Part shown: in pieces, positions 1 to 64,000 of the stretch
How the letters are laid out: the number at the start of each line of letters is the position of its first letter
Numbering within the stretch: position 1 is the stretch's first letter
Assembly (NCBI RefSeq): GCF_022008365.1
Contig: NZ_JAIRBA010000015.1
Location: forward strand, 1-64,000
Length of the DNA: 64,000 nt
Reading direction: 5' to 3'
DNA from: Aequorivita vitellina
GTDB lineage: Bacteria; Bacteroidota; Bacteroidia; Flavobacteriales; Flavobacteriaceae
Notes under the pieces: generated by a model
The model's database searches: none
What the model was told of the DNA's origin: nothing
Seen by the model: only the letters and a program-made list of their open reading frames with translations
Translations under genes and position numbers: made by a program

Positions 1-319
1 TCATTTTTTAGTTTCCCGCGGATTGCGCAGATTATCGCAGATTCTCTATTTGTTTTTCTGCGCAAATCACCGAAATCTGCGGGAGATCCTTTTCACTTCA
101 TTGCTTCCCGTGGATCGTACAGATTATCGCGGATTTTTATTTGTTTTTTCTGCGCAAATCACCGAAATCTGCGGGTGATCCTTTTCATTTCTTTGCTTCC
201 CGCAGATCGTACAGATTATCGTGGATTTTTATTTGTTTTTTCTGCGCAAATCACCGAAATCTGCGGGAAACACTTCTCGTTTTTTAGTTTCCCACGGATT
301 GCACAGATTACCGCAGATC
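1..319. repeat. 92-bp tandem repeat array, left block
   Basis: Units begin with TTCCCG/TTCCCA at 13, 105, 197 and 289, an exact 92-bp period. Each unit carries a left element like CCCGCGGATTGCGCAGATT, a T-rich spacer, the constant core TCTGCGCAAATCACCGAAAT and the end element ATCTGCGGGA. The start (TCCCGCAGAT in some units) and end (ATCTGCGGGA) are reverse complements, so every unit can fold into a long hairpin. The block probably continues left of the window. The fourth unit is cut by the gene at 323-709. No protein is credible in it. Confidence 0.93.
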
Positions 320-322
320 TTT

Positions 323-709
323 TTATAATCCGTTTACTTTTCTGAAAATACCGTCTGTAATATTATCTACATTAAAGTTTACCAAAATGCCCAATTTTAA
401 TTCGGTTAGTTTTAAATAGGTTAATAGTTGTTTATGATGGACTTTCGCTAAACTTTCAACCGATTTGATTTCAATTATAACTTTATTATTAATTAATAAA
501 TCTAACCTAAAACCTATTTCCAATTCAACACCATCATAAAAAACTGGCAGAGGAACTTGGCGCTTAACTTCCAATCCTTGTTTCTGCAATTCGAAATATA
601 GAACGGCTTCGTAAACGGATTCTAATAAACCTGGACCTAATGCATTGTATACTTTAAATATTGCTCCTCTTATTAAGTATGATATCTCGTTTTCTGTTTC
701 TTGTTCCAT
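323..709 (-). CDS. GxxExxY family protein (PD-(D/E)XK nuclease-like fold)
   Basis: A 128-residue protein with the family signature G27-LL-E30-SV-Y33, followed by an acidic/lysine pattern (D70, then E80-x-K82) that fits the PD-(D/E)XK nuclease-like fold to which this family is assigned. No biochemical role is known to me. The full family length is present and there is no frameshift. The gene is embedded inside the 92-bp repeat array, replacing the second half of one unit, and has the same strand as the upstream efflux operon. Being wrapped in repeats suggests that gene and repeats move or spread together, but that is inference. Confidence 0.85.
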   Translation of the reverse strand: MEQETENEISYLIRGAIFKVYNALGPGLLESVYEAVLYFELQKQGLEVKRQVPLPVFYDGVELEIGFRLDLLINNKVIIEIKSVESLAKVHHKQLLTYLKLTELKLGILVNFNVDNITDGIFRKVNGL

Positions 710-720
710 AATTTATTTTT

Positions 721-1175
721 TTGTTTCCCGCGGATTGCGCAGATTATCGCAGATTCTCTATTTGTTTTTTCTGCGCAAATCACCGAAATCTGCGGGAAAC
801 ACTTCTCGTTTTTAGTTTCCCGCGGATTGCACAGATTACCGCTGATTTTTTATTGATTCCTTCTGCGCAAATCACCGAAATCTGCGGGAAATCCTTTTCG
901 TTTCTTAGCTTCCTGCAGATTACGCAGATTAACACGGATTTTGTATTGTTCTTTTCTGCGCAAATCACCGAAATCTGCTGGAAATCCTTTTCATTTCTTT
1001 GCTTCCCGCAGATCGTACAGATTATCGCGGATTTTTATTGGTTTTTTCTGCGCAAATCACCGAAATCTGCGGGAGATCCTTTTCGTTTCTTTGTTTCCCG
1101 CAGATCACGCAGATTATCGCGGATTCTTTATTGGTTTTTTCTGCGGATATCACCGAAATCTGCGGGAAATTCTTT
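721..1175. repeat. 92-bp tandem repeat array, right block
   Basis: Five further units of the same repeat as the left block start at 725, 817, 910, 1003 and 1095 (92- or 93-bp spacing). The last unit runs directly into the stop codon (1176-1178) of the ABC ATPase gene: the unit tail with CTTTTCATT supplies the TCA that is the stop codon on the minus strand. The 455 bp between the two genes are entirely repeat. Plus-strand open frames across it encode only repeated peptide and are artefacts of the array. Confidence 0.93.
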
Positions 1176-1904
1176 TCATTCTCTCGCCAATTTCAAAAAC
1201 ACATCATTCATCGAGTCAACTTTAAACTGTTCTTTTAATTTTTTCGGGGTGTCCAAAGCTTCTATTTTTCCTTCCACCATTATTGAAACGCGGTCGCAGT
1301 ATTCGGCCTCGTCCATATAATGCGTGGTTACGAAAATTGTGGTGCCTTGGTCTGCGGCTTTGTAAATCATTTCCCAAAACTGTCTTCGGGTTATGGGGTC
1401 AACGCCACCGGTGGGTTCGTCCAAAAAAACAATCTTTGGCTCGTGTAAAAGTGAAACCGAAAACGATAACTTTTGTTTCCAGCCCAAAGGCAAGGAGCCA
1501 ACCAATTTATTGCTGATGTTTTCCAAGCCCAACTCGGCAATCAATTGTGTTCTTTTTTCTTTAATTTTTGCTCGAGATAATCCATAAATTCCTCCAAAAA
1601 AGGTGATATTTTCTTTAACCGTTAAATCGTCGTAAAGCGCAAATTTCTGGCTCATATAACCAATGCTTTTCTTTATTGACTCGGTTTGTGTATAGACATC
1701 AAATCCTGCAACAGTAGCTTGTCCCGAAGATGGTTTTGAAATTCCAATCAGCATTTTCATTGCCGTGGTTTTTCCAGCGCCATTGGCGCCCAAAAACCCA
1801 AAGATTTCACCTTTTTTGACTTCAAAACTGATTGCATTTACAGCTTTAAAATCGCCAAAAGCCTTTGTTAATTCTTCGGCTACTATTACATTTTCTTCGT
1901 TCAT
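1176..1904 (-). CDS. ABC transporter ATP-binding protein (NBD A)
   Basis: A 242-residue ATPase subunit. It shows Walker A GANGAGKTT (39-47), Walker B with the catalytic Glu in VFLDEP (E163) and the H-loop His in TTHYMDEA (H195). The signature motif is degenerate: LPLGWKQKL (138-146) instead of LSGGxxQ. It overlaps the upstream ATPase gene by one base (TAATG), so the two are co-translated and probably form a heterodimer. It resembles ATPases of YhiH/YbhF-type exporters. No permease is encoded downstream inside the window; the repeat array begins at its stop codon. Confidence 0.9.
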   Translation of the reverse strand: MNEENVIVAEELTKAFGDFKAVNAISFEVKKGEIFGFLGANGAGKTTAMKMLIGISKPSSGQATVAGFDVYTQTESIKKSIGYMSQKFALYDDLTVKENITFFGGIYGLSRAKIKEKRTQLIAELGLENISNKLVGSLPLGWKQKLSFSVSLLHEPKIVFLDEPTGGVDPITRRQFWEMIYKAADQGTTIFVTTHYMDEAEYCDRVSIMVEGKIEALDTPKKLKEQFKVDSMNDVFLKLARE

Positions 1905-2806
1905 TATTTCGCTAATTCCATAAAAGCATCCTCAATGTTGGGTTGGGTCGTTTCTATATAAATGTCTGTTAAACCTGTCTTTTTTAAATATGACTTTAGC
2001 TCGGCTACTTCAAAAAAATTCCTTTTATCTGTATAATGAACAAACTCCCCAAACGGAAATACGCTGTACAAATGCTCATAATTTTGAAGCGATTGTATCA
2101 ACTTGTACATGTTATCAGCACTCACATTGAAAATGGTTTTTGGGAATTTATTTACAATAGCTTCGGGTGTGTCGATCTCTAAAATTTCGCCATCTTGAAT
2201 CAAAGCAATTCTATCGCATAAAGCAGCTTCGTCCATATATGGCGTTGAAACCAAAATGGTAATTCCTTTTTGCTGCAAGCGTTTTAGCATTTCCCAAAAC
2301 TCTTTGCGCGAAACTGGATCGACGCCCGTCGTGGGTTCATCTAAAAAAAGCACTTTCGGTTTGTGAATTAACGCACAACAGAGGGCGAGTTTTTGCTTCA
2401 TCCCGCCCGATAGTTTTCCTGCACGTCGGTCTTTAAATGGTGCGATTTGTATGTAAATATCTTCGATTAAATCGTAGTTTTCTTCAATGGTAGTTCCGAA
2501 GATAGTGGCGAAAAACGTTAGGTTTTCTTCCACCGTCAAATCTTGATAAAGTGAAAACCGCCCCGGCATATATCCCACGGCGTTTCTAATTGCTTTATAG
2601 TCCTTTACAACATCAAATCCGGCAACTGAGGCACTGCCATTATCAGGAATTAACAAAGTCGTTAATATCCTGAAGATGGTAGTTTTTCCGGCGCCATCGG
2701 GCCCAATGAGGCCAAAGAGTTCGCCAGGCTCCACAGTGAACGAAATGTTCTGGACTGCTTTTACCTTTTTATATGATTTGCTGATATGGTTTAACTGTAT
2801 ACTCAT
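1904..2806 (-). CDS. ABC transporter ATP-binding protein (NBD B)
   Basis: A 300-residue ATPase subunit with Walker A GPDGAGKTT (35-43), intact signature LSGGMKQKL (132-140) and Walker B VLFLDEP (152-158). The H-loop histidine is replaced by proline in STPYMDEA (P189). Residues after about 215 form a C-terminal extension typical of drug/ABC-2 exporters. With NBD A it would form one canonical site (NBD A Walker/H-loop with NBD B LSGG) and one degenerate site. Operon with the adaptor and TolC genes suggests a tripartite exporter; the substrate is unknown. Confidence 0.9.
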   Translation of the reverse strand: MSIQLNHISKSYKKVKAVQNISFTVEPGELFGLIGPDGAGKTTIFRILTTLLIPDNGSASVAGFDVVKDYKAIRNAVGYMPGRFSLYQDLTVEENLTFFATIFGTTIEENYDLIEDIYIQIAPFKDRRAGKLSGGMKQKLALCCALIHKPKVLFLDEPTTGVDPVSRKEFWEMLKRLQQKGITILVSTPYMDEAALCDRIALIQDGEILEIDTPEAIVNKFPKTIFNVSADNMYKLIQSLQNYEHLYSVFPFGEFVHYTDKRNFFEVAELKSYLKKTGLTDIYIETTQPNIEDAFMELAK

Positions 2807-2869
2807 ATGCTCATCGAATTAAAATCCGATGCAATAAAATCGGTCGTGCCGCTGCACTTTTGTGTTATA

Positions 2870-3370
2870 TTATTTAAAGTAGTTGTAGTAGCCTTCTAGG
2901 TTTTCTTTGATGCTGGCAGTGATTTTATCACCTTCATCTGTAGTTGACACTTTTCCTAAAGCCTCAATTTTCTCGATAAGTGGGTGTAAAAAAACGTGTA
3001 GGTTATCGTGCGATGGACCTTCCATTGTACATTCTTTGACAACAAAGTTTTTAACTTCGTTTAGTTTTGACGCCAAATTGTGATAGTCTTCAACAGTTTT
3101 TGTTTCGCTGGTTTTAACGATGTTCATCATTTTGTCAACGCCTTCGGTGGTTTCCACATTGGCTTCCCATTTATTGCCGTTATCTAGTTTTATTTCATCT
3201 ACCCAAGCATTGTTTGTCGCATGGGTTTCTGCGGCCATTTCTTCCATTGCGTGCTCGTGAATTCCTTCAGCGGTTTCAACAATATCTGTGTCTGTATCTT
3301 TTGTTTTTGTTTCGTTACAGCTTATTAAAAAAGCTGAAATGATTGCTAATGATAAAATTGTTTTTTTCAT
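2870..3370 (-). CDS. small lipoprotein of the efflux operon, unknown function
   Basis: A 166-residue protein with a lipoprotein signal peptide ending in LISC (Cys18), then an acidic, Thr-rich linker and a mostly helical domain from about 50 to 166. I do not recognise a named family. It sits between the adaptor and the ATPase genes of the exporter, on the same strand with gaps of about 60-75 bp, so it is probably a periplasmic-side or outer-membrane accessory of that system. Function is not shown by the sequence. Confidence 0.75.
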   Translation of the reverse strand: MKKTILSLAIISAFLISCNETKTKDTDTDIVETAEGIHEHAMEEMAAETHATNNAWVDEIKLDNGNKWEANVETTEGVDKMMNIVKTSETKTVEDYHNLASKLNEVKNFVVKECTMEGPSHDNLHVFLHPLIEKIEALGKVSTTDEGDKITASIKENLEGYYNYFK

Positions 3371-3443
3371 AATGTAAATGTTTAGTGTTTATAATTTGTT
3401 TTTTTTAAAGACATAATTTGTTTTTAAGTTAACTGATAACCGT

Positions 3444-4328
3444 CTACAAAAGCCACATCTCCGCAGGCATTCCAATTTTTAGACTACCGTCATTTTTTAC
3501 AGTCACTTTTACCGCGTAAACAAGATTTACGCGTTCTTCTTTAGTTTGAATTATTTTTGGGGTGAATTCAGCCGAAGCCGAAATCCAACTTATCGTTCCT
3601 TCGTAATCTTTCATTTCTTCGCCAGCATCAATTTTTACAGTTACTTGCTGGCCGATTTTAATATTTGAAAGCTGCGTTTCACTTACATAAACCCGCAGCG
3701 TCATTTCTTCCATATTGGCGATTTTATAAAGTGGTTTTCCGAAGGATACAATTTCACCCGGCTCGGCATATTTGGTTAAAACCGTACCTTTTATTGGGTT
3801 TGTAACTTTACTTTTTATAATCTGATCATTGATTTGCGCCACTTTTGCTTCAATGGTTTTTACCTCGTTTACAATAGGTGCATTCTGTGTTTCTACATTT
3901 TTAATTTGTTTTTTCAAAACATCTACTTGGCTATTTGCCTGATCCAATTGGCGTTGGGTTGCAGCGTTGTCATTAAACATTTTTTGAATGCGCTCTTGCT
4001 CGGTTTTTGCAGTTTGCAATTGTTGGTTTAAAACGCTCACTTGCGACCAAACGCCACCCGATTTAGACGCGACCGTTTCTTTTTGAGCGAGCAATTGTTG
4101 TTTGTTCAAATAAAGCTGAAGTGTGTCAACTAGCGCCACGATAGCTCCCTTTTCTAAAGTTTGACCTTCTTCTACATTTAGAAACTCCAATTTCCCGTTT
4201 GCTTCCGAAGAGATTGTAATTTCAGTCGCTTCAAAGTTGCCATAACCATCGGCTTTCTCAGTATTGGAGCAGGAGTATAGGCTTCCTATTGCGCCAGCTA
4301 AAAACAATATTTTTAAAATTTTCATCAT
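3444..4328 (-). CDS. HlyD-family membrane-fusion (adaptor) lipoprotein
   Basis: A 294-residue periplasmic adaptor. The signal peptide ends in a lipobox (LYSC, Cys20). The two half-lipoyl motifs lie near residues 38-70 and after the coiled coil, the Gln/Lys-rich coiled-coil hairpin covers about 72-170, and a beta-barrel with KIGQQVTVKIDAGEE follows. This is the YbhG-like layout that links an inner-membrane exporter to a TolC channel. It lies 6 bp after the TolC-like gene, consistent with one operon. Confidence 0.9.
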   Translation of the reverse strand: MMKILKILFLAGAIGSLYSCSNTEKADGYGNFEATEITISSEANGKLEFLNVEEGQTLEKGAIVALVDTLQLYLNKQQLLAQKETVASKSGGVWSQVSVLNQQLQTAKTEQERIQKMFNDNAATQRQLDQANSQVDVLKKQIKNVETQNAPIVNEVKTIEAKVAQINDQIIKSKVTNPIKGTVLTKYAEPGEIVSFGKPLYKIANMEEMTLRVYVSETQLSNIKIGQQVTVKIDAGEEMKDYEGTISWISASAEFTPKIIQTKEERVNLVYAVKVTVKNDGSLKIGMPAEMWLL

Positions 4329-4334
4329 AACTTT

Positions 4335-5597
4335 TTAATTGAAACCTCCTTTAATTACTTTATAATTCGCCTTTGACAGCGACAATTGTATTTTATGCAA
4401 CTGCTCGTCAATTTTCGCCTCGTACAGATTGTTAAGTTCCGTGATGTATTCCGAAGAAGTAATAACGCCGTGCTGCAATTGCGAAGTCGTGGCTTGTAAA
4501 ACCATTTCGCGCAAGGCAATTATTTCGGCGTCTTTTTGCAACATTTCTTCATATTTATCAATGTCGTTTTCGGCTTCTTCCTGTTGCATTTGGTTGTTCA
4601 GCAAAAAGGTTTCTTTTTCCGAAGTGACTATTTCTTTTGAAATATCAACAGCTTGTTTTTTCTCCTTTGTTTTTCCCCAATCGAAAATGTTCCAATTCAG
4701 TTTCACCCCAACCAAATAAAAATCCTGAAATGAATTATCCAGCATATTCAGTCCCGGATTACCGTAGCCAGCTTGTGCAAAGCCCAAAAGTTTTGGGAAA
4801 TTACTTTTTGAAATCACTTCTTTTGAAGTTTCCAGCTGCGTTTCCTGTAGGTCGAAAAGCTCCAATTCGGGACGTTGCGACTCAATTTCTGGAGCGACTA
4901 AAATATCCGGATTGGTTAAAGTTGTAGCGGTGTCTAAGTTTTGTGAAAGCAACGAAGCGAGATTGTTGAGTGCTTTTTTTCTGTCAAAATTTACTTGCGA
5001 AATCTGCTGCTCCAATTTCAGCTGCTCTGCTTTCAAAACTTGTTCGGAAGCGGGGAGAACAGCGCCGTATTTCACGCCCGTATTCACTTCTTTAAGTCTC
5101 GCATCGAGCTCTTCCATTTTTGAAAGAAGCAATTTTGCTTGTTCCTGAAAAAGCAATACACTAAAATAATTTTGATTAATTCGCGATTTTAAAGTGTATA
5201 GATTTACGGCAACTTGCTGTTGCTGGGTAGCTAATTCGGCAGTTTTTAACCTTGTGTTTGCCGCAATTTTTCCACCGTTATAAATCAATTGATTCGCGTC
5301 TATCGTGGCGCGGTATTGGTCTTTATTTGGCGGCTCGACGGTTGAATTCGGTATTTGCAAAGGAAATTCAATGACGTCGGATTGATAGGTTGCCTGCGCG
5401 TTTAAATCTAGTTTCGGCAGCTTTTCTTTTTCCAAAATCTTTATTTCAGTTTGTGTTTTTTCTTCTAATAAAGCAGTTTGCTTCGCCAAAGGATAATTTT
5501 TTTCGGCGAGCGAGTAACATTCATCTAAAGTCAACACACGCTGTGCGGAAGCGAGTAGCGGGACGAAACCGATAAGTATTAATAAAAGCCGTTTCAT
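4335..5597 (-). CDS. TolC-like outer-membrane efflux protein
   Basis: A 420-residue protein with a Sec signal peptide (cleavage near ASA-QR, residue 19) and the two repeated helical/coiled halves of the outer-membrane efflux protein family (about 23-205 and 230-415). It would form the trimeric exit duct for the ABC exporter. It starts 3 bp after the TetR gene stop, so regulator, channel, adaptor and ATPases appear to be one transcript. Length and domain order are normal for the family. Confidence 0.92.
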   Translation of the reverse strand: MKRLLLILIGFVPLLASAQRVLTLDECYSLAEKNYPLAKQTALLEEKTQTEIKILEKEKLPKLDLNAQATYQSDVIEFPLQIPNSTVEPPNKDQYRATIDANQLIYNGGKIAANTRLKTAELATQQQQVAVNLYTLKSRINQNYFSVLLFQEQAKLLLSKMEELDARLKEVNTGVKYGAVLPASEQVLKAEQLKLEQQISQVNFDRKKALNNLASLLSQNLDTATTLTNPDILVAPEIESQRPELELFDLQETQLETSKEVISKSNFPKLLGFAQAGYGNPGLNMLDNSFQDFYLVGVKLNWNIFDWGKTKEKKQAVDISKEIVTSEKETFLLNNQMQQEEAENDIDKYEEMLQKDAEIIALREMVLQATTSQLQHGVITSSEYITELNNLYEAKIDEQLHKIQLSLSKANYKVIKGGFN

Positions 5598-5600
5598 TTT

Positions 5601-6215
5601 TTACTTTTTAATTGAATTGATTATGAATTCCGAAACCGCAGTTTTACGTTTCTCCATGAGTTGTTTAAAACCTTTATCGTCAATTTTCAGAAAACCTTTT
5701 ATTAATGGGGTTGCTACGAAAGGAAAAATATTTAGCGAAATAATATTGATAAAAAGCTGCTCCCCGTCAATGGGTTTTAAAATGCCTTCTTCAACTTCTG
5801 CCGCAACCTGACTTTTAAACTTTTCAAGTGTTGGGAATGCAGCTGTTTGTTGAATTTTTTCAAAAAACTTAGGGTTGCGGTTTAATTCCTGAATTATGAA
5901 GTTAGGCAAATAGGGATGCTTCGAAATAAAGGAGATATAATTGCTTGTGAAATTTTTCACTTTTTCCTCAATCGAAGAATCATCATTCAAAACCTTGTTT
6001 AGTTGCGGTGCCAAAAGCGAGAACGCATTGCTGAAAACTGCTTCAAAAAGCAATTGTTTGCTTCGGTAATAATAATGGAGCATCGCTTTGTTTATGCCTG
6101 CCTCGTCGGCAATTTCCTGCATACGTGCGCCGTCCATTCCTTTCTTTTGAAACACACCTTTTGCGGCTTTCAGTATTTCGCCTTCTGTATCCTTATTTTT
6201 CTTTGTTCTTGCCAT
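5601..6215 (-). CDS. TetR/AcrR-family transcriptional regulator
   Basis: A 204-residue regulator with an N-terminal helix-turn-helix (about residues 12-55, recognition region around INKAMLHYYYRSK) and a ligand-binding helical C-terminal domain. It is the first gene of the efflux operon, and an inverted repeat lies 17 bp before its start codon. Autorepression released by an exported compound is the usual arrangement. The ligand cannot be inferred. Confidence 0.92.
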   Translation of the reverse strand: MARTKKNKDTEGEILKAAKGVFQKKGMDGARMQEIADEAGINKAMLHYYYRSKQLLFEAVFSNAFSLLAPQLNKVLNDDSSIEEKVKNFTSNYISFISKHPYLPNFIIQELNRNPKFFEKIQQTAAFPTLEKFKSQVAAEVEEGILKPIDGEQLFINIISLNIFPFVATPLIKGFLKIDDKGFKQLMEKRKTAVSEFIINSIKK

Positions 6216-6231
6216 TATTCAACTTTATGGT

Positions 6232-6247
6232 TTAACCATTTGGTTAA
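6232..6247. promoter_or_regulatory. probable TetR operator
   Basis: Inverted repeat TTAACCA-TT-TGGTTAA: two perfect 7-bp arms with a 2-bp spacer, located just upstream of the TetR-family start codon at 6215. Its size and place are typical of autoregulatory TetR operators. That this protein binds it is inference. Confidence 0.65.
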
Positions 6248-6312
6248 CAAATATAGAAAATTTATCTTTACTCAGTGATTTTTGAAACTATTTTCAGAAA
6301 ACTTTAAGTAAA

Positions 6313-6357
6313 GACTGACAAATATCATATTTGAACGGGTGAAATTCTTTAGTTTTA
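6313..6357 (+). promoter_or_regulatory. TGA-N6-TCA activator site and -7 element before the 6451 gene
   Basis: Imperfect inverted repeat GACTGA-CAAATA-TCATAT at 6313-6330 (centre 6321.5), followed by TAGTTTTA at 6350-6357. The spacing is 28.5 bp, one base shorter than in the other members of this set. The leader to the 6451 start would be about 87 nt, so this is the weakest member. Confidence 0.55.
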
Positions 6358-6450
6358 CTTCATCCTTTCATTATCGCAGAATTTTAAAAAAGAGAACCGT
6401 ATATTTACATACCGCTACTTTTAGCAAACGCCCTGCCTAATTTAATTTCT

Positions 6451-7083
6451 ATGAAAAGACTATTTACTTTTTTGGTTTTCACGGTTTTGTTTGCCAGTTG
6501 TTCCAGTAGCCGCTTGGTGGATGAATACATTAATACGGAAAGCCCAAATTTTCAGGCCAGTAAAGTTTTGGTGGTAGGCTTAACGCCAGACGGCGGTTTG
6601 CAGCGTCAATTTGAATACAGCCTTGTGAATGCCTTGGAAGCCGAAAATGTGACCGCTGTAAAAAGTGTTGATTATTTTGAAGTAGCAGCAGACCAAATAG
6701 ATCAGTCTGAAGAAAATCTTGCAAACCTTGAAAAACAACTGATAGATGCGGGTTTTGATGCAGTGCTTTTTTCAAAAGTTACGGGGCAGGAAAGCAAGGT
6801 TACCATTGTGCAGTCTTACCGGAATATCGCAAAATCGTTTGAGTCTTTCAGCGATTATTACAGTGAAAACCGACCTGCTTACCGCAGCGGACAAACTGAG
6901 GATTACCCAGTTTATAACACTGAAACTTCGCTATATTGTCTTTGTCCCGGTACGGAGCGTGATTTAATTTGGCGCGGAAAAATAGACATTGTTGATCCGC
7001 CACGGGCTGCAACAACAATTCGCGATTATGTGAAAACGCTGGTGCAAACGCTTAAGAAAAACGATCTTTTGATTGCGAAATAA
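6451..7083 (+). CDS. lipoprotein of unknown function
   Basis: A 210-residue protein with a lipobox signal peptide (FASC, Cys17). The mature part begins with a strand resembling KVLVVGLTPDGGLQRQFEYSL (pattern of a Rossmann-like or TolB-N-like alpha/beta domain), then charged helices and a C-terminal DYVKTLVQTLKK helix. I do not recognise a characterised family. It lies next to the nos locus, with a TGA-N6-TCA site about 125 bp upstream, so it may belong to the low-oxygen regulon. It converges on the universal stress gene with 12 bp between them. Confidence 0.75.
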   Translation: MKRLFTFLVFTVLFASCSSSRLVDEYINTESPNFQASKVLVVGLTPDGGLQRQFEYSLVNALEAENVTAVKSVDYFEVAADQIDQSEENLANLEKQLIDAGFDAVLFSKVTGQESKVTIVQSYRNIAKSFESFSDYYSENRPAYRSGQTEDYPVYNTETSLYCLCPGTERDLIWRGKIDIVDPPRAATTIRDYVKTLVQTLKKNDLLIAK

Positions 7084-7095
7084 TTCTGCAAAAAA

Positions 7096-7923
7096 CTACT
7101 CGTGAAGTACTAAAAGCGGTATACGCGAACTGTAATTTATTGCTGAAGTATCTGAACCAAAAATAAAACGGTCTATAAAACTTTTTCGTCTGGCAACTGT
7201 TGCGTGAAGCTGCACGGGTATAAGCTGTACAAAGGCGCTTACCGCTAGCGGAATGGGAATATTCATCAATTTGAAATCTTCACAGGTAACGTCTTTAAAA
7301 ACTTCTTTTATATGGTTTTGTTGAGGACTTACTTCCACATCTTCTTCAACTATATCTAGAATTTTTACAGCTGCTTTGTGCTTTTTAACAATGGCTAAAA
7401 CCACTTCGAAGGTTTTCTTTAAAACGTCGTTTTGATAGTTTAGTGATAGCAAAACCGAATCAATTTTTTCAAAAGAATACCCTTCAGGAATAACTATTAA
7501 CGGACAGTATACGTTTCGGATAATTTTTAGTGTATTGCTGCCAAATATAATTTCTTTGGCTCCCGTGGCACCATTGGTACCCATCACTATTAAATCAATT
7601 TTATGTTGAACTACAATCTGGTTGACGGCAGCTACAATATCATCAAAATCTATTTTAGGTACAAAAGTGAAATTTTCCTTTTCAGAAAATGATTCACAAA
7701 AAGTCACCATTTTTTTAAGCTTTTCTTTATTCTCTCTTAAAATACCTTCGTAAACCGAAGATCCCGGCTCACTAGAAAGCACTTCTGCGGTAATATAACC
7801 CGATGGTTTTTGCGTATTTAAAATATGAAATGTGCACGTTTCGCCTTCAAAAAACTTCAAGGCATACTTAATAGCATTTTTTGAATTTTCAGAAAAATCT
7901 GTAGGTAAGAGGATGTTTTTCAT
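7096..7923 (-). CDS. universal stress protein, tandem UspA domains
   Basis: A 275-residue protein with two UspA-like halves. The first carries the ATP-binding pattern G-x2-G-x9-G-S in GTNGATGAKEIIFGSN (about residues 115-130) and an early Asp (PTDFS). The open frame extends to 7941, but its -7 element covers 7939-7946, so transcription starts after that point; the ATG at 7923 (MKNILLPTDFS), which also matches the usual family N-terminus, is the better start. A TGA-N6-TCA site drives it divergently from the nos cluster. Usp proteins are common members of anaerobic regulons. Confidence 0.9.
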   Translation of the reverse strand: MKNILLPTDFSENSKNAIKYALKFFEGETCTFHILNTQKPSGYITAEVLSSEPGSSVYEGILRENKEKLKKMVTFCESFSEKENFTFVPKIDFDDIVAAVNQIVVQHKIDLIVMGTNGATGAKEIIFGSNTLKIIRNVYCPLIVIPEGYSFEKIDSVLLSLNYQNDVLKKTFEVVLAIVKKHKAAVKILDIVEEDVEVSPQQNHIKEVFKDVTCEDFKLMNIPIPLAVSAFVQLIPVQLHATVARRKSFIDRFIFGSDTSAINYSSRIPLLVLHE

Positions 7924-7938
7924 ATTCATAAATTTTCT

Positions 7939-7984
7939 CAAATGTACATTATCAGATTAAGTTTTAAAATGATTTGCATCATAA
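7939..7984 (-). promoter_or_regulatory. TGA-N6-TCA activator site and -7 element of the usp gene
   Basis: Inverted repeat AAATGA-TTTGCA-TCATAA at 7967-7984 (centre 7975.5). Reading the minus strand, a perfect Bacteroidota -7 element TACATTTG occupies 7946-7939, giving the 29.5-bp spacing shared by this set. The predicted transcript starts near 7933, which fixes the usp start at 7923 or 7929. Confidence 0.85.
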
Positions 7985-8077
7985 TTAGTCTTTCCTAAAA
8001 AATTAATACTTGTTAATTGGTAGTTTAAAATCTAAAGGCTTCAATGTTAAATATTTTTTAAGACCAAAAAGTCCTAT

Positions 8078-8123
8078 ATATGACGAAAATCATATTCTAT
8101 TTGCTGTCTTCACAGTAGTTTTG
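8078..8123 (+). promoter_or_regulatory. TGA-N6-TCA activator site and -7 element of the nos cluster
   Basis: Perfect inverted repeat ATATGA-CGAAAA-TCATAT at 8078-8095 (centre 8086.5), then a perfect -7 element TAGTTTTG at 8116-8123, 29.5 bp from the centre. The predicted start near 8130 places the site near -43, the class II position for CRP/FNR-family activators. Confidence 0.9.
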
Positions 8124-8147
8124 TCCTGTAAATTAATTTAAACAACT

Positions 8148-8651
8148 ATGAAAAACATAATGAAATCAATGGCTGCCCTATCAATTCTAATCTTGATGAG
8201 TTGCGGCGGAAAAGAAGAAAAAAAGAAAGACGGTATTCAAATTGGCCAAAAGCCAGCCGCCACTGAAACTCCAAAAGAAGCACCCGTTTCTGATGTAAAG
8301 CCATCACAAACAATTGACCTAACTAATAAGGGAATTGGGCCAATTAAAAGTGTTGAAATTGATGCCACCGTGGATAATGCTATGGCTGCGAAAGGTTCAG
8401 AAATTTTTAAATCTAAATGTATGGCTTGCCACAAACCCGACAAAAAGTTTATTGGTCCAGCACCAACAGGAATTATGGAAAGACGTACTCCAGAGTGGAT
8501 TATGAATATGATCTTAAACCCTGAAGAAATGACGCAAAAAGATCCGCTTGCAAAAGCCCTTTTAATGGAATTTAACGGTTCCCCAATGGCTAACCAACAC
8601 CTTACCGAGGAAGAAGCCAGACAAGTATTAGAATATTTTAGAACTCTGTAA
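8148..8651 (+). CDS. c-type cytochrome lipoprotein of the nos cluster
   Basis: A 167-residue lipoprotein (lipobox MSC, Cys19) with a charged, Pro-rich linker and one C-terminal heme c domain: CMACH at 91-95 and a probable axial Met at M147 in GSPMANQ. It is the first gene of the nos transcript and is a likely electron donor to NosZ, as monoheme cytochromes are in clade II nos clusters; that donor role is inference. It is followed by a stable hairpin before the fasciclin gene. Confidence 0.9.
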   Translation: MKNIMKSMAALSILILMSCGGKEEKKKDGIQIGQKPAATETPKEAPVSDVKPSQTIDLTNKGIGPIKSVEIDATVDNAMAAKGSEIFKSKCMACHKPDKKFIGPAPTGIMERRTPEWIMNMILNPEEMTQKDPLAKALLMEFNGSPMANQHLTEEEARQVLEYFRTL

Positions 8652-8672
8652 TATACTTAAACAACCAAACCG

Positions 8673-8701
8673 CCCTTGCAGGAAATTAATTTCTGCAAGG
8701 G
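8673..8701 (+). terminator. intra-cluster hairpin after the cytochrome gene
   Basis: Perfect 9-bp arms CCCTTGCAG (8673-8681) and CTGCAAGGG (8693-8701) with an AT-rich loop. No T-run follows, so it is more likely an mRNA-processing or stability element, or a weak attenuator, than a full terminator. Confidence 0.6.
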
Positions 8702-8719
8702 TTAAAAACCAAAACAAAA

Positions 8720-9295
8720 ATGAAAACAATCCTTAAACTTCTCTTTGTTTCAACTGCAATCCTGCTGTTTTCAGCTTGTAAAAATGAAACAACTACCGAA
8801 ACTGGAGCTACTGCAGAAAGTTCCACTACAAGCGATGTTCCTTCAAGTAACCAAGGACAGGCGTTTATTGAAGATGATGAGTCAGCACCAAACTTGCTTC
8901 AGATTGCAATTGGGTCACCAGACCATACCACCTTGGTAGCAGCCGTGCAAGCAGCGGGATTGGAAAACTCTCTAGTTAATGCTGGACCATTGATGGTTTT
9001 TGCACCCACCAATGCGGCCTTTGATGCCTTGCCAGCCGGAACTGTAGACGAATTGTTAAAGCCAGAAAACAAAGATAAGTTGGCTTACATTCTGAAACAC
9101 CACGTAACACCGGGTAACTATTCAAAAGATTTTTTGAAAAAATTCAAGAAAGTAGGACAGGCAAGTGGTGAAGATGCTACAGTGGAAGTAAACGGAGACA
9201 ACGTATTTGTTGGCGGTGCTAAAATTATTGCTAGCGTACCTGCAGGAAATGGAATTGTTCACGTAGTAGATAAAGTAATATTGCCAGCTAACTAA
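8720..9295 (+). CDS. fasciclin-domain lipoprotein of the nos cluster
   Basis: A 191-residue lipoprotein (lipobox FSAC, Cys20), with a Thr/Ser-rich linker and one fasciclin (FAS1) domain from about 55 to 190. The domain includes the hallmark segment LMVFAPTNAAFDALP, then LKHHVTPG and the C-terminal VVDKVILPAN. Fasciclin genes recur beside nosZ in Bacteroidota, but their role there is not established; adhesion or assembly are guesses. It sits 33 bp before nosZ. Confidence 0.92.
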   Translation: MKTILKLLFVSTAILLFSACKNETTTETGATAESSTTSDVPSSNQGQAFIEDDESAPNLLQIAIGSPDHTTLVAAVQAAGLENSLVNAGPLMVFAPTNAAFDALPAGTVDELLKPENKDKLAYILKHHVTPGNYSKDFLKKFKKVGQASGEDATVEVNGDNVFVGGAKIIASVPAGNGIVHVVDKVILPAN

Positions 9296-9328
9296 TTATA
9301 AATCATTTTTAATTTAAATAATAGAATA

Positions 9329-11296
9329 ATGAAAAAATCAATTAATATTTTATTTTTCCTAGTTATTGCTGCTGCTTTAGTTGGCTGTAATAATGGAAAT
9401 GACAAAAAAGGAAGCAAAGGTCAAGGTGGTCTTTCAACCAATGCTGCCGAGCGCGTTTATGTCGCTCCTGGAGAACACGATGAATTTTACGGCTTTATGT
9501 CGGGTGGCTTTAGTGGTCAACTTGGCGTTTACGGCTTGCCATCAGGTCGTTTGCTAAAGGTTCTTCCTGTATTTTCACAGAACCCAGAAAATGGATGGGG
9601 ATATTCTGAAGAAACAAAACCAATGTTAAACACATCTTACGGTTTTGTGCCTTGGGACGATTCTCACCATCCAGATATTTCACAAACAAACGGCGAACTA
9701 GATGGTCGGTGGATTTTTATTAATGGTAACAACACGCCTAGAATTGCACGTATTGGTTTGGAAAGCTTCAAAACTGAAGAAATTATTGAAATACCAAACA
9801 GTGCGGGTAACCACAGTTCATCATTTATTACTGAAAACACCGAGTATGTGGTGGCAGGAACGCGTTTCTCTGTACCAGTTCCACAGAAAGATATGTCTAT
9901 TAACGAGTACAAAGGAAACTTTAAAGGTGCGCTTACATTTATTAATGTAGACCAAGAAACAGGAAGAATGGGGATTAAATTCCAGCTAATGATGCCAGGG
10001 TTTAACTACGACCTTTCGCACCCCGGACGCGATAAAAGTCACGGATGGTTCTTCTTTACTACTTATAACACTGAAGAAGCGCACTCGCTATTAGAAGTTA
10101 ATGCTTCACAAAACGATAAAGATTTTATCGCTGCTGTAAACTGGAAAAAAATTGAAGAGTATGTAAACAATGGCGGTGGAACAAAAGTTCCTGCTAATTA
10201 TGCACATAACATTTTAGATGAACACACGCATACGGCAACATCTACTATGCTGAAAGAAGTGTTGACCGTAAACCCAATGGATGTTCCCGGAGCTGTATAT
10301 TTTTTACCAACTCCAAAATCTCCACACGGTTGTGATGTAGATCCAACAGGCGAATATATCATCGGTAACGGAAAACTTTCTGCAGATTTAACTGTACATA
10401 GTTTCACCAAAATGCTCGACGCTATTGAAAACAAGAAATTTGACGGTGAAGCTTACGGAATTCCAATTTTAAACTTTGAAGATATTCTTGCTGGTGTTGT
10501 TAAACAACCAGGTTTAGGACCACTTCATACAGAATTTGATGGAAAAGGAAATGCATATACAACATTCTTTATCTCTTCAGAAGTTGTAAAATGGAAAGTG
10601 GGAACTTGGGAAGTTTTAGATCGTCAACCAGTGTTTTACTCTGTAGGTCACGGTATGATTCCCGGAGGAAACTCACGTAAGCCATTCGGTAAATACTTTG
10701 TAGCCTTAAACAAGATTACCAAAGATAGATACCTACCAACAGGTCCAGAGCTTACACAATCTGCTCAGTTATTCGATATTACTGGCGATAAAATGGAACT
10801 GTTATTAGATTTCCCAACAATTGGAGAACCGCACTATGCCGCTGCTATTCCTGCAGAATTGGTTGCTCCAAACTCAAGAAAAATCTATAAACTTGCTGAA
10901 AACAAACACGAGTACGCTGTACTACAAGACAGTGATGTGAGGGTAGAACGCGATGGAAAAGAAGTTCATATTTATATGAATATGATTAGAAGCCACTTTA
11001 ACCCAGATAACATTGAAGGTGTAAAAGTAGGAGACAAAGTGTACTTCCACATTACAAACCACGAACAGGATTTTGATGTGCCGCACGGGTTCGCTGTAAT
11101 TGGTGCTAATAATGCCGAATTGCTAATTATGCCTGGTGCAACCGAAACTTTAGTTTGGGAGCCAAAACAAGTTGGTGTATGGCCATTCTATTGTACAGAT
11201 TTCTGTTCTGCACTTCACCAAGAAATGCAAGGATATATTCGGGTAAGCCCAGCAGATTCAAATATTGAATTGTCTTGGAGCTTAGGCGAAGACTAA
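9329..11296 (+). CDS. nosZ: nitrous oxide reductase (clade II)
   Basis: A 655-residue copper enzyme reducing N2O to N2 in the cell envelope. The N-terminal seven-bladed propeller binds CuZ (His-rich segments such as DDSHHPD, LSHPGRDKSH, EHTHTAT, SPHGCDVDP and SVGHGM). The C-terminal cupredoxin domain binds CuA through C622-x3-C626-x3-H630-x2-M633. The export signal is a Sec/lipoprotein type ending LVGC (Cys20), not a twin-arginine signal, which marks the clade II form. It is followed by a strong terminator. Confidence 0.98.
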   Translation: MKKSINILFFLVIAAALVGCNNGNDKKGSKGQGGLSTNAAERVYVAPGEHDEFYGFMSGGFSGQLGVYGLPSGRLLKVLPVFSQNPENGWGYSEETKPMLNTSYGFVPWDDSHHPDISQTNGELDGRWIFINGNNTPRIARIGLESFKTEEIIEIPNSAGNHSSSFITENTEYVVAGTRFSVPVPQKDMSINEYKGNFKGALTFINVDQETGRMGIKFQLMMPGFNYDLSHPGRDKSHGWFFFTTYNTEEAHSLLEVNASQNDKDFIAAVNWKKIEEYVNNGGGTKVPANYAHNILDEHTHTATSTMLKEVLTVNPMDVPGAVYFLPTPKSPHGCDVDPTGEYIIGNGKLSADLTVHSFTKMLDAIENKKFDGEAYGIPILNFEDILAGVVKQPGLGPLHTEFDGKGNAYTTFFISSEVVKWKVGTWEVLDRQPVFYSVGHGMIPGGNSRKPFGKYFVALNKITKDRYLPTGPELTQSAQLFDITGDKMELLLDFPTIGEPHYAAAIPAELVAPNSRKIYKLAENKHEYAVLQDSDVRVERDGKEVHIYMNMIRSHFNPDNIEGVKVGDKVYFHITNHEQDFDVPHGFAVIGANNAELLIMPGATETLVWEPKQVGVWPFYCTDFCSALHQEMQGYIRVSPADSNIELSWSLGED

Positions 11297-11352
11297 AAAA
11301 AGACGTTTTTAGTTGTGGAAATACTAGATTAGTGATTAATAGTATTTTCAGT

Positions 11353-11387
11353 AAAGACGGGGGTTGTTGATTTCCCCCGTCTTTTTT
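11353..11387 (+). terminator. rho-independent terminator after nosZ
   Basis: Arms AAAGACGGGGG (11353-11363) and CCCCCGTCTTT (11374-11384), followed by a T-run. It separates the highly expressed cytochrome-fasciclin-nosZ unit from the assembly genes. Confidence 0.92.
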
Positions 11388-11503
11388 AAAAAACTGCTTA
11401 AAACAAATGTTTCAATTAAAAATCAACAACAATATAATCTGCACGAATACTTAAACTACAATCCAACCACAAACTAACGTTTAAGATTTAAAATTTATAC
11501 AAA

Positions 11504-12121
11504 ATGAAAAAAGCAGGAATTATAATGATAATTGGCTCCTTGCTACTATTGGGTCTTTTTAAATTCCCATTGTGGAATATTATGCTTGGTGCACCCCAAT
11601 ATCCAGATCCGCTGGGAATGGATATTTATATTGAAGGAATACAAGGCGTTGAAGAATTTGATATTCAAAACATCGACGGACTTAACCACTATATTGGGAT
11701 GAAAACGATTCCTAAAGTGGAAGATATGTGGGAGTTTAGTGTATTTCCAAAAGTAATAGGTTTAATGGTAGCGCTTGGAGTAATCATCGGTATTCTTGGT
11801 TTCTTCAGAAAAGTAAGTTACAAATGGTTTCTTGGCTGGTTTATAGTTATGTCAATCCTTGGAATTTTAGGAATGTACGACTTTAATTTATGGCTAACCG
11901 ATTATGGAACCGATTTGGACCCCAAAGCTATTATGAAATTACTCAACCCCGATGGATCGCCAATGACGTATAAACCACCGCTTTTAGGGTATCAAAAAAT
12001 GTTGAATTTTGATGTAGATTCTTGGCCAGGCGTAGGTGCGTATATGATATTCGTTGGAATGTTGCTTACAGTTGTAGCCTTCTTCGTTGGAAAAAAAGAA
12101 TCTCAAAATATTGAAGCTTAA
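11504..12121 (+). CDS. nos-cluster integral membrane protein
   Basis: A 205-residue protein with about four membrane segments: residues 5-24, about 85-105, 110-130 and 178-200. The long extracytoplasmic loop (about 25-80) contains GLNHYIGMKTIPKVEDMWEF. Such proteins sit between nosZ and nosL in Bacteroidota nos clusters (a NosB-like position), where electron delivery or maturation is suspected. I cannot assign a reaction. It is 39 bp upstream of nosL. Confidence 0.8.
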   Translation: MKKAGIIMIIGSLLLLGLFKFPLWNIMLGAPQYPDPLGMDIYIEGIQGVEEFDIQNIDGLNHYIGMKTIPKVEDMWEFSVFPKVIGLMVALGVIIGILGFFRKVSYKWFLGWFIVMSILGILGMYDFNLWLTDYGTDLDPKAIMKLLNPDGSPMTYKPPLLGYQKMLNFDVDSWPGVGAYMIFVGMLLTVVAFFVGKKESQNIEA

Positions 12122-12160
12122 TTAAAGCCAGAAGGGTAAAATATTTTAACTTTTACAATT

Positions 12161-12595
12161 ATGAAAATCTTACAATTAGTACTTATTTCAGTTTTATTTG
12201 CAGCCTGCAATGTAAGTCCGCAGCCTATAAATTACGGCTCAGATGTTTGCCATTATTGCAATATGACTATTGTGGACAGACAGCACGCCTCACAAATGGT
12301 GACTGCAAAAGGGAAAGCTTATAAATACGATGCCATTGAATGTATGGTTCATTCATTACAGGATGAGTTTAAAAATACTGAAATGGCACATTATTTAGCG
12401 GCAGATTTTCAACAACCCGGTGCGTTAATCGATGCTTCAAAAGCTTCCTATTTGGTAAGCGAAAAACTACAAAGCCCAATGGGTGCCAACCTTTCAGCAT
12501 TTCAAAATGAAGAAGAAGCACAAAAGGCACAAGAAAAATTTACAGGTGAAATTTATTCTTGGGAACAATTACAAATTCACTTAATGCTAGAATAG
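12161..12595 (+). CDS. nosL: NosL copper-binding lipoprotein
   Basis: A 144-residue outer-leaflet lipoprotein (lipobox FAAC, Cys16) with the NosL copper motif CHYCNM (C30, C33, M35) and the MIVDRQHASQM-like segment that follows it. NosL delivers Cu(I) for assembly of the CuZ site of NosZ together with NosDFY. Length is normal for the family. A terminator lies directly after it. Confidence 0.95.
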   Translation: MKILQLVLISVLFAACNVSPQPINYGSDVCHYCNMTIVDRQHASQMVTAKGKAYKYDAIECMVHSLQDEFKNTEMAHYLAADFQQPGALIDASKASYLVSEKLQSPMGANLSAFQNEEEAQKAQEKFTGEIYSWEQLQIHLMLE

Positions 12596-12601
12596 TAAAA
12601 C

Positions 12602-12657
12602 GACTTCAGCTTTTTCTGAATAGCAAATCAGCTTCTAAAATTTGCTGAAGTCTTTTT
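12602..12657 (+). terminator. rho-independent terminator after nosL
   Basis: Arms GACTTCAGC (12602-12610) and GCTGAAGTC (12644-12652), followed by TTTTT. An internal alternative stem (AGCAAAT with ATTTGCT) overlaps the right arm, so two folds compete. Confidence 0.8.
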
Positions 12658-12790
12658 AACTTTCTAATTTTTATATTTCAAAAAACAGAAATTTCAAAGA
12701 CATTGAAACTTCTTTAAATTCAGTACCTTCAATTTTTTTAAAAATCATCACATTAGTGAAAGGTTTCGTATTGCATAATTTTAATCAATT

Positions 12791-14044
12791 TTGAAAAACA
12801 AATTCTATATATTATTCCTATTAATTGGCTTCTTGTCCGTTACAAACCTTTGGTCAAAGACAATTACGGTTTGTGCTACTTGCCCGGTAAAATCTATAAA
12901 TGAAGCCATTCTTCAAGCTGAAGAAGGCGATACTGTTTTGGTGAAAAAAGGGATTTATAAAGAAGCCAATATTAAAATTGAAAAAGGCATTACGTTAATT
13001 GGCGAAAATATGCCTACCATTGACGGCGAAGAAAAAGGAGAAATTATTACCATTGGCGCAGATAACGTGACGCTCGATGGTTTTAAAATCATCAATGTAG
13101 GGCTTAGTTATACCACAGATTATGCTTCGGTTCGCGTGGTAAACAGCTCGGGTTTCACCATTCAGAATTTAGAGCTCGAAAAACTTTTCTTCGGCATTTA
13201 TCTTCAAAAAGCAAGCAACGGTAAAGTACTAAACAACAAGGTTAGGGGAGAGGCGGTAACCGAATTTAACTCAGGCAATGCTGTTCATCTTTGGTATTGT
13301 AAAAATGTTGAAGTTCGGGGCAACGATGTGCAAAATGTGCGCGATGGAATTTATCTCGAATTTTCAGATAATATAACCATCAAAGATAATTTAAGTAAAA
13401 ACAATGTGCGTTATGGACTTCATTTTATGTTCAGCAACAACAACTTTGTAATCAATAATATTTTTGAAACCAACGGGGCCGGAATTGCTTTAATGTTTTC
13501 AAAATTTATGGACGTTGAAAACAATATTATTCAGAAAAACTGGGGTACCGCGGCTTATGGTTTACTGTTGAAAGAAGTAAACGACGCCCACATAAAAAAC
13601 AATTTATTTTTTGAAAACACGGTGGGAATAACTGTTGAAGGCAGCAACCGTTTGGAATACGCTAACAACGATTTCACGAGTAATGGCTATGCAATAAAAG
13701 TGAAGGGGGCCTGCTACGAAAACCGCGTAATAGACAATAATTTTTTATACAACTCATTTGATATTTCGTATAACGGACGCATCAACGACAATAAATTCAA
13801 TAATAATTACTGGAGCAATTACACGGGTTACGACCTAGACAAAAACGGTATTGGCGATGTGGCGTACCGGCCGGTCAAGCTCTTTTCGTATATAGTGAAC
13901 CGCACTCCGGAAACCATAATTTTAATGCGAAGTCTGTTTATAGATATTATAGATTTTTCTGAAAAAGTCTCCCCAGTATTCACCCCAGACGATTTGATGG
14001 ATGAAAACCCACGAATGAAACAAATAAATCATGATAGAAATTAA
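12791..14044 (+). CDS. nosD: NosD periplasmic copper-site assembly protein
   Basis: A 417-residue periplasmic protein: signal peptide (to about residue 22), then a right-handed parallel beta-helix made of repeated CASH/PbH1 rungs (pattern such as NVEVRGNDVQNVRDGIYLEFSDNITIKDN). NosD works with the ABC transporter NosFY in CuZ maturation. The start is TTG; the signal peptide begins there and no better ATG precedes the helix. It overlaps nosF by 14 bp. Confidence 0.95.
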   Translation: MKNKFYILFLLIGFLSVTNLWSKTITVCATCPVKSINEAILQAEEGDTVLVKKGIYKEANIKIEKGITLIGENMPTIDGEEKGEIITIGADNVTLDGFKIINVGLSYTTDYASVRVVNSSGFTIQNLELEKLFFGIYLQKASNGKVLNNKVRGEAVTEFNSGNAVHLWYCKNVEVRGNDVQNVRDGIYLEFSDNITIKDNLSKNNVRYGLHFMFSNNNFVINNIFETNGAGIALMFSKFMDVENNIIQKNWGTAAYGLLLKEVNDAHIKNNLFFENTVGITVEGSNRLEYANNDFTSNGYAIKVKGACYENRVIDNNFLYNSFDISYNGRINDNKFNNNYWSNYTGYDLDKNGIGDVAYRPVKLFSYIVNRTPETIILMRSLFIDIIDFSEKVSPVFTPDDLMDENPRMKQINHDRN

Positions 14045-14741
14045 GGATTTACATAAAAAATTCGGAAAAAACGAAGTGCTAAAGGGCATCGACCTTTCTA
14101 TAAAGGAAGGTGGTATTTTCTCAATTCTTGGGCCCAACGGTTCAGGGAAAACCACGCTAATAAAAGCTATTCTCGGAATGGTTTTACCAGATTCGGGTGA
14201 AATTTTCATCAATGAGAAATCGTTAAAGAACAACTTTAAATACCGCGAAAAAATCGATTATTTGCCGCAAATAGCCAACTTCCCCGGAAACTTGAAAGTG
14301 AATGAACTCATTGATATGATTAAAGATTTAAGAGCTTCTGAAGCTACTAAGGACGAAGAACTAATAGAGCTTTTTAAGCTGCAACCATTTTTAAATAAAA
14401 GACTGGTAAACCTTTCCGGAGGAACAAAACAAAAGGTGAATCTAGTGCTGACGTTTATGTTTGACAGTCCATTAATAATCCTTGATGAACCCACGAGTGG
14501 CTTAGATCCAATTTCACATTTACGGTTAAAGAATTTAATCTTTGCTGAAAAAGAAAAAGGAAAAACCATTCTTGTTACTTCGCATATTCTAAGTTTTGTT
14601 GAAGAAATTGCCGATGAAATTGTTTTCCTTTTGGAAGGAAAAATTTACTTTAAAGGCAGCATTCCAGAACTGAAATCGAAGACCGAACAACCCGATTTTG
14701 AACACGCAATAGCCTCCATTTTATCCGCTAGTTATGCTTAA
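14031..14741 (+). CDS. nosF: NosF ABC ATPase
   Basis: A 236-residue ATPase with Walker A GPNGSGKTT (34-42), signature LSGGTKQKV, Walker B LIILDEP and H-loop TSH, all intact. It energises NosY and supports NosD in building the CuZ centre of NosZ. It overlaps nosD by 14 bp and nosY by 8 bp, so the three are translationally coupled. Confidence 0.95.
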   Translation: MIEIKDLHKKFGKNEVLKGIDLSIKEGGIFSILGPNGSGKTTLIKAILGMVLPDSGEIFINEKSLKNNFKYREKIDYLPQIANFPGNLKVNELIDMIKDLRASEATKDEELIELFKLQPFLNKRLVNLSGGTKQKVNLVLTFMFDSPLIILDEPTSGLDPISHLRLKNLIFAEKEKGKTILVTSHILSFVEEIADEIVFLLEGKIYFKGSIPELKSKTEQPDFEHAIASILSASYA

Positions 14742-15516
14742 GATACTAAAATACAGTTTTTACGATTTAATGCGCAGCCGTTGGAGCTACGTATATTTTC
14801 TATTCTATTTGCTGCTTGGCGTTGTGCTTTTATTTTTGAACAACGACCTTTCAAAAGCAGTAATAACATTGATGAACGTTATCATCATTCTGGTTCCATT
14901 AATCGGGACTATTTTCGGGGTAATGTATTATTACAATTCCCGTGAATTTACCGAACTGCTCTTGGCGCAACCCGTAAAGCGCAGCTCCATATTTTTGGGG
15001 CAGTATTTTGGGGTCGCAACCTCACTAGCTTTGAGTCTGGTAATTGGCCTGGGAATGCCCTTTGTTTTCTACGGAATTTTTAACAGCAATGCAATTTGGG
15101 ATTTCTCGCTATTGCTAATAACAGGCGCATTTTTAACCTTTATTTTTACGGCATTGGCATTTGTAATTGCGCTTTCCAACGAAAATAAAATTAAAGGTTT
15201 TGGGTACGCCATTCTGCTGTGGTTATTTATGGCAGTAATTTACGACGGTCTATTTTTAATGTCGTTGTTATATTTTGAAGACTATCCTTTAGATAAATTC
15301 TCCTTAGTTGCAACCATGCTAAACCCAGTAGATTTATCGCGAGTTTTAATACTTTTAAAGCTTGATATTTCAGCCTTATTGGGTTATACCGGCGCGGTAT
15401 TCCAACAATTCTTTGGAACTAATTTTGGGTTGATTTTATCCTTTGTAATGTTGGTATTTTGGGTAGTTATCCCAACTTTCTTTATTTGGAGAATTGCTAA
15501 GCGGAAGGATTTTTAA
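14734..15516 (+). CDS. nosY: NosY ABC permease
   Basis: A 260-residue membrane protein with six predicted helices (about 17-36, 43-65, 93-120, 129-150, 157-185, 230-254) and the N-terminal SFYDLMRSRWSYVYFLFY motif of ABC-2 permeases. Together with NosF it forms the transporter that serves NosD. It ends the nos cluster; the 190 bp that follow hold a small AGCCAAATGGCT hairpin (about 15577-15588) and the promoter of the next gene. Confidence 0.93.
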   Translation: MLKILKYSFYDLMRSRWSYVYFLFYLLLGVVLLFLNNDLSKAVITLMNVIIILVPLIGTIFGVMYYYNSREFTELLLAQPVKRSSIFLGQYFGVATSLALSLVIGLGMPFVFYGIFNSNAIWDFSLLLITGAFLTFIFTALAFVIALSNENKIKGFGYAILLWLFMAVIYDGLFLMSLLYFEDYPLDKFSLVATMLNPVDLSRVLILLKLDISALLGYTGAVFQQFFGTNFGLILSFVMLVFWVVIPTFFIWRIAKRKDF

Positions 15517-15630
15517 GTTACTTATTAGTTCTGTTCTTTATCTCGATGAGTAAAAGTGAATGAGATTCCCGGCTTTAGCCAAATGGCTTAATCATTGCTC
15601 AATATTTAAAATAAAGATTAAAAAGTATTA

Positions 15631-15677
15631 TTTATGATTTTCGTCATAAAATAGAGAAATTGGATTCCGTTCCTTTA
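15631..15677 (+). promoter_or_regulatory. TGA-N6-TCA activator site and -7 element of the nitronate-monooxygenase-like gene
   Basis: Perfect 7-bp arms TTTATGA and TCATAAA with a 6-bp spacer (15631-15650, centre 15640.5). A weak -7 element TTCCTTTA lies at 15670-15677, exactly 29.5 bp away. A start near 15684 excludes the TTG at 15660 as translation start and supports ATG 15705. Confidence 0.8.
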
Positions 15678-15704
15678 CGGCTTTTCAATCCAAATTCCAT
15701 TCAA

Positions 15705-17507
15705 ATGCAGATTTCAAGCCCACACAGTTTTCATATTCCCGTAATGGGAATTGCTTTCACGATTGATTCGCCTATAAAAGTTGCTCATTTCGGGATAAAT
15801 TCTACCCTTTCCATTATTGAAGACAATTTAATAGAGGTAATGCGGAAATATTACTACCAACAAAACAACGAGACTTACGTACCAATTTCCCCAAAGGAAG
15901 CAGATTCAAGGGCGCGTCGCATAACAGACTACCTCAATTTAATGCAGCGCATTGTCGCTTCCAAAATGGAGAAACTGAAAACTTCTGCTTTTGAAACGGG
16001 TTCAGATATCGCAAAATATTTTGAAATGCTTCCCGATAGCAGTCTGCTGAAAGAAAAATATAACGAATGGTTTTCGCTTACGGATGCCACAGAAAAGGAA
16101 ACTGTTGAAAAACTGCTACGCGAAAGTCTTGTTCCCGGTTCCATCGAAGTTAATATTATGACTAAAGTGGACAAGGATCAATTAGATAAAAACAAACAAC
16201 CCATAGAAAATGGTTCGGATGCCGTAACTGCTTTAAAAGGATATGCAGACTGCGAGTTGCACAATTCCGCCGTGGTTCTTTCTGCAGGAATGAACCCGCG
16301 TTTGTACAATTATATGGAAAGATTTTCAGCCTTTGATGCGTATGAATTGGGCGGTTTTCATAAAAAAGTAATTATTAAGGTGAGCGATTATCGTTCTGCA
16401 TTGATTCAAGGAAAATATTTAGCGAAGAAGGGAATTTGGGTCAGTGAATTTAGAATTGAATCTGGCCTAAATTGTGGCGGTCACGTTTTTGCCACCCAAG
16501 GTTTGTTAATGGGACCAATTCTTCAAGAATTTAAAGAAAAAAGACAAGAATTACAGGATAGCCTTTTTGAACTTTACAATCCTGCAATTACGGCGAAAGG
16601 AAAGCCACGATTTGAAAAACCGCACCCAATACGAATAACAGTTCAAGGCGGAATTGGAACAAACGAAGAAGACAATTTATTACAAAACTATTATGAAGTT
16701 GACGGCACCGGTTGGGGTACACCGTTTTTGCTGTGTCCGGAAGCCACGACTGTAGATGAAAACACTTTACAACTATTGGCAAATTCTAAAGAAAATGATG
16801 TGGTGCGAAGTAAAGCCTCGCCGCTAGGAGTTGAATTCAATTACTTAAAAGGAACCACTGCCGAAAAAGAGCGTTTGGGAAGAATTAATAAAGATAAACC
16901 TGGAAGCCCTTGTACCGAAAAGCTGTTAGAATCAAATACGGAATTCACCAAAACGCCTATTTGTACAGCTTCCTCCAAATATCAAAAACTAAAATTGGAG
17001 CAGTTGAAAACTTTAAATATTTCGAAGAAAGAATACAATCAGCAAGTAGCCGATGTGTTGAGCAAGGAATGTCTTTGCATAGGTTTGAGCAATGCAGCCC
17101 CTGCAAGTTATGAAGTTCCATTTTTAAAAAAACTTACAGCCGTAACTATTTGTCCGGGACCGAACATTATAAATTTCTCAAAAACCACAAGCCTTTGCGA
17201 AATGACCGATCATATTTATGGACGAAATAATATTGTGCAAAATCCTAATAGAGCCTCAGTATTTATCACTGAGCTCAGACTTTATATAGATTTTTTGAAA
17301 AAAGAAATAGAACGCACCGCTTCACCAACTACGCGCGATTTTAAATCATGGGAAAAATTCAGCAAGAATCTTTTGGATGGTATTGAGCATTATCACAACC
17401 TGGTAGCAAATTATATTTTAGGTAATAGAATGCAATTTGAACAGGATTTGGAGGTTGCTAAAATAGAGGTTTTGAAGGTGCGGGAGGATCAGTTGGAGAT
17501 TGGGTAG
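15705..17507 (+). CDS. nitronate-monooxygenase-like FMN TIM-barrel protein, unknown role, nor/nos linked
   Basis: About 600 residues from ATG 15705; the frame opens at TTG 15660, but that codon lies upstream of the predicted transcript start. Counting from 15660, C272-GGH275 recalls the AGGH motif of nitronate monooxygenases, VQGGIG (328-333) the phosphate-binding AAGGI strand, and GTGWGTPFLLCPEA (349-362) the GTRFLA segment, in the right order. The C-terminal third is extra and holds several cysteines (around PICTAS, ECLCIG, TICPGP, SLCEM) that could bind a metal or Fe-S cluster. It lies between nos and nor behind a strong activator site. A broken copy of its 3' end lies at 24046-24231. FMN binding and a role in NO or nitro-compound chemistry are inference. 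Confidence 0.7.
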   Translation: MQISSPHSFHIPVMGIAFTIDSPIKVAHFGINSTLSIIEDNLIEVMRKYYYQQNNETYVPISPKEADSRARRITDYLNLMQRIVASKMEKLKTSAFETGSDIAKYFEMLPDSSLLKEKYNEWFSLTDATEKETVEKLLRESLVPGSIEVNIMTKVDKDQLDKNKQPIENGSDAVTALKGYADCELHNSAVVLSAGMNPRLYNYMERFSAFDAYELGGFHKKVIIKVSDYRSALIQGKYLAKKGIWVSEFRIESGLNCGGHVFATQGLLMGPILQEFKEKRQELQDSLFELYNPAITAKGKPRFEKPHPIRITVQGGIGTNEEDNLLQNYYEVDGTGWGTPFLLCPEATTVDENTLQLLANSKENDVVRSKASPLGVEFNYLKGTTAEKERLGRINKDKPGSPCTEKLLESNTEFTKTPICTASSKYQKLKLEQLKTLNISKKEYNQQVADVLSKECLCIGLSNAAPASYEVPFLKKLTAVTICPGPNIINFSKTTSLCEMTDHIYGRNNIVQNPNRASVFITELRLYIDFLKKEIERTASPTTRDFKSWEKFSKNLLDGIEHYHNLVANYILGNRMQFEQDLEVAKIEVLKVREDQLEIG

Positions 17508-17600
17508 GGGTTGTAGTTTTAACGATGCTAGGATAGCTATGGATAAGATTTTTGAAAGAAGGGCTTGGTTTTTAGTTTAGTTCATTGTTGCCTGCTGGCT

Positions 17601-18227
17601 TTATTTTACTCTTTTATATGTTATTAATATTAGTCTGTAGAACATTTCATCAAAGTTTTCTACATTTTCAGGAATAAAAGTAAAAAAAATTAATGATTGA
17701 TTATTTATCTCCATTATTGAAAAAATGTTCGAACTATAAGTCATTGCTTTAATTTGTTCTTCGGGCAGGTATTTTAATATTTCTTTATCTTTTATTGAGA
17801 TTTGTGGCTTATCATATTTTAGTAAGAGGTTCGAATTAATTTCATTTTTTACGAACCATTTCCCAGTAATAGTATCTCCCTTAATAATTTGAATAAAATT
17901 TGTATTTTCATTAAATGTTAGCTTTTGAGATGTTTGTAAATTAAATGATTCCTCATTTGACCGTTTTATACTTTCTAAAATCCACTGACCATTTAAAAGA
18001 TTTTTTATTGTTAGTGTATCTTTTTTTGATAATAGCTCACTTGTTTTGTCTTCTAAAAGATGAGTGCTCAAAGAATCTAAATTAGACGTTAATTCGTTTT
18101 TCAATAATATTTTTCCTTTTGGATTTAATGAATCATAAACAATTATAATATCCTCTGGATTAGTCTGTCCGAAGCAAATCGAGGAAAAAATTGTTAATAG
18201 TAAAATCAGTAATTTGTGTTTCATCAA
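17601..18227 (-). CDS. exported protein of unknown function (lipocalin-like)
   Basis: A 208-residue protein with a signal peptide (about 1-20, ending CFGQ), a helical stretch, and a C-terminal domain starting LLNGQWILESIKRSN with KLTFNEN and GKWFVKNE, a pattern like small lipocalin-type domains. It is on the opposite strand to the nor genes and is more AT-rich than they are, so it is probably an unrelated insertion between nitronate-monooxygenase-like gene and norC. Function unknown. Confidence 0.7.
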   Translation of the reverse strand: MMKHKLLILLLTIFSSICFGQTNPEDIIIVYDSLNPKGKILLKNELTSNLDSLSTHLLEDKTSELLSKKDTLTIKNLLNGQWILESIKRSNEESFNLQTSQKLTFNENTNFIQIIKGDTITGKWFVKNEINSNLLLKYDKPQISIKDKEILKYLPEEQIKAMTYSSNIFSIMEINNQSLIFFTFIPENVENFDEMFYRLILITYKRVK

Positions 18228-18394
18228 TATTGTTTTTTAGCTTGCAGGAACATGCGGATAAATAAAACAGTTGTATTAATCCGCTTTAAATCTTTAATTG
18301 TTTAACTCTAAATATACAAATTCACCCTTTCCAAACCCATCCACAATCTTTCGCTTTTAGCATTTAATAAAAAAATCCTAAAAACTTCACTTTA

Positions 18395-18439
18395 TATGAT
18401 AACCGTCATACTAAATTTTAGCTAATTGTTTTTATTTCG
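18395..18439 (+). promoter_or_regulatory. TGA-N6-TCA activator site and -7 element of the nor operon
   Basis: TATGA-TAACCG-TCATA at 18395-18410 (centre 18402.5), with the -7-like TTATTTCG at 18432-18439, exactly 29.5 bp on. The -7 matches the consensus weakly, as expected for an activator-dependent promoter. Confidence 0.8.
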
Positions 18440-18485
18440 CTATTAAGATTAAAAAGTCTTAATATGTAACCTAAAACCAACCAAT

Positions 18486-18944
18486 ATGCTATCCAAACAA
18501 CAAGCGCGGGCGTTTTTCTTGATAGGAACGTTCGTAACCTTTTTGATTTTTATTGGCCTCACCATTTATTCCTTCAGTGATGGGCAAGATCAAACCAACT
18601 ATGAAAACATTACTCCTCAAGTAGTGCGAGGAAAAGTAATCTGGGAAGAAAACAACTGTATGGGCTGCCATACTATTCTTGGTGAAGGTGCCTACTACGC
18701 GCCCGAACTTACAAAAGTTGTTGAACGAAGAGGCGAAGGCCTTATTAAAGCAATTCTTATGTCTCCCGTTCCGTGGGAACCAAACGGTCGTAAAATGGTG
18801 GCCTATGGCTTTTCTGCTGAAGAAGCTGATGACATGATAGCATTCTTTAACTGGATAGGCGAAATTGACCTAAACGGTTTTGACCGAATTGTATCGCCTT
18901 TAGCGAAAGACAAACAACTAATTAACTCCCAAACAGAAAATTAA
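18486..18944 (+). CDS. norC: nitric oxide reductase cytochrome c subunit
   Basis: A 152-residue membrane-anchored cytochrome: one N-terminal helix (about 9-30) and a heme c domain with CMGCH at 58-62 followed by TILGEGAYYAPELT, a typical NorC stretch, and an axial Met in GRKMVAYGF. It passes electrons to NorB. First gene of the nor operon, with a hairpin between it and norB. Confidence 0.95.
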   Translation: MLSKQQARAFFLIGTFVTFLIFIGLTIYSFSDGQDQTNYENITPQVVRGKVIWEENNCMGCHTILGEGAYYAPELTKVVERRGEGLIKAILMSPVPWEPNGRKMVAYGFSAEEADDMIAFFNWIGEIDLNGFDRIVSPLAKDKQLINSQTEN

Positions 18945-18953
18945 TTTGTAAAA

Positions 18954-19008
18954 AATGCCCCTTCTGAAGTTTAACCAAACCGAAGAAAATAGAATAGGGC
19001 ATTCCTTT
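18954..19008 (+). terminator. hairpin between norC and norB
   Basis: Arms AATGCCC (18954-18960) and GGGCATT (18997-19003), then CCTTTTT. The loop contains two smaller stems (CTTC/GAAG and GTTT/AAAC). It may be a partial terminator or a stability element that lets norC exceed norB; norB has no other obvious promoter. Confidence 0.5.
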
Positions 19009-19037
19009 TTACTTTAACTAACCAAAATTATATACAG

Positions 19038-20381
19038 ATGAAATATAAATCTCAAAAAGTAGCCTATTGGTTTTTTGCCCTCTCGATGCTGCTGCTAACA
19101 CTACAAATAGTTTACGGATTTATTATGGGTTTTGCACGCATCGGAATGGATGGCTTGCACGAATTTATACCCTTTAATACCGCACGCGCCGTTCATACAA
19201 ACCTACTCGTGGTTTGGTTGCTCTCTGGTTTTATGGGAGCTGCTTACTACATTATTCCCGAAGAAGCACAACGCGAACTCGTAAGCGTAAAACTAGCCTA
19301 CGTTCAATTAATTTCCCTTGCATTGGTAGGCGTTGCCGCCATAGTTGGTTTTCACCTTAATATATGGGAAGGACGAAAGTTTTTGGAAATTCCACATCAA
19401 CTAGATTACCTAGTTGTGGCCAACGTATTACTGTTTTTAGCACTCATTCTGTTAACACTTTTTAGAGGAAAACGGAAAACTACTACGGCCTTGGTACTTA
19501 CAATGGGCTTGTTGTTTGCAGCTTTGCTTTATTTACCCGGAATGTTACCGTTTGATAGTCAAGTAACCGATAGTTTTTTCCGCTGGTGGGTTGTTCACCT
19601 TTGGGTTGAAGGCGTTTGGGAACTTATTATGGGGGGTATTCTTGCCTTTCTATTAATAAAACTTACAGGTGTTGACCGTGAAGTTATTGAAAAATGGCTT
19701 TATGTAATTGTAGGTCTTACTTTCCTTTCGGGTGTTCTTGGTACGGGTCACCACTATTACTATATAGGTGTGAATAAAATTTGGCTAGTTGTTGGTGGAA
19801 TTTTCTCTGCCCTTGAACCTCTGGCTTTCCTTGCAATGGCACTTTTTGCAGTAAATATGTATCGCAAAGGTGAAAAGAAACACCCCAATAAAATTGCCTT
19901 ATTCTGGACGCTTGGCGCTGCCATTGTTTCCTTTGTTGGGGCAGGATTATTAGGCTTTGCACACACTTTACCACAAACTAACCTTTACACGCACGGAACA
20001 TTGGTTACCGCAATGCACGCTCACTTAGCTTTTTGGGGTGCGTACGCAATGATTGTTTTTGCAATTATTAGTTATAGTTTACCAAATATGACAGGGCGTA
20101 AATTATATGACGGAGCACGCGGTCGATTAGCATTTTGGACCACAAATATTGGAATGATCGGGATGACGATGGCCTTTGGTGTTGCTGGAGTTGCACAAGT
20201 TTATTTGGAAAGAAAATACAAACTGGATTTTATGGAAGTGCAAAATGAAGTAAGTATCCACTTTGTAGTATTATTACTTTGTGCAAGTCTGTTTGCCTTC
20301 GGAATAATTATGTACATAATAGATTTCGTGAAACACGGCCGCCCAACAGACGAAGCCTTAGAAATTATTGAAAACGACTAA
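19038..20381 (+). CDS. norB: nitric oxide reductase catalytic subunit (cNOR)
   Basis: A 447-residue, 12-helix heme-copper oxidase relative that reduces two NO to N2O. All key residues are present: low-spin heme His H53 and H329, heme b3 His H327, non-heme iron ligands H187, H238, H239, and the helix-VI glutamates E191 and E195 in HLWVEGVWE. It is therefore a canonical cNOR subunit and a useful control for the atypical paralogue at 26918. Confidence 0.97.
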   Translation: MKYKSQKVAYWFFALSMLLLTLQIVYGFIMGFARIGMDGLHEFIPFNTARAVHTNLLVVWLLSGFMGAAYYIIPEEAQRELVSVKLAYVQLISLALVGVAAIVGFHLNIWEGRKFLEIPHQLDYLVVANVLLFLALILLTLFRGKRKTTTALVLTMGLLFAALLYLPGMLPFDSQVTDSFFRWWVVHLWVEGVWELIMGGILAFLLIKLTGVDREVIEKWLYVIVGLTFLSGVLGTGHHYYYIGVNKIWLVVGGIFSALEPLAFLAMALFAVNMYRKGEKKHPNKIALFWTLGAAIVSFVGAGLLGFAHTLPQTNLYTHGTLVTAMHAHLAFWGAYAMIVFAIISYSLPNMTGRKLYDGARGRLAFWTTNIGMIGMTMAFGVAGVAQVYLERKYKLDFMEVQNEVSIHFVVLLLCASLFAFGIIMYIIDFVKHGRPTDEALEIIEND

Positions 20382-20393
20382 CTAAAACAGTAT

Positions 20394-20542
20394 AAAGGCC
20401 TGAATTAGGTTACGCTCTTATACCTAAAATTAAGGGAAATGTATTTTCATTAAAACTGAAAGTATCTCCTCTAAATGAACCGATTTTAGGCCTTTTAAAA
20501 CGCTATATGTCAGGTCGAGCGTAGTCGAGACCTTATTAATGA
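20394..20542. other. structured norB-norQ gap with a flavobacterial intergenic repeat
   Basis: The 215-bp gap has no gene. AAAGGCC (20394-20400) can pair with GGCCTTT (20489-20495) to close a long stem-loop, with partial further pairing. At about 20510-20532 lies GTCGAGCGTAGTCGAGACC, a form of the GTCGAG/CTCGAC palindromic element also seen at 54345-54415. norQ may still be co-transcribed with norB. Confidence 0.5.
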
Positions 20543-20596
20543 TCGTATATATAAAGTTCATAACTGCACTCTAACAGACAATCTAAATAAAGAATT

Positions 20597-21421
20597 ATGT
20601 CAACCACAGAAACTATTAAAATGGCTTCGGAAGAAGTTTCGGAAAAAAGGACTATTCCTTTTTACAAACCCATTCATCGTGAAGTTGAGGTTTTTGAACA
20701 CGCCTATAAAAATAAAATACCTATTCTTCTGAAAGGCCCCACAGGCACAGGAAAAACACGGTTTGTAGATTTTATGGCGCATCAATTCAACCAATCATTA
20801 ATTACGGTTTCCTGCCACGAAGAAACCTCTTCCACAGATTTAATTGGCCGTTATATTATTAAAGGCGCCGAAACTATTTGGGTAGATGGACCGCTTACAA
20901 AAGCTGTAAAAGAAGGCGCTATCCTCTATTTAGATGAAATTGCCGAAGCGCGTCCAGACGTAGTAGTTGCAATACATTCACTTACAGATCATAGAAAAGA
21001 ATTGTATATAGACAAACTCGGAATAACCGTGAAAGCGCATCCAGATTTTATGTTGGTTGCCTCCTTTAATCCTGGTTATCAAAAAGGCTTTAAAGAAATA
21101 AAACCTTCCACACGACAACGTTTTGTGGCGGTTTCTTTCCAATATCCAAACGCAAAGGATGAAACTGAAATTGTTGTAAACGAAACAGGATTAGACCAGG
21201 ATGCAGCTAAAAAACTAGTCAATATTGCTAACAAAATTCGAAATTTAACCGAATTGGGATTAACTGAAACCGTTTCAACACGTTTGTTGGTTGATGCTGC
21301 ATTGCTTATTAATAGTGGCTTGCCAAAGCGTCTATCCGTAAAAGTAGCCATTGTTGAACCTTTAACAGACGACCTTGAAATAACCCAAGCCCTCACAGAT
21401 TTGTGCGATTTGATGATTTAA
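20597..21421 (+). CDS. norQ: NorQ, MoxR/CbbQ-type AAA+ ATPase
   Basis: A 274-residue ATPase with Walker A GPTGTGKTR (47-55), Walker B AILYLDEIAEA and sensor LVASFNPGYQ, followed by the CbbQ/NorQ C-terminal domain. NorQ and the VWA protein NorD form a chaperone that inserts the non-heme iron into NorB. norD starts 9 bp downstream. Confidence 0.95.
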   Translation: MSTTETIKMASEEVSEKRTIPFYKPIHREVEVFEHAYKNKIPILLKGPTGTGKTRFVDFMAHQFNQSLITVSCHEETSSTDLIGRYIIKGAETIWVDGPLTKAVKEGAILYLDEIAEARPDVVVAIHSLTDHRKELYIDKLGITVKAHPDFMLVASFNPGYQKGFKEIKPSTRQRFVAVSFQYPNAKDETEIVVNETGLDQDAAKKLVNIANKIRNLTELGLTETVSTRLLVDAALLINSGLPKRLSVKVAIVEPLTDDLEITQALTDLCDLMI

Positions 21422-21430
21422 TCCAAAGCC

Positions 21431-23200
21431 ATGTTCGAACCCGATGAGTTTATCTTTTCAAAGGTTGCAAAATTCCTAAAACGCAGAAAAAAAAATGCGA
21501 AGGAAGCAATAGCGCATACCGTTAAGTTGTCCGAAATAAAACCTCGGCTTACTTTGGTAGCTCGCGCCGTTACGGGTAATCCCATAGAAATTTTTGAAGC
21601 AGAACGCGAAGGTGGTTACAAAAACCATAACTTCTTTTTACCCGAACGTTTTTCAGAATTTGAAACTGAGGAAAAAAATCTAGGATTCTATATTTTTAGA
21701 ACGCTATACCTTTCAATTCAGAAAAGTTTTCAGCTTAATTTTGAATTCGGCGAGGAACATACTTTAGAAGAAGCGCAACAGATTTCAATTAAAAATTCCA
21801 AAAAAATCCTAAAGGAAATGTTTCAGCAATTCCCTGGAACGGAAGGTATTTATTCTGAATTGAAACTTGCTTTTGAAAAGGATGCTTCAGAAAAAAATCC
21901 GGTGGATTATTCCTTTATTTACGGAAAATGGATGGAGAATTCTCCCGAAGTGCCAAAGAAGAAAGTACTTCAGAATATTTCAGAAACAGTAAAAACTGCT
22001 ATCGAACAGGAAATAAATACTATTCTGAAGGCGAATGCTGTAGAAGAAATTAAATCGCTTTCGGTCGATAAAAAAGCGCAGGAAGACTATGTTTTCACCC
22101 ACAATTTTGAAAAAGCTGAAACCGCCGAAGAGTGGGAGGGCGGCTGGCGCGATTTTGATGGCGATGACGAATTGGACAATCACGCAAATGCGCTGGAAGA
22201 TCTTAATATGAAACATACCGTGCGGGTTGACGATCCCACACATTCCATTTATCAAGCAGAGTTTATTGAAAATACAACAATTTCTGAAAGTGCCGAAATT
22301 GAAAACAACGGTCCTCACGTTTTATACGACGAATGGGATTATTCAAAACGCGCTTATAAACCCGATTTTTGCAAACTTTTTCCAAAGTCAGAAACCGAAA
22401 TTGATACAGAATATTATAAAAACACGCTTCGCGAACACGCTTCAACCTTAATGGGTTTGCGGAAAATGCTAACTTCAGTAAACAATAAATACCGCCAACA
22501 GCGTCGCCAAATGCAAGGTGAGGAATTTGATCTCGATGCACTGACCGATTTATTTGTGGACGTTCGCAGCGGACACACACCTTCAGAAAATATTTATCTC
22601 TCCAATAGAAAAAAGGAAAAAGATCTTTCAATTTTAATGCTTTTAGACAGCAGCTTGTCCAGCGATGGTTATGCCGATGGCAACAGAGTGATAGACGTTG
22701 AAAAACAGGTTTCCATCATTTTTGGAGAAATCCTCGAAGAATTTAATGTAGATTTTTCCATTGCAGGTTTCTTCTCCAAGACCCGAAATCACAGTACGTA
22801 TCTAAGTTTAAAAGATTTTGATGAACCTTGGCAAAAAGCAAAACACAAAGTAGGCGCATTAGAGCCAAGTGGTTACACACGTATTGGAACCGCACTCAGA
22901 CATTCGGGTGCTTTACTAGACAAGCGCGACACAAAAAACAAATGGGTTATCCTTATTTCAGACGGAAAACCTAATGATTACGATAAATACGAAGGCAAAT
23001 ACGGTATTAACGACGTTAAACAGGCGCTTCGTGAACTAAACCAACGCAAAATAAATTCGTATGCCTTGGCGATTGAAGGACAGGCTAAATACTACTTACC
23101 ACAAATGTTTGGTCAAAATCATTTCCAAATATTAACAACGCCAGTGGAATTGCTACAATCGCTGGTAAAACTTTACGACAAAATAAAACACCAAAGTTGA
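21431..23200 (+). CDS. norD: NorD, von Willebrand factor A protein for NOR activation
   Basis: A 589-residue protein with a long N-terminal helical region and a C-terminal VWA domain. The MIDAS motif DSSLS is at 406-410, with the Thr in SGYTRIGTALRHS and the late Asp in ISDGKPNDYDKYEGKYGI, the usual NorD sequence. It partners NorQ. It lies 9 bp after norQ and directly before norE. Confidence 0.95.
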   Translation: MFEPDEFIFSKVAKFLKRRKKNAKEAIAHTVKLSEIKPRLTLVARAVTGNPIEIFEAEREGGYKNHNFFLPERFSEFETEEKNLGFYIFRTLYLSIQKSFQLNFEFGEEHTLEEAQQISIKNSKKILKEMFQQFPGTEGIYSELKLAFEKDASEKNPVDYSFIYGKWMENSPEVPKKKVLQNISETVKTAIEQEINTILKANAVEEIKSLSVDKKAQEDYVFTHNFEKAETAEEWEGGWRDFDGDDELDNHANALEDLNMKHTVRVDDPTHSIYQAEFIENTTISESAEIENNGPHVLYDEWDYSKRAYKPDFCKLFPKSETEIDTEYYKNTLREHASTLMGLRKMLTSVNNKYRQQRRQMQGEEFDLDALTDLFVDVRSGHTPSENIYLSNRKKEKDLSILMLLDSSLSSDGYADGNRVIDVEKQVSIIFGEILEEFNVDFSIAGFFSKTRNHSTYLSLKDFDEPWQKAKHKVGALEPSGYTRIGTALRHSGALLDKRDTKNKWVILISDGKPNDYDKYEGKYGINDVKQALRELNQRKINSYALAIEGQAKYYLPQMFGQNHFQILTTPVELLQSLVKLYDKIKHQS

Positions 23201-23201
23201 T

Positions 23202-23786
23202 ATGGCCAATACTCTTAAAATAGATTACAAAAATGTTTTTTATCCACCAGGCGGGATATTGATGTGGATCGTTATTTACCTCGAACTCGTTACTTTCGGG
23301 ATAGCCTTGGTTTTTATGGCATTAAGCGCAAGAGCTGAACCAGAAATGTTTCACGAGTCGCGATTGCTTTTAAATACTGCTTATGGTGCAATCAACACCG
23401 TTTTTCTACTTAGTAGCGGTTGGTGTATGGCGCAATCTGTACATTTTCTGAAGAAAAGAAATTTCAGTAAAAGCAGATTATTTTTAAATCTAACTATGCT
23501 TGGTGGTTGCCTATTTCTCGCTTTAAAGAGTGTTGAATATTATGATAAAGTGGAAGCCGGACTTACCATTGGCTACAATGATTTCTTTGGGTATTATTGG
23601 ATGCTTACCCTATTTCACGTGGTTCACGTACTTGTGGGAATCGTGATTTTAGCACTATCTGCAAGAACGCTCCGTAAAAAACCTGAAACCCTAAAAGTTG
23701 AAGATTACGTATCTGGAGCCACTTTTTGGCATATGTGCGATTTGATTTGGCTATTGCTTTTCCCAATAATTTATTTACTGTTTTAA
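23202..23786 (+). CDS. norE: NorE-like cytochrome c oxidase subunit III family protein
   Basis: A 194-residue protein with five membrane helices and the subunit III pattern (GYYWMLTLFHVVHVLVG, then SGATFWHMCDLIWLLLFPIIYLLF at the end). NorE is an accessory that improves NOR activity without redox centres of its own. It starts 1 bp after norD stops and ends 2 bp before the next gene. Confidence 0.92.
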   Translation: MANTLKIDYKNVFYPPGGILMWIVIYLELVTFGIALVFMALSARAEPEMFHESRLLLNTAYGAINTVFLLSSGWCMAQSVHFLKKRNFSKSRLFLNLTMLGGCLFLALKSVEYYDKVEAGLTIGYNDFFGYYWMLTLFHVVHVLVGIVILALSARTLRKKPETLKVEDYVSGATFWHMCDLIWLLLFPIIYLLF

Positions 23787-23788
23787 AG

Positions 23789-24022
23789 ATGGAAAAAAGT
23801 TTTAATATTACATGGATTGTCTTAATCGTACTAACAATAGTTACGGCTATTTTCGCCAACATGGAAATGAAATATGTCGCACTTATTATCTTAGGCTTGG
23901 CATTTCTAAAATTTATTGGCGTTGCTTTTTTCTTTATGGAATTAAAAAAAGCGAATGTTTTTTGGAAGGTGTTATTAATTGGGTTTTTGGGGGTTTTGTT
24001 GACTGCTGTTTGGGCTATTTAA
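23789..24022 (+). CDS. NorF-like / oxidase subunit IV-like small membrane protein
   Basis: A 77-residue protein from ATG 23789 (MEKSFNITW) with three helices and the ending FFFMELKKANVFWKVLLIGFLGVLLTAVWAI typical of prokaryotic subunit IV/NorF. The frame can be read from 23726, but that lies inside norE and adds an unrelated sequence, so the internal ATG is chosen. It is the last gene of the nor operon. Confidence 0.85.
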   Translation: MEKSFNITWIVLIVLTIVTAIFANMEMKYVALIILGLAFLKFIGVAFFFMELKKANVFWKVLLIGFLGVLLTAVWAI

Positions 24023-24045
24023 GGAACTTAGCTTAGACTTCAATT

Positions 24046-24231
24046 CATTCTAAATCTTGGCTAATGTTCAGCTAGAATCTTTTGGATGGAATTGAACATT
24101 ACCACGAATTGGCGAAAACTTTTGTTTTAAGCAATAAGCAAGGAATTGAACAGGATTTAGAGGTAGCTAAAATTAATATTTCGCAGATACAAGAGCCTCA
24201 ATTCTGTTTAAGTCCGAATTCTGGAAACTAG
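24046..24231 (+). pseudogene. decayed 3' remnant of a second nitronate-monooxygenase-like gene
   Basis: From about 24046 the DNA aligns with the 3' end of the gene at 15705-17507 (from about 17342). The translated remnant from 24076 starts NLLDGIEHYHELAKTF and later reads EQDLEVAKI, against NLLDGIEHYHNLVANY and EQDLEVAKI in the intact gene. The codon matching AAG of FSKN is TAG at 24073-24075, and everything upstream of the fragment is gone. A different C-terminus runs to a stop at 24229-24231. It is a relic of a second copy on the far side of the nor operon. Confidence 0.85.
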
Positions 24232-24247
24232 TACGATAATTTTGAAT

Positions 24248-26302
24248 CTACCCAATCCGTACCCGCGCATCCACTCCAGTAATAGCCCGTTGCGTTCCAA
24301 TCAATGGGTTAATATCCATTTCAGTAATCTCTGGAGCTGCTTCCACCAACGCAGATAAACGTTGAATAATATCTATAAATATTTTTTCATTTGCACCTTT
24401 TTTCCCTCTGGCACCTTGGATTAGTTTATACCCTCTAAGCGAATGCACCATTTTTTCAGCTTCATTTTTGGAGATAGGACTTAATCGAGCTGATACGTCG
24501 TTGAGAACTTCAATGAAAATCCCACCAAGTCCGCAAAGAATTGTGTGGTTAAATCCGGGCTCTTTTATCACGCCCACAAACAATTCCAGCCCCACTATTT
24601 GAGGTTGCACCATAACTGCGGTGGCTGAATCAATTTTCATTAATATATCAAAAGTTTCAGCAGCTTCGTTTTTGTTGGCAATATTTAAAACTACACCTTG
24701 AGCATCACTTTTGTGAAGTGGACCAACAACTTTCATCACCACGGGAAAATCCATAGTTCCCAAAGCTTTCAGCAATTTTTCTTTTGAATTTTCTACAATT
24801 TCGTGAACTCGCGGAATTCCCGCTGCATCCAATAATTCGACAGTTTGATTAGGTAAAAGATATCCTTCGGAAGCAGCATCAATTACAGATCTAATTTTTT
24901 CGATATCAATTTTTGGAAGTGAAGTTTTATGAGGCTGAGGTTCGGACGTATTATAAACTTGAGCCAAGGCCTTTCCCAAGACCACTTCATCCGGAAAATG
25001 AATATGTCCTTTCTTTAAAAATGATTGAATTTCGCGCTGTGCGTTTACAACGGAAGGCAAAACAGGGAAAATGGGTTTGTTGCAAATTTCCAATTTTACA
25101 CTTAAAACATTGTAAACATTTTCAACGTTGAACAAGCCAGCACTTCCAAAAACCACGATCATTGCATCTATATTTTCGAATTTATGTTCGCAATAATCGA
25201 TGATAATGCCCAACTGTTCGGCAGTTCCCGTCGCTAAAAAATCTATAGGATTTGCAATAGAAGATCCGGGATATAAAAACGATTTCAACTTTTCGGCATC
25301 GGGTCCCGATATTTCGGGAACTTTAAGTCCGCCCTTCGAAAGTTGATCTGCCAACATAACAGCCGAGCCGCCCGCGTGGGTTATAATCGCAATATTTTTC
25401 CCTTTTAATTTTTTATAATTGAAGATCGCTGCAACACTCAACAATTGTTCGCGGCTGCTGCAATAAACAATTCCAGCTTTGTGAAACAGTGCGCGCACCG
25501 TCATATCGCTACTCGCAATAGCGCCTGTGTGCGAAGTTGCGGCACGGCTGCCTTCGGCGGTGCTTCCGGCTTTAATGGCAGCTATTTTCGCGCCTTTTTT
25601 TATGAGGGACGAAGCGTGTTTCAGTAATTTTTTAGGGTTTGAGATAGTTTCTAAATAAAGCAATTTTACCAATGAATCCGTTTCTGGATTGAAGTGAATA
25701 TCCATATATTCCAAAATATCTTCAACCGTGGTTTGCGCTGCATTTCCTGTTGAAAATACATTCGCAAACGAAACCCCCAAAGCCATTCCAGCTTCCATAA
25801 TAAAAACAGCGGTGGCACCGGAACCTGAAATTAAATCGCAACCTTTTGGATTAAATGGAGGAATAGGTGCTGTAAAAACGCCTTTATAACTTTCAGTAAT
25901 TACGCCAATGCAGTTTGGGCCAATTAAACAACCATCCACGCTGTTTACGGTTTCGGTAATTTCCTGTTCCCACAGTTTTCCTTGTTCGTCGCCTTCCCCA
26001 AAACCTGCAGAAATTATTATAAATGCTTTGGTGTTTTTTTCTTCTGCTAAGGTTTTAATAGTCGCTGGGCAATATTTTGCCGCAATGGCGAGAATGGCGA
26101 GTTCTGTTTCGGGAATTTCTACAACGGAAGCATAACTTTTTATGCCCTGTATTTTTTCCTCTTTTGGATTTACAACGCTCATCTTTCCTTTATAACCTCC
26201 CGAAAGAATATTTTTCAGCATGTTACCTCCAGGTTTTTTAATGTCGTTGGAAGCTCCTATTACAACTATACTCTTGGGTTTAAGCAATTCTTCATTCACC
26301 AT
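24248..26302 (-). CDS. acyl-CoA synthetase (ADP-forming), acetate-CoA ligase family
   Basis: A 684-residue enzyme: CoA-binding Rossmann domain (about 5-130, SIVVIGASND), succinyl-CoA-ligase-like domain with GPNCIGVI and the phosphohistidine segment TSHTGAIASSD, and a C-terminal ATP-grasp domain (about 465-684). It converts acyl-CoA, ADP and phosphate to acid, CoA and ATP, or the reverse. There is no acetyltransferase domain, unlike Pat-type fusions. A TGA-N6-TCA site with correct spacing precedes it, suggesting ATP formation from acetyl- or other acyl-CoA when oxygen is low; the substrate is not settled. Confidence 0.88.
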   Translation of the reverse strand: MVNEELLKPKSIVVIGASNDIKKPGGNMLKNILSGGYKGKMSVVNPKEEKIQGIKSYASVVEIPETELAILAIAAKYCPATIKTLAEEKNTKAFIIISAGFGEGDEQGKLWEQEITETVNSVDGCLIGPNCIGVITESYKGVFTAPIPPFNPKGCDLISGSGATAVFIMEAGMALGVSFANVFSTGNAAQTTVEDILEYMDIHFNPETDSLVKLLYLETISNPKKLLKHASSLIKKGAKIAAIKAGSTAEGSRAATSHTGAIASSDMTVRALFHKAGIVYCSSREQLLSVAAIFNYKKLKGKNIAIITHAGGSAVMLADQLSKGGLKVPEISGPDAEKLKSFLYPGSSIANPIDFLATGTAEQLGIIIDYCEHKFENIDAMIVVFGSAGLFNVENVYNVLSVKLEICNKPIFPVLPSVVNAQREIQSFLKKGHIHFPDEVVLGKALAQVYNTSEPQPHKTSLPKIDIEKIRSVIDAASEGYLLPNQTVELLDAAGIPRVHEIVENSKEKLLKALGTMDFPVVMKVVGPLHKSDAQGVVLNIANKNEAAETFDILMKIDSATAVMVQPQIVGLELFVGVIKEPGFNHTILCGLGGIFIEVLNDVSARLSPISKNEAEKMVHSLRGYKLIQGARGKKGANEKIFIDIIQRLSALVEAAPEITEMDINPLIGTQRAITGVDARVRIG

Positions 26303-26321
26303 AATTATTGAAAATAAGCTC

Positions 26322-26366
26322 TAAATTTAAAACTAGTTTAATAAGGTAGTTATGATAAAAATCATA
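26322..26366 (-). promoter_or_regulatory. TGA-N6-TCA activator site and -7 element of the acyl-CoA synthetase gene
   Basis: TATGA-TAAAAA-TCATA at 26351-26366 (centre 26358.5). On the minus strand TAAATTTA occupies 26329-26322, exactly 29.5 bp away. The leader to the start at 26302 would be short. Confidence 0.8.
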
Positions 26367-26391
26367 TTTGAATAAATGTACAAAATGATAG

Positions 26392-26423
26392 TTTGATTAT
26401 GTTTAAATAATAGGATATATTTG
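26392..26423 (+). promoter_or_regulatory. housekeeping-type promoter before the second norC-like gene
   Basis: A -33 element TTTG (26392-26395), 20 bp, then a perfect -7 element TATATTTG (26416-26423). Its transcript would begin near 26430, at the edge of the activator site 26431-26446, so binding of the activator could block this promoter while firing the one downstream. Confidence 0.6.
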
Positions 26424-26430
26424 TCTTAAT

Positions 26431-26475
26431 TATGATTTTTGTCATATATTGATCAGTCTTTTTGAAATAATTTTA
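26431..26475 (+). promoter_or_regulatory. TGA-N6-TCA activator site and -7 element of the second norC/norB-like pair
   Basis: TATGA-TTTTTG-TCATA at 26431-26446 (centre 26438.5), followed by TAATTTTA at 26468-26475, exactly 29.5 bp on. Predicted transcription start near 26482, 15 nt before the ATG at 26497. Confidence 0.88.
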
Positions 26476-26496
26476 CACCAATTTTAGCATCTCAAA

Positions 26497-26928
26497 ATGA
26501 TTACTAATTCTAAGCCTTATATTTTAACGATTGCCATTTTAATTTTCCTTTTTAGTATTTATAATTATGTTATTTACAATACCGAAGGATACGTTGCGGT
26601 CGGTAAACTATCACCAGTAGCGGTTAAAGGGCAGCAAATTTTTCAAAGTAATCAATGCTGGTCATGCCACCAATTGTATGGTTTGGGCGGGTATTTGGGG
26701 CCAGATTTAACCAATGTTTATTCTGAAGACGGCAAAGGGCCACTATACATTAAAGCCTTTTTAAACAGTGGTGTGAAAAGTATGCCGCAGTTTCATTTTT
26801 CCGAAGAAGAAAAAAATGCGTTGGTGGAATATTTAAAACAGGTAGATGAAACAGGAATTTACCCAAACTACGATGCTAAAATTGAAGCGACGGGTTGGGT
26901 TGAAATTATATACAGAAATGAAAGATAA
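26497..26928 (+). CDS. NorC-like membrane-anchored cytochrome c
   Basis: A 143-residue protein with one N-terminal helix (about 9-28) and a heme c domain: CWSCH (about 54-58) followed by QLYGLGGYLGPDLTNV, with an axial Met in VKSMPQFHF. The layout is that of NorC, but the sequence differs clearly from the canonical norC at 18486. Its 3' end overlaps the next gene by 11 bp, so the two are co-translated subunits of one complex. Confidence 0.88.
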   Translation: MITNSKPYILTIAILIFLFSIYNYVIYNTEGYVAVGKLSPVAVKGQQIFQSNQCWSCHQLYGLGGYLGPDLTNVYSEDGKGPLYIKAFLNSGVKSMPQFHFSEEEKNALVEYLKQVDETGIYPNYDAKIEATGWVEIIYRNER

Positions 26929-28243
26929 AGCCCCAATTTATTTTCTTCTTTTCGCATTAGTTGCGCTTTTTTTAGGAATGTTCTTCGGAATGACGGCTTC
27001 ATTTCAATATTTAATGCCTGAATTTCTGAAAGAACAAATCCCCTTTTCAAAACTGCGACCTTTTCACGTTACTTCAGTGATTTCTTGGATTGTACTTTCG
27101 GCAACGGGAAGTATCTATTTTTTCATCACTTATGTTGAAAAGTTCAAGCTCTTTTCGCGGTGGTTGGTGAAGTTACATTTCATAATTTTTCTACTTACTG
27201 GTGTCGCTATTTATATTTCATTCATTTTTGGTTATAACGAAGGCAGAGAATACTTTGCTTTCCATCCTATTTTAATGATTCCCATTTTAGTAGGTTGGAT
27301 TCTCTTCGGAATAAATTATTTCAAAATACTTTATAAAAACGTAAAAGGCTGGCCCGTATATTACTGGATGTGGGGAACGGGCATTGTTTTTATGTGTTAC
27401 CATTTAATGGAAGCACATTTTTGGCTCTTCGATTTTTTTAGACTTAATTTCATTAAAGATTTTGCGGTACAATGGAAATCTACTGGTTCCTTTACGGGTT
27501 CTTGGAATATGCTGGTGTACGGAATGTCAATTTATTTGATGTCCAAAATCAAAGAGAATACAGATGTGGCTACCAATAAAATGGCGTTTTTCTTCTATTT
27601 TTTGGGGCTTACCAATTTGATGTTCGGCTGGGCGCACCACACCTATTTACTGCCCACCCAACCCTGGATTCGCTATGTAGCGTACGGAATAAGCATGACG
27701 GAGTGGATTGTTTTAGCCTCAATTATTTACAACTGGAAAAGTTCGGTTTTAAAGATTGAAAAGGAAAATAACCCTATGGCGTATCGGTTTTTGTTAGCTA
27801 CAGATTTTTGGATTTTCATCAATATAATTCTCGCTTTATTGTTTTCAATCCCGGCTATCAATTTCTTCACGCACGGCACGCATATTACGGTGGCTCATTC
27901 AATGGGAACTACGATTGGTATTAACACTACAATTTTATTCTCTGCTTTATTTTATATCGTGCATCAGCTGTATCCAGATTTTATAACCGACAAAAAGTGG
28001 GTAAAAAGAGGCTTCTATTCTTTAAATATTTCGCTGTTTATATTTTTTGTATCCCTTATAATTGCTGGCGCTAAACGTAGTTATTGGATGTATGTTTCGA
28101 AAACCGGATCGTTTTCTGAAATGCAGGATTCAATCATTCCGTATTACATTTCATTTTTCGTTTTTGGAATAGCCATTTTCGTTTCCCTTTTAATTGTGGC
28201 AGTACCAATTTTTAGAGCATTTCTTAAAAATATTAAATCATAA
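26918..28243 (+). CDS. atypical NorB-like heme-copper oxidase subunit
   Basis: A 441-residue, 12-helix protein from ATG 26918; the longer frame from 26846 lies inside the cytochrome gene. Compared with the window's canonical NorB it keeps the low-spin heme His (H50), the helix-VII pair H240-H241 and the heme b3 His (H327). Helix VI, HLWVEGVWE in NorB, reads TGSFTGSWN (189-197), so the metal-binding His and both Glu are absent. The second His of the helix-X HAH motif is Met (H327-S-M329). Helix V instead offers H162, E165 and H167. It is transcribed from an activator site and followed 5 bp later by nadA. Whether it reduces NO, handles NO differently or is non-catalytic cannot be told. Confidence 0.82.
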
Positions 28244-28248
28244 AATCG

Positions 28249-29175
28249 ATGGATTTACATCAAAAAATAACTGAACTGAAAAAGCAAAAAAACGCTGTTA
28301 TTCTCGCACATTATTATCAAGTGCCTGAAATACAGGAAGTGGCAGATTATGTGGGCGACAGTTTGGGACTTTCGCAAAAAGCTGCCGAAACAGATGCCGA
28401 AATGATTGTTTTTGCAGGCGTACATTTTATGGCTGAAACCGCAAAGATTTTAAACCCGGACAAAAAAGTTTTGTTGCCGGATTTAATGGCAGGTTGTTCG
28501 CTGGCAGATTCGTGTCCGCCAGATGCTTTTAAAAAATTAGTTGATGCGCATCCAAATCACGTGGTGATAACTTACGTGAATTGTTCTGCGGAAGTAAAAG
28601 CGTTGAGCGATATAATTTGCACCTCTTCCAATGCCGAAAAAATTGTAAACTCTGTCCCGAAAGACGTGCCGATTATCTTTGCGCCCGATAAAAATTTAGG
28701 GAAATATATTCAGAAGAAAACCGGTAGAAAAATGTTACTTTGGGATGGCGCCTGTATTGTGCACGAAGCCTTTTCAATGGATAAACTGTTGAAACTTTAC
28801 AAAGAAAACCCAGGTTCAAAAATCATTGCACACCCAGAAAGTGAAAGCCATATTTTGGAAACGGCAACCTATGTTGGTTCCACTGCGGGAATGATTGATT
28901 ATGTGAAAAAGAATCCATTTGAAAAATTTATAGTTGCAACCGAAGCTGGAATCCTTCATAAAATGCAACAGGAAGTGCCGCGAGCTGTATTAATTCCCGC
29001 CCCTGCGGAAGAGGATAATACCTGTGCTTGCAGCGAATGTGCTTTTATGAAAATGAATACGTTGCAAAAATTGTACGACTGTTTGCTAAATGAAAATCCG
29101 CAAATAGAAGTTTCCGAAGAAATACGAAAAAAAGCCATTCTGCCCATTGAGCGAATGCTTGAATTGTCGAAATAA
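28249..29175 (+). CDS. nadA: quinolinate synthase A
   Basis: A 308-residue [4Fe-4S] enzyme that condenses iminoaspartate with dihydroxyacetone phosphate to quinolinate for NAD. Conserved features include [14 protein letters not shown]-like GDSLGLS, and the cluster cysteines C83, C169 and one of C259/C261/C264. It follows the atypical norB-like gene by 5 bp and overlaps nadB by one base (TAATG), so NAD synthesis here appears to share the low-oxygen promoter. Confidence 0.95.
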
Positions 29176-30752
29176 TGATGGAAACTAATTTTTTAATTAT
29201 CGGTTCGGGAGCTGCGGGCTTGACACTCGCGGTGAAACTTGCTGAAAAATTTCCGAAGAAAGAAGTTACAGTTGTTACCAAAGCCCATCAATCGGAATCG
29301 AACACGAAATATGCGCAGGGCGGGGTGGCAGCGGTTTTCGATTTAAAGGAAGATTCCTTTCAAAAACACATAGAAGATACTTTGCTTGCAGGCGACGGAC
29401 TTTGTGATAAAGAAATAGTAGAAATGGTAATTAAGGAAGGTCCGCTTCGCCTAAAGGAATTAATGGCATGGGGTGCTAACTTCGACACCAATGCCAATGG
29501 CGAACTTACTTTGGGAAGAGAAGGAGGTCATTCAAAATTTAGGGTAATTCATCATAAAGATACCACAGGCAACGAGATTGAACGCGCGCTTTTGGAACGC
29601 GCCAACCAAATGCCAAATATTATAATGCTTCCGCATCATTTTGCGATAGATTTAATTACGGAGCATCATTTTCCTAAAATAGAAAGTGAAGAAATTTCTT
29701 GTTACGGCGCTTATGTTTTGGATCAGATTTCGGGAAGCGTTTTCACTATAAAAGCAGATTGTACAACCTTGGCTTCGGGAGGAATTGGGCAAGTTTATGG
29801 GCACACAACCAATCCCGCAGTTGCCACTGGCGACGGTATTGCGATGGCTTATCGCGCGAAAGCACGAATTAAAAATATGGAATTTATTCAATTCCATCCC
29901 ACAGCATTTTACGATGGAAAAAACCAATCTTCCTTTTTAATTTCTGAAGCGGTACGTGGTTTTGGAGCATTTCTTAGGAATAAAAAGGGTGAACGATTTA
30001 TGTTTGAATATGATTCTCGCGGCGAATTGGCATCGCGAGATATTGTTTCGCGGGGCATCGATTCAGAAATGAAAAATTATGGCGATGATTGCGTTTACCT
30101 AGATTGTACCCATCTTAATATTGATGAATTAAAACTGCATTTTCCAAACATATACGAAACCTGTCTTCAGAAGAATATAGATTTAGAAAAGGATTGGATT
30201 CCGGTAGTTCCGGCTTCACATTATTTATGTGGTGGAGTAGTGGTAGATAGTGACGGGAAAACTTCAATAAAAAATTTGTTTGCTTGCGGTGAGTGTTCTT
30301 ATACGGGTTTGCACGGTGCCAATAGATTGGCGTCCAATTCGCTTTTAGAAGCTTTGGTTTATGCAGACCGTATTTTCAAATACACGAGTAAGCATCTGCC
30401 TTCGCGAACGACTATAGCAATTGTGGAATGGAATGACAGCGGTACGGTTATGATGAACGAGTCTGAAATTCTGAAACGGAAAACATTTGAATTGCAGGTT
30501 TTAATGCGAAGATTTGCAGGTGTGGTTCGAAATAATAAAGATTTAAAGGAAGCTTCCCTTCGACTTGAAGAATTATATGCCGAAACGGAAGTTTTATATC
30601 AAAAGCACAAATTGAATACCGTGCTTTGCCAGCTTCGGAATATGATAAATGTGGCGCATTTAATTATTCAACAGTCACTAATTCGAAAAGAAAACCGAGG
30701 CGGGTTTTACAACGAAGATTTAAATAAAAAAAATTTAAAAGAATTAATATGA
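29175..30752 (+). CDS. nadB: L-aspartate oxidase
   Basis: A 525-residue FAD enzyme oxidising aspartate to iminoaspartate. It shows the dinucleotide motif IIGSGAAGLTLAVK (about 6-19), KYAQGGVAAV, the fumarate-reductase-like SREI/ASRDIVSRGID region and HGANRLASNSLLE. Such oxidases can use fumarate instead of oxygen, which suits its anaerobic-type promoter. ATG ATG at the start leaves a one-codon ambiguity. It overlaps the next gene by 4 bp. Confidence 0.95.
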   Translation: MMETNFLIIGSGAAGLTLAVKLAEKFPKKEVTVVTKAHQSESNTKYAQGGVAAVFDLKEDSFQKHIEDTLLAGDGLCDKEIVEMVIKEGPLRLKELMAWGANFDTNANGELTLGREGGHSKFRVIHHKDTTGNEIERALLERANQMPNIIMLPHHFAIDLITEHHFPKIESEEISCYGAYVLDQISGSVFTIKADCTTLASGGIGQVYGHTTNPAVATGDGIAMAYRAKARIKNMEFIQFHPTAFYDGKNQSSFLISEAVRGFGAFLRNKKGERFMFEYDSRGELASRDIVSRGIDSEMKNYGDDCVYLDCTHLNIDELKLHFPNIYETCLQKNIDLEKDWIPVVPASHYLCGGVVVDSDGKTSIKNLFACGECSYTGLHGANRLASNSLLEALVYADRIFKYTSKHLPSRTTIAIVEWNDSGTVMMNESEILKRKTFELQVLMRRFAGVVRNNKDLKEASLRLEELYAETEVLYQKHKLNTVLCQLRNMINVAHLIIQQSLIRKENRGGFYNEDLNKKNLKELI

Positions 30753-31348
30753 AAGATTTACTAGAGAATTCGGTTAAAAAGGCGATGGATTACGTACAGT
30801 ATAACTTGCTTTTTAAACAATTGGTGGAAGAGGGCAGAACTACTGGCGAAGAAACGCAGGAAAAAATTGATTACACAAAATTGAATTTAAGCCGGACAAA
30901 AAGATTGGACAAAACTGCTAAAATTTCGGAGGAAGCGATGGAGGTTTTTAAAAATATTCCAACAAAGCAAATGTGGTTAGTAATCAGCGAACCTTGGTGT
31001 GGCGATGCGGCGCAAACACTGCCGTTTTTAAATAAAATTGCGCAGCTTTCAGAAAACATAGATTTAAAAATCGTGCTTCGCGACGAAAATCCAGAATTGA
31101 TGAATCAATTTTTAACTAATGGTTCGCAATCCATTCCTATAGTTATTATGCTCGACGAAGATTTCAACGTAATCAACACCTTTGGTCCACGTTCTAAAGC
31201 TGCAACAAAATTGGTTACCGATTACAAAACTCAACATGGTAAAATAGACGAGGCCTTTAAGGAAATGTTGCAAAACTGGTATAACAACGATAAAGGGGTT
31301 TCGGTTGTGGATGATGTTTTGGATTCGGTACAAATAACATTGAATTAA
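30749..31348 (+). CDS. thioredoxin-fold protein with a WCGDA active-site variant
   Basis: A 199-residue cytoplasmic protein. After a helical N-terminus (1-70) a thioredoxin fold runs from about 70 to 165 with WLVISEPWCGDAAQTLPFL and the cis-Pro loop SQSIPIVI. The site has only one cysteine (C-G-D-A rather than C-x-x-C), so it is unlikely to be a dithiol reductase; this type is common in Bacteroidota. It overlaps nadB by 4 bp and closes the operon. Role unknown. Confidence 0.85.
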   Translation: MKDLLENSVKKAMDYVQYNLLFKQLVEEGRTTGEETQEKIDYTKLNLSRTKRLDKTAKISEEAMEVFKNIPTKQMWLVISEPWCGDAAQTLPFLNKIAQLSENIDLKIVLRDENPELMNQFLTNGSQSIPIVIMLDEDFNVINTFGPRSKAATKLVTDYKTQHGKIDEAFKEMLQNWYNNDKGVSVVDDVLDSVQITLN

Positions 31349-31374
31349 CGGCAATCGTATAATAAATATACATA

Positions 31375-31445
31375 ACGATGCATCGCGTCTCTACGGGTGG
31401 TTGTGATAAAACCGTCGTGATTCACATCGTCGTGTTTAAAACCGT
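31375..31445. repeat. flavobacterial intergenic repeat element
   Basis: ACGATGCATCGCGTCTCTACGG, then two near-copies of AAACCGTC separated by a GTCGTGATTCACATCGTCGTG stretch. The GATGCATC core is palindromic. Elements of this look recur between genes in Bacteroidota; no gene is present. It fills part of the 190-bp gap before the CoA-transferase promoter. Confidence 0.5.
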
Positions 31446-31478
31446 CAATTATTCAAACACTTTATTTTACCAAATGCC

Positions 31479-31521
31479 TGATCAATATCATTTATAAAAG
31501 GTAATAGATTTCCAATCTTTG
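31479..31521 (+). promoter_or_regulatory. TGA-N6-TCA activator site and -7 element of the CoA-transferase gene
   Basis: TGA-TCAATA-TCA at 31479-31490 (centre 31484.5). The -7 element AATCTTTG at 31514-31521 is exactly 29.5 bp on. The arms match only at the core, but the spacing is kept. Start predicted near 31528, gene at 31539. Confidence 0.72.
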
Positions 31522-31538
31522 CTGTAAAATAAAGAATC

Positions 31539-32807
31539 ATGCAAATTGTATCTGCCCAGGAGGCTGTATCCATAGTAAAATCTAATAATCGCGTATTTTT
31601 TCAAGGTGCGGCAATGACGCCTAATTTGCTGATAGACACTTTATGTGAACGCTATCGCGAACTGGAAAATGTTGAAATAATCCAAATTCACACGCACGGC
31701 GAAGCCAAATACACCATGGCTCCCTATACCCAAGCTTTCCGTCTAAACACTTGCTTTGTTGGCGATAACGTGCGTAAAGGCGTAGATACAGCCCACGGCG
31801 ATTACATTCCGGTGTTTTTGAGTGAGGTTCATTTGTTATTTAGAAGAAATATCCTTCCGTTAGATGTTGCTTTCATTCAAGTTTCGTCACCAGATAAACA
31901 TGGATTTTGTTCGTTGGGGCTTTCGGTAGATGTTACATTGCCTGCCATTCAAACGGCCAAACATGTTGTGGCCTTAATAAATCCAAATGTTCCGAGAACG
32001 CACGGCGACGGCATTATTCACATAAATAATATTGATTTTGGTGTGGAAGTAAACACGCCAATCTATGCTTCGGTTTTGGGTGAGCCTTCTGAAATTGAGG
32101 CTATAATAGGTAGAAATATTGCTGAATTGGTTGAAGATGGCGCAACATTGCAAATGGGCATTGGCAATATTCCGAATGCCGTACTTCACAATTTGGGCAA
32201 TCATAAAAGACTCGGAATTCACACCGAAATGTTTAGCGATGGAATCCTTCCTTTAGTAGAAAAAGGCGTTATTACGGGTGAAGACAAAGAAATAAAGACA
32301 GGTAAAATAGTTACTTGTTTTGCATTGGGAACCAAAAAATTGTACGATTTTATTGATGATAATCCCATTGTGCATTTTAAAGAAGCGGCATATACCAATG
32401 ACACTGCCATTATTCGCCGAAACCCTAAAGTAACAGCTATTAACAGTGCAATTGAAATAGATTTAACTGGCCAAGTTTGTGCAGATAGTATTGGGATGTA
32501 TCAATATTCGGGCGTTGGCGGGCAAATGGATTTTATACGTGGCGCCTCGCTTTCTCAGGGTGGAAAACCTATTATTGCAATGCCTTCCATAACCAATAAA
32601 GGTATTTCTAAAATCACACCTTTTTTAAAAGAAGGCGCAAGTGTTACAACAACCCGCGCGCACGTGCATTATGTTGTAACAGAATACGGCGTTGTAAATC
32701 TCTTCGGAAAAGGAATAGAGCAGCGAGCAAAGGCACTTATTTCAATCGCGCATCCAAATCATCGTGAGGCTCTGGAACGTGAGGCACGAAAACGATTCAA
32801 TAACTGA
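31539..32807 (+). CDS. acetyl-CoA hydrolase/transferase family (4-hydroxybutyrate CoA-transferase type)
   Basis: A 422-residue family I CoA transferase. The glutathione-like core includes LQMGIGNIPNAVLHNL, the catalytic-Glu region HTEMFSDGILPL and the C-terminal THVHYVVTEYG-like RAHVHYVVTEYGVVNLFGKGI. It moves CoA between acetyl-CoA and another acid. With the ADP-forming acyl-CoA synthetase it could make an acetate-producing, ATP-yielding route, since both have the same promoter design. The acceptor acid is unknown. Confidence 0.9.
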   Translation: MQIVSAQEAVSIVKSNNRVFFQGAAMTPNLLIDTLCERYRELENVEIIQIHTHGEAKYTMAPYTQAFRLNTCFVGDNVRKGVDTAHGDYIPVFLSEVHLLFRRNILPLDVAFIQVSSPDKHGFCSLGLSVDVTLPAIQTAKHVVALINPNVPRTHGDGIIHINNIDFGVEVNTPIYASVLGEPSEIEAIIGRNIAELVEDGATLQMGIGNIPNAVLHNLGNHKRLGIHTEMFSDGILPLVEKGVITGEDKEIKTGKIVTCFALGTKKLYDFIDDNPIVHFKEAAYTNDTAIIRRNPKVTAINSAIEIDLTGQVCADSIGMYQYSGVGGQMDFIRGASLSQGGKPIIAMPSITNKGISKITPFLKEGASVTTTRAHVHYVVTEYGVVNLFGKGIEQRAKALISIAHPNHREALEREARKRFNN

Positions 32808-32836
32808 CAGGCTGTTTGAAAATAGTATGTTTTTTT

Positions 32837-32880
32837 AAGATAGTTTTATCTTTCAATAAGCTCTGTATTAATTACTTTTG
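32837..32880 (+). promoter_or_regulatory. promoter and operator-like repeat of the first Rrf2 gene
   Basis: Inverted repeat AAGATA-GTTT-TATCTT (32837-32852) overlaps the expected -33 region; a perfect -7 element TACTTTTG lies at 32873-32880. Likely autoregulatory, though the repeat differs from the one at the second Rrf2 gene. Confidence 0.65.
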
Positions 32881-32896
32881 AAGAAAACTACGAAAT

Positions 32897-33325
32897 ATGT
32901 TTTCAAAAGCCTGCGAATACGGAATAAGAGCAGTACTATTTATAGCGAAGCAGTCGCAAAAAGATTTGCGACCAAATATTACCGAAATAGCTAAAGCCGT
33001 AGATTCACCTGAACCTTTTACAGCAAAAGTGTGCCAACAGTTAGCGCGAGCTGGTATTATTCTTTCAAAAAAGGGCCCAAATGGCGGATTTTATTTGGAA
33101 AAGGATTCTAAGCTAAAATTGGCAGAAATTGTGGCAACCATTGATGGCGACAATATTTTTGAAGGTTGCAGTTTAGGCTTGAGTGAATGCTCTTCAGAAC
33201 ACCCTTGTCCGGTTCACGATCAATTTATGGACGTGCGCAATGGCTTAAAAAACATGTGCGAAAACACCTTGGTTGTTGATCTTGCCAAAAATTTGGAAGA
33301 AGGTGAAACTTTTTTAAAGATTTAA
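32897..33325 (+). CDS. Rrf2-family Fe-S regulator (NsrR/IscR-like), first copy
   Basis: A 142-residue winged-helix regulator: N-terminal MFSKACEYGIRAVLFIA, recognition region SPEPFTAKVCQQLARAG, wing GPNGGFYL, then the cluster-binding loop with three cysteines spaced C-x5-C-x5-C (FEGCSLGLSECSSEHPC). This is the arrangement of NsrR/IscR-type sensors of NO or Fe-S status. Its neighbours (flavin reductase, hemerythrin, Ric) favour an NO sensor. About half its residues match the next gene. Confidence 0.92.
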   Translation: MFSKACEYGIRAVLFIAKQSQKDLRPNITEIAKAVDSPEPFTAKVCQQLARAGIILSKKGPNGGFYLEKDSKLKLAEIVATIDGDNIFEGCSLGLSECSSEHPCPVHDQFMDVRNGLKNMCENTLVVDLAKNLEEGETFLKI

Positions 33326-33364
33326 TCGTTCACAACCCAAAAACAAAAAATTTCAAAGTATTTT

Positions 33365-33408
33365 TATTTCTGATAATTTTACCAGAAATAGGATTTTGTA
33401 TACCTTTA
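33365..33408 (+). promoter_or_regulatory. 24-bp Rrf2-type operator and promoter of the second Rrf2 gene
   Basis: Arms TATTTCTG (33365-33372) and CAGAAATA (33383-33390) enclose ATAATTTTAC. The -7 element TACCTTTA is at 33401-33408, so the operator covers the -33 region and binding should repress. Confidence 0.75.
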
Positions 33409-33425
33409 CAAGATAAGAAGAACAA

Positions 33426-33860
33426 GTGTTTTCGAAAGCCTGTCAATACGGAATTAAAGCATCAGTTTACATCGCATCTCAATCTGAGTTGGGAAATCGT
33501 GTTAGTTTAAAAGATATTGCCTTCAATATTAATTCGCCAGAAGCTTTTACGGCAAAAATCTTACATCAACTGGCAAAAAAAGATATTTTGTCTTCCCTAA
33601 AAGGACCCACCGGCGGTTTCGAAATTGAAAAGGGGAGCGCAAACAATATTAAGCTTAGCCATATTGTTGCTGCCATTGATGGCGATTCAATTTACGTTGG
33701 GTGTGCTTTGGGTTTTGATCGTTGCGATGCCCGCCAACCGTGCCCCATGCACAACAAATTTGTGGACATAAGAAATAACCTTCGAATTATGCTTGAAAAT
33801 ACAAGTTTACTTGAACTGGCAAACGGATTGGATATAGGCCTGTCATTTCTAAAAAGATAA
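33426..33860 (+). CDS. Rrf2-family Fe-S regulator (NsrR/IscR-like), second copy
   Basis: A 144-residue paralogue of the preceding gene with the same winged helix (SPEAFTAKILHQLAKKD, GPTGGFEI) and the same C-x5-C-x5-C cluster loop (YVGCALGFDRCDARQPC). The start is GTG at 33426 (GTG TTT TCG AAA GCC TGT), which restores the MFSKAC start of the family. It has its own promoter and operator in the 100-bp gap. Two adjacent copies suggest division of labour, such as different ligands or targets. Confidence 0.92.
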   Translation: MFSKACQYGIKASVYIASQSELGNRVSLKDIAFNINSPEAFTAKILHQLAKKDILSSLKGPTGGFEIEKGSANNIKLSHIVAAIDGDSIYVGCALGFDRCDARQPCPMHNKFVDIRNNLRIMLENTSLLELANGLDIGLSFLKR

Positions 33861-33874
33861 AAAAATTTAAATCT

Positions 33875-33898
33875 ATTTCTGATAAGTTTGTCAGAAAT
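33875..33898. promoter_or_regulatory. second copy of the 24-bp Rrf2-type operator
   Basis: Perfect 8-bp arms ATTTCTGA (33875-33882) and TCAGAAAT (33891-33898) with an 8-bp spacer; the same total length as the 33366-33389 site. It lies 15 bp after the second Rrf2 gene in the 290-bp gap before the flavin reductase. Candidate -7 elements TAGTTTTA (33931) and TATATTTC (33955) follow; nothing else is seen in the gap. Confidence 0.75.
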
Positions 33899-34150
33899 GC
33901 TAAAAATACAGTAATAGCACGTTTTTAAAGTAGTTTTAATTATTGAAAGTAAAATATATTTCCAAACTTGAATCAAGGTTAAGTAGGCCACTTGTGCAAC
34001 AAAGAATATTGATGCCTAAGAATGTTTAAGTAAAAAAGTTTTGGTGATTTGGTTTAATTAACGCGCAAGCCAAACTTCTTAACAGTAAGAAGTTGTGTAT
34101 TTTAGTTAAACTTATTTGAAGCTAATTATAACTTTTTAAAATTTAATAGT

Positions 34151-34822
34151 ATGAAAAACGAACCCGTTAAAATTAAATCAATAAAGCACGTTACGCACGA
34201 CGTACTTCAGATTGCTACTGAAAAACCCAATGACACCGAGTTTACACCGGGCCAAGCCACCGAAATTTTTATCGATAAAAAAGGTTGGCAAAACGAAGGC
34301 AGACCTTTCACCTTTACCTGTTTGCCAAAGGATGATTTTTTAGAATTTACCATAAAAACCTATCCCGAACGAAAAGGAGTTACCAATGAATTGCTCAGTT
34401 TAAAAAAGAACGATAGCTTAATTGTAAACGAAATTTTTGGCGCAATAGAGTACAAAGGTGAGGGTACTTTTATTGCTGGTGGAGCAGGGGTAACGCCGTT
34501 TATTTCAATCTTTCGAGATTTGAATGAAAAGCATAAATTGGGTGCCAATAAACTCATTTTTGCAAATAAAGCTAAAGAAGATATTATTTTAAAAGATGAA
34601 TTTACCGAAATGCTCGGCGATAATTTTATAAATATTCTTTCAAAAGAAAAAACTGAAGAATATGCTTACGGACAGATTTCTGAAGATTTTATCAAAAAAA
34701 ATGGCGGACCTTTAAGTTCCTATTTTTATCTGTGCGGTCCGCCACCAATGATGGATGCCGTTGAAAAACAATTGACCAATTTAAAAGTTCCTGCCGATAA
34801 AATAGTAAAAGAGGAGTTTTAA
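34151..34822 (+). CDS. FAD/NAD(P) flavodoxin-type reductase
   Basis: A 223-residue reductase: FAD domain with RPFTFT (about 57-62) and an NAD-binding domain with GGAGVTPFISIFRDL and LCGPPPMMDAVEKQL. No globin, 2Fe-2S or heme domain is attached. It resembles the reductase half of flavohemoglobin and stand-alone ferredoxin/rubredoxin reductases, so it could feed electrons to an NO-detoxifying partner. It lies behind the Rrf2-type operator and heads a same-strand run up to the hemerythrin gene. Confidence 0.88.
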   Translation: MKNEPVKIKSIKHVTHDVLQIATEKPNDTEFTPGQATEIFIDKKGWQNEGRPFTFTCLPKDDFLEFTIKTYPERKGVTNELLSLKKNDSLIVNEIFGAIEYKGEGTFIAGGAGVTPFISIFRDLNEKHKLGANKLIFANKAKEDIILKDEFTEMLGDNFINILSKEKTEEYAYGQISEDFIKKNGGPLSSYFYLCGPPPMMDAVEKQLTNLKVPADKIVKEEF

Positions 34823-34854
34823 TTATTTTCAGAATAATATTAAAGAAACAGAAA

Positions 34855-35307
34855 ATGTCAAAGAAAAGATTAGATTATCATTCCACTGATCCAAAAGCCA
34901 TAAAAGGAATGTTGGAGCTTGAAAAATACGTTGCGGGTTCCAACCTTGACCACAGTCTTTACGAACTTGTAAAACTTCGCGCCTCACAAATCAATGGCTG
35001 TGCGTATTGTATAGATATGCATTCCAAAGATGCGCGGAAAGCTGGCGAGACCGAACAGCGACTTTACGCTTTATCTGCGTGGCGCGAAACTTCATTTTAT
35101 ACCGAAAGAGAGCGAGCAGCCTTAGCTTGGACCGAGGCTTTGACTTTAATTTCAGAAAATGACGTGCCCGATTCGTTATATACAGAAGTTCAAAAACATT
35201 TCACTGAAAAAGATCATTTGGCGCTCACGATGGCTATTGTTGCAATTAACGGCTGGAATCGGTTGGCCATTAGCTTTAGTGTTGAGCCGGGAAGTTATAA
35301 TCCGTAG
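34855..35307 (+). CDS. carboxymuconolactone decarboxylase / AhpD-like protein
   Basis: A 150-residue helical protein with the AhpD-type redox site in LRASQINGCAYCIDMHSKDARKAG (CxxC followed by His). Such proteins act as alkylhydroperoxidase-type thiol enzymes. It lies 32 bp after the reductase gene and is likely co-transcribed, consistent with an oxidative or nitrosative stress function. Confidence 0.9.
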   Translation: MSKKRLDYHSTDPKAIKGMLELEKYVAGSNLDHSLYELVKLRASQINGCAYCIDMHSKDARKAGETEQRLYALSAWRETSFYTERERAALAWTEALTLISENDVPDSLYTEVQKHFTEKDHLALTMAIVAINGWNRLAISFSVEPGSYNP

Positions 35308-35343
35308 TACAATTTCCTATAAATTTATAAAGAATAAAAAAAG

Positions 35344-36057
35344 ATGAATATTTCAAATAAAATTGCAATTGTTACAGGAGCCAGCAGTGGGCTAGGAGCG
35401 GCTATTTCAGAAGCATTGGTGGCAGCTGGTGCAATCGTTTTCGGGATTGCAAGAAATATGGATTCACTTAAAAAACTTCAAAATAATATAGGAAATAAAT
35501 TTATTCCCGTTAAGCTAGATATTTCAGATGAAGTAGCTGTAAAAAAATGGTTTTTCAAAATTTTTTCCGAAGCAAAATCTCCCGATATTTTGGTCAATAA
35601 TGCGGGAACAGGTTCCTTCGGAAAAATTGACGAAATGCCTTCCGAAGCATGGTTTAAAATGATTAACACCAATTTAAACGGGATGTACAGCATCACTTCT
35701 GAAGTTGTAAAGCTCATGAAGAAGAATAGCGAAAGCACACATATCGTGAATATTGGTTCAATTCTGGGCATTACCACCCGCGCTGAAGGTGCTGCCTATT
35801 CGGCCACCAAATATGGTATTAGCGGTTTTAGTGAAGCACTTTTTAAAGAATTAAGAGGCGACAATATTAAAGTTACTTGTTTAAATCCCGGTTCTATCGA
35901 CACTGGATTTTTTAAAAGTTCGGGAATACAGTCGCACCGAAATATGCTTCAAGCAACAGATATTGCCGAAACATTATTGCACGTATTGAAGACGCCAGAT
36001 AATATGTTGATAAGCGAAATGACGGTTAGACCGCTTAACCCGAAGGCGCCGGAATAA
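35344..36057 (+). CDS. short-chain dehydrogenase/reductase
   Basis: A 237-residue classical SDR with the cofactor motif TGASSGLG (about 11-18), NNAG (about 81-84) and the catalytic Ser and YSATKYG (Tyr-x-x-x-Lys, about 150-156). The substrate is not predictable. It is 36 bp after the AhpD-like gene and 22 bp before the zinc-ribbon gene, within the same run. Confidence 0.92.
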   Translation: MNISNKIAIVTGASSGLGAAISEALVAAGAIVFGIARNMDSLKKLQNNIGNKFIPVKLDISDEVAVKKWFFKIFSEAKSPDILVNNAGTGSFGKIDEMPSEAWFKMINTNLNGMYSITSEVVKLMKKNSESTHIVNIGSILGITTRAEGAAYSATKYGISGFSEALFKELRGDNIKVTCLNPGSIDTGFFKSSGIQSHRNMLQATDIAETLLHVLKTPDNMLISEMTVRPLNPKAPE

Positions 36058-36079
36058 TCATTTTTTTAATCTAACAGAA

Positions 36080-36373
36080 ATGAGCTATATTAATCGTTTT
36101 CTTAAATTTTTTCAGAAAAAGCCGAAAGAAGCGCTTGAAGAAGAAGTGGCCGAAAAAAATTGTCCGTTTTGTTGGGGGTATCAAGAATATGCCGATAGTT
36201 CCCGAACAATGCTAAAAGACAAGCAGATTGATGTAAAAAATCATCGCGACAAACATGTGAAAGTTGGCAAGTTTATGGTGGAACACGTTGACGGATTTAA
36301 AAACAAAAAACGAATTATTGAACGCTGCCCAAAATGCGGCGGCAAACGAATAAAATTTACAGAAAACCCTTAA
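36080..36373 (+). CDS. small two-CxxC zinc-ribbon-like protein
   Basis: A 97-residue soluble protein with two CxxC pairs, C28/C31 (NCPFCWG) and C83/C86 (RCPKCGG), far apart but able to form one zinc or iron site, and a basic middle part. I do not recognise a named family. It lies 4 bp before the hemerythrin gene, so an iron- or NO-related role is possible but unproven. Confidence 0.78.
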   Translation: MSYINRFLKFFQKKPKEALEEEVAEKNCPFCWGYQEYADSSRTMLKDKQIDVKNHRDKHVKVGKFMVEHVDGFKNKKRIIERCPKCGGKRIKFTENP

Positions 36374-36377
36374 ATCT

Positions 36378-36842
36378 ATGGAGAAAACAAAACCAATTAA
36401 AAGACATATTGCTTTGCAACCCTTGAGCAGACAACATCATTTTGGACTTTTATTTAGCTGGAAACTACGGAAAGGATTTCATAAAAATATTGAAACGGAA
36501 CGTTTACAGAAATATGCAAAATGGTTTTTTAAACACGAGATTGAACCTCATTTTAAAGATGAGGAAAAATATCTGTTTCCCATTATGGAGCCGGACAATC
36601 CTTTAATAGATCGGGCTTTAAAAGAGCACCGGCGTATTAAACGCTTGTTTAACAACACCAAAAACCCCGAAAGATCCCTGCATCAATTAGAAGAAGAATT
36701 AGATGCACATATTCGTTTTGAAGAGCGGGTACTTTTTAATGAAATTCAAAAAGTAGCTACCGAAGAACAACTTAAAAAAGTTGAAGAAATACACGATGGA
36801 TTAGAAAAGTCTCCGGATTATCACGACCCTTTTTGGGAATAA
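36378..36842 (+). CDS. hemerythrin HHE-domain protein
   Basis: A 154-residue four-helix protein with the di-iron ligand pattern of the HHE family: HH near residue 20 (SRQHHFGLLFSWKLR), HEIEPHFKDEEKYLFP, EHRRIKRLF and HIRFEERVLFNEI. Family members bind oxygen or NO at a di-iron centre. It is shorter than Ric proteins and has no DUF542 domain. It ends a run of genes behind the Rrf2 pair. Confidence 0.9.
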   Translation: MEKTKPIKRHIALQPLSRQHHFGLLFSWKLRKGFHKNIETERLQKYAKWFFKHEIEPHFKDEEKYLFPIMEPDNPLIDRALKEHRRIKRLFNNTKNPERSLHQLEEELDAHIRFEERVLFNEIQKVATEEQLKKVEEIHDGLEKSPDYHDPFWE

Positions 36843-36903
36843 ACTTTTCAAAAATTAAACTCATATAATTAATTAAGAACTAAACAATTCGAAGTAAATT
36901 TTA

Positions 36904-36970
36904 ATTTCTGATAAAATTGTCATTATATGATTAAAGTCATAATTAGTTCTTTTTATTCTACTGAAATTTG
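36904..36970 (+). promoter_or_regulatory. overlapping Rrf2-type and TGA-N6-TCA sites before ric
   Basis: A third, half-degenerate Rrf2-type operator (ATTTCTGATAA at 36904-36914, then TTGTCA) overlaps by 2 bp the activator site ATATGA-TTAAAG-TCATAA (36925-36942, centre 36933.5). The -7 element GAAATTTG is at 36963-36970, exactly 29.5 bp from the activator centre. This allows dual control by NO/Fe-S status and by the low-oxygen activator. Confidence 0.75.
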
Positions 36971-37002
36971 CATCATAAATAATTTATTAAACCTTATAAA
37001 TC

Positions 37003-37728
37003 ATGACAACACTTCAAGAACGCACCGTAGCCGATGTGGTTACCGAAAACATAAAAGCTGCCCACGTATTTAAAAAGCACGGCATAGACTTTTGCTGTGG
37101 CGGAGGGGTAAGCATTACGAAAGCTTGTGAGAAAGCCAAAATTGATCCCGAAATTTTAATTGCCGAATTGGTAAATCTTAATAACGCACCCGATCGTGCG
37201 TCCGATTATAATAGCTGGAAACTGGATTTCCTAACAGATCATATTATAAACGTACACCACCAATATGTAGAAGAAAATAGCCCGTTGCTGTTGCAATATG
37301 CAAAACGCGTAAATCATGTTCACGGGCATCATTATACCGAACTTGCCGAGATTGAATCTTTGGTAACCCAAGTGGTACAAGCAATGGCGGCACACCAAAA
37401 AAAGGAAGAATTGATTTTATTTCCTTTTATCAAAAAATTAGTAAAATCTGAACGCGAAGGTGCTGAGGTTCCACCAATTCATTTTGGTAGTGTTGAAAAC
37501 CCAATTACTATGATGGAAGAAGAGCACGAAGAAGCAGGTGAAATAATGCGTAAAATTGCCGAATTGAGTAATAATTATACGCCACCACAAGGTGCTTGCA
37601 ATACGTACCGTGCCTTTTTTGCTAAATTGGACGAATTTGAACAAGACCTTCACCATCATATCCATTTAGAAAATAACATTCTTTTTCCAAAAGCTTTAAA
37701 GTTGGAAAAAAAATTAAAGAACAATTAA
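37003..37728 (+). CDS. ric: iron-sulfur cluster repair di-iron protein (Ric/ScdA/YtfE)
   Basis: A 241-residue protein with the N-terminal ScdA_N domain (RTVADVVTENIKAAHVFKKHGIDFCCGGG; C31-C32) and a C-terminal hemerythrin-like domain carrying the di-iron ligands (HHQYVEEN, HGHHYTELAEIE, HQKKEELILFPF, EEHEEAGEIM, HHIHLENNILFPKAL). It repairs Fe-S clusters damaged by NO or peroxide. Its promoter has both regulatory sites described for the region. Confidence 0.95.
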   Translation: MTTLQERTVADVVTENIKAAHVFKKHGIDFCCGGGVSITKACEKAKIDPEILIAELVNLNNAPDRASDYNSWKLDFLTDHIINVHHQYVEENSPLLLQYAKRVNHVHGHHYTELAEIESLVTQVVQAMAAHQKKEELILFPFIKKLVKSEREGAEVPPIHFGSVENPITMMEEEHEEAGEIMRKIAELSNNYTPPQGACNTYRAFFAKLDEFEQDLHHHIHLENNILFPKALKLEKKLKNN

Positions 37729-37786
37729 AATCTTAATAATTTATCCCCGCCCCAAATCTTGATTTTTTAGTTAGTTGGTTTTTATT

Positions 37787-37843
37787 ACAGTTCGGACGAT
37801 TGGCAGCTTTGAATGTTTGCAGTCAGCTCCGAACTGTTTTTTT
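37787..37843 (+). terminator. terminator after ric
   Basis: Perfect 10-bp arms ACAGTTCGGA (37787-37796) and TCCGAACTGT (37828-37837), then T7. The 31-nt loop is long for a terminator, so a further RNA structure inside is possible. Confidence 0.85.
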
Positions 37844-37856
37844 GTAAATTTACCGC

Positions 37857-39071
37857 TTGATTAATCTTAAAAAACATATTGGCATTGCCTTAGCGTACTT
37901 TTTAATTGTGGCGCTGATGGGTATTTTACTCAGGTTTTATTTTGTAATTCAACTTCCGTTTAACTTTAAGTTTTTGCTTCACGCACATTCCCACACTGCA
38001 CTTTTGGGATGGATTTATTTAGGACTTACTACTTTAATTTACAAAATATTTCTCGCCGAAGCACAAAAACCGAAATTGTATAAACGCATTTTCATGCTTA
38101 CAAATATTTGTATTTTGGGTATGTTGGTAACCTTTCCATTTCAAGGATATGCGTTGTATTCAATTATTTTTTCAACTTTGTTTTTGTTTGCGTCATACTG
38201 GTTTACGTGGTTTGCAGTAAGGCATATTCCATCGCATTTCAAAAGACGTTTTTCTTGGAAACTGATAAAAACGTCCCTCTGGTATTTGGTTTTTTCCAGC
38301 ATTGGTCCTTGGGCTATTGGCGGAGTTATGGCCACTTTGGGCCCGGAATCTATTTGGTATAAAACTTCAATCTATTTTTACCTGCATTTTCAGTATAATG
38401 GTTGGTTTATCTTAGCGTTGTTGGGAATTCTGTTTTATATTTTTGAAGAAAATGGCATTGAATTTAATCCTCAAAAGCGAAAATCATTTTTCCTGCTTTT
38501 AAATTTCAGTGTGCTTTTTACGCTATTTCTTTCCGTACTTTGGTTTGTGCCGCCAACTATTTTTTACATATTAGGACTGGTTGGAGCAGTAGTGCAGTTG
38601 CTCGCTTTTTATGAGCTCTATTTGTTGTTAAAAGATAACTTCACAATTTTTAAACTAATCTTTGCGCCTCGTGCAGTTGTTCTTCTGAAAATAGCCGGAA
38701 CCCTAGTAGTTGTAAAAATTTTAATGCAACTTTTTTCAGCATTTCCATATTTTGCAAATTTGGCTTTTCAGCTGAAAGATTTCGTAATTGGGTATTTGCA
38801 CCTTGTTTTTCTGGGCGTGGTAATTACCACACTATTGGCTTTTTTAAAATATTTTAAACTCCTCAGTATCCCGAAAAGTTTTCTGTGGTTATTTCTTTTG
38901 GCATTTGCAACTACCGAAGCACTTATATTTTACAAAGCATTAGCAATATGGCTCGGGCTTCCTTTCTTCAAGGATTATTACATTTATCTCGCTTTTTTAA
39001 GTTGTCTTTTTCCTGTTGCAATCGGAATTTTATTTTATAAACACATTAAAAGTCGCTATCTTTCAGATTAA
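37857..39071 (+). CDS. polytopic membrane protein with HAHSHTALLGW motif, unknown
   Basis: A 404-residue protein with about eleven or twelve helices. Near the N-terminus it carries LLHAHSHTALLGWIYLGL and later YLHFQYNGWF, His-rich membrane motifs reminiscent of heme-copper oxidase subunit I or NnrS-type proteins. The full ligand set of an oxidase is not evident. The start is TTG 37857; an ATG is not available before the first helix. It lies between ric and the cco genes, which suggests a role in NO or heme/copper handling, but no family name can be given with certainty. Confidence 0.72.
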   Translation: MINLKKHIGIALAYFLIVALMGILLRFYFVIQLPFNFKFLLHAHSHTALLGWIYLGLTTLIYKIFLAEAQKPKLYKRIFMLTNICILGMLVTFPFQGYALYSIIFSTLFLFASYWFTWFAVRHIPSHFKRRFSWKLIKTSLWYLVFSSIGPWAIGGVMATLGPESIWYKTSIYFYLHFQYNGWFILALLGILFYIFEENGIEFNPQKRKSFFLLLNFSVLFTLFLSVLWFVPPTIFYILGLVGAVVQLLAFYELYLLLKDNFTIFKLIFAPRAVVLLKIAGTLVVVKILMQLFSAFPYFANLAFQLKDFVIGYLHLVFLGVVITTLLAFLKYFKLLSIPKSFLWLFLLAFATTEALIFYKALAIWLGLPFFKDYYIYLAFLSCLFPVAIGILFYKHIKSRYLSD

Positions 39072-39117
39072 TTTATTGAGGTTAATTAGACTTCACAAAA
39101 CTTTAATTCAATATGAA

Positions 39118-39163
39118 TACTGATAAATATCATATTGAATCGGCGAAGGTTTTGTAATATTTG
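39118..39163 (+). promoter_or_regulatory. TGA-N6-TCA activator site and -7 element of ccoI
   Basis: TACTGA-TAAATA-TCATAT at 39118-39135 (centre 39126.5); -7 element AATATTTG at 39156-39163, exactly 29.5 bp on. Start near 39170, 24 nt before the ATG of ccoI. Confidence 0.83.
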
Positions 39164-39193
39164 CACACGGTATAATGAGCAAATTTTAGATTG

Positions 39194-41605
39194 ATGGTAA
39201 ACTGTTTCCATTGTGGAGATGCGTGTCTTGACGTTGAGATTACGCACGATGAAAAGTCATTTTGTTGCCATGGCTGCAAAACGGTTTACGATATTCTGCA
39301 CGATAACGACCTAAGTTATTATTACGATCTTGAAAAAACGCCCGGTACTTCTCCTCAAGAAATTGCAGGCAAGTACGATTTTTTAGACAACCAAACAATC
39401 GTTGAAAAACTACTGGAATTTAATGACGGCAATATGCAAATTGTTTCGTTTGTTATTCCTTCAATTCACTGCAGCAGTTGTATTTGGATACTCGAAAACC
39501 TCAATAAACTCAGTGCTTCCGTAAAATCGTCTCAAGTTAATTTTCCTGAAAAAACAATTCGCATTTCTTTTTCTTCGGAAGAAAATTCGCTTAAAAATTT
39601 AGTTATTCTTTTAAGCAGAATTGGTTACGAGCCCTATATTTCGCTGGACGATTCCAATAAAAAGGAAAAGAACATTGACCGAAGTTTAATTTACAAATTA
39701 ACCATTGCCGGCTTTGCTTTTGGAAATATAATGTTCCTTTCGCTCCCCGAATATTTTGAAACGTCTGAGTTTTGGCTGGATCAATTTAAACCCTTTTTTC
39801 GCTGGTTAATGTTTGCATTTTCACTACCCGTGGTATTTTATTCGGCGAGTGGTTATTTTACTTCGGCCTATAAAGGGCTGCGTTCCAAAATCCTGAATAT
39901 CGATGTGCCCATTGCTTTGGGTGTTGCCGTTCTTTTTATTAGAAGTACGCTCGATATTATGATGGATTGGGGCACAGGTTTTTTCGATAGCCTTTCGGGC
40001 TTACTTTTCTTTTTGCTTCTCGGGAAATTTTTTCAGCAAAAAACATACAGCTACCTTTCTTTTGAACGCGATTACAAATCGTATTTTCCAATTGCCGTTA
40101 CGCGACTTTTTAAAAATGAAGCAGGAAAAACCGTTGAAGAGCAAGCAGAGGTTTACACAGTTGAAAAAGGCGATAGACTATTAATTCGGAATAACGAAAT
40201 TCTTCCCGTTGATGCAATTCTTATAAAGGGAAATGCGCTAATAGATTACAGTTTTGTTACTGGCGAAGCAGAACCCATTACTAAACAAAGTGGCGATAAA
40301 CTCTTTGCCGGTGGAAGACAGCAAGCGGGAATAGTAGAAGTAGAAGTTTTAAAACCCGTTTCGCAAAGTTATTTAACCCAGCTTTGGAGTAATGATGTTT
40401 TCAGCAAAGACAAGTCGAGTATTTTTGAATCACTGACTGATAGTATTAGCAAGCGCTTCACTTTAACGCTGCTTACTATCGCTTTTGTTGCCACTATTTT
40501 CTGGTTGGTTGTAGATCCATCAAAAGCATTTAACGTGTTTACGGCGGTGCTCATTGTGGCCTGTCCGTGCGCAATTGCTTTAGCCGCGCCCTTTACTTTG
40601 GGGAACGTACTGCGAATATTCGGAACGGAAAACCTGTATTTAAAAGAGGCGTCGGTGATTGAACAAATGGCGAAGTTAGACACCGTTGTTTTCGATAAAA
40701 CCGGAACGCTTACCACCAATCAAAAAAACCTGATTACTTACGAAGGCGTGGCGCTTACTTTAGAAGAAAAACAATTGTTAACCAATACGCTTCGTGCATC
40801 CAGCCATCCGCTGAGTCGTTCGTTGTATAGCATTTTAGACAAAAATGATATTCAAACTTTAGATGAATTTGAAGAAGAAGTAGGGAAGGGGATTTCGGCG
40901 AGTTTTAATGATAATTCCATAAAAGTTGGCTCGTATGAATTTGTTGGTTCTTATGATGAAACATTAACTGAAATAAAAAATAAAACAGCCGTTCACATCA
41001 GTACGAACAAGGCTTACAAAGGCTGTTATATTTTCAATAGTGAATACCGAAGCGGTGTTGCCGAAGTTTTTGAAAATTTAGGAAAAGATAAAGAGGTAAT
41101 CGTTCTTTCCGGCGATAACGAAGGCGAGCGCGAACGTTTGGAATCTATGCTGCCAAAGGGCGTGAAGCTGCATTTCAACCAAAAACCCGATGACAAACTA
41201 AACTTTATAAAATCGTTACAAAAACAAGGCAAACGGGTTTTGATGATTGGCGATGGATTAAATGATGCGGGAGCACTAAAGCAGAGCGATGTTGGTTTTG
41301 TTATTTCGGAAAACACAAATGTGTTCTCTCCGGCTTGCGATGGTATTTTGGAAGCTTCAAATTTCAATAAAATCGCCGATTATTTAAATTTTTCTAAAAG
41401 AGGAGTACAGATAATTAAGTGGGCTTTTATACTGTCGTTATTTTATAACTTGATAGGGATTTCATTTGCGGTTACTGGTAACTTACTTCCCGTAGTGGCT
41501 GCAATTTTGATGCCCTTGAGTTCTATAAGTATTGTAATTTTTACCACGATTGCCACCCAGTATATTGGGAAGAAATTAAGAATGAATATAAATAAGAAAA
41601 ATTGA
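39194..41605 (+). CDS. ccoI: copper-transporting P-type ATPase for cbb3 assembly
   Basis: An 803-residue P1B-type ATPase (TTG ATG at 39191/39194; the ATG is preferred). It has an N-terminal Cys-rich metal domain (CFHCGDACLD, FCCHGCKTVYD), a second metal domain with HCSSCIWIL, eight helices, the CPC motif (CPCAIALAAP), phosphorylation site DKTGTLTT and hinge GDGLNDAGAL. This is the CcoI/FixI type that exports copper for the CuB centre. It has its own activator-dependent promoter. Confidence 0.95.
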   Translation: MVNCFHCGDACLDVEITHDEKSFCCHGCKTVYDILHDNDLSYYYDLEKTPGTSPQEIAGKYDFLDNQTIVEKLLEFNDGNMQIVSFVIPSIHCSSCIWILENLNKLSASVKSSQVNFPEKTIRISFSSEENSLKNLVILLSRIGYEPYISLDDSNKKEKNIDRSLIYKLTIAGFAFGNIMFLSLPEYFETSEFWLDQFKPFFRWLMFAFSLPVVFYSASGYFTSAYKGLRSKILNIDVPIALGVAVLFIRSTLDIMMDWGTGFFDSLSGLLFFLLLGKFFQQKTYSYLSFERDYKSYFPIAVTRLFKNEAGKTVEEQAEVYTVEKGDRLLIRNNEILPVDAILIKGNALIDYSFVTGEAEPITKQSGDKLFAGGRQQAGIVEVEVLKPVSQSYLTQLWSNDVFSKDKSSIFESLTDSISKRFTLTLLTIAFVATIFWLVVDPSKAFNVFTAVLIVACPCAIALAAPFTLGNVLRIFGTENLYLKEASVIEQMAKLDTVVFDKTGTLTTNQKNLITYEGVALTLEEKQLLTNTLRASSHPLSRSLYSILDKNDIQTLDEFEEEVGKGISASFNDNSIKVGSYEFVGSYDETLTEIKNKTAVHISTNKAYKGCYIFNSEYRSGVAEVFENLGKDKEVIVLSGDNEGERERLESMLPKGVKLHFNQKPDDKLNFIKSLQKQGKRVLMIGDGLNDAGALKQSDVGFVISENTNVFSPACDGILEASNFNKIADYLNFSKRGVQIIKWAFILSLFYNLIGISFAVTGNLLPVVAAILMPLSSISIVIFTTIATQYIGKKLRMNINKKN

Positions 41606-41645
41606 CGAATATCATACTTTTATGCTGGTATCAATAATATTTTTG
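41603..41645 (+). promoter_or_regulatory. TGA-N6-TCA activator site and -7 element of ccoS-ccoNO
   Basis: TTGA-CGAATA-TCATA with its core at 41603-41614 (centre 41608.5), starting in the ccoI stop codon, and a perfect -7 element TATTTTTG at 41638-41645, exactly 29.5 bp on. Start near 41652 with a leader of about 11 nt. Confidence 0.87.
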
Positions 41646-41662
41646 AATCAAAATTTTTAAGA

Positions 41663-41872
41663 ATGACCATTATTTACATGCTCTTGTCTATCAGTCTACT
41701 CGTAGCTATTATCTTTTTTGTGCTGTTTGTTTTTTCAGTAAATAAAGGGCAATACGACGATACTTATACTCCGTCTGTACGCATGTTGTTTGAAGATGAG
41801 TTAGTAAAAGAAGATGTGCAAGCCAAAAGTGAAACGATAAAAGAGACATCTGTCAACGAGAATAAAAAATAA
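41663..41872 (+). CDS. ccoS: cbb3 oxidase maturation protein CcoS
   Basis: A 69-residue protein with one helix (about 5-26) and the CcoS-type continuation FSVNKGQYDDTYTPSVRMLFEDE. CcoS is needed to place heme and copper in cbb3 oxidase. First gene after the activator site and directly before ccoNO; the gap contains a small CCTG/CAGG palindrome (about 41890-41905). Confidence 0.92.
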   Translation: MTIIYMLLSISLLVAIIFFVLFVFSVNKGQYDDTYTPSVRMLFEDELVKEDVQAKSETIKETSVNENKK

Positions 41873-41923
41873 CCAATCCAGAAACCAAGCCCGCCTGACG
41901 GCAGGGATAATTATTTTAAAATT

Positions 41924-44125
41924 ATGCAAACAGAACAGTTTTACTACGACAACCAGATTGTCAAAAAATTCGTCAATGCAACCATATTTTGGGGGCTCAT
42001 TGGTATGAGTGTCGGCTTATTGCTGGCCTTTATGTTTTTGTTCCCAAATATGACAGACGGAATTTCTTGGCTCAGTTTTGGCCGTTTAAGACCATTACAC
42101 ACCAATGCCGTTATTTTTGCTTTTGTCGGGAACGCAATTTTTGCGGGAGTTTATTATTCCACGCAGCGTTTACTAAAGGCGCGAATGTGGAGTGATTTTT
42201 TGAGTAACCTAAACTTTTGGGGTTGGCAAGCTATTATTGTTGCCGCTGCCATTACCCTTCCTTTAGGATACACGACTTCAAAAGAATACGCCGAGTTAGA
42301 ATGGCCTATTGACATTGCTATTGCTGTTATTTGGGTAGCCTTTGGTATTAACTTAATTATGACCATGGTTAAAAGACGTCAACGACACTTGTACGTTGCG
42401 CTTTGGTTTTATTTGGGGACCTGGGTAACGGTAGCCGTTTTGCATATTGTAAATAGCATGGCAATTCCAGTAACAGCCTTAAAAAGTTACTCTATGTATG
42501 CTGGAGTACAGGATGCGCTGGTGCAATGGTGGTACGGGCATAATGCGGTAGCGTTTTTCCTTACAACACCATTCCTCGGGTTAATGTACTACTTTGTACC
42601 AAAAGCCGCTAACAGACCTGTATATTCTTACCGACTTTCCATAGTTCACTTTTGGTCTTTAATATTTATTTATATCTGGGCAGGACCCCACCACTTATTA
42701 TATACTGCGCTTCCCGAATGGGCGCAGAATTTGGGAGTTGCCTTTTCGGTAATGCTTCTGGCTCCATCTTGGGGTGGGATGATAAACGGACTTTTAACCT
42801 TGCGTGGTGCTTGGGATAAAGTGCGTGTAGATCCCGTTTTAAAATTTTTCGTTGTAGCTATTACAGGTTATGGGATGGCAACTTTTGAAGGCCCAATGCT
42901 TTCACTTAAAAACGTTAACGCCATTGCCCACTTTAGCGACTGGATTATTGCACACGTACACGTGGGAGCCCTTGCGTGGAACGGTTTCTTGGCCTTTGGT
43001 ATGATTTATTGGTTAGTGCCGCGTCTCTTTAAAACAAAGCTGTATTCCATAAAATTGGCCAACGCGCATTTCTGGATAGGTACTTTAGGTATAATTATGT
43101 ATGCATTGCCCATGTACGTCGCTGGCTTTATGCAAGCTTCTATGTGGAACCAATTTAACCCAGATGGAACGCTTACCTATGGAAACTTTCTAGAAACAGT
43201 AACCCAAATTATGCCAATGTATTGGATGCGTGCTATTGGCGGAAGCTTATACATTGCAGGAGCTTTTGTGCTACTATACAACATAGTAATGACTGCTAGA
43301 AAAGGTAGTAAGGTCACAGACGAACTTGCCGAAGCTGCGCCATTAGCACCCGTTCCAAAAAGACAAACTTCTGGCGAAGGCTACCACACTTGGTTAGAGC
43401 GTCGCCCAATTAAATTAACTATTTACGCAACAATTGCAATTTTAATAGGAGGGATGGTACAAATTATCCCCTCGTTGATGGTTGATGATTATGTGCCCGT
43501 AATTTCGAGTGTAAAACCATATACGCCATTGGAATTGGAAGGCCGCGATATTTATATTCGTGAAGGTTGTGTAAACTGCCACACCCAAATGATTCGTCCT
43601 TTTAGAAGTGAAGTAGAACGTTACGGAGAGTATTCTAAATCTGGCGAATTTATTTACGATCACCCCTTCCTATGGGGTAGTAAACGTACTGGGCCAGACT
43701 TGCATCGTGTAGGTGGAAAATATTCAGACAACTGGCACTTAAACCATATGTACGATCCGCAAAGTACTTCGTCGGGATCTATTATGCCGTCATATAAATG
43801 GTTGATTAGTTCAGAGTTAGATAAGTCTGATACCGAAGCAAAAATGCGGGCACTGGTTAAAATAGGCGTGCCTTATACAGATGAAGAGATAGAAAGAGCT
43901 CAACAATGGATGGATGAGCAGGGTACACAAATTGAGAAAAACCTGTATAACGACCCTGATTTTGTTACAACTTATGAAGCCGATAAAAAATATGCAGCCG
44001 AAAACGGTGAAGATTTTATAGAAATGAAAAACCGTGAAATTGTTGCGGTAATTGCCTACTTACAAAGGTTAGGAACAGACATTAAAGTGCAAAACACCGA
44101 AGATGCTTCGGTTCAAAATGATTAG
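41924..44125 (+). CDS. ccoNO: cbb3-type cytochrome c oxidase, fused subunits I and II
   Basis: A 733-residue fusion usual for Bacteroidota. The CcoN part (about 1-480) has the heme and CuB ligands: low-spin His in RPLHTNAVIF, VQWWYGHNAVAFF, WAGPHHLLYTALP and HFSDWIIAHVHVGALAWNG. The CcoO part has one helix (about 505-525) and a heme c site C549-VN-C552-H553, with an axial Met in the segment around SGSIMPSYKWL. It reduces oxygen with high affinity under microaerobic conditions. Confidence 0.97.
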   Translation: MQTEQFYYDNQIVKKFVNATIFWGLIGMSVGLLLAFMFLFPNMTDGISWLSFGRLRPLHTNAVIFAFVGNAIFAGVYYSTQRLLKARMWSDFLSNLNFWGWQAIIVAAAITLPLGYTTSKEYAELEWPIDIAIAVIWVAFGINLIMTMVKRRQRHLYVALWFYLGTWVTVAVLHIVNSMAIPVTALKSYSMYAGVQDALVQWWYGHNAVAFFLTTPFLGLMYYFVPKAANRPVYSYRLSIVHFWSLIFIYIWAGPHHLLYTALPEWAQNLGVAFSVMLLAPSWGGMINGLLTLRGAWDKVRVDPVLKFFVVAITGYGMATFEGPMLSLKNVNAIAHFSDWIIAHVHVGALAWNGFLAFGMIYWLVPRLFKTKLYSIKLANAHFWIGTLGIIMYALPMYVAGFMQASMWNQFNPDGTLTYGNFLETVTQIMPMYWMRAIGGSLYIAGAFVLLYNIVMTARKGSKVTDELAEAAPLAPVPKRQTSGEGYHTWLERRPIKLTIYATIAILIGGMVQIIPSLMVDDYVPVISSVKPYTPLELEGRDIYIREGCVNCHTQMIRPFRSEVERYGEYSKSGEFIYDHPFLWGSKRTGPDLHRVGGKYSDNWHLNHMYDPQSTSSGSIMPSYKWLISSELDKSDTEAKMRALVKIGVPYTDEEIERAQQWMDEQGTQIEKNLYNDPDFVTTYEADKKYAAENGEDFIEMKNREIVAVIAYLQRLGTDIKVQNTEDASVQND

Positions 44126-44127
44126 TT

Positions 44128-44325
44128 ATGCTGAAATTTATTAAAGGAAATTTAGAAAATATTGATAATGTTCAAATTTATCCAATGATTTCACTTTTAA
44201 TATTCTTCTTCTTCTTTGTTGCCCTATTTTACTGGGTAATCACAGCGAAAAAGGATCACATTACAGAAGTGAGCAATATTCCGTTGGAAGACGATACCAA
44301 GTATCAAAACGATAAAATATTATGA
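44128..44325 (+). CDS. ccoQ: CcoQ-like small cbb3 subunit
   Basis: A 65-residue protein with one helix (about 20-42) and the CcoQ-like segment FFVALFYWVITAKKDHITEVSNIPLEDD. It begins 2 bp after ccoNO. CcoQ stabilises the oxidase complex. The identity rests on size, position and helix placement. Confidence 0.85.
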   Translation: MLKFIKGNLENIDNVQIYPMISLLIFFFFFVALFYWVITAKKDHITEVSNIPLEDDTKYQNDKIL

Positions 44326-44410
44326 AATACCCATTCACACGAAAAAATAACACGAAGGTGGTTCAATTGTTTATTCCGTCTTCTGCTAACCAAACAAATA
44401 TTATACACAA

Positions 44411-45289
44411 ATGAAAACCACAGCAGCATATTTAAGAGTCATCGGGTTTATGATTCTCGCCTTTTTTTTAATGGAATTTATTGTCGATTCCGGAAAAGAA
44501 TTGGCAATTGTTAAATACCCAATTATATGGGCGGTTTTAGTGGCAGTACTATTTTTCGCCATTGTTTTTGAAGTTATTGCTGCAGCACTTCAACGCATTT
44601 TGTTTTCGGGTCTTTCCCCAGAATCTAAAGAGCGTTTTTTAGCTGCAGAAAATTTACGCGAACAAAAACGTTTTGCGTGGTTTAAAAGAAAATATCACGA
44701 AATGCTGGATTCTAAACCAGTGGCTAAAGAACAGGAAATTGTATTAGACCATAGTTACGACGGAATTCGCGAATTAGATAACAATCTACCGCCGTGGTGG
44801 ACCTACCTATTTTATGCTACTATTGTTTTTGCAATAGGTTATTTTGTTTACTATCAAATGTTTGACGGACCTACCCAAATTGACGAGTACGAAGCTGAAG
44901 TTGCACAAGCAGAAATTGATATTGCTGAATTTAAGAAAAACAATAAAGATTTAGTAGACGCCGAAACTGTTGAACTTTTAACAGAAGCTTCAGATTTGGC
45001 TGCTGGTAAAACTATTTATACAGATAATTGTGTAGCTTGCCATAAAGATAATGGTGGCGGTGGAATTGGTCCTAACCTTACAGACGACTATTGGATTTTA
45101 GGTGGTGGAATTAAAAATATATTCCATACAATTAGTGAAGGAGGTCGTGCCGGAAAAGGAATGATTCCATGGAAATCTGAATTAAAACCAAACGAAATGG
45201 CGCAGGTAGCTAGTTATGTAATGTCGCTTCACGGAACCAATCCACCAGACGGCAAAGAACCAGAAGGCGATTTATGGACTGAAGAATAA
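44411..45289 (+). CDS. ccoP: cbb3 oxidase subunit III, single heme form
   Basis: A 292-residue membrane cytochrome with two to three N-terminal helices (about 8-24, 34-56 and 133-152), the segment RELDNNLPPWWTYLFYATIVFAIGY that is diagnostic of CcoP, and only one heme c site (C207-VA-C210-H211, NGGGGIGPN). Classical CcoP proteins have two; the first heme domain is absent and an extra N-terminal region takes its place. Confidence 0.94.
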   Translation: MKTTAAYLRVIGFMILAFFLMEFIVDSGKELAIVKYPIIWAVLVAVLFFAIVFEVIAAALQRILFSGLSPESKERFLAAENLREQKRFAWFKRKYHEMLDSKPVAKEQEIVLDHSYDGIRELDNNLPPWWTYLFYATIVFAIGYFVYYQMFDGPTQIDEYEAEVAQAEIDIAEFKKNNKDLVDAETVELLTEASDLAAGKTIYTDNCVACHKDNGGGGIGPNLTDDYWILGGGIKNIFHTISEGGRAGKGMIPWKSELKPNEMAQVASYVMSLHGTNPPDGKEPEGDLWTEE

Positions 45290-45371
45290 ACCGTAGCAGA
45301 TTTATAAATTTAACGTGAAAAGTGATTTCAAAATTTAACTTTTGAAACCAAATCTCTAAAAGCAAAAGCAA

Positions 45372-46793
45372 GTGGATACCCCAGAAAACGAACGTTTCAG
45401 AGATAGTATTGGCACAATGACCGAAGAAGGCAAAAGAGCTTGGGTATACCCTAAGAAACCTTCTGGGAAATTGTATCAATACCGGAAATATGTGAGCTAC
45501 ATTTTGCTCGCATTTCTCTTTATTGCCCCATTTGTGAAAATAAATGGCAATCAGTTTTTGCTTTTTAACGTGTTGGAACGTCGTTTCAATCTCTTTGGAT
45601 TTCCGTTTTGGCCACAAGATTTTTACTTGTTCGTAATTATGATGCTCATTGGCGTGGTCTTCATAATTTTCTTTACTGCTGCCTTTGGAAGAATTTTTTG
45701 CGGCTGGATTTGTCCACAAACCATTTTTATGGAAATGGTTTTCCGCAGAATTGAATATTGGATTGATGGCGATAGAGGCGCACAAATACGTTTAGATAAA
45801 GCCCCGTGGAATGCTGAAAAGATTAGGAAAAGAGTATTAAAATGGTTTATTTTCTTTGTTATTTCATTCTTAATAGCAAACATCTTTCTCGCTTATTTTA
45901 TAGGCAGCGACCGCTTAATTCAATATGTTTTTGAAGGGCCATTAGAGCATATAAGTACACTCATTTCACTATTAATATTTACAGGAGTATTCTATTTTAT
46001 CTTTGCATGGTTTCGCGAGCAAGTTTGCATCATCGCTTGTCCTTACGGCAGATTGCAGGGCGTATTGCTCGACAATAAATCTATTGTGGTTGCTTATGAT
46101 CACAAGCGCGGAGAGAAAGAAGTAGGGCGCGCAAAATTTAAAAAGAATGAAGATCGCGAGGCTTCTGGAAAAGGAGATTGTATTGATTGTTTTCAGTGTG
46201 TAAACGTTTGTCCAACAGGAATCGATATTCGCAACGGAACGCAGTTAGAATGCATTAACTGTACCGCTTGTATTGACGAATGCGACAGTATAATGGAAGC
46301 CGTAAATCTTCCAAAAGGATTAATTCGATACGCGAGTGAAGAGAATATCGAGAAAAAAGCACCATTTAAATTTACACCACGACTAAAAGGTTACACGGCA
46401 GTGTTGGTTATATTAATTGGCGTGTTAGCCGGACTGTTATTTTTACGAAGTGATGTTGAAGCCAATATTTTAAGGCTTCCGGGACAGTTGTACGAACACA
46501 AAGACGGCAATATAATTAGTAATGTTTTCACCTATAAATTGCTGAATAAAACCACAAAGAATATTGAAAATATTCACTTTAAGTTGAAATCTCCAAAGGG
46601 CACAATTCATCCAGTAAAACAAGGGACGATTATGGTTCCCGCCCAAGATTTGGCCGAAGGAACGCTGTTTATTGAAATAAATAATTCGGCTTTGAGTGGC
46701 GATAAAAATCGTGCAGTAATTGAAGTGTATAGCGGCGATGATTTAATTGAAACAACAAGCGTTACATTTTTAGGGCCGCGAAGTTATAAGTAA
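45372..46793 (+). CDS. ccoG: CcoG, membrane ferredoxin-like copper reductase for cbb3
   Basis: A 473-residue protein with about five helices, the IFCGWICPQTIFMEM motif, two [4Fe-4S] motifs (CIDCFQCVNVCP and CINCTACIDEC) and a C-terminal immunoglobulin-like periplasmic domain (about 350-473). CcoG reduces copper for cbb3 assembly. The start is GTG at 45372. Confidence 0.95.
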   Translation: MDTPENERFRDSIGTMTEEGKRAWVYPKKPSGKLYQYRKYVSYILLAFLFIAPFVKINGNQFLLFNVLERRFNLFGFPFWPQDFYLFVIMMLIGVVFIIFFTAAFGRIFCGWICPQTIFMEMVFRRIEYWIDGDRGAQIRLDKAPWNAEKIRKRVLKWFIFFVISFLIANIFLAYFIGSDRLIQYVFEGPLEHISTLISLLIFTGVFYFIFAWFREQVCIIACPYGRLQGVLLDNKSIVVAYDHKRGEKEVGRAKFKKNEDREASGKGDCIDCFQCVNVCPTGIDIRNGTQLECINCTACIDECDSIMEAVNLPKGLIRYASEENIEKKAPFKFTPRLKGYTAVLVILIGVLAGLLFLRSDVEANILRLPGQLYEHKDGNIISNVFTYKLLNKTTKNIENIHFKLKSPKGTIHPVKQGTIMVPAQDLAEGTLFIEINNSALSGDKNRAVIEVYSGDDLIETTSVTFLGPRSYK

Positions 46794-46867
46794 AGACTTT
46801 TTAATCTCCCTTGCGGAAAATTAATGGTAATAAATTAAAATATTCATAAAATTAAATTGTAAGAATA

Positions 46868-47314
46868 ATGAAAATGAATTGGGGTACAGGATTGGCGATT
46901 TGGTTGGTGCTCTTTATAGCCTTCATTTTATATTTTGTTATAAGAATCAGCACCGAAGATAAATACGATTACGATTTAGTAACCGAAGAATATTATCAAA
47001 AAGAAATGATTTTTCAACAGGAATTTGATGCTGAGGAAAACTCCAATTCATTAGATGGAAAAATTACAGGGAAAAGAACTACAACAGGGTGGATGCTTAC
47101 GTTTCCGAAGCATATTGATTACACAAAAATTAAAGGCACCGTATTTTTATATAGACCGTCTAATAAAAAATTGGACTTTGAAATTCCGTTGGAATTAAAA
47201 AGTAAAAATTTGCTAATACCTGATCAACGCTTAATTGCAGGACGATGGAACACTATTATTAAATGGAGCTATGAAGGTGAAGATTATTTGTTTAAGGAAA
47301 AAATCGTTTATTAA
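46868..47314 (+). CDS. ccoH: CcoH/FixH-family protein
   Basis: A 148-residue protein with one N-terminal helix (about 6-27) followed by a soluble beta-rich domain (FYRPS-like FLYRPSNKKLDFEIPL and LIAGRWNTIIKWSYEGEDYLFKEKI). FixH/CcoH proteins bind to the oxidase during assembly. It lies between ccoG and the SafE-like gene, its usual place. Confidence 0.9.
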   Translation: MKMNWGTGLAIWLVLFIAFILYFVIRISTEDKYDYDLVTEEYYQKEMIFQQEFDAEENSNSLDGKITGKRTTTGWMLTFPKHIDYTKIKGTVFLYRPSNKKLDFEIPLELKSKNLLIPDQRLIAGRWNTIIKWSYEGEDYLFKEKIVY

Positions 47315-47361
47315 TAACGATTGAATCGAAACCACAATTGAAACCGAACCTTGAAAATTAA

Positions 47362-48099
47362 ATGTTATACACCGCACTCATATTTGGATTATTAGGCAGT
47401 TTTCACTGTGTGGGAATGTGCGGCCCTATTGCATTTTTATTACCCGTAGATAGAAACAACAATTTCAAGAAATTTGGGCAAATATTTCTGTATCATTTCG
47501 GTCGGATTTTGGCATATAGTATCATTGGTCTGGCTTTTGGTTTAATTGGTAAAAGCCTTAATCTGTTTGGTTTTCAGCAGCAGCTTTCAATAATTATTGG
47601 AGTTTTAATGCTACTGGTTATATTTATTCCGCAGAAAACATTCAACAAATACAATTTTTCGAAACCGGTTTTTAGAATCATTTCAAAAGTGAAATCAGCT
47701 CTTGGAAAGGAACTTAAAAAGAAAACACCCGATACTTTTTTAACCATTGGTTTTTTAAATGGTTTTCTTCCGTGTGGTTTGGTTTATATGGCGGTGTTTG
47801 GTGCAATAGCTTCTGGCAATGCGCTACAGGGAAGCTTGTATATGGCTTTGTTTGGAATAGGAACAATCCCGTTGATGACGACCGCAATATATCTCGGAAA
47901 TTTTTTAAACGCACAAGTACGGCAGCGTGTACGCCGTGCAATTCCAGTTTTTGTAGTAATTATAGGTTGCCTGTTTATTGTTAGAGGTTTGGGATTGGGC
48001 ATTCCATATATTTCACCAAAACCAATGACGGAAACCGTAGATGCAAGTTACGACTGCCAACCTATGGTTTTAGAAGATAAATCAATCAATAACCAATAA
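47362..48099 (+). CDS. sulfite exporter TauE/SafE-like membrane protein of the cco cluster
   Basis: A 245-residue protein with about six helices and the motifs LGSFHCVGMCGPIAF and NGFLPCGLVYMAV typical of the SafE/DsbD-like branch found beside cbb3 genes (often labelled CcoS-associated or heavy-metal transporter). The conserved Cys and Met in membrane segments suggest copper or thiol traffic. Exact substrate unknown. Confidence 0.88.
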   Translation: MLYTALIFGLLGSFHCVGMCGPIAFLLPVDRNNNFKKFGQIFLYHFGRILAYSIIGLAFGLIGKSLNLFGFQQQLSIIIGVLMLLVIFIPQKTFNKYNFSKPVFRIISKVKSALGKELKKKTPDTFLTIGFLNGFLPCGLVYMAVFGAIASGNALQGSLYMALFGIGTIPLMTTAIYLGNFLNAQVRQRVRRAIPVFVVIIGCLFIVRGLGLGIPYISPKPMTETVDASYDCQPMVLEDKSINNQ

Positions 48100-48110
48100 A
48101 AAATTAGAAT

Positions 48111-48278
48111 ATGACACTTTCAATTTTACCACTAGCTAATTGGGGTATGGGAACCGCAATTATTATTTTCTTTGCAGTTTTATGTGTAGGTCTTTCCGCA
48201 CTTGTCCTTAGCTTTGTATTTAGCGGAAAAAAGAAAGATGAAGATGAAGTAACTTCTTCTGAAAAAGATAAAATTTAA
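48111..48278 (+). CDS. 55-residue membrane microprotein of the cco cluster
   Basis: A short frame missed by size cut-offs: ATG 48111 to TAA 48276-48278. It starts MTLSILPLANWGMGTAIII, has one helix (about 14-37) and ends in a charged tail (GKKKDEDEVTSSEKDKI). It starts 11 bp after the SafE-like gene. It resembles a CcoS- or CcoQ-like tail-anchored peptide; a real gene is likely from its composition and position. Confidence 0.7.
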   Translation: MTLSILPLANWGMGTAIIIFFAVLCVGLSALVLSFVFSGKKKDEDEVTSSEKDKI

Positions 48279-48289
48279 ACTATCACGTT

Positions 48290-48475
48290 ATGAATATTTG
48301 CAATTCCATTTCATTAGTAGATTTTACGGCCGGTGTTTTAACTACAATACTTTCTATAGTCGTCTGTTTTGTTATAATTATTGCGTTAATACTTTACGTA
48401 AAGAAGAGCAAAAAACGTAAAAATATGGTCCGCAATAAGAAAAAACAAAATGACAATCCAGAGCAGAACGGATAG
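48290..48475 (+). CDS. 61-residue membrane microprotein of the cco cluster
   Basis: One helix (about 13-36, with two Cys: C4 and C26) followed by a strongly basic tail (KKSKKRKNMVRNKKKQN). It lies 11 bp after the preceding microprotein and is the last gene before the convergent SCO gene. No family recognised; probable small partner of the oxidase or its assembly machinery. Confidence 0.62.
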   Translation: MNICNSISLVDFTAGVLTTILSIVVCFVIIIALILYVKKSKKRKNMVRNKKKQNDNPEQNG

Positions 48476-48577
48476 TTTTTGGTGTAAATACCTTTGAAGG
48501 TTTATTCGCCAATTAGTAGCTGCAAGAATTGAGTAACGGAATTTTTTGTACGTACTCTTTCTGCTATTTAAATAAAT

Positions 48578-49189
48578 TTACTTGGCTAAATCTATAATAG
48601 CTTGCACGGTTTCTTTGTTATCCACACCCAGACCTTCTTGCTGATGTGCAAGTTCACCACCTTGGTTAAAAACGCTAATTATGTTTGAATGCGAGAAATC
48701 CATGGGTGATATTTTTTTGTAATTCACGGCCAGTACAGCAGCAAATTCGCGGGTGTCAGCTTCGGTGCCGCGCAGAAAAAGCCATTTATCCTTTTCCATT
48801 TGATTTTCTTTTGCAAAGGCTGTCAATCGTTCGGGTGTATCAGTTTTTGGGTCGATACTTACAAAAACGTATTGTACGTCGTCTTTTTTATCTTCGGGAA
48901 TTTGTTTTTCAATATTACGCATATCAGCAACCAAACGCGGACAAGCGGCTTGGCAGGAAGTGTAGATCATAACCATGGCCAAAACTTTTCCTTTTAAATC
49001 TTTAAGCTCTATTTCGTTACCGTCTTGTGTAGTCCAGTGAGAGGGTAGGTTGTAAATAGACATATCTGAAATTGCATTATCAGTAGTTTGTTCCGTTGTA
49101 GAATCAGAATTTACTTCAGAATCTTTTGCCGAATTATTACACGAAATTGCAACCAATGCGGCTGCAATAAATAAATATTTTAGTTTCAT
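48578..49189 (-). CDS. SCO1/SenC-type copper chaperone lipoprotein
   Basis: A 203-residue lipoprotein (lipobox AISC, Cys17) with a thioredoxin fold and the copper site C79-x3-C83 (YTSCQAACPRL) plus the late His in DFSHSNIISVFN. SCO proteins deliver copper to CuA-type or other copper centres. As the last gene of the nirK operon it may serve NirK (or NosZ CuA). Confidence 0.94.
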   Translation of the reverse strand: MKLKYLFIAAALVAISCNNSAKDSEVNSDSTTEQTTDNAISDMSIYNLPSHWTTQDGNEIELKDLKGKVLAMVMIYTSCQAACPRLVADMRNIEKQIPEDKKDDVQYVFVSIDPKTDTPERLTAFAKENQMEKDKWLFLRGTEADTREFAAVLAVNYKKISPMDFSHSNIISVFNQGGELAHQQEGLGVDNKETVQAIIDLAK

Positions 49190-49198
49190 ATTAATTTT

Positions 49199-49972
49199 TT
49201 AATTTTCAATATCCTTTGCGCAGCGGAAACCTAAGTTTTGTGAGCTATAACGGGCTTTCATGCTTCCTCGGAATGCAAAGCGCATAAAGGCGGCATAATT
49301 CATTAAATCTGATGCGCCTATGGCTGCACTTCCACAGAAAAGATTGGCGTCTTTATCTACATCTTTTCTAGATTCTCCCGAAATAAGTACTGCGTTAAAA
49401 TCCTGTGTCCACTCCCAGACTAAACCGTGAAGGTCATAAATTCCCCAATAATTTTTAAAGGTAGATCCTACGGGTTTATTAAATGTTTTTGGGGTTTCGT
49501 ACCAATTTAAAATGTACTGGTTGTACGTTTTTATTTTACGAGCATCTGGCACGTTTTCATCTGCCATTGCCGCGTATTCCCATTCATCAATTGTGGGTAA
49601 TCGCTTGCCTTGGCATTCGCAGTAATTTTTTGCGGCAAACCAGGAAACGTTATTTACGGGTGCATCTTTGAGTCCAGTAAAAGTTGTATCGTCTGTCCAT
49701 TTTGCCAAATAACTTTTATCTGCAAATAAACTTTTTACATTACTCTTTTTCCATTTCGGATTTTCCTGTACGAACTTTAAATAATCGGCATTGGTAACGG
49801 GAAGCGCATCCATTAAGAATGGCGCTACTTTCACAGTTTTTCCCTCAGCGCCGTAGAGCGGTAAATAAACACCGCCTTCTACCAAGACCATTTTGTTGTT
49901 TTGGGCATAAAGCTCACAAAAAATTGAAAAGACTAGGAAAAGGGCGGTGCTATAATATTTCATTTTAAACAA
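49199..49972 (-). CDS. nirV: SUMF1/formylglycine-generating-type protein (NirV-like)
   Basis: A 257-residue exported protein (signal peptide about 1-23) of the SUMF1 fold: LMDALPVTNADYLKFVQENP, PVNNVSWFAAKNYCECQGKRLPTIDEWEYAA, WEWTQDFN and a GFRCAK ending. NirV proteins of this family accompany nirK in many denitrifiers; their activity is unclear. It lies 5 bp after nirK. The gene name is by analogy. Confidence 0.88.
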   Translation of the reverse strand: MFKMKYYSTALFLVFSIFCELYAQNNKMVLVEGGVYLPLYGAEGKTVKVAPFLMDALPVTNADYLKFVQENPKWKKSNVKSLFADKSYLAKWTDDTTFTGLKDAPVNNVSWFAAKNYCECQGKRLPTIDEWEYAAMADENVPDARKIKTYNQYILNWYETPKTFNKPVGSTFKNYWGIYDLHGLVWEWTQDFNAVLISGESRKDVDKDANLFCGSAAIGASDLMNYAAFMRFAFRGSMKARYSSQNLGFRCAKDIEN

Positions 49973-49977
49973 TTGTT

Positions 49978-51444
49978 TTATTTGTTTCTAACGGCTTCTA
50001 CCATTTCAGGGGTTACATCTGTTTTATTGTTGCCCCAGCTGTTATACACATAAGTTAAAACGTTAGCTACGTCTTGATCGCTAAGTGCTTGGGCGGTCAT
50101 CACACTGTTGTATTTTTTACCGTTTACAGTTATTTCACCAGATTTACCGTGTAGTACAATATCTATGGCACGGTTAACATCGGCATTTAGGTAATCTGCA
50201 TTTGCCAAAGGCGGGAATGCACCTTCAATTCCTTGACCATTTGCTTGGTGACAGGCAACACAAGTAGCCATATATTTGTCTTTACCAAACTTCATTTTTT
50301 CTTCAAAACTTAAAGCCTTAACTTCTTCTTTTGGTGCATTTCTATCTAGACTGGGCATGGATTGTATAACACTACCTTCAGGCAGGTAAATACCGTCGTG
50401 GATTTCGCCAGTAAATACTTTTTCGTTTTCTTCACCCTCTACTTTTAACATAGCCAAAGCTCCTTTGTTAAAAGCTCTAAAAATAGAATGGTCTACTAAA
50501 ATGAAAGTACCGGGAACGTCCACGAGAAACTCAACAATAGCTGCGCCTCCAGCGGGAATCATGGTAGTTTGTACATTGTCATTTATTAAATCGCCACCTT
50601 CAACATGTACTCGGTCAAAAATTTCACCAATTACGTGGAAGGATGAAACTAGGTTTGGCCCACCATTACCAACAAAGAGACGAACTGTTTCACCTACTTT
50701 TGCAGTAATTGCGTTATCGCCTGTCATTGCTCCAACGTGACCGTTAAATACAACGTAGTCTGCGTTTTCATCAATGGCTTTTTGCATATCGAAGGCTTGT
50801 AGGCCTCGCTCACCATATTTGCCTTCAGTGTAAAAATCGCCTTGCATTATGTAATATTCTTTATCTACAGGCGCTAAACCACCTTCTGGTTCAACTAAAA
50901 TTAAGCCGTACATTCCATTGGCAATGTGCATCCCAACTGGTGCAGTTGCACAGTGGTAAACATACAGACCAGGATTAAGTACTTTAAAAGAGAATACTTT
51001 TTCGTGTCCAGGTGCCACAAAAGAAGATTCGGCTCCACCACCGGGACCATTCACTGCGTGTAGGTCAATGTTGTGTGGCAGTTTATTATCTGGGTGATTT
51101 TTAAGGTGAAATTCTATTTCATCGCCAACGCGAGTTCTTATAAAACTTCCTGGAACCGTTCCACCAAAAGTCCAATAAATATATTTTACTCCACTAACCA
51201 TTTCGCCTTCGCGCTCTTGGATTTCAAGATCGACGATTAGTTTTTTGGCCATACGTTTTCCAACCGGCGTTGGCACGAATGGGGGAGAAGTGAGCTCCGC
51301 AATCATTTCTTGATTTACGGGAATATCTACCGCGTTTTTGTATTTTTTACTGGATTGGTCATTTACACAACCCGAAAGTAATGCTATAGCTCCTAAGCCA
51401 ATAAGCATTTTGGTAAAGAAGAATTTTTTGATCGTTGATTTCAT
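49978..51444 (-). CDS. nirK: copper nitrite reductase with C-terminal cytochrome c domain
   Basis: A 488-residue lipoprotein (lipobox LSGC, Cys26). Two cupredoxin domains carry the type 1 copper ligands H124, C165, H173 and M178, type 2 ligands H129, H164 and the His of SSFHVIG, and the catalytic Asp D127. A fused class I cytochrome c follows, with C395-VA-C398-H399. It reduces nitrite to NO, with the heme domain as built-in electron relay. It is the second gene of an operon behind the barrel protein. Confidence 0.97.
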
Positions 51445-51466
51445 AGTTGGAATTTTAAATTATAAT

Positions 51467-52750
51467 TTATTTATTGGTTGTTTCTGTATTTTTTGGTTGC
51501 CAAGTGAAAAGAACAGGGTCAATGGTAACCATTAACCACGCCCAGTTGTTCGTATTATTATCAAAGTTATTCTTCACATATTCAATCCCTTCTGTGACCA
51601 AAAACTGAGAATAACCTGCTTGAATACTTGTAAATTCACTTAATTTAAAGGAAGTTACTAAATCTATTTCAAAACCCAAATTATTTGAATTGTTATTCAT
51701 TATTTCGGCAGCACTAAAAAACTGATGAAACGCAGCTTGAACATTAGATTTTTTATTGAATGAATATTTCACCTTTCCATACAAATCTGCCAAACCAACG
51801 TTGTTCAAATGATTACCAACATAAAAATAATCCATAAATCCATTAAATTTATGGTTGGTGCCGTAAAGGGGGTTAAAAGCTTTGTTTTTTCCGTTTGCCG
51901 GAGTGCCGTAATCATTGCCACTTTGTATTTCACCCCCTAATCCCAAACTAAGATTTTCATTTACGGAATATAGCGCCTCTAATGATAATAAATAGGCTTC
52001 CAGCGAATTATCCATAATGTCTTTCCCAAATTGATAATACAGGTTTGAGCTAAAGTTGAAGTCGGCTATTCCAGCCTTTAAATGAAAACCTGCAGTTTGG
52101 CTGTATCTTGTTTCATTTTTAGATGGGTCAATTTCGTCTATAAATTGCAACCCATTGTTCAAAAATAGAAAGCTTGCATTCAGTTTTTTCCAATCTTTAT
52201 GAAGCCATACATACTGCAAACTTTTATAGGTGTTTCGGGTTAAAACGTTTCCTGTTAATGCTTCTTTGTCTTGATTGTAAGCAGCGGCAACGTGCAATTT
52301 AATTGCGTTGGATTCGTATTTTAAAATTGCTGCATCGTGACTTCTACCTTGCTGCGCCCAACCTACATTTCCTAAAAATCGTTGATCGTCATAAACAATT
52401 TCTTGACGGCCAATTTTTAATGAAAGATCGGAAACTAATAATATCTCACCCCAAGCTTGGTGAAGCGAGAACCCATTTTCGTCGGCAATGTTTAGCTGTG
52501 GCACATCGCCCCAAACCCGAACGTCTTGCGGACTTAAATAAAAATGAAGCTTTTCAGTTTTATAATCAAAATTTAGTCTTGTTCGCTGCGAAATAAAGGC
52601 AGCGGGATCTGTATTATCTGGGAAAAGTGTTTTGTAACCGTGACGGTATTCAAAACGAGGTCTAAGTTCGGCATCAACTGTAAATTGTGCATTCGTAGAA
52701 GTAAGACTTAAAAACAGTAAGAAAGAAAATATGGTTCTTAATAAATTCAT
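51467..52750 (-). CDS. outer-membrane beta-barrel protein (alginate-export-like)
   Basis: A 427-residue protein with a signal peptide (about 1-21) and a chain of amphipathic strands through the C-terminus (for example TRLNFDYKTEKLHFYLSPQ and WGEILLVSDLSLKIGRQE). The pattern matches the alginate-export/porin-like barrels of Bacteroidota. It is first in the nirK operon, 22 bp before nirK, so it may admit nitrite or another anion; that is inference from position. Confidence 0.85.
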   Translation of the reverse strand: MNLLRTIFSFLLFLSLTSTNAQFTVDAELRPRFEYRHGYKTLFPDNTDPAAFISQRTRLNFDYKTEKLHFYLSPQDVRVWGDVPQLNIADENGFSLHQAWGEILLVSDLSLKIGRQEIVYDDQRFLGNVGWAQQGRSHDAAILKYESNAIKLHVAAAYNQDKEALTGNVLTRNTYKSLQYVWLHKDWKKLNASFLFLNNGLQFIDEIDPSKNETRYSQTAGFHLKAGIADFNFSSNLYYQFGKDIMDNSLEAYLLSLEALYSVNENLSLGLGGEIQSGNDYGTPANGKNKAFNPLYGTNHKFNGFMDYFYVGNHLNNVGLADLYGKVKYSFNKKSNVQAAFHQFFSAAEIMNNNSNNLGFEIDLVTSFKLSEFTSIQAGYSQFLVTEGIEYVKNNFDNNTNNWAWLMVTIDPVLFTWQPKNTETTNK

Positions 52751-52770
52751 TTTGTAATAAAATTCTAGTA

Positions 52771-52814
52771 CAAAATTCGAATTTTTGATTGTTTCATAAT
52801 ATGACTATTGTCAT
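52771..52814 (-). promoter_or_regulatory. TGA-N6-TCA activator site and -7 element of the nirK operon
   Basis: ATGA-CTATTG-TCAT at 52801-52814 (centre 52807.5). On the minus strand GAATTTTG occupies 52778-52771, exactly 29.5 bp away. Start near 52764, 14 nt before the barrel gene. Confidence 0.85.
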
Positions 52815-52858
52815 TTATGAAAAAATTTTTAAGTTTTTTTTGATTAGAAATGAACTAA

Positions 52859-54223
52859 TTAAACCGTCATAGAAAACAGTTGCGTTTCGGGTTGATTGCG
52901 TTGTAATAGTAAATCGAAAGCCATACACACATTGCGCACGTATGGACGGCCCTTTTCGGTGATTTTAAGTTTTGTGGCATTAATTTCAATTAAACCATCG
53001 GCCTCCATTTCTGCTAATTTTTCAAGAACTTCGGGCAATTCTTTAAACTGAAGCGATTCTTCTTCCCACGAAGTTTCTAGTTTGCACATCATATTTAAAA
53101 TGTGTTTGCGTATCAGCAAATCTTCTTCATTTAAAATATGTCCGCGATACACTGGGATGATATTTTGGCTCACCAAATCTTGGTATTCTTCAACATTTTT
53201 CACATTTTGGCCGAAGCTATACCAGCTGTCGCCAATGGCCGAAACACCCAGCCCAAGCATAAACTGCGTTTTGCTATCGGTATAACCCATAAAGTTGCGG
53301 TGTAAGGTTTTTTCTTCCACAGCCTTGTAGAGACTATCACTTTTAAGTGCAAAATGATCCATCCCGATTTCAATATATCCAGCCTCTTCCAACATTTTTT
53401 TTCCGGTTTCGTACATCTCCCGTTTTTCGGCTGCACTGGGTAAATCTGCTTCTTTAAAGCCGCGCTGTCCGTTGCCTTTAATCCAAGGTACGTGTGCATA
53501 GCTGTAAAATGCAATGCGGTCTGGCATTAACTCTTTGGTTTTTTCAATAGAATAAATTACGTGTTCTATTTTCTGAAATGGAAGACCAAAAATAAGGTCG
53601 TGCCCCACAGAAGTATAACCAATTTCGCGTGCTTTATCGGTTACGCGTTTCACATTTACAAACGGTTGCAGCCTGTGGATAGCGAGCTGCACGGTGGGAT
53701 TGTAATCTTGAACGCCGTAACTTACCCTGGTAAAACCACAATCAAAAAGTGTTTGTAAATGCGCTTCGGAAGTATTGTTGGGATGGCCCTCAAAACTAAA
53801 GGACGGGTTTTCGGCAATAGTTGCATCGCGAAAAATCCCATTTAATAACAACTTTAAATTTTCGGCAGAAAAAAAAGTGGGTGTGCCACCACCAAGGTGT
53901 AATTCTTTAATTATGGGGCGTTCGGAAAATAATTCTAAATAAAGCCGCCACTCATTTAAAACAGACTCCAAATAAGGCGTTTCTACATTGTGGTTTTTGG
54001 TGATGCGTTTGTTGCAACCGCAAAAAGTGCAAAGACTTTCGCAAAAAGGAAGGTGGATATAAAGACTAATACCTTCTTCGGTATTGCTTTCCGAAAAACT
54101 TTTAACGACGCCTTTTTTCCACTCGGTCAATGAGAAATTATCATTTTTCCAATAAGGAACCGTGGGATAACTCGTATATCGCGGACCGGCAACGTTGTAT
54201 TTTGAAACTAAAGTGCTTTGCAT
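52859..54223 (-). CDS. hemN: oxygen-independent coproporphyrinogen III dehydrogenase
   Basis: A 454-residue radical SAM enzyme with the cluster motif C61-x3-C65-x2-C68 plus C70 (CESLCTFCGC), the SAM-binding GGGTP segment and the HemN C-terminal domain. It makes protoporphyrinogen IX without oxygen, needed for the many hemes of this respiratory system. It has its own activator site and a 108-bp gap to the barrel gene. Confidence 0.96.
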   Translation of the reverse strand: MQSTLVSKYNVAGPRYTSYPTVPYWKNDNFSLTEWKKGVVKSFSESNTEEGISLYIHLPFCESLCTFCGCNKRITKNHNVETPYLESVLNEWRLYLELFSERPIIKELHLGGGTPTFFSAENLKLLLNGIFRDATIAENPSFSFEGHPNNTSEAHLQTLFDCGFTRVSYGVQDYNPTVQLAIHRLQPFVNVKRVTDKAREIGYTSVGHDLIFGLPFQKIEHVIYSIEKTKELMPDRIAFYSYAHVPWIKGNGQRGFKEADLPSAAEKREMYETGKKMLEEAGYIEIGMDHFALKSDSLYKAVEEKTLHRNFMGYTDSKTQFMLGLGVSAIGDSWYSFGQNVKNVEEYQDLVSQNIIPVYRGHILNEEDLLIRKHILNMMCKLETSWEEESLQFKELPEVLEKLAEMEADGLIEINATKLKITEKGRPYVRNVCMAFDLLLQRNQPETQLFSMTV

Positions 54224-54243
54224 GGCTTATAAAATTGAGGTGT

Positions 54244-54289
54244 CAAAAGTACTTTTTGAGCTTTTATTATAAAATGATATATGTCAGTT
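54244..54289 (-). promoter_or_regulatory. TGA-N6-TCA activator site and -7 element of hemN
   Basis: AAATGA-TATATG-TCAGTT at 54272-54289 (centre 54280.5). On the minus strand a perfect -7 element TACTTTTG occupies 54251-54244, exactly 29.5 bp away. Confidence 0.88.
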
Positions 54290-54339
54290 AGAAAAATAAG
54301 GAAAAAAGAGGAGACTGTTTAAAAAGTAAAAATTATTCT

Positions 54340-54420
54340 GTGTAATAGGTCGAGCTCAGACGAGACCTAATTGCAAGTTGGAAACCTAGAGTTCTCGACT
54401 GCGCTCAAACTGATATTCAA
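54340..54420. repeat. intergenic GTCGAG/CTCGAC palindromic repeat
   Basis: AGGTCGAGCTCAGACGAGACCT, then GTTCTCGACTGCGCTCAAAC about 30 bp later, in inverted orientation. Related to the element in the norB-norQ gap (about 20510). The remainder of the gap to the ilvA stop at 54520 holds nothing recognisable. Confidence 0.6.
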
Positions 54421-54519
54421 AACTACTTTTAAACGACTTCAACTTTATAGTTGGGATGACAAGATTACTTAATTATTTTTATTTGTTTTGTTATTATGAA
54501 AAGGCAAGATATCCTTAAT

Positions 54520-55764
54520 TTATGAAATGAGGTTTGTAAACAAATCTGCATTATCATTTAAGTATTGATAAGTAAACTTTCTCTGTTTTAATCGTGTTTC
54601 AATTTCAACAAAATCATTTTGGTTTTTCAGTTCAATTCCCACTACTGCAGGGCCGCTTTCACGGTTGTTCTTTTTCGAAAATTGAAAATAAGTGATATCA
54701 TCATCGGGGCCTAAAATATTATTCACAAAATCCTTTAATGCTCCCGGTCGCTGCGGAAATTGCACTAGAAAATAATGCTTCAAACCTTCGTACAATAATG
54801 ACCGTTCTTTTATTTCTTCGGTTCTAGAAATATCATTATTTCCACCACTAATGACGCACACTACATTTTTCCCCTTAATTTTTTCTTTGTAAAGATCGAG
54901 TGCGGAAATAGTTAAGGCTCCGGCGGGTTCGGCAACAATTGCTTCTTCATTGTATAAACGTAGAATAGTTGTGCAAACTTTTCCTTCGGGAACTAGAATA
55001 ATATCCTTTAAACTTTCTTTACAAATCTCAAAGGTTTTATCGCCAACACGTTTAACCGAGGCGCCATCGACAAATTTGTCAATGTTTTCTATAGTTGTAT
55101 TCGCACCATTTTTAATTGAAGTTTTCATCGAGGGAGCACCAGCCGGTTCAACACCTATAATTTTTGTGTGCGGACTCAACTGCTTAAAAACCGAAACTAT
55201 ACCCGCTGCTAAACCGCCGCCACCAATGGGAACGAATAAATAGTCAATTGGAGTTTGGCTGTCTTCCAAAAGTTCTAAAGCGATTGTTCCTTGTCCTGCT
55301 ATTACTTTTTCATCGTCAAAAGGATGGATGAAAATTGCTCCAATTTTGCTGCACAAGCGGCTTGCTTCGGCAAAAGATTCATCAAAGGTATCGCCTTTTA
55401 ATACTACTTCTACTTTATCTTTTCCGAAAAGCTTCACCTGTTTTGTTTTTTGCAGCGGCGTGGTAACAGGCATAAATATTGTCGCTTTTATATTTAATTT
55501 GCTACAGGCATAAGCCACGCCCTGCGCGTGATTTCCGGCGCTTGCGCATACAACACCTTTTGCCTTTTCTTCAGCTGAAAGTGAAACTATTTTATTGTAT
55601 GCTCCTCTTAATTTGTAGGAGCGTACGGGTTGCAAATCTTCTCGTTTTAAGAAAACTTGAGCCGAGAATTCCTCGCTCAAGTTTTCGTTTTTCATTAATG
55701 GGGTATGCAATGCCACGCCTTTTATGCGTTCTCTAGCTTGATATACTTTATCTAAAAGTTTCAT
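54520..55764 (-). CDS. ilvA: threonine dehydratase
   Basis: A 414-residue PLP enzyme (Lys in SYKLRGAYNK) with a C-terminal ACT-like regulatory domain (about 330-414, HYFLVQFPQRPGALKDF). It deaminates threonine to 2-oxobutanoate for isoleucine. The frame can be read from 55809, but that adds 15 residues inside ilvC; the ATG at 55764 overlaps the ilvC stop (TAATG) and is preferred. Last gene of the ilv operon. Confidence 0.95.
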   Translation of the reverse strand: MKLLDKVYQARERIKGVALHTPLMKNENLSEEFSAQVFLKREDLQPVRSYKLRGAYNKIVSLSAEEKAKGVVCASAGNHAQGVAYACSKLNIKATIFMPVTTPLQKTKQVKLFGKDKVEVVLKGDTFDESFAEASRLCSKIGAIFIHPFDDEKVIAGQGTIALELLEDSQTPIDYLFVPIGGGGLAAGIVSVFKQLSPHTKIIGVEPAGAPSMKTSIKNGANTTIENIDKFVDGASVKRVGDKTFEICKESLKDIILVPEGKVCTTILRLYNEEAIVAEPAGALTISALDLYKEKIKGKNVVCVISGGNNDISRTEEIKERSLLYEGLKHYFLVQFPQRPGALKDFVNNILGPDDDITYFQFSKKNNRESGPAVVGIELKNQNDFVEIETRLKQRKFTYQYLNDNADLFTNLIS

Positions 55765-56807
55765 TATTTGGTAGGTCTTAATTTGCGAACTTCCAATCCA
55801 GTTTGCCACAATTCACTGTCGTGCATGACCTTTAGTTCTTCTTCTAATTTTACTCGGTAATCGGGTTTGCTATTTGCTTCAATTACAATTTCGGCTTCTT
55901 TTCCCGAAACGACGCTGTCATACAATTCATTTAAAACAGGTTCTGTGGCTTCGCGAAATTTCCCTTTCCAATCTAATGCACCGCGTTGCGCCGTGGTTGA
56001 GCAATTTGCGAACATCCAGTCCATTCCGTTTTTGGCGATTAGTGGCATTAAACTCTGCGTAAATTCTTCCACAGTTTCATTAAAAGCTTCACTTGGCGAA
56101 TGCCCGCGTTGACGAAGCACATTGAATTGCGCCTCAAAAATTCCGGCAATGGCGCCCATTAAAACGCCACGTTCTCCTGTGAGGTCGCTATACACTTCTT
56201 TTTGAAAAGTTGTTTCGAATAAATACCCAGAACCAATAGCAATACCTAAGGCTAACGCCCGATTCTTTGCTTTTCCTGTTGCATCTTGAAACACGGCATA
56301 ACTGGAATTTAATCCTTGTCCGTTTAAAAATAAACTTCTTAAAGAAGTCCCTGAACCTTTTGGCGCAACCAAAACTACATCCACATCTTTTGGCGGGACA
56401 ATCCCCGTTTTTTCGTGAAATGTTACTCCAAAACCGTGTGAAAAGTATAGCGCTTTCCCTTTGGTTAAATGTTTTTTTATTCCTTCCCAGGCTTGAATTT
56501 GTCCAGCATCGGAAAGTAAGTTCATTACAATTGTTGCTTTTTTGCAAGTTTCTTCAACTTCAAAAAGGGTTTTACCTTCTTCCCAGCCATCAGCCAAGGC
56601 TTTTTTCCAACTGCTGGTTCCTTTGCGTTGCCCTACAATAACTTCTATGCCATTGTCTCTTAAATTGAGAGCCTGTCCCGGACCTTGAACCCCGTAACCG
56701 ATTACGGCTACCGTTTCATTTTTTAATATTTCTTGTGCTTTTTTAAGTGGGAACTCGTCTCGTTTTACTACGTTTTCTCGTACTCCTCCAAAATTTATTG
56801 TTGCCAT
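55764..56807 (-). CDS. ilvC: ketol-acid reductoisomerase (class I)
   Basis: A 347-residue enzyme with the dinucleotide motif GYGVQGPGQA (G37-x-G39-x2-G42), a basic cofactor loop (GQRKGTSSWKKA) and the acid metal ligands in the C-terminal knotted domain (DLTGERGVLMGAIAGIFE, ETVEEFTQSL). It converts acetolactate and acetohydroxybutyrate to the dihydroxy acids. It overlaps ilvA by one base and follows ilvH by 61 bp. Confidence 0.96.
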   Translation of the reverse strand: MATINFGGVRENVVKRDEFPLKKAQEILKNETVAVIGYGVQGPGQALNLRDNGIEVIVGQRKGTSSWKKALADGWEEGKTLFEVEETCKKATIVMNLLSDAGQIQAWEGIKKHLTKGKALYFSHGFGVTFHEKTGIVPPKDVDVVLVAPKGSGTSLRSLFLNGQGLNSSYAVFQDATGKAKNRALALGIAIGSGYLFETTFQKEVYSDLTGERGVLMGAIAGIFEAQFNVLRQRGHSPSEAFNETVEEFTQSLMPLIAKNGMDWMFANCSTTAQRGALDWKGKFREATEPVLNELYDSVVSGKEAEIVIEANSKPDYRVKLEEELKVMHDSELWQTGLEVRKLRPTK

Positions 56808-56868
56808 TTTTATTATTATTTATTGATTATTGTTATTATTTATTTTTACTGACACTGACCACTTTTTT

Positions 56869-57396
56869 CTAGCCTTTCGATTCTTCCAGTTCTTTTAAAT
56901 AGGTGCTGAATTCTTTCATAGGTTTGGTTACTGCTACTCTTCCCGAGCGGGCAAATTCAAGTACTCCAAAGGGTTGTAAATTTGTGAATAGCAGTTGGGT
57001 TTCTGCCACATGTCCAGTTTTTTCGATGACCATAAATTGCGAATCTACTGTTAGGATTCTTGCGTGATGTTCTCGAATTACCTTTTCAACATCGCCATTG
57101 GTTAGGCTTGCTGTTTTAATTTTGTATAAGGCGATTTCTTGATGAACTACTTCGGAATCTTCGTGAACAAAAGCCTTAAAAACATCAATTAGTTTTTCAA
57201 GTTGCCCGATAACTTTATCTACTTGCTCCCTCGTTGTTCTTAAAACAATGGTATATCGAAAAACGCCTTTCACTTCAGATTCTGAAGCGGTGATGCTATC
57301 GATATTCAAATGTCTTCGGGTGAAAATGATAGTTACCCTATTCATCATCCCGATACTGTTTTCGGTAAAGACTGATACTGTAAATATTTTTTCCAT
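56869..57396 (-). CDS. ilvH: acetolactate synthase small subunit
   Basis: A 175-residue regulatory subunit with an N-terminal ACT domain (TVSVFTENSIGMMNRVTIIFTRRHLNIDSIT) and the C-terminal IlvH domain. It confers valine feedback and raises the activity of the large subunit. It starts 7 bp after the large-subunit gene. Confidence 0.94.
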   Translation of the reverse strand: MEKIFTVSVFTENSIGMMNRVTIIFTRRHLNIDSITASESEVKGVFRYTIVLRTTREQVDKVIGQLEKLIDVFKAFVHEDSEVVHQEIALYKIKTASLTNGDVEKVIREHHARILTVDSQFMVIEKTGHVAETQLLFTNLQPFGVLEFARSGRVAVTKPMKEFSTYLKELEESKG

Positions 57397-57403
57397 AATT
57401 CAA

Positions 57404-59098
57404 TTAGTTTAAACGTACTTCTGAAACTGAAGCACCGGTGGTCATCATTGGGAAGACATTTTCTTCCTTGGCAACCATCACTTCCAATAAGTAAGATCCG
57501 TTGTGATTTAGCATATTTAATAATGATTCTTTTAAATCTGTTCGCGCTTCAACTTTTTTGGCTTCAATGTTATACGCTTTGGAAAGCACTACAAAATCTG
57601 GACTTACCATATTTGTAAATGAATAGCGTTTCTCAAAAAACATCTGTTGCCATTGGCGCACCATTCCAAGAAACCGATTGTTTAAAATGATGATTTTTAC
57701 AGCTACTTCACTTTGTAGCATAGTTCCTAATTCTTGCAAAGTCATTTGAAATCCTCCGTCCCCAATTATCGCTACAACAGGTTTTTCCGGAGCACCAAAT
57801 TTTGCTCCAATTGCTGCAGGAAGTGCAAATCCCATAGTACCCAAACCACCCGAAGTAACATTGCTTTTTGTTTTATTGTATTGGTAATAGCGCGCGGTCA
57901 TCATTTGATGCTGGCCGACGTCTGTAACTATAATCGCCTCTCCTTTTGTTATTTCTGAAAGCATTTTAATTACTTCGTCCATTTTTAGTTCTTCGGAATG
58001 CAATTTATTTGCGTTTTCTTGCAAAGTATCTACTTCAACTTTTTTAGCGTCTCTAAACTCGTGTAGCCAAGCCGTGTGCTGTTTATTGTGAACCAATTGC
58101 GTCAAAACTTTTAAAGCTTCTTTCGCATCGGCATGAATTGCAACATCTGCTTTTATAATTTTATTCAATTCTGAAGCATCGATATCCACATGAACAACTT
58201 TTGCTTGCTTTGCATACCTTGAAACATCGCCAGTAACTCTATCGTCAAAGCGCATGCCGACTGCGATGAGCACATCGCATTCGTTAGTTTTTATATTGGG
58301 GGCATAATCGCCGTGCATTCCTAAAAAACCAACATATTGTGGATGGTTATTAGGAAAAGCTCCTAAGCCCAAAAGGGTAGATGCCACAGGTATTCCAGAC
58401 TTTTCAACGAATTCTAATAATTCCTGTTCCCCATTGGATAACATAATTCCTTGCCCAATTAACAAATACGGTTTTTTGGCTTCATTGATTAATTTTGCAG
58501 CATCTTCAGCCGAAGATATTTTCAGTTTTGGACTCGGGTAATAACTTCGAATATTGGCGCATTTTTCATACTTAAAATCCGTTTTCCCAAATTGGGCATC
58601 TTTGGTAATGTCAATCAATACTGGTCCGGGACGGCCTGTTTGCGCGATATAAAATGCTTTAGCGATGGCAACTGGGATTTCCTCAGCTTTGGTAACTTGA
58701 ATATTCCACTTGGTAATCGGCATTGATATGCCCACGACATCCGTTTCCTGAAAAGCGTCGGTGCCTAAAAGATGCGAAGCCACTTGCCCGGTGATGCAGA
58801 CCAATGGTGTGGAATCTATCATTGCATCTGCCAATCCGGTAATTAGATTGGTTGCTCCTGGGCCTGAAGTGGCGAAAACCACACCTATTTTTTCTGAAGT
58901 TCTGGCATAACCTTGGGCAGCGTGGATTGCACCTTGTTCGTGACGTACCAAGATGTGTTTTACAGTTTCTTCGTAATCATACAAAGCATCGTAAATTGGC
59001 ATTATAGCTCCGCCGGGATAGCCAAATATTGTATCTACTTGCTCGGCAACTAAAGATTTCATTACCGCTTCTGCACCTGTTATTTTTGTTGAATTCAT
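57404..59098 (-). CDS. ilvB: acetolactate synthase large subunit
   Basis: A 564-residue ThDP enzyme with the catalytic Glu region (HEQGAIHAAQGYARTS), FAD-binding middle domain and the ThDP/Mg motif GDGGFQMTLQELGTMLQSEVAVKIIILNN. It makes acetolactate and acetohydroxybutyrate. Same operon, 16 bp after ilvD. Confidence 0.96.
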   Translation of the reverse strand: MNSTKITGAEAVMKSLVAEQVDTIFGYPGGAIMPIYDALYDYEETVKHILVRHEQGAIHAAQGYARTSEKIGVVFATSGPGATNLITGLADAMIDSTPLVCITGQVASHLLGTDAFQETDVVGISMPITKWNIQVTKAEEIPVAIAKAFYIAQTGRPGPVLIDITKDAQFGKTDFKYEKCANIRSYYPSPKLKISSAEDAAKLINEAKKPYLLIGQGIMLSNGEQELLEFVEKSGIPVASTLLGLGAFPNNHPQYVGFLGMHGDYAPNIKTNECDVLIAVGMRFDDRVTGDVSRYAKQAKVVHVDIDASELNKIIKADVAIHADAKEALKVLTQLVHNKQHTAWLHEFRDAKKVEVDTLQENANKLHSEELKMDEVIKMLSEITKGEAIIVTDVGQHQMMTARYYQYNKTKSNVTSGGLGTMGFALPAAIGAKFGAPEKPVVAIIGDGGFQMTLQELGTMLQSEVAVKIIILNNRFLGMVRQWQQMFFEKRYSFTNMVSPDFVVLSKAYNIEAKKVEARTDLKESLLNMLNHNGSYLLEVMVAKEENVFPMMTTGASVSEVRLN

Positions 59099-59114
59099 TT
59101 TCTGTTATTTTGAA

Positions 59115-60791
59115 TTAATCATCGGTTACACAGCCTGTTGAGGCACATGAAACACAATTGGCATATTTGTATAAAACTCCTTTTGTCGCCTTGAGTTTTG
59201 GTTGTTTCCATTCAGCTTTTCGTTTGGCTAATTCCTTTTCGCTTACTTTTAATTCAAGGGTATTGCTTTTTGTATCGATGGTGATGGTATCTCCTTCTTT
59301 TACAAGTGCGATGGCTCCTCCGTCATAGGCTTCGGGGGTAATGTGACCAACCACAAAACCATGGGTGCCGCCAGAAAATCTGCCGTCGGTAATTAAGGCT
59401 ACATCTTTTCCTAAACCAGCGCCAATAATTGCTGAAGTTGGTTTTAGCATTTCGGGCATTCCTGGGCCGCCTTTTGGGCCGCAATAACGAATTACAACCA
59501 CATTGCCAGCTTTTACTTCTCCATTTTTCACACCTGCGATTACAGCATACTCATCATCGTACACTTTTGCAGTACCTTCAAAATAATCGCCCTCTTTACC
59601 GCTAATTTTTGCTACACTGCCTCCCGATGCTAAGTTTCCGTAGAGCATTTGTAAATGTCCCGTAGCCTTTAAAGGAGAATTTAATTGAAGAAATACGTCT
59701 TGGCCCGCTGCTAAATTTGGGACATCTGCTAAATTTTCGGCAACTGTTTTTCCCGTAACTGTTAAGCAATCGCCGTGTAATAAATTGTTTTCCAATAGAT
59801 ATTTCATCACAGCTGGAACTCCGCCTACAGCGTGTAAATCTTCCATTAAATATTTACCGCTTGGCTTTAAATCTGCTAATACAGGAACTTTATCACTAAC
59901 TCGTTGAAAATCGTTTAGTGTTAATTCTATATCAACTGAATGCGCCATAGCAATTAAATGCATAACGGCATTTGTGGATCCTCCAAGCACGGTAACCATT
60001 GTCATCGCATTTTCGAATGCTTTTTTGGTCATTATGTCTTTGGGTTTGATGTCTTTTTCCAACAAAACTCTTATGGCTTTTCCAGCATCCAAACATTCCT
60101 GGTTCTTTTCCTCACTCAAAGCAGGATTTGATGAACTGTATGGCAGGCTCATTCCCAAAGCTTCAATTGCCGAAGACATTGTGTTTGCCGTGTACATTCC
60201 GCCGCAAGCGCCGGCACCCGGACAGGCATTTTTTATAACGCCTTTAAAATCTTCGGGGGTTATTGTATTGTTGAATTTCTTTCCTAAAGCTTCAAAGGCT
60301 GAAACGATGTTTAACGATTCACCTTTCCATTTTCCGGAGTGAATACTTCCGCCGTAAATCATAATTGCTGGTCGGTTCAATCTTCCCATTGCCATCACAG
60401 AACCCGGCATATTTTTATCGCAACCAACAACTGCTAAAACTGCGTCGTACCATTGCGCGCTAACCACAGTTTCTATTGAATCTGCTATGACTTCTCGTGA
60501 AACCAAAGAGAAACGCATCCCGTCTGTTCCGTTGGAAATTCCATCGCTAACGCCAATGGTGTTGAAGATTAAACCGACGAGGTTTTCAGATTTCACCCCA
60601 AATTTTACTGCTTTTGCCAAGTCGTTTAAATGCATATTGCAGGTATTGCCTTCGTAGCCTGTGCTAACAATGCCCACTTGTGCTTTTTGTATATCGTCTT
60701 CCGTTAATCCGATGCCGTAAAGCATGGCTTGTGCGGCAGGCTGGGTTTCGTCTTGGGTAATGGTTTTACTGTATTTGTTTAACGTTTTCAT
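59115..60791 (-). CDS. ilvD: dihydroxy-acid dehydratase
   Basis: A 558-residue Fe-S dehydratase with cluster cysteines in [17 protein letters not shown] and [21 protein letters not shown], and a C-terminal [13 protein letters not shown] tail. It forms the 2-keto acids of the branched-chain pathway. Its start overlaps the ilvE stop by one base. Confidence 0.96.
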
Positions 60792-61681
60792 TAGTGTGTT
60801 GTGCTTAGTATTTTTTCTGAATTTCTAATTAATCGTGAATAGGCTTCCTGTAATTTCCTCCCAAGTGATTCATTCCAACTCTTGGGGAATTTTCTTTCAT
60901 CTACAGATTCAATTCCAATGACTTCGGCAGCAGTTCCGCAGAAAAAAGCGCTATCTGCAGAAACTAAAACTTCAGGTTTGTAAAGACCTTGTTTTACTTC
61001 TACTCCAAGTTTTTCGGCTAATTCCAAAACTGTTGCACGCGTAATTCCGGGAAGAATGTTTCCTAATTGAGGGGTGAATAAAACGCCATTTTTTTCAAAA
61101 AATAAATTGGCACCCGGACCTTCGGCTAAATACCCATCGCTATCTAAAAGCAAGGCTTCATCAAAACCTTTATCTTTCGCTTCATTGGTGGCGAGAATAG
61201 AATTTACATAATGACCGCATACTTTGGCTTCAATTTTTATGGAACGCGGATGTGGGCGACAATAAGATGAAACGGTTAATCGCAATCGCTTATCGCCCAA
61301 ATAAGCACCCCATTCCCAAGCGCAAATCATAATTGAAACATTGTTTGGTCGAGCGAGCGACATATTGGGGTCGCAAAAAACTAACGGACGTACATAGGCA
61401 TCGTTTAAGTTGTTTTTTTCCAATAGCTCATAGGTGGCGTCAACTAATTCCTGTGTTGAATAATCAAATGGGATATTTATGAGTGCTGCTGAGTTTTTCA
61501 AACGGTTGTAATGTTCTTTGGCTTTAAAAACACGCGTTCCGGTTTCAGTTGCGTATGCACGAATTCCTTCAAAAACGCCATAGCCATAATGCAAAGTTTG
61601 GCAGTAAAGATCTGTTGTTGCTTCGCTAGCTTTTACAAACTTGCCGTCGAGATAAATTAGAGTGTTGTTGTTGTAATACAT
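60791..61681 (-). CDS. ilvE: branched-chain amino-acid aminotransferase
   Basis: A 296-residue class IV PLP aminotransferase with the catalytic Lys in [10 protein letters not shown] (K153) and the ends [12 protein letters not shown] and FCGTAAEV. The frame extends to 61732, but that extra part is the terminator of the leader region; the ATG at 61681 ([15 protein letters not shown]), 32 nt after the terminator T-run, is the start. First structural gene of the ilv operon. Confidence 0.95.
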
Positions 61682-61712
61682 TGTTTTATTTAATTGAATT
61701 TTGATTTCATTG

Positions 61713-61749
61713 AAAAAAAAAGCCTTTCTCAACTGAATGAGAAAGGCTT
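61713..61749 (-). terminator. attenuator terminator 3 (before ilvE)
   Basis: Arms AAGCCTTTCTCA and TGAGAAAGGCTT (61720-61731 and 61738-61749, plus-strand positions); the T-run on the minus strand is 61719-61713. The left transcript arm AGCCTTTCTCA can instead pair with TGAGATAGGCT at the leader-3 stop codon (61766-61776), forming an antiterminator. Confidence 0.93.
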
Positions 61750-61773
61750 AAAATGGAACAATACCAGCCTATC

Positions 61774-61833
61774 TCACCCGGGTGGGCAAATAATAATAAT
61801 GCTGATAATAATTATATTAGTGTTAGTTTTCAT
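61774..61833 (-). CDS. ilv leader peptide 3
   Basis: A 19-residue leader, MKTNTNIIIISIIIICPPG, with eight Ile codons. Its TGA stop is the first triplet of the antiterminator strand. A ribosome completing the peptide covers that strand and lets terminator 3 form; a ribosome stalled at Ile codons leaves it free. It is a near-duplicate of leader 2. Confidence 0.9.
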   Translation of the reverse strand: MKTNTNIIIISIIIICPPG

Positions 61834-61848
61834 ATTTCAATTTTGCTC

Positions 61849-61884
61849 AAAAAAAAACCTTTCTCAACCGAATGAGAAAGGCTT
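61849..61884 (-). terminator. attenuator terminator 2
   Basis: Arms CCTTTCTCA (61858-61866) and TGAGAAAGG (61873-61881), with the minus-strand T-run at 61857-61849. The antiterminator partner is TGAGAATGGCT at the leader-2 stop (61901-61911), complementary to AGCCTTTCTCA except for one T-T mismatch. Confidence 0.93.
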
Positions 61885-61908
61885 AATGTGGTACAATACC
61901 AGCCATTC

Positions 61909-61965
61909 TCACTCCGTGGAGTGAATAATAATGCTGATAATAATTATGTTAGTATTTGTTGTCAT
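61909..61965 (-). CDS. ilv leader peptide 2
   Basis: An 18-residue leader, MTTNTNIIIISIIIHSTE, with seven Ile codons. It has the same layout as leader 3, including a TGA stop inside the antiterminator strand, so leader and terminator 2 and 3 form a tandem duplication of about 132 bp. Confidence 0.9.
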   Translation of the reverse strand: MTTNTNIIIISIIIHSTE

Positions 61966-61983
61966 TTATTAATTGTACGAAAT

Positions 61984-62015
61984 AAAAAAAGCCTCCTGAT
62001 TTCTCGGGAGGCTTT
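61984..62015 (-). terminator. attenuator terminator 1
   Basis: Arms AAAGCCTCC (61988-61996) and GGAGGCTTT (62007-62015), with the minus-strand T-run at 61990-61984. The sequence GGGAAGG in the leader-1 reading frame can pair with the 5' terminator arm (CCTCCC) with one bulge, the likely antiterminator. Confidence 0.9.
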
Positions 62016-62035
62016 TTAAATATATTGAAAATATA

Positions 62036-62110
62036 CTATAACCTTCCCGTTGCAGAGGTGATAATCACATTTGCAATAATAATTGAAGGAATAATACTTA
62101 GATTGTTCAT
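62036..62110 (-). CDS. ilv leader peptide 1
   Basis: A 24-residue leader starting MNNLSIIPSIIIANVIITS and containing seven Ile, one Val and two Leu codons. It differs in sequence from leaders 2 and 3 and ends with its own terminator. It is the first of the three and lies 21 bp after a perfect -7 element. Confidence 0.87.
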   Translation of the reverse strand: MNNLSIIPSIIIANVIITSATGRL

Positions 62111-62130
62111 TTTTGTTTTTAAATGTGGGA

Positions 62131-62160
62131 CAAATGTATGCAAATAAATGAATGCACAAT
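62131..62160 (-). promoter_or_regulatory. ilv operon promoter
   Basis: On the minus strand: -33 ATTG (62160-62157), 18 bp, then a perfect -7 element TACATTTG (62138-62131). Start predicted near 62124, 14 nt before leader peptide 1. Confidence 0.75.
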
Positions 62161-62259
62161 TATTTTTTTTGAAAAAGTTAAAAAAGCTTGATTTCTGAAC
62201 CATTTTAATCCTGATATTTAGAACAGCAATGACACTTTTAAAATATGAAATTCACATTA

Positions 62260-62291
62260 AAGCCGTCTCATTACGAAAAATGAGACGGCTT
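62260..62291. terminator. hairpin terminator after the T9SS-sorted protein gene
   Basis: Perfect 11-bp arms AAGCCGTCTCA (62260-62270) and TGAGACGGCTT (62281-62291). The gene it follows ends at 62317, on the minus strand. Confidence 0.8.
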
Positions 62292-62316
62292 ATAAATTTT
62301 AAAAAATTTAATTCTA

Positions 62317-63582
62317 TTACTTTTTTACAATTTTGAGAGTTTCGGTATGACCGCCGTCAAAAGTTGCTTTCACCAAATAGATTCCTGAATTTAGATTATT
62401 CAAATCTATTTTTCCATTTGAAATAGTATTTGATTTTAACACTATTTGACCCATTAGATTATAAACTTCAATCGACTCTACAGTTACTTGTGATTGAATA
62501 GTTAACTCGCCATTTACCGGGTTTGGAAAGTAATTAAAAATAACTGATGTTGAATCAGAAACTCCCAAGGTTTCACATGCTCCTGCTACGAAAAAAATTG
62601 ATTCCGCTTCCAGTGGCGCCCACGTCGTGCCTCCATCTTCAGACAACATTGTTATTGCGCCATCTGTTCCATTTTCTGTGGCTGCCCACCAAACAGTAGA
62701 AGGGTTAGGAGTAGTAATTTTTGGCTCTAACCAATAGATTCCTTCAGTAAAAATAACCGTTTCAGTCAAGTCAAAAACCACGTGATACACAGGCTCATTG
62801 TACATTGATGCGTAAGCCGTAGCCGAAGTTGCATCAGCTTCAATTACCTCGATTATATCACCTGGTTTTCCGTTATTGTTTTCTCTAATATTAAAAACGC
62901 CATGATCCGGAGCTTGAACCTGATTCGTACTGATTGAGATTTGTTGAAGAGCAAAAGTAGTATTTGGCTCAACCGTAAAATCATTGGCTACGAATGTATT
63001 TGGGTTAAGCGGATCTAAATTATATGCTGCATCGAGGCTTGGGGCAATACCCAATCCTTGAAAGCAATCAAAGTCTGGTTCTGAAATAACCACATCTCCC
63101 AGACAATTAACCTTAATATTTATGGTAGTGGGACCGCTAGATTCATACAAATCTGCAATAATATAATACGTGGTTCCTTCAACTAAATCGATATATTCTG
63201 AATGTTCTCCGGTCCAATAGAAACCAGTGATATTTCCGGTTAAATTACCACAGGCATCCATAATCATAAAGTCTGCATCGCCTGCGCCTTGATCCAAATC
63301 CATAATATGAAGACCCGAAGATGTAGCTGTAAATTCAAATACTTGTTCCGATCCGGAATAATTATAAGGAACACTTGTGTAATTAGTCCAATAACCTGCA
63401 TTTGGCAACAAATCTGCCGTATAAACAGTATCGCAATCTATCACGATTTTTTCATCACAAGGAATTTCACTGAGGAGATTTCCTGGGTAATGTTCAATAT
63501 TCGCGTTTACTGTAATTCCAGTGAAAATAAGCGTAATCATTAGAAGACTTAGAAGTCTGTTAGGGGATAGTTTTTTCATCAT
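62317..63582 (-). CDS. secreted protein with type IX sorting domain
   Basis: A 421-residue protein: signal peptide (about 1-27), a pre-peptidase-like beta domain (about 45-165, DLDQGAGDADFMIMDACGN), a second beta domain (about 195-335) and the C-terminal T9SS sorting domain (NYFPNPVNGELTIQS to ETLKIVKK). It is exported across the outer membrane by the type IX system. No enzyme motif is seen; probably a surface adhesin-like protein. A perfect -7 element TATGTTTG lies at 63622-63615 on the minus strand. Confidence 0.9.
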   Translation of the reverse strand: MMKKLSPNRLLSLLMITLIFTGITVNANIEHYPGNLLSEIPCDEKIVIDCDTVYTADLLPNAGYWTNYTSVPYNYSGSEQVFEFTATSSGLHIMDLDQGAGDADFMIMDACGNLTGNITGFYWTGEHSEYIDLVEGTTYYIIADLYESSGPTTINIKVNCLGDVVISEPDFDCFQGLGIAPSLDAAYNLDPLNPNTFVANDFTVEPNTTFALQQISISTNQVQAPDHGVFNIRENNNGKPGDIIEVIEADATSATAYASMYNEPVYHVVFDLTETVIFTEGIYWLEPKITTPNPSTVWWAATENGTDGAITMLSEDGGTTWAPLEAESIFFVAGACETLGVSDSTSVIFNYFPNPVNGELTIQSQVTVESIEVYNLMGQIVLKSNTISNGKIDLNNLNSGIYLVKATFDGGHTETLKIVKK

Positions 63583-63614
63583 TTTATTATTAGGTTTAAT
63601 TTGTTAATTGCGCG

Positions 63615-63622
63615 CAAACATA
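63615..63622 (-). promoter_or_regulatory. -7 element of the T9SS-sorted protein gene
   Basis: TATGTTTG on the minus strand, 32 bp before the start codon. A clear -33 element is not seen (GTTTAT in the expected region). Confidence 0.5.
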
Positions 63623-64000
63623 AATAAAAATGACATAAACCACTAACATAAAAATTATTTAAATAGTAGATTTTTTTTTCACCCAATTGACAACTAAAAT
63701 TGTTTCACAGATACCATATAGCTTGACTTCCCGCAGTTGAAAAGTTTTGACATGAGTGATCCGCAAAATTCTGCAGTGTCTGCAAATATGTGTTGTTTAA
63801 ATCATTTTAAATCAGCACCTAAAATCTATAAAAAAGGGTCAGACTTTAAAAAAAGTCCACCCCTTGTTAAATTAATTTTAAACCCTTTGCGGGCTTTGTG
63901 TCTTATTGCAAAATTAAAGCGTTATAAAAATAGACCGTCTTTCAATATTTTGCAGATTTCTTGTTTTGTGTCCTTTGCCTTCAGTATCCTCCAATAACAA
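63623..64000. other. no gene recognised at the right edge
   Basis: AT-rich DNA with a short GACTTT/AAAGTC hairpin near 63841-63859. A plus-strand frame from 63737 lacks an ATG context, has no recognisable domain and an odd composition, and is not called. An element or gene could continue beyond the edge. Confidence 0.5.

Follow-up and report, generated by a model that had tools for sequence, protein, structure and literature searches.

The window analysed here comprises 64,000 nt of Aequorivita vitellina (GCF_022008365.1, contig NZ_JAIRBA010000015.1, positions 1 to 64,000, forward strand) and carries denitrification and cbb3 oxidase genes that are preceded by similar inverted repeats. A sequence-only reading had listed 13 such repeats with the core TGA-N6-TCA and placed twelve of them at one exact distance from a TAnnTTTG-like -7 element, which raises the question whether they are the operators of a regulon and which protein reads them. 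The genome (G000; 197-contig draft, 99.79% complete), in which the nos-bearing contig is numbered C66, was compared with a panel of 247 genomes, including a same-family subset of 27.

Palindromes and -7 elements in the window

All 13 palindromes are present, and all fit the tighter consensus TGAY-N4-RTCA. Spacing is given as the distance between palindrome and -7 element, 23 bp (N23) corresponding to 29.5 bp when measured from the palindrome centre to the element's first base, and elements were scored out of 6 on TAnnTTTG. Four palindromes (7970-, 8081+, 41603+ and 54275-) have a perfect 6/6 element at N23. They lie 5' of the universal stress protein gene usp (7096-7941; site 7939..7981, minus strand, TACATTTG), the nos operon with its cytochrome c gene at 8148 and nosZ at 9329 (8081..8123, plus, TAGTTTTG), ccoS/ccoNO with the ccoNO fusion gene at 41924 (41603..41645, plus, TATTTTTG), and hemN (52859-54223; 54244..54286, minus, TACTTTTG). 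Six more score 5/6 at N23, 5' of an acyl-CoA synthetase gene (24248-26302; 26322..26364, minus, TAAATTTA), the second norC-like/norB-like pair (26497; 26433..26475, plus, TAATTTTA), a CoA transferase gene (31539; 31479..31521, plus, AATCTTTG), ric for FeS repair (37003; 36928..36970, plus, GAAATTTG), a ccoI-type metal ATPase gene (39191; 39121..39163, plus, AATATTTG), and a porin-like gene (51467-52750) with nirK (49978-51444; 52771..52813, minus, GAATTTTG).

Two sites have a weak -7 element of 4/6, namely those 5' of ORF 15660-17507 (15635..15677, plus, TTCCTTTA) and of a norC-like cytochrome gene at 18486 (18397..18439, plus, TTATTTCG). With four perfect sites, six at 5/6 and these two at 4/6, the claim of twelve at exactly 29.5 bp was somewhat generous, and ten can be upheld at 5/6 or better. 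The thirteenth, TGACAAATATCA with TAGTTTTA (6316..6357, plus) 5' of a lipoprotein-like gene at 6451, scores 5/6 at N22, the 28.5 bp originally given, and 2/6 at N23. Twelve palindromes are fully intergenic; the one at 41603-41614 runs into the ccoI stop codon (ORF 39191-41605). The label 'nitronate-monooxygenase-like' for ORF 15660-17507, whose likely ATG start is at about 15705, is not supported, as this ORF has no Pfam or NCBIfam match.

Spacing, conservation and promoter geometry

The regulon is real. An AT-rich genome (37% GC in the window) might be expected to contain chance palindromes beside chance -7 elements, 2 of the 13 -7 matches are weak, and genome-wide a backward pattern still yields 23 matches across 31 spacings; nevertheless, shuffles, spacing spectra, backward controls and cross-genome conservation all oppose this explanation, to which we attach practically no weight. 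In the window, TGA-N6-TCA occurs 33 times versus 16.95 +/- 3.98 in shuffles, and TGAY-N4-RTCA 14 times versus a mean of 3.1 and a maximum of 10 in 200 shuffles, the fourteenth copy, beyond the 13 listed, being at 62348. The ten window palindromes with at least 5/6 at N23 compare with averages of 0.94 for 69 alternative spacings (maximum 4) and 0.35 for 200 dinucleotide shuffles (maximum 3), in agreement with the original view that chance is unlikely. Summed over the 13 sites, the score is 64 at N23 and 41 at the runner-up, N22 (spacings 8-49).

The pattern extends beyond the window, with 14 of the 49 palindrome/-7 pairs found genome-wide across 31 spacings falling at N23 (Poisson P 3e-11). A 23-bp spacing peak is also observed in independent genomes, the 27 same-family genomes giving 252 exact matches versus 6 in the backward control (sums over genomes). 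Of the 25 ccoN-bearing same-family genomes, 24 keep the cbb3 (ccoS/ccoNO) site, at N23 or N24, and the N23 site of the nos promoter recurs in all 11 other same-family genomes with full nosZ. Among the 30 nos loci read, 24 are from other families, and an N23 site lies within 1.5 kb in only two of these (G168 and G192).

According to a Flavobacterium transcription start map (PMC9723704), the TAnnTTTG box occupies -12 to -5, so that N23 places the palindrome centre at -41.5, where CRP/FNR activation had been expected. The promoter geometry is classical. For E. coli, PMC3688515 reports that, of 23 promoters activated directly by FNR and with a known start, 19 have the site at -41.5 +/-4. With the dyad at a fixed spacing and centred near -41.5, a class II regulon of the CRP/FNR type is the best supported reading of the 13 sites, although they may belong to more than one regulon. 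A CRP/FNR-family dimer on TGAY-N4-RTCA at this position would replace the -33 element and recruit RNA polymerase.

Candidate regulators

Seven CRP/FNR genes were found in the genome, all on other contigs, and none was seen in the window; the regulator gene lies outside it, as had been noted. Regulator and signal were then left unnamed; candidates can now be put forward. We consider it likely that the sites make up a genome-wide class II regulon for low oxygen and denitrification, with a receiver-CRP fusion response regulator (REC-CRP; C125:16452-17504) and the adjoining FixL-like PAS histidine kinase (C125:17506-18741) as its main regulators, a DNR-like protein sharing operators, and the stand-alone FNR lost.

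REC-CRP contains, above cut-off, a receiver (PF00072), a cNMP-binding fold (PF00027) and a Crp-type HTH (PF13545). Foldseek with the predicted structure of an orthologue (L271, 84% identical) matched CRP, GlxR and FNR, at a pTM of only 0.41 and a target TM of about 0.5; domains and structural matches together place the protein in the CRP/FNR superfamily. The receiver, its phospho-Asp (40/40 orthologues) and the adjoining kinase mark it as a two-component response regulator, and the recognition-helix E..R pair is likewise present in 40/40. Its single Cys, C51, is located in the receiver, which sets REC-CRP apart from Fe-S FNR proteins. Orthologues were found in 38 of the 247 panel genomes, and the kinase adjoins REC-CRP in 112 of 120 loci. 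Around 40 orthologues there are 68 N23 sites, distributed over 24 loci, whereas spacings other than 23 and 45 average 1.06; the other 16 loci have none at N23 within about 9.5 kb. Where REC-CRP is followed by a co-oriented gene or by the end of the contig (95 loci), 66 loci have a site directly 3' of it, at N23 or, in one case, at N45; where the following gene is opposed (25 loci), none has (P 4e-11; 120 of 121 loci used, L101 being dropped as no ATG ORF was parsed).

Compared with solved chains, the PAS part of the kinase has 13 matches at E<1e-10, consisting of FixL, DosP and two haem PAS/YddU entries, which we take to be DosP. The haem His and the Arg of FixL are both aligned. Since this Arg is kept in only 23 of the 37 best PAS matches (the His in 35), and since a LOV photoreceptor-FixL chimera (4gcz) also matches across the PAS region when the whole kinase is used as query, haem in the kinase PAS is uncertain. 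Low oxygen would cause this presumed haem-PAS kinase to phosphorylate REC-CRP, which is most likely the main activator in this genome and would bind the operators and stimulate transcription.

The DNR-like protein (C33, L024:9165-9752) may be a DNR/NnrR-like, putatively NO-responsive denitrification regulator, judging from similarity and nos linkage. Its closest solved relative is DNR (3dkw, E 2e-13), its recognition helix VETVIR contains the E..R pair, and its orthologue lies within 10 kb of nosZ in 11 of the 16 panel genomes with both the orthologue and full nosZ, directly 5' of nos in G146 and G190. The neighbourhoods of 20 DNR-like loci hold 11 N24 and 9 N23 sites, and the gene is near truncated globins, named from sequence appearance. 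That this protein, in response to NO, activates the denitrification sites or every site, leaving REC-CRP only the usp/ribosome-hibernation cluster, is nonetheless unlikely. Six same-family genomes without a DNR-like protein keep the nos site (G103, G118, G130, G134, G182 and G198), four of them (G103, G134, G182 and G198) being site-rich, cbb3 sites are independent of its presence, and in A. vitellina its gene is not beside nos (C33 versus C66). As a sole regulator the DNR-like protein was dropped because of these site-rich genomes; it probably has a part of the operators (nos, nor, nir) in common with REC-CRP, presumably adding an NO input. In Pseudomonas, ANR and DNR share a site. By the same token, REC-CRP and the DNR-like protein could share sites here, and the 13 might not form one regulon. 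The base before TGA is C in 31 and A in 21 of 59 cases at same-family REC-CRP loci, and A in 14 of 20 at DNR-like loci; this mark is suggestive only, and since a single promoter dominates the latter set, it was not used to assign the window sites.

We think it quite improbable that the reader of the site is another CRP-like protein of this genome, either L018 or one of the truncated L017, L019 or L021 type. L017 (C118) and L021 (C140) each adjoin an exact TGA-N6-TCA N23 match, and the truncated L017 and L019 keep the E..R helix, but the L021 site deviates from TGAY-N4-RTCA, L018 is without the recognition-helix Glu, and no link to respiratory genes was seen for any of the four in neighbourhoods viewed unsystematically. 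Short paralogues can also be numerous, many being found among the 16 cNMP-domain matches of G202.

A cysteine-bearing stand-alone FNR is kept in 22 of the 27 same-family genomes. Among the seven CRP homologues of A. vitellina no FNR orthologue was found, and the N-terminal CxxC is absent from the six others than REC-CRP; stand-alone FNR was consequently dropped as the regulator, although its gene could have been missed in a 197-contig draft. The site alone fails to identify its binder, as it is present in 11/11 same-family genomes with FNR but without REC-CRP. REC-CRP occurs in 5/5 FNR-less and 11/22 FNR-bearing same-family genomes, a weak association (P 0.054), and outside the family site counts follow REC-CRP presence without a clear trend and are not discriminating. 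The cbb3 site is kept in 3/3 FNR-less genomes with ccoN, and G130, lacking both FNR and the DNR-like protein, retains sites at nos, at usp and 3' of REC-CRP. The lineage appears to have lost its FNR while the operators remained. The chances are about even that in some Bacteroidota lineages the sensor was swapped, a haem-PAS kinase and a fused REC-FNR taking over the unchanged operators of a lost FNR.

Comparison with known systems

What seems new is that a FixL-type kinase and a fused response regulator have probably taken the place of FNR. The consensus half-site of FNR is TTGAT. E. coli class II FNR promoters share the TGA half-site dyad at -41.5, anaerobic respiratory targets and an activator with a CRP-fold output domain; here, by contrast, the -7 box is that of Bacteroidota, the half-site flank is often A or C instead of T, and the activator that we propose is a response regulator lacking the FNR cysteines. 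Pseudomonas aeruginosa DNR resembles the C33 protein, whose orthologues often adjoin nos.

The alphaproteobacterial FixLJ-FixK system likewise combines a FixL-like PAS kinase with a cysteine-poor FNR-like output and targets cco, hemN, nos and nirK. FixJ, however, is a separate protein, a receiver with a LuxR-type HTH that activates fixK, whereas here a single protein combines the receiver with the FNR-like output, which makes a FixJ step superfluous; a further difference is that usp and genes for ribosome hibernation lie in the regulator's region. We infer an origin independent of FixLJ-FixK, within Bacteroidota. If the swap took place, it would compress FixL-FixJ-FixK into two proteins, and would be an independent parallel to the replacement of FnrN by FixLJ-FixK on FnrN sites proposed for Caulobacterales (PMC4999443).

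Control by oxygen and NO seems sparsely described in Bacteroidota, despite wide nosZ (full nosZ of this type in 85 of 247 panel genomes) and cbb3 (oxidase in 25 of 27 same-family genomes). PMC8510549 regards the CRP/FNR homologues of flavobacteria as carbon regulators resembling MalR, and in the open-access literature no paper among the matches listed, including PMC8510549, PMC9239204, PMC9723704 and PMC4999443, was found to describe a regulator of the REC-CRP kind or a comparable regulon for Bacteroidota. Our finding supplies an explicit operator, a spacing rule, a candidate regulator pair and a gene list, testable in cultured strains.

A further comparison is with the stand-alone CxxC-bearing FNR of Flavobacteriaceae relatives (L138-L141 type), with which REC-CRP would share the cbb3 operator and has a very similar recognition helix, 11 of 14 positions agreeing (GTATESCIRLLSDF versus GIATESLIRTLSDF). 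Unlike REC-CRP, this FNR has an N-terminal CxxC and further cysteines, presumably holding an Fe-S cluster, and no receiver. A tree was built from 24 REC-CRP loci (25 had been chosen), 28 FNR loci (out of 30) and, for the DNR-like protein, 17 of the 20 loci fetched together with that of A. vitellina; in it, FNR and REC-CRP fall in separate clades. One further paralogue, L146, is placed inside the FNR clade. Usp and ribosome-hibernation genes are located in the REC-CRP region.

Operator sites and promoter geometry

All 13 palindromes claimed for the window by the sequence-only reading were found. Their common consensus, TGAY-N4-RTCA, is tighter than that noted earlier; the window contains it 14 times, the 13 listed sites included, where shuffles give an expected 3.1. 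The claim of invariant spacing stood for ten of the 13, in which an element scoring at least 5/6 against the −7 consensus TAnnTTTG lies exactly 23 bp from the palindrome (N23); palindromes 15635 and 18397 have an element of only 4/6 at this distance, and 6316 fits at 22 bp, not 23. Elements of at least 5/6 average 0.94 at 69 other spacings in the window, versus ten at 23 bp, and 0.35 at 23 bp in shuffled windows.

In a study of Flavobacterium psychrophilum, TAnnTTTG occupies −12 to −5 (PMC9723704). With N23 this places the operator centre at −41.5, in line with the activator position of about −41.5 cited beforehand; it is the most frequent activating position of FNR in E. coli (PMC3688515). 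The promoter geometry is ordinary and the regulon is real. The Flavobacterium study also reports that oxygen limitation induces cbb3 and haem synthesis, and its main text does not contain the words FNR or CRP (PMC9723704).

When the pattern was scanned across the 3.63-Mb draft genome (the window is on contig C66), as had been proposed from the sequence, 14 of 49 palindrome/−7 matches with gaps of 8–38 fell at gap 23; a backward control pattern gave 23 matches summed over all these gaps. With one mismatch allowed, there were 33 matches, 10 of them inside the window, and seven with the pattern reversed. Of the 23 outside, 17 were inspected: a start codon lies 21–30 bp past the −7 box at nine, and at least three are within ORFs and look like chance matches. 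Further candidate regulon members include, by family assignment, proline dehydrogenase, phosphate acetyltransferase and a pyridine-nucleotide reductase, together with the genes downstream of five sites in the C125 region.

An exact N23 site (L007, C118:33982-34024) lies between the gene for a truncated CRP-like protein (L017) and a gene that looks TolC-like from its sequence, and is possibly the target of another regulator. Within the window, a 615-aa ORF (15660-17507) has no match in Pfam or NCBIfam; proteins near nos in genomes G103 and G068 share its start, ..SFHIPVMGIAFTIDSP.., and are preceded by a site.

A receiver-CRP fusion as candidate regulator

Seven CRP/FNR homologues were detected in the genome. 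One of them, a 350-residue receiver-CRP fusion on contig C125 (REC-CRP; receiver 4-116, cNMP fold 161-246, Crp HTH 282-349), is the candidate regulator of the sites, a function that we infer. It is 84% identical to REC-CRP of Aequorivita todarodis. A model of the 84% identical orthologue shows receiver, helix and CRP fold (mean pLDDT 83.5, pTM 0.41), and its best solved Foldseek matches are CRP and GlxR, with FNR lower in the list. The REC-CRP gene is preceded by a PAS kinase gene that ends one base before it starts. The PAS part of this kinase matches 13 solved chains at E<1e-10, namely FixL, DosP and two further entries, labelled haem PAS sensor and YddU, which we take to be DosP. Both the proximal His and the Arg of FixL align. 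A search with the full-length kinase finds a LOV-FixL chimera that likewise matches the PAS region. Contig C125 also carries six usp genes, a ribosome-hibernation-type gene and five N23 sites of at least 5/6. No description of a fused REC-CRP with a PAS kinase in Bacteroidota was found in the open-access literature searched.

The stretch that separates the FixL-like kinase gene from a divergent gene for a 134-aa protein (L022:18741-18790) holds a palindrome with an N23 box on one strand and an N25 box on the other, the latter ending 4 bp upstream of the kinase ATG. This could be a bidirectional, near-leaderless promoter.

REC-CRP occurs in 38 of 247 panel genomes of the phylum (E≤1e-40); the 38 all fall within the 61 genomes that belong to the same class. 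The 80 nearest named relatives include Aequorivita, Aquimarina, Arenibacter, Maribacter, Chitinophaga and Mucilaginibacter. Across 790 kb around 40 orthologues, N23 occurs 68 times and other spacings 0–5 times each (mean 1.06), except N45 with 11, eight of which are tandem sites 22 bp apart with the proximal member at N23. This distance suggests side-by-side dimers two helical turns apart. Such tandem TGA-N6-TCA pairs (N45 + N23) lie 19–39 bp downstream of REC-CRP at L087, L088, L091 and L115 (family f3) and at L103, L109 and L111 (same family as Aequorivita). In a set of 120 loci (own locus, 39 panel and 80 named, the last two possibly overlapping), the kinase adjoins REC-CRP in 112, and a site lies downstream of REC-CRP in 66 of 95 where the next gene is co-oriented or the contig ends and in 0 of 25 where it is opposed. 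Phylogenetically, the CRP half of the fusion forms one clade (support 99/99), separate from the stand-alone FNR and DNR-like clades; the fork uniting it with FNR has weak support (93/87).

FNR presence and operator retention

At a threshold of >230 bits, FNR orthologues were found in 22 of 27 same-family genomes and not in G000 (our genome), G053, G088, G130 or G234. REC-CRP is present in 5/5 FNR-less versus 11/22 FNR-bearing genomes (P 0.054). In all 22 genomes that bear it, FNR is encoded no more than about 5 kb from ccoN; the cco locus of the window has no FNR gene, and G088, which lacks FNR, has REC-CRP at a distance of about 5 kb from ccoN. The operator at the ccoS/ccoN promoter is kept in 24 of 25 same-family genomes (23 N23, one N24), G198 being the sole exception; the 24 include all three FNR-less genomes with ccoN. 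G130 has neither FNR nor a DNR-like protein at the thresholds used; there, no homologue other than REC-CRP has a complete E..R-type Crp HTH, and sites are still present at nos and usp genes. A published parallel to this probable sensor replacement comes from the Caulobacterales (PMC4999443).

The nos promoter operator (at least 5/6) is kept in 12/12 genomes of the same family that have full nosZ. In other families only 2 of 24 nos loci have such a site, so this operator does not control nos throughout the phylum.

The flavobacterial FNR-like proteins L138-L141 and L168-L188 keep CxxC and further cysteines. Seven of them (L175-L181) lack the Cys at 29, so that their cluster ligands may differ from those of E. 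coli FNR.

A possible DNR-like second input

The CRP/FNR homologue on contig C33 has no cysteines, and its closest solved structure is DNR. Its orthologue and full nosZ are within 10 kb of each other in 11 of the 16 panel genomes having both, and it may share operators with REC-CRP. In 11 of 20 loci (L119-L121, L124-L128, L132, L136 and L137), a site next to the DNR-like gene is spaced 24 bp, not 23 bp, from the −7 box; where ORFs were read, the divergent gene at this site encodes a 95-aa protein (L120) or is truncated-globin-like (L119).
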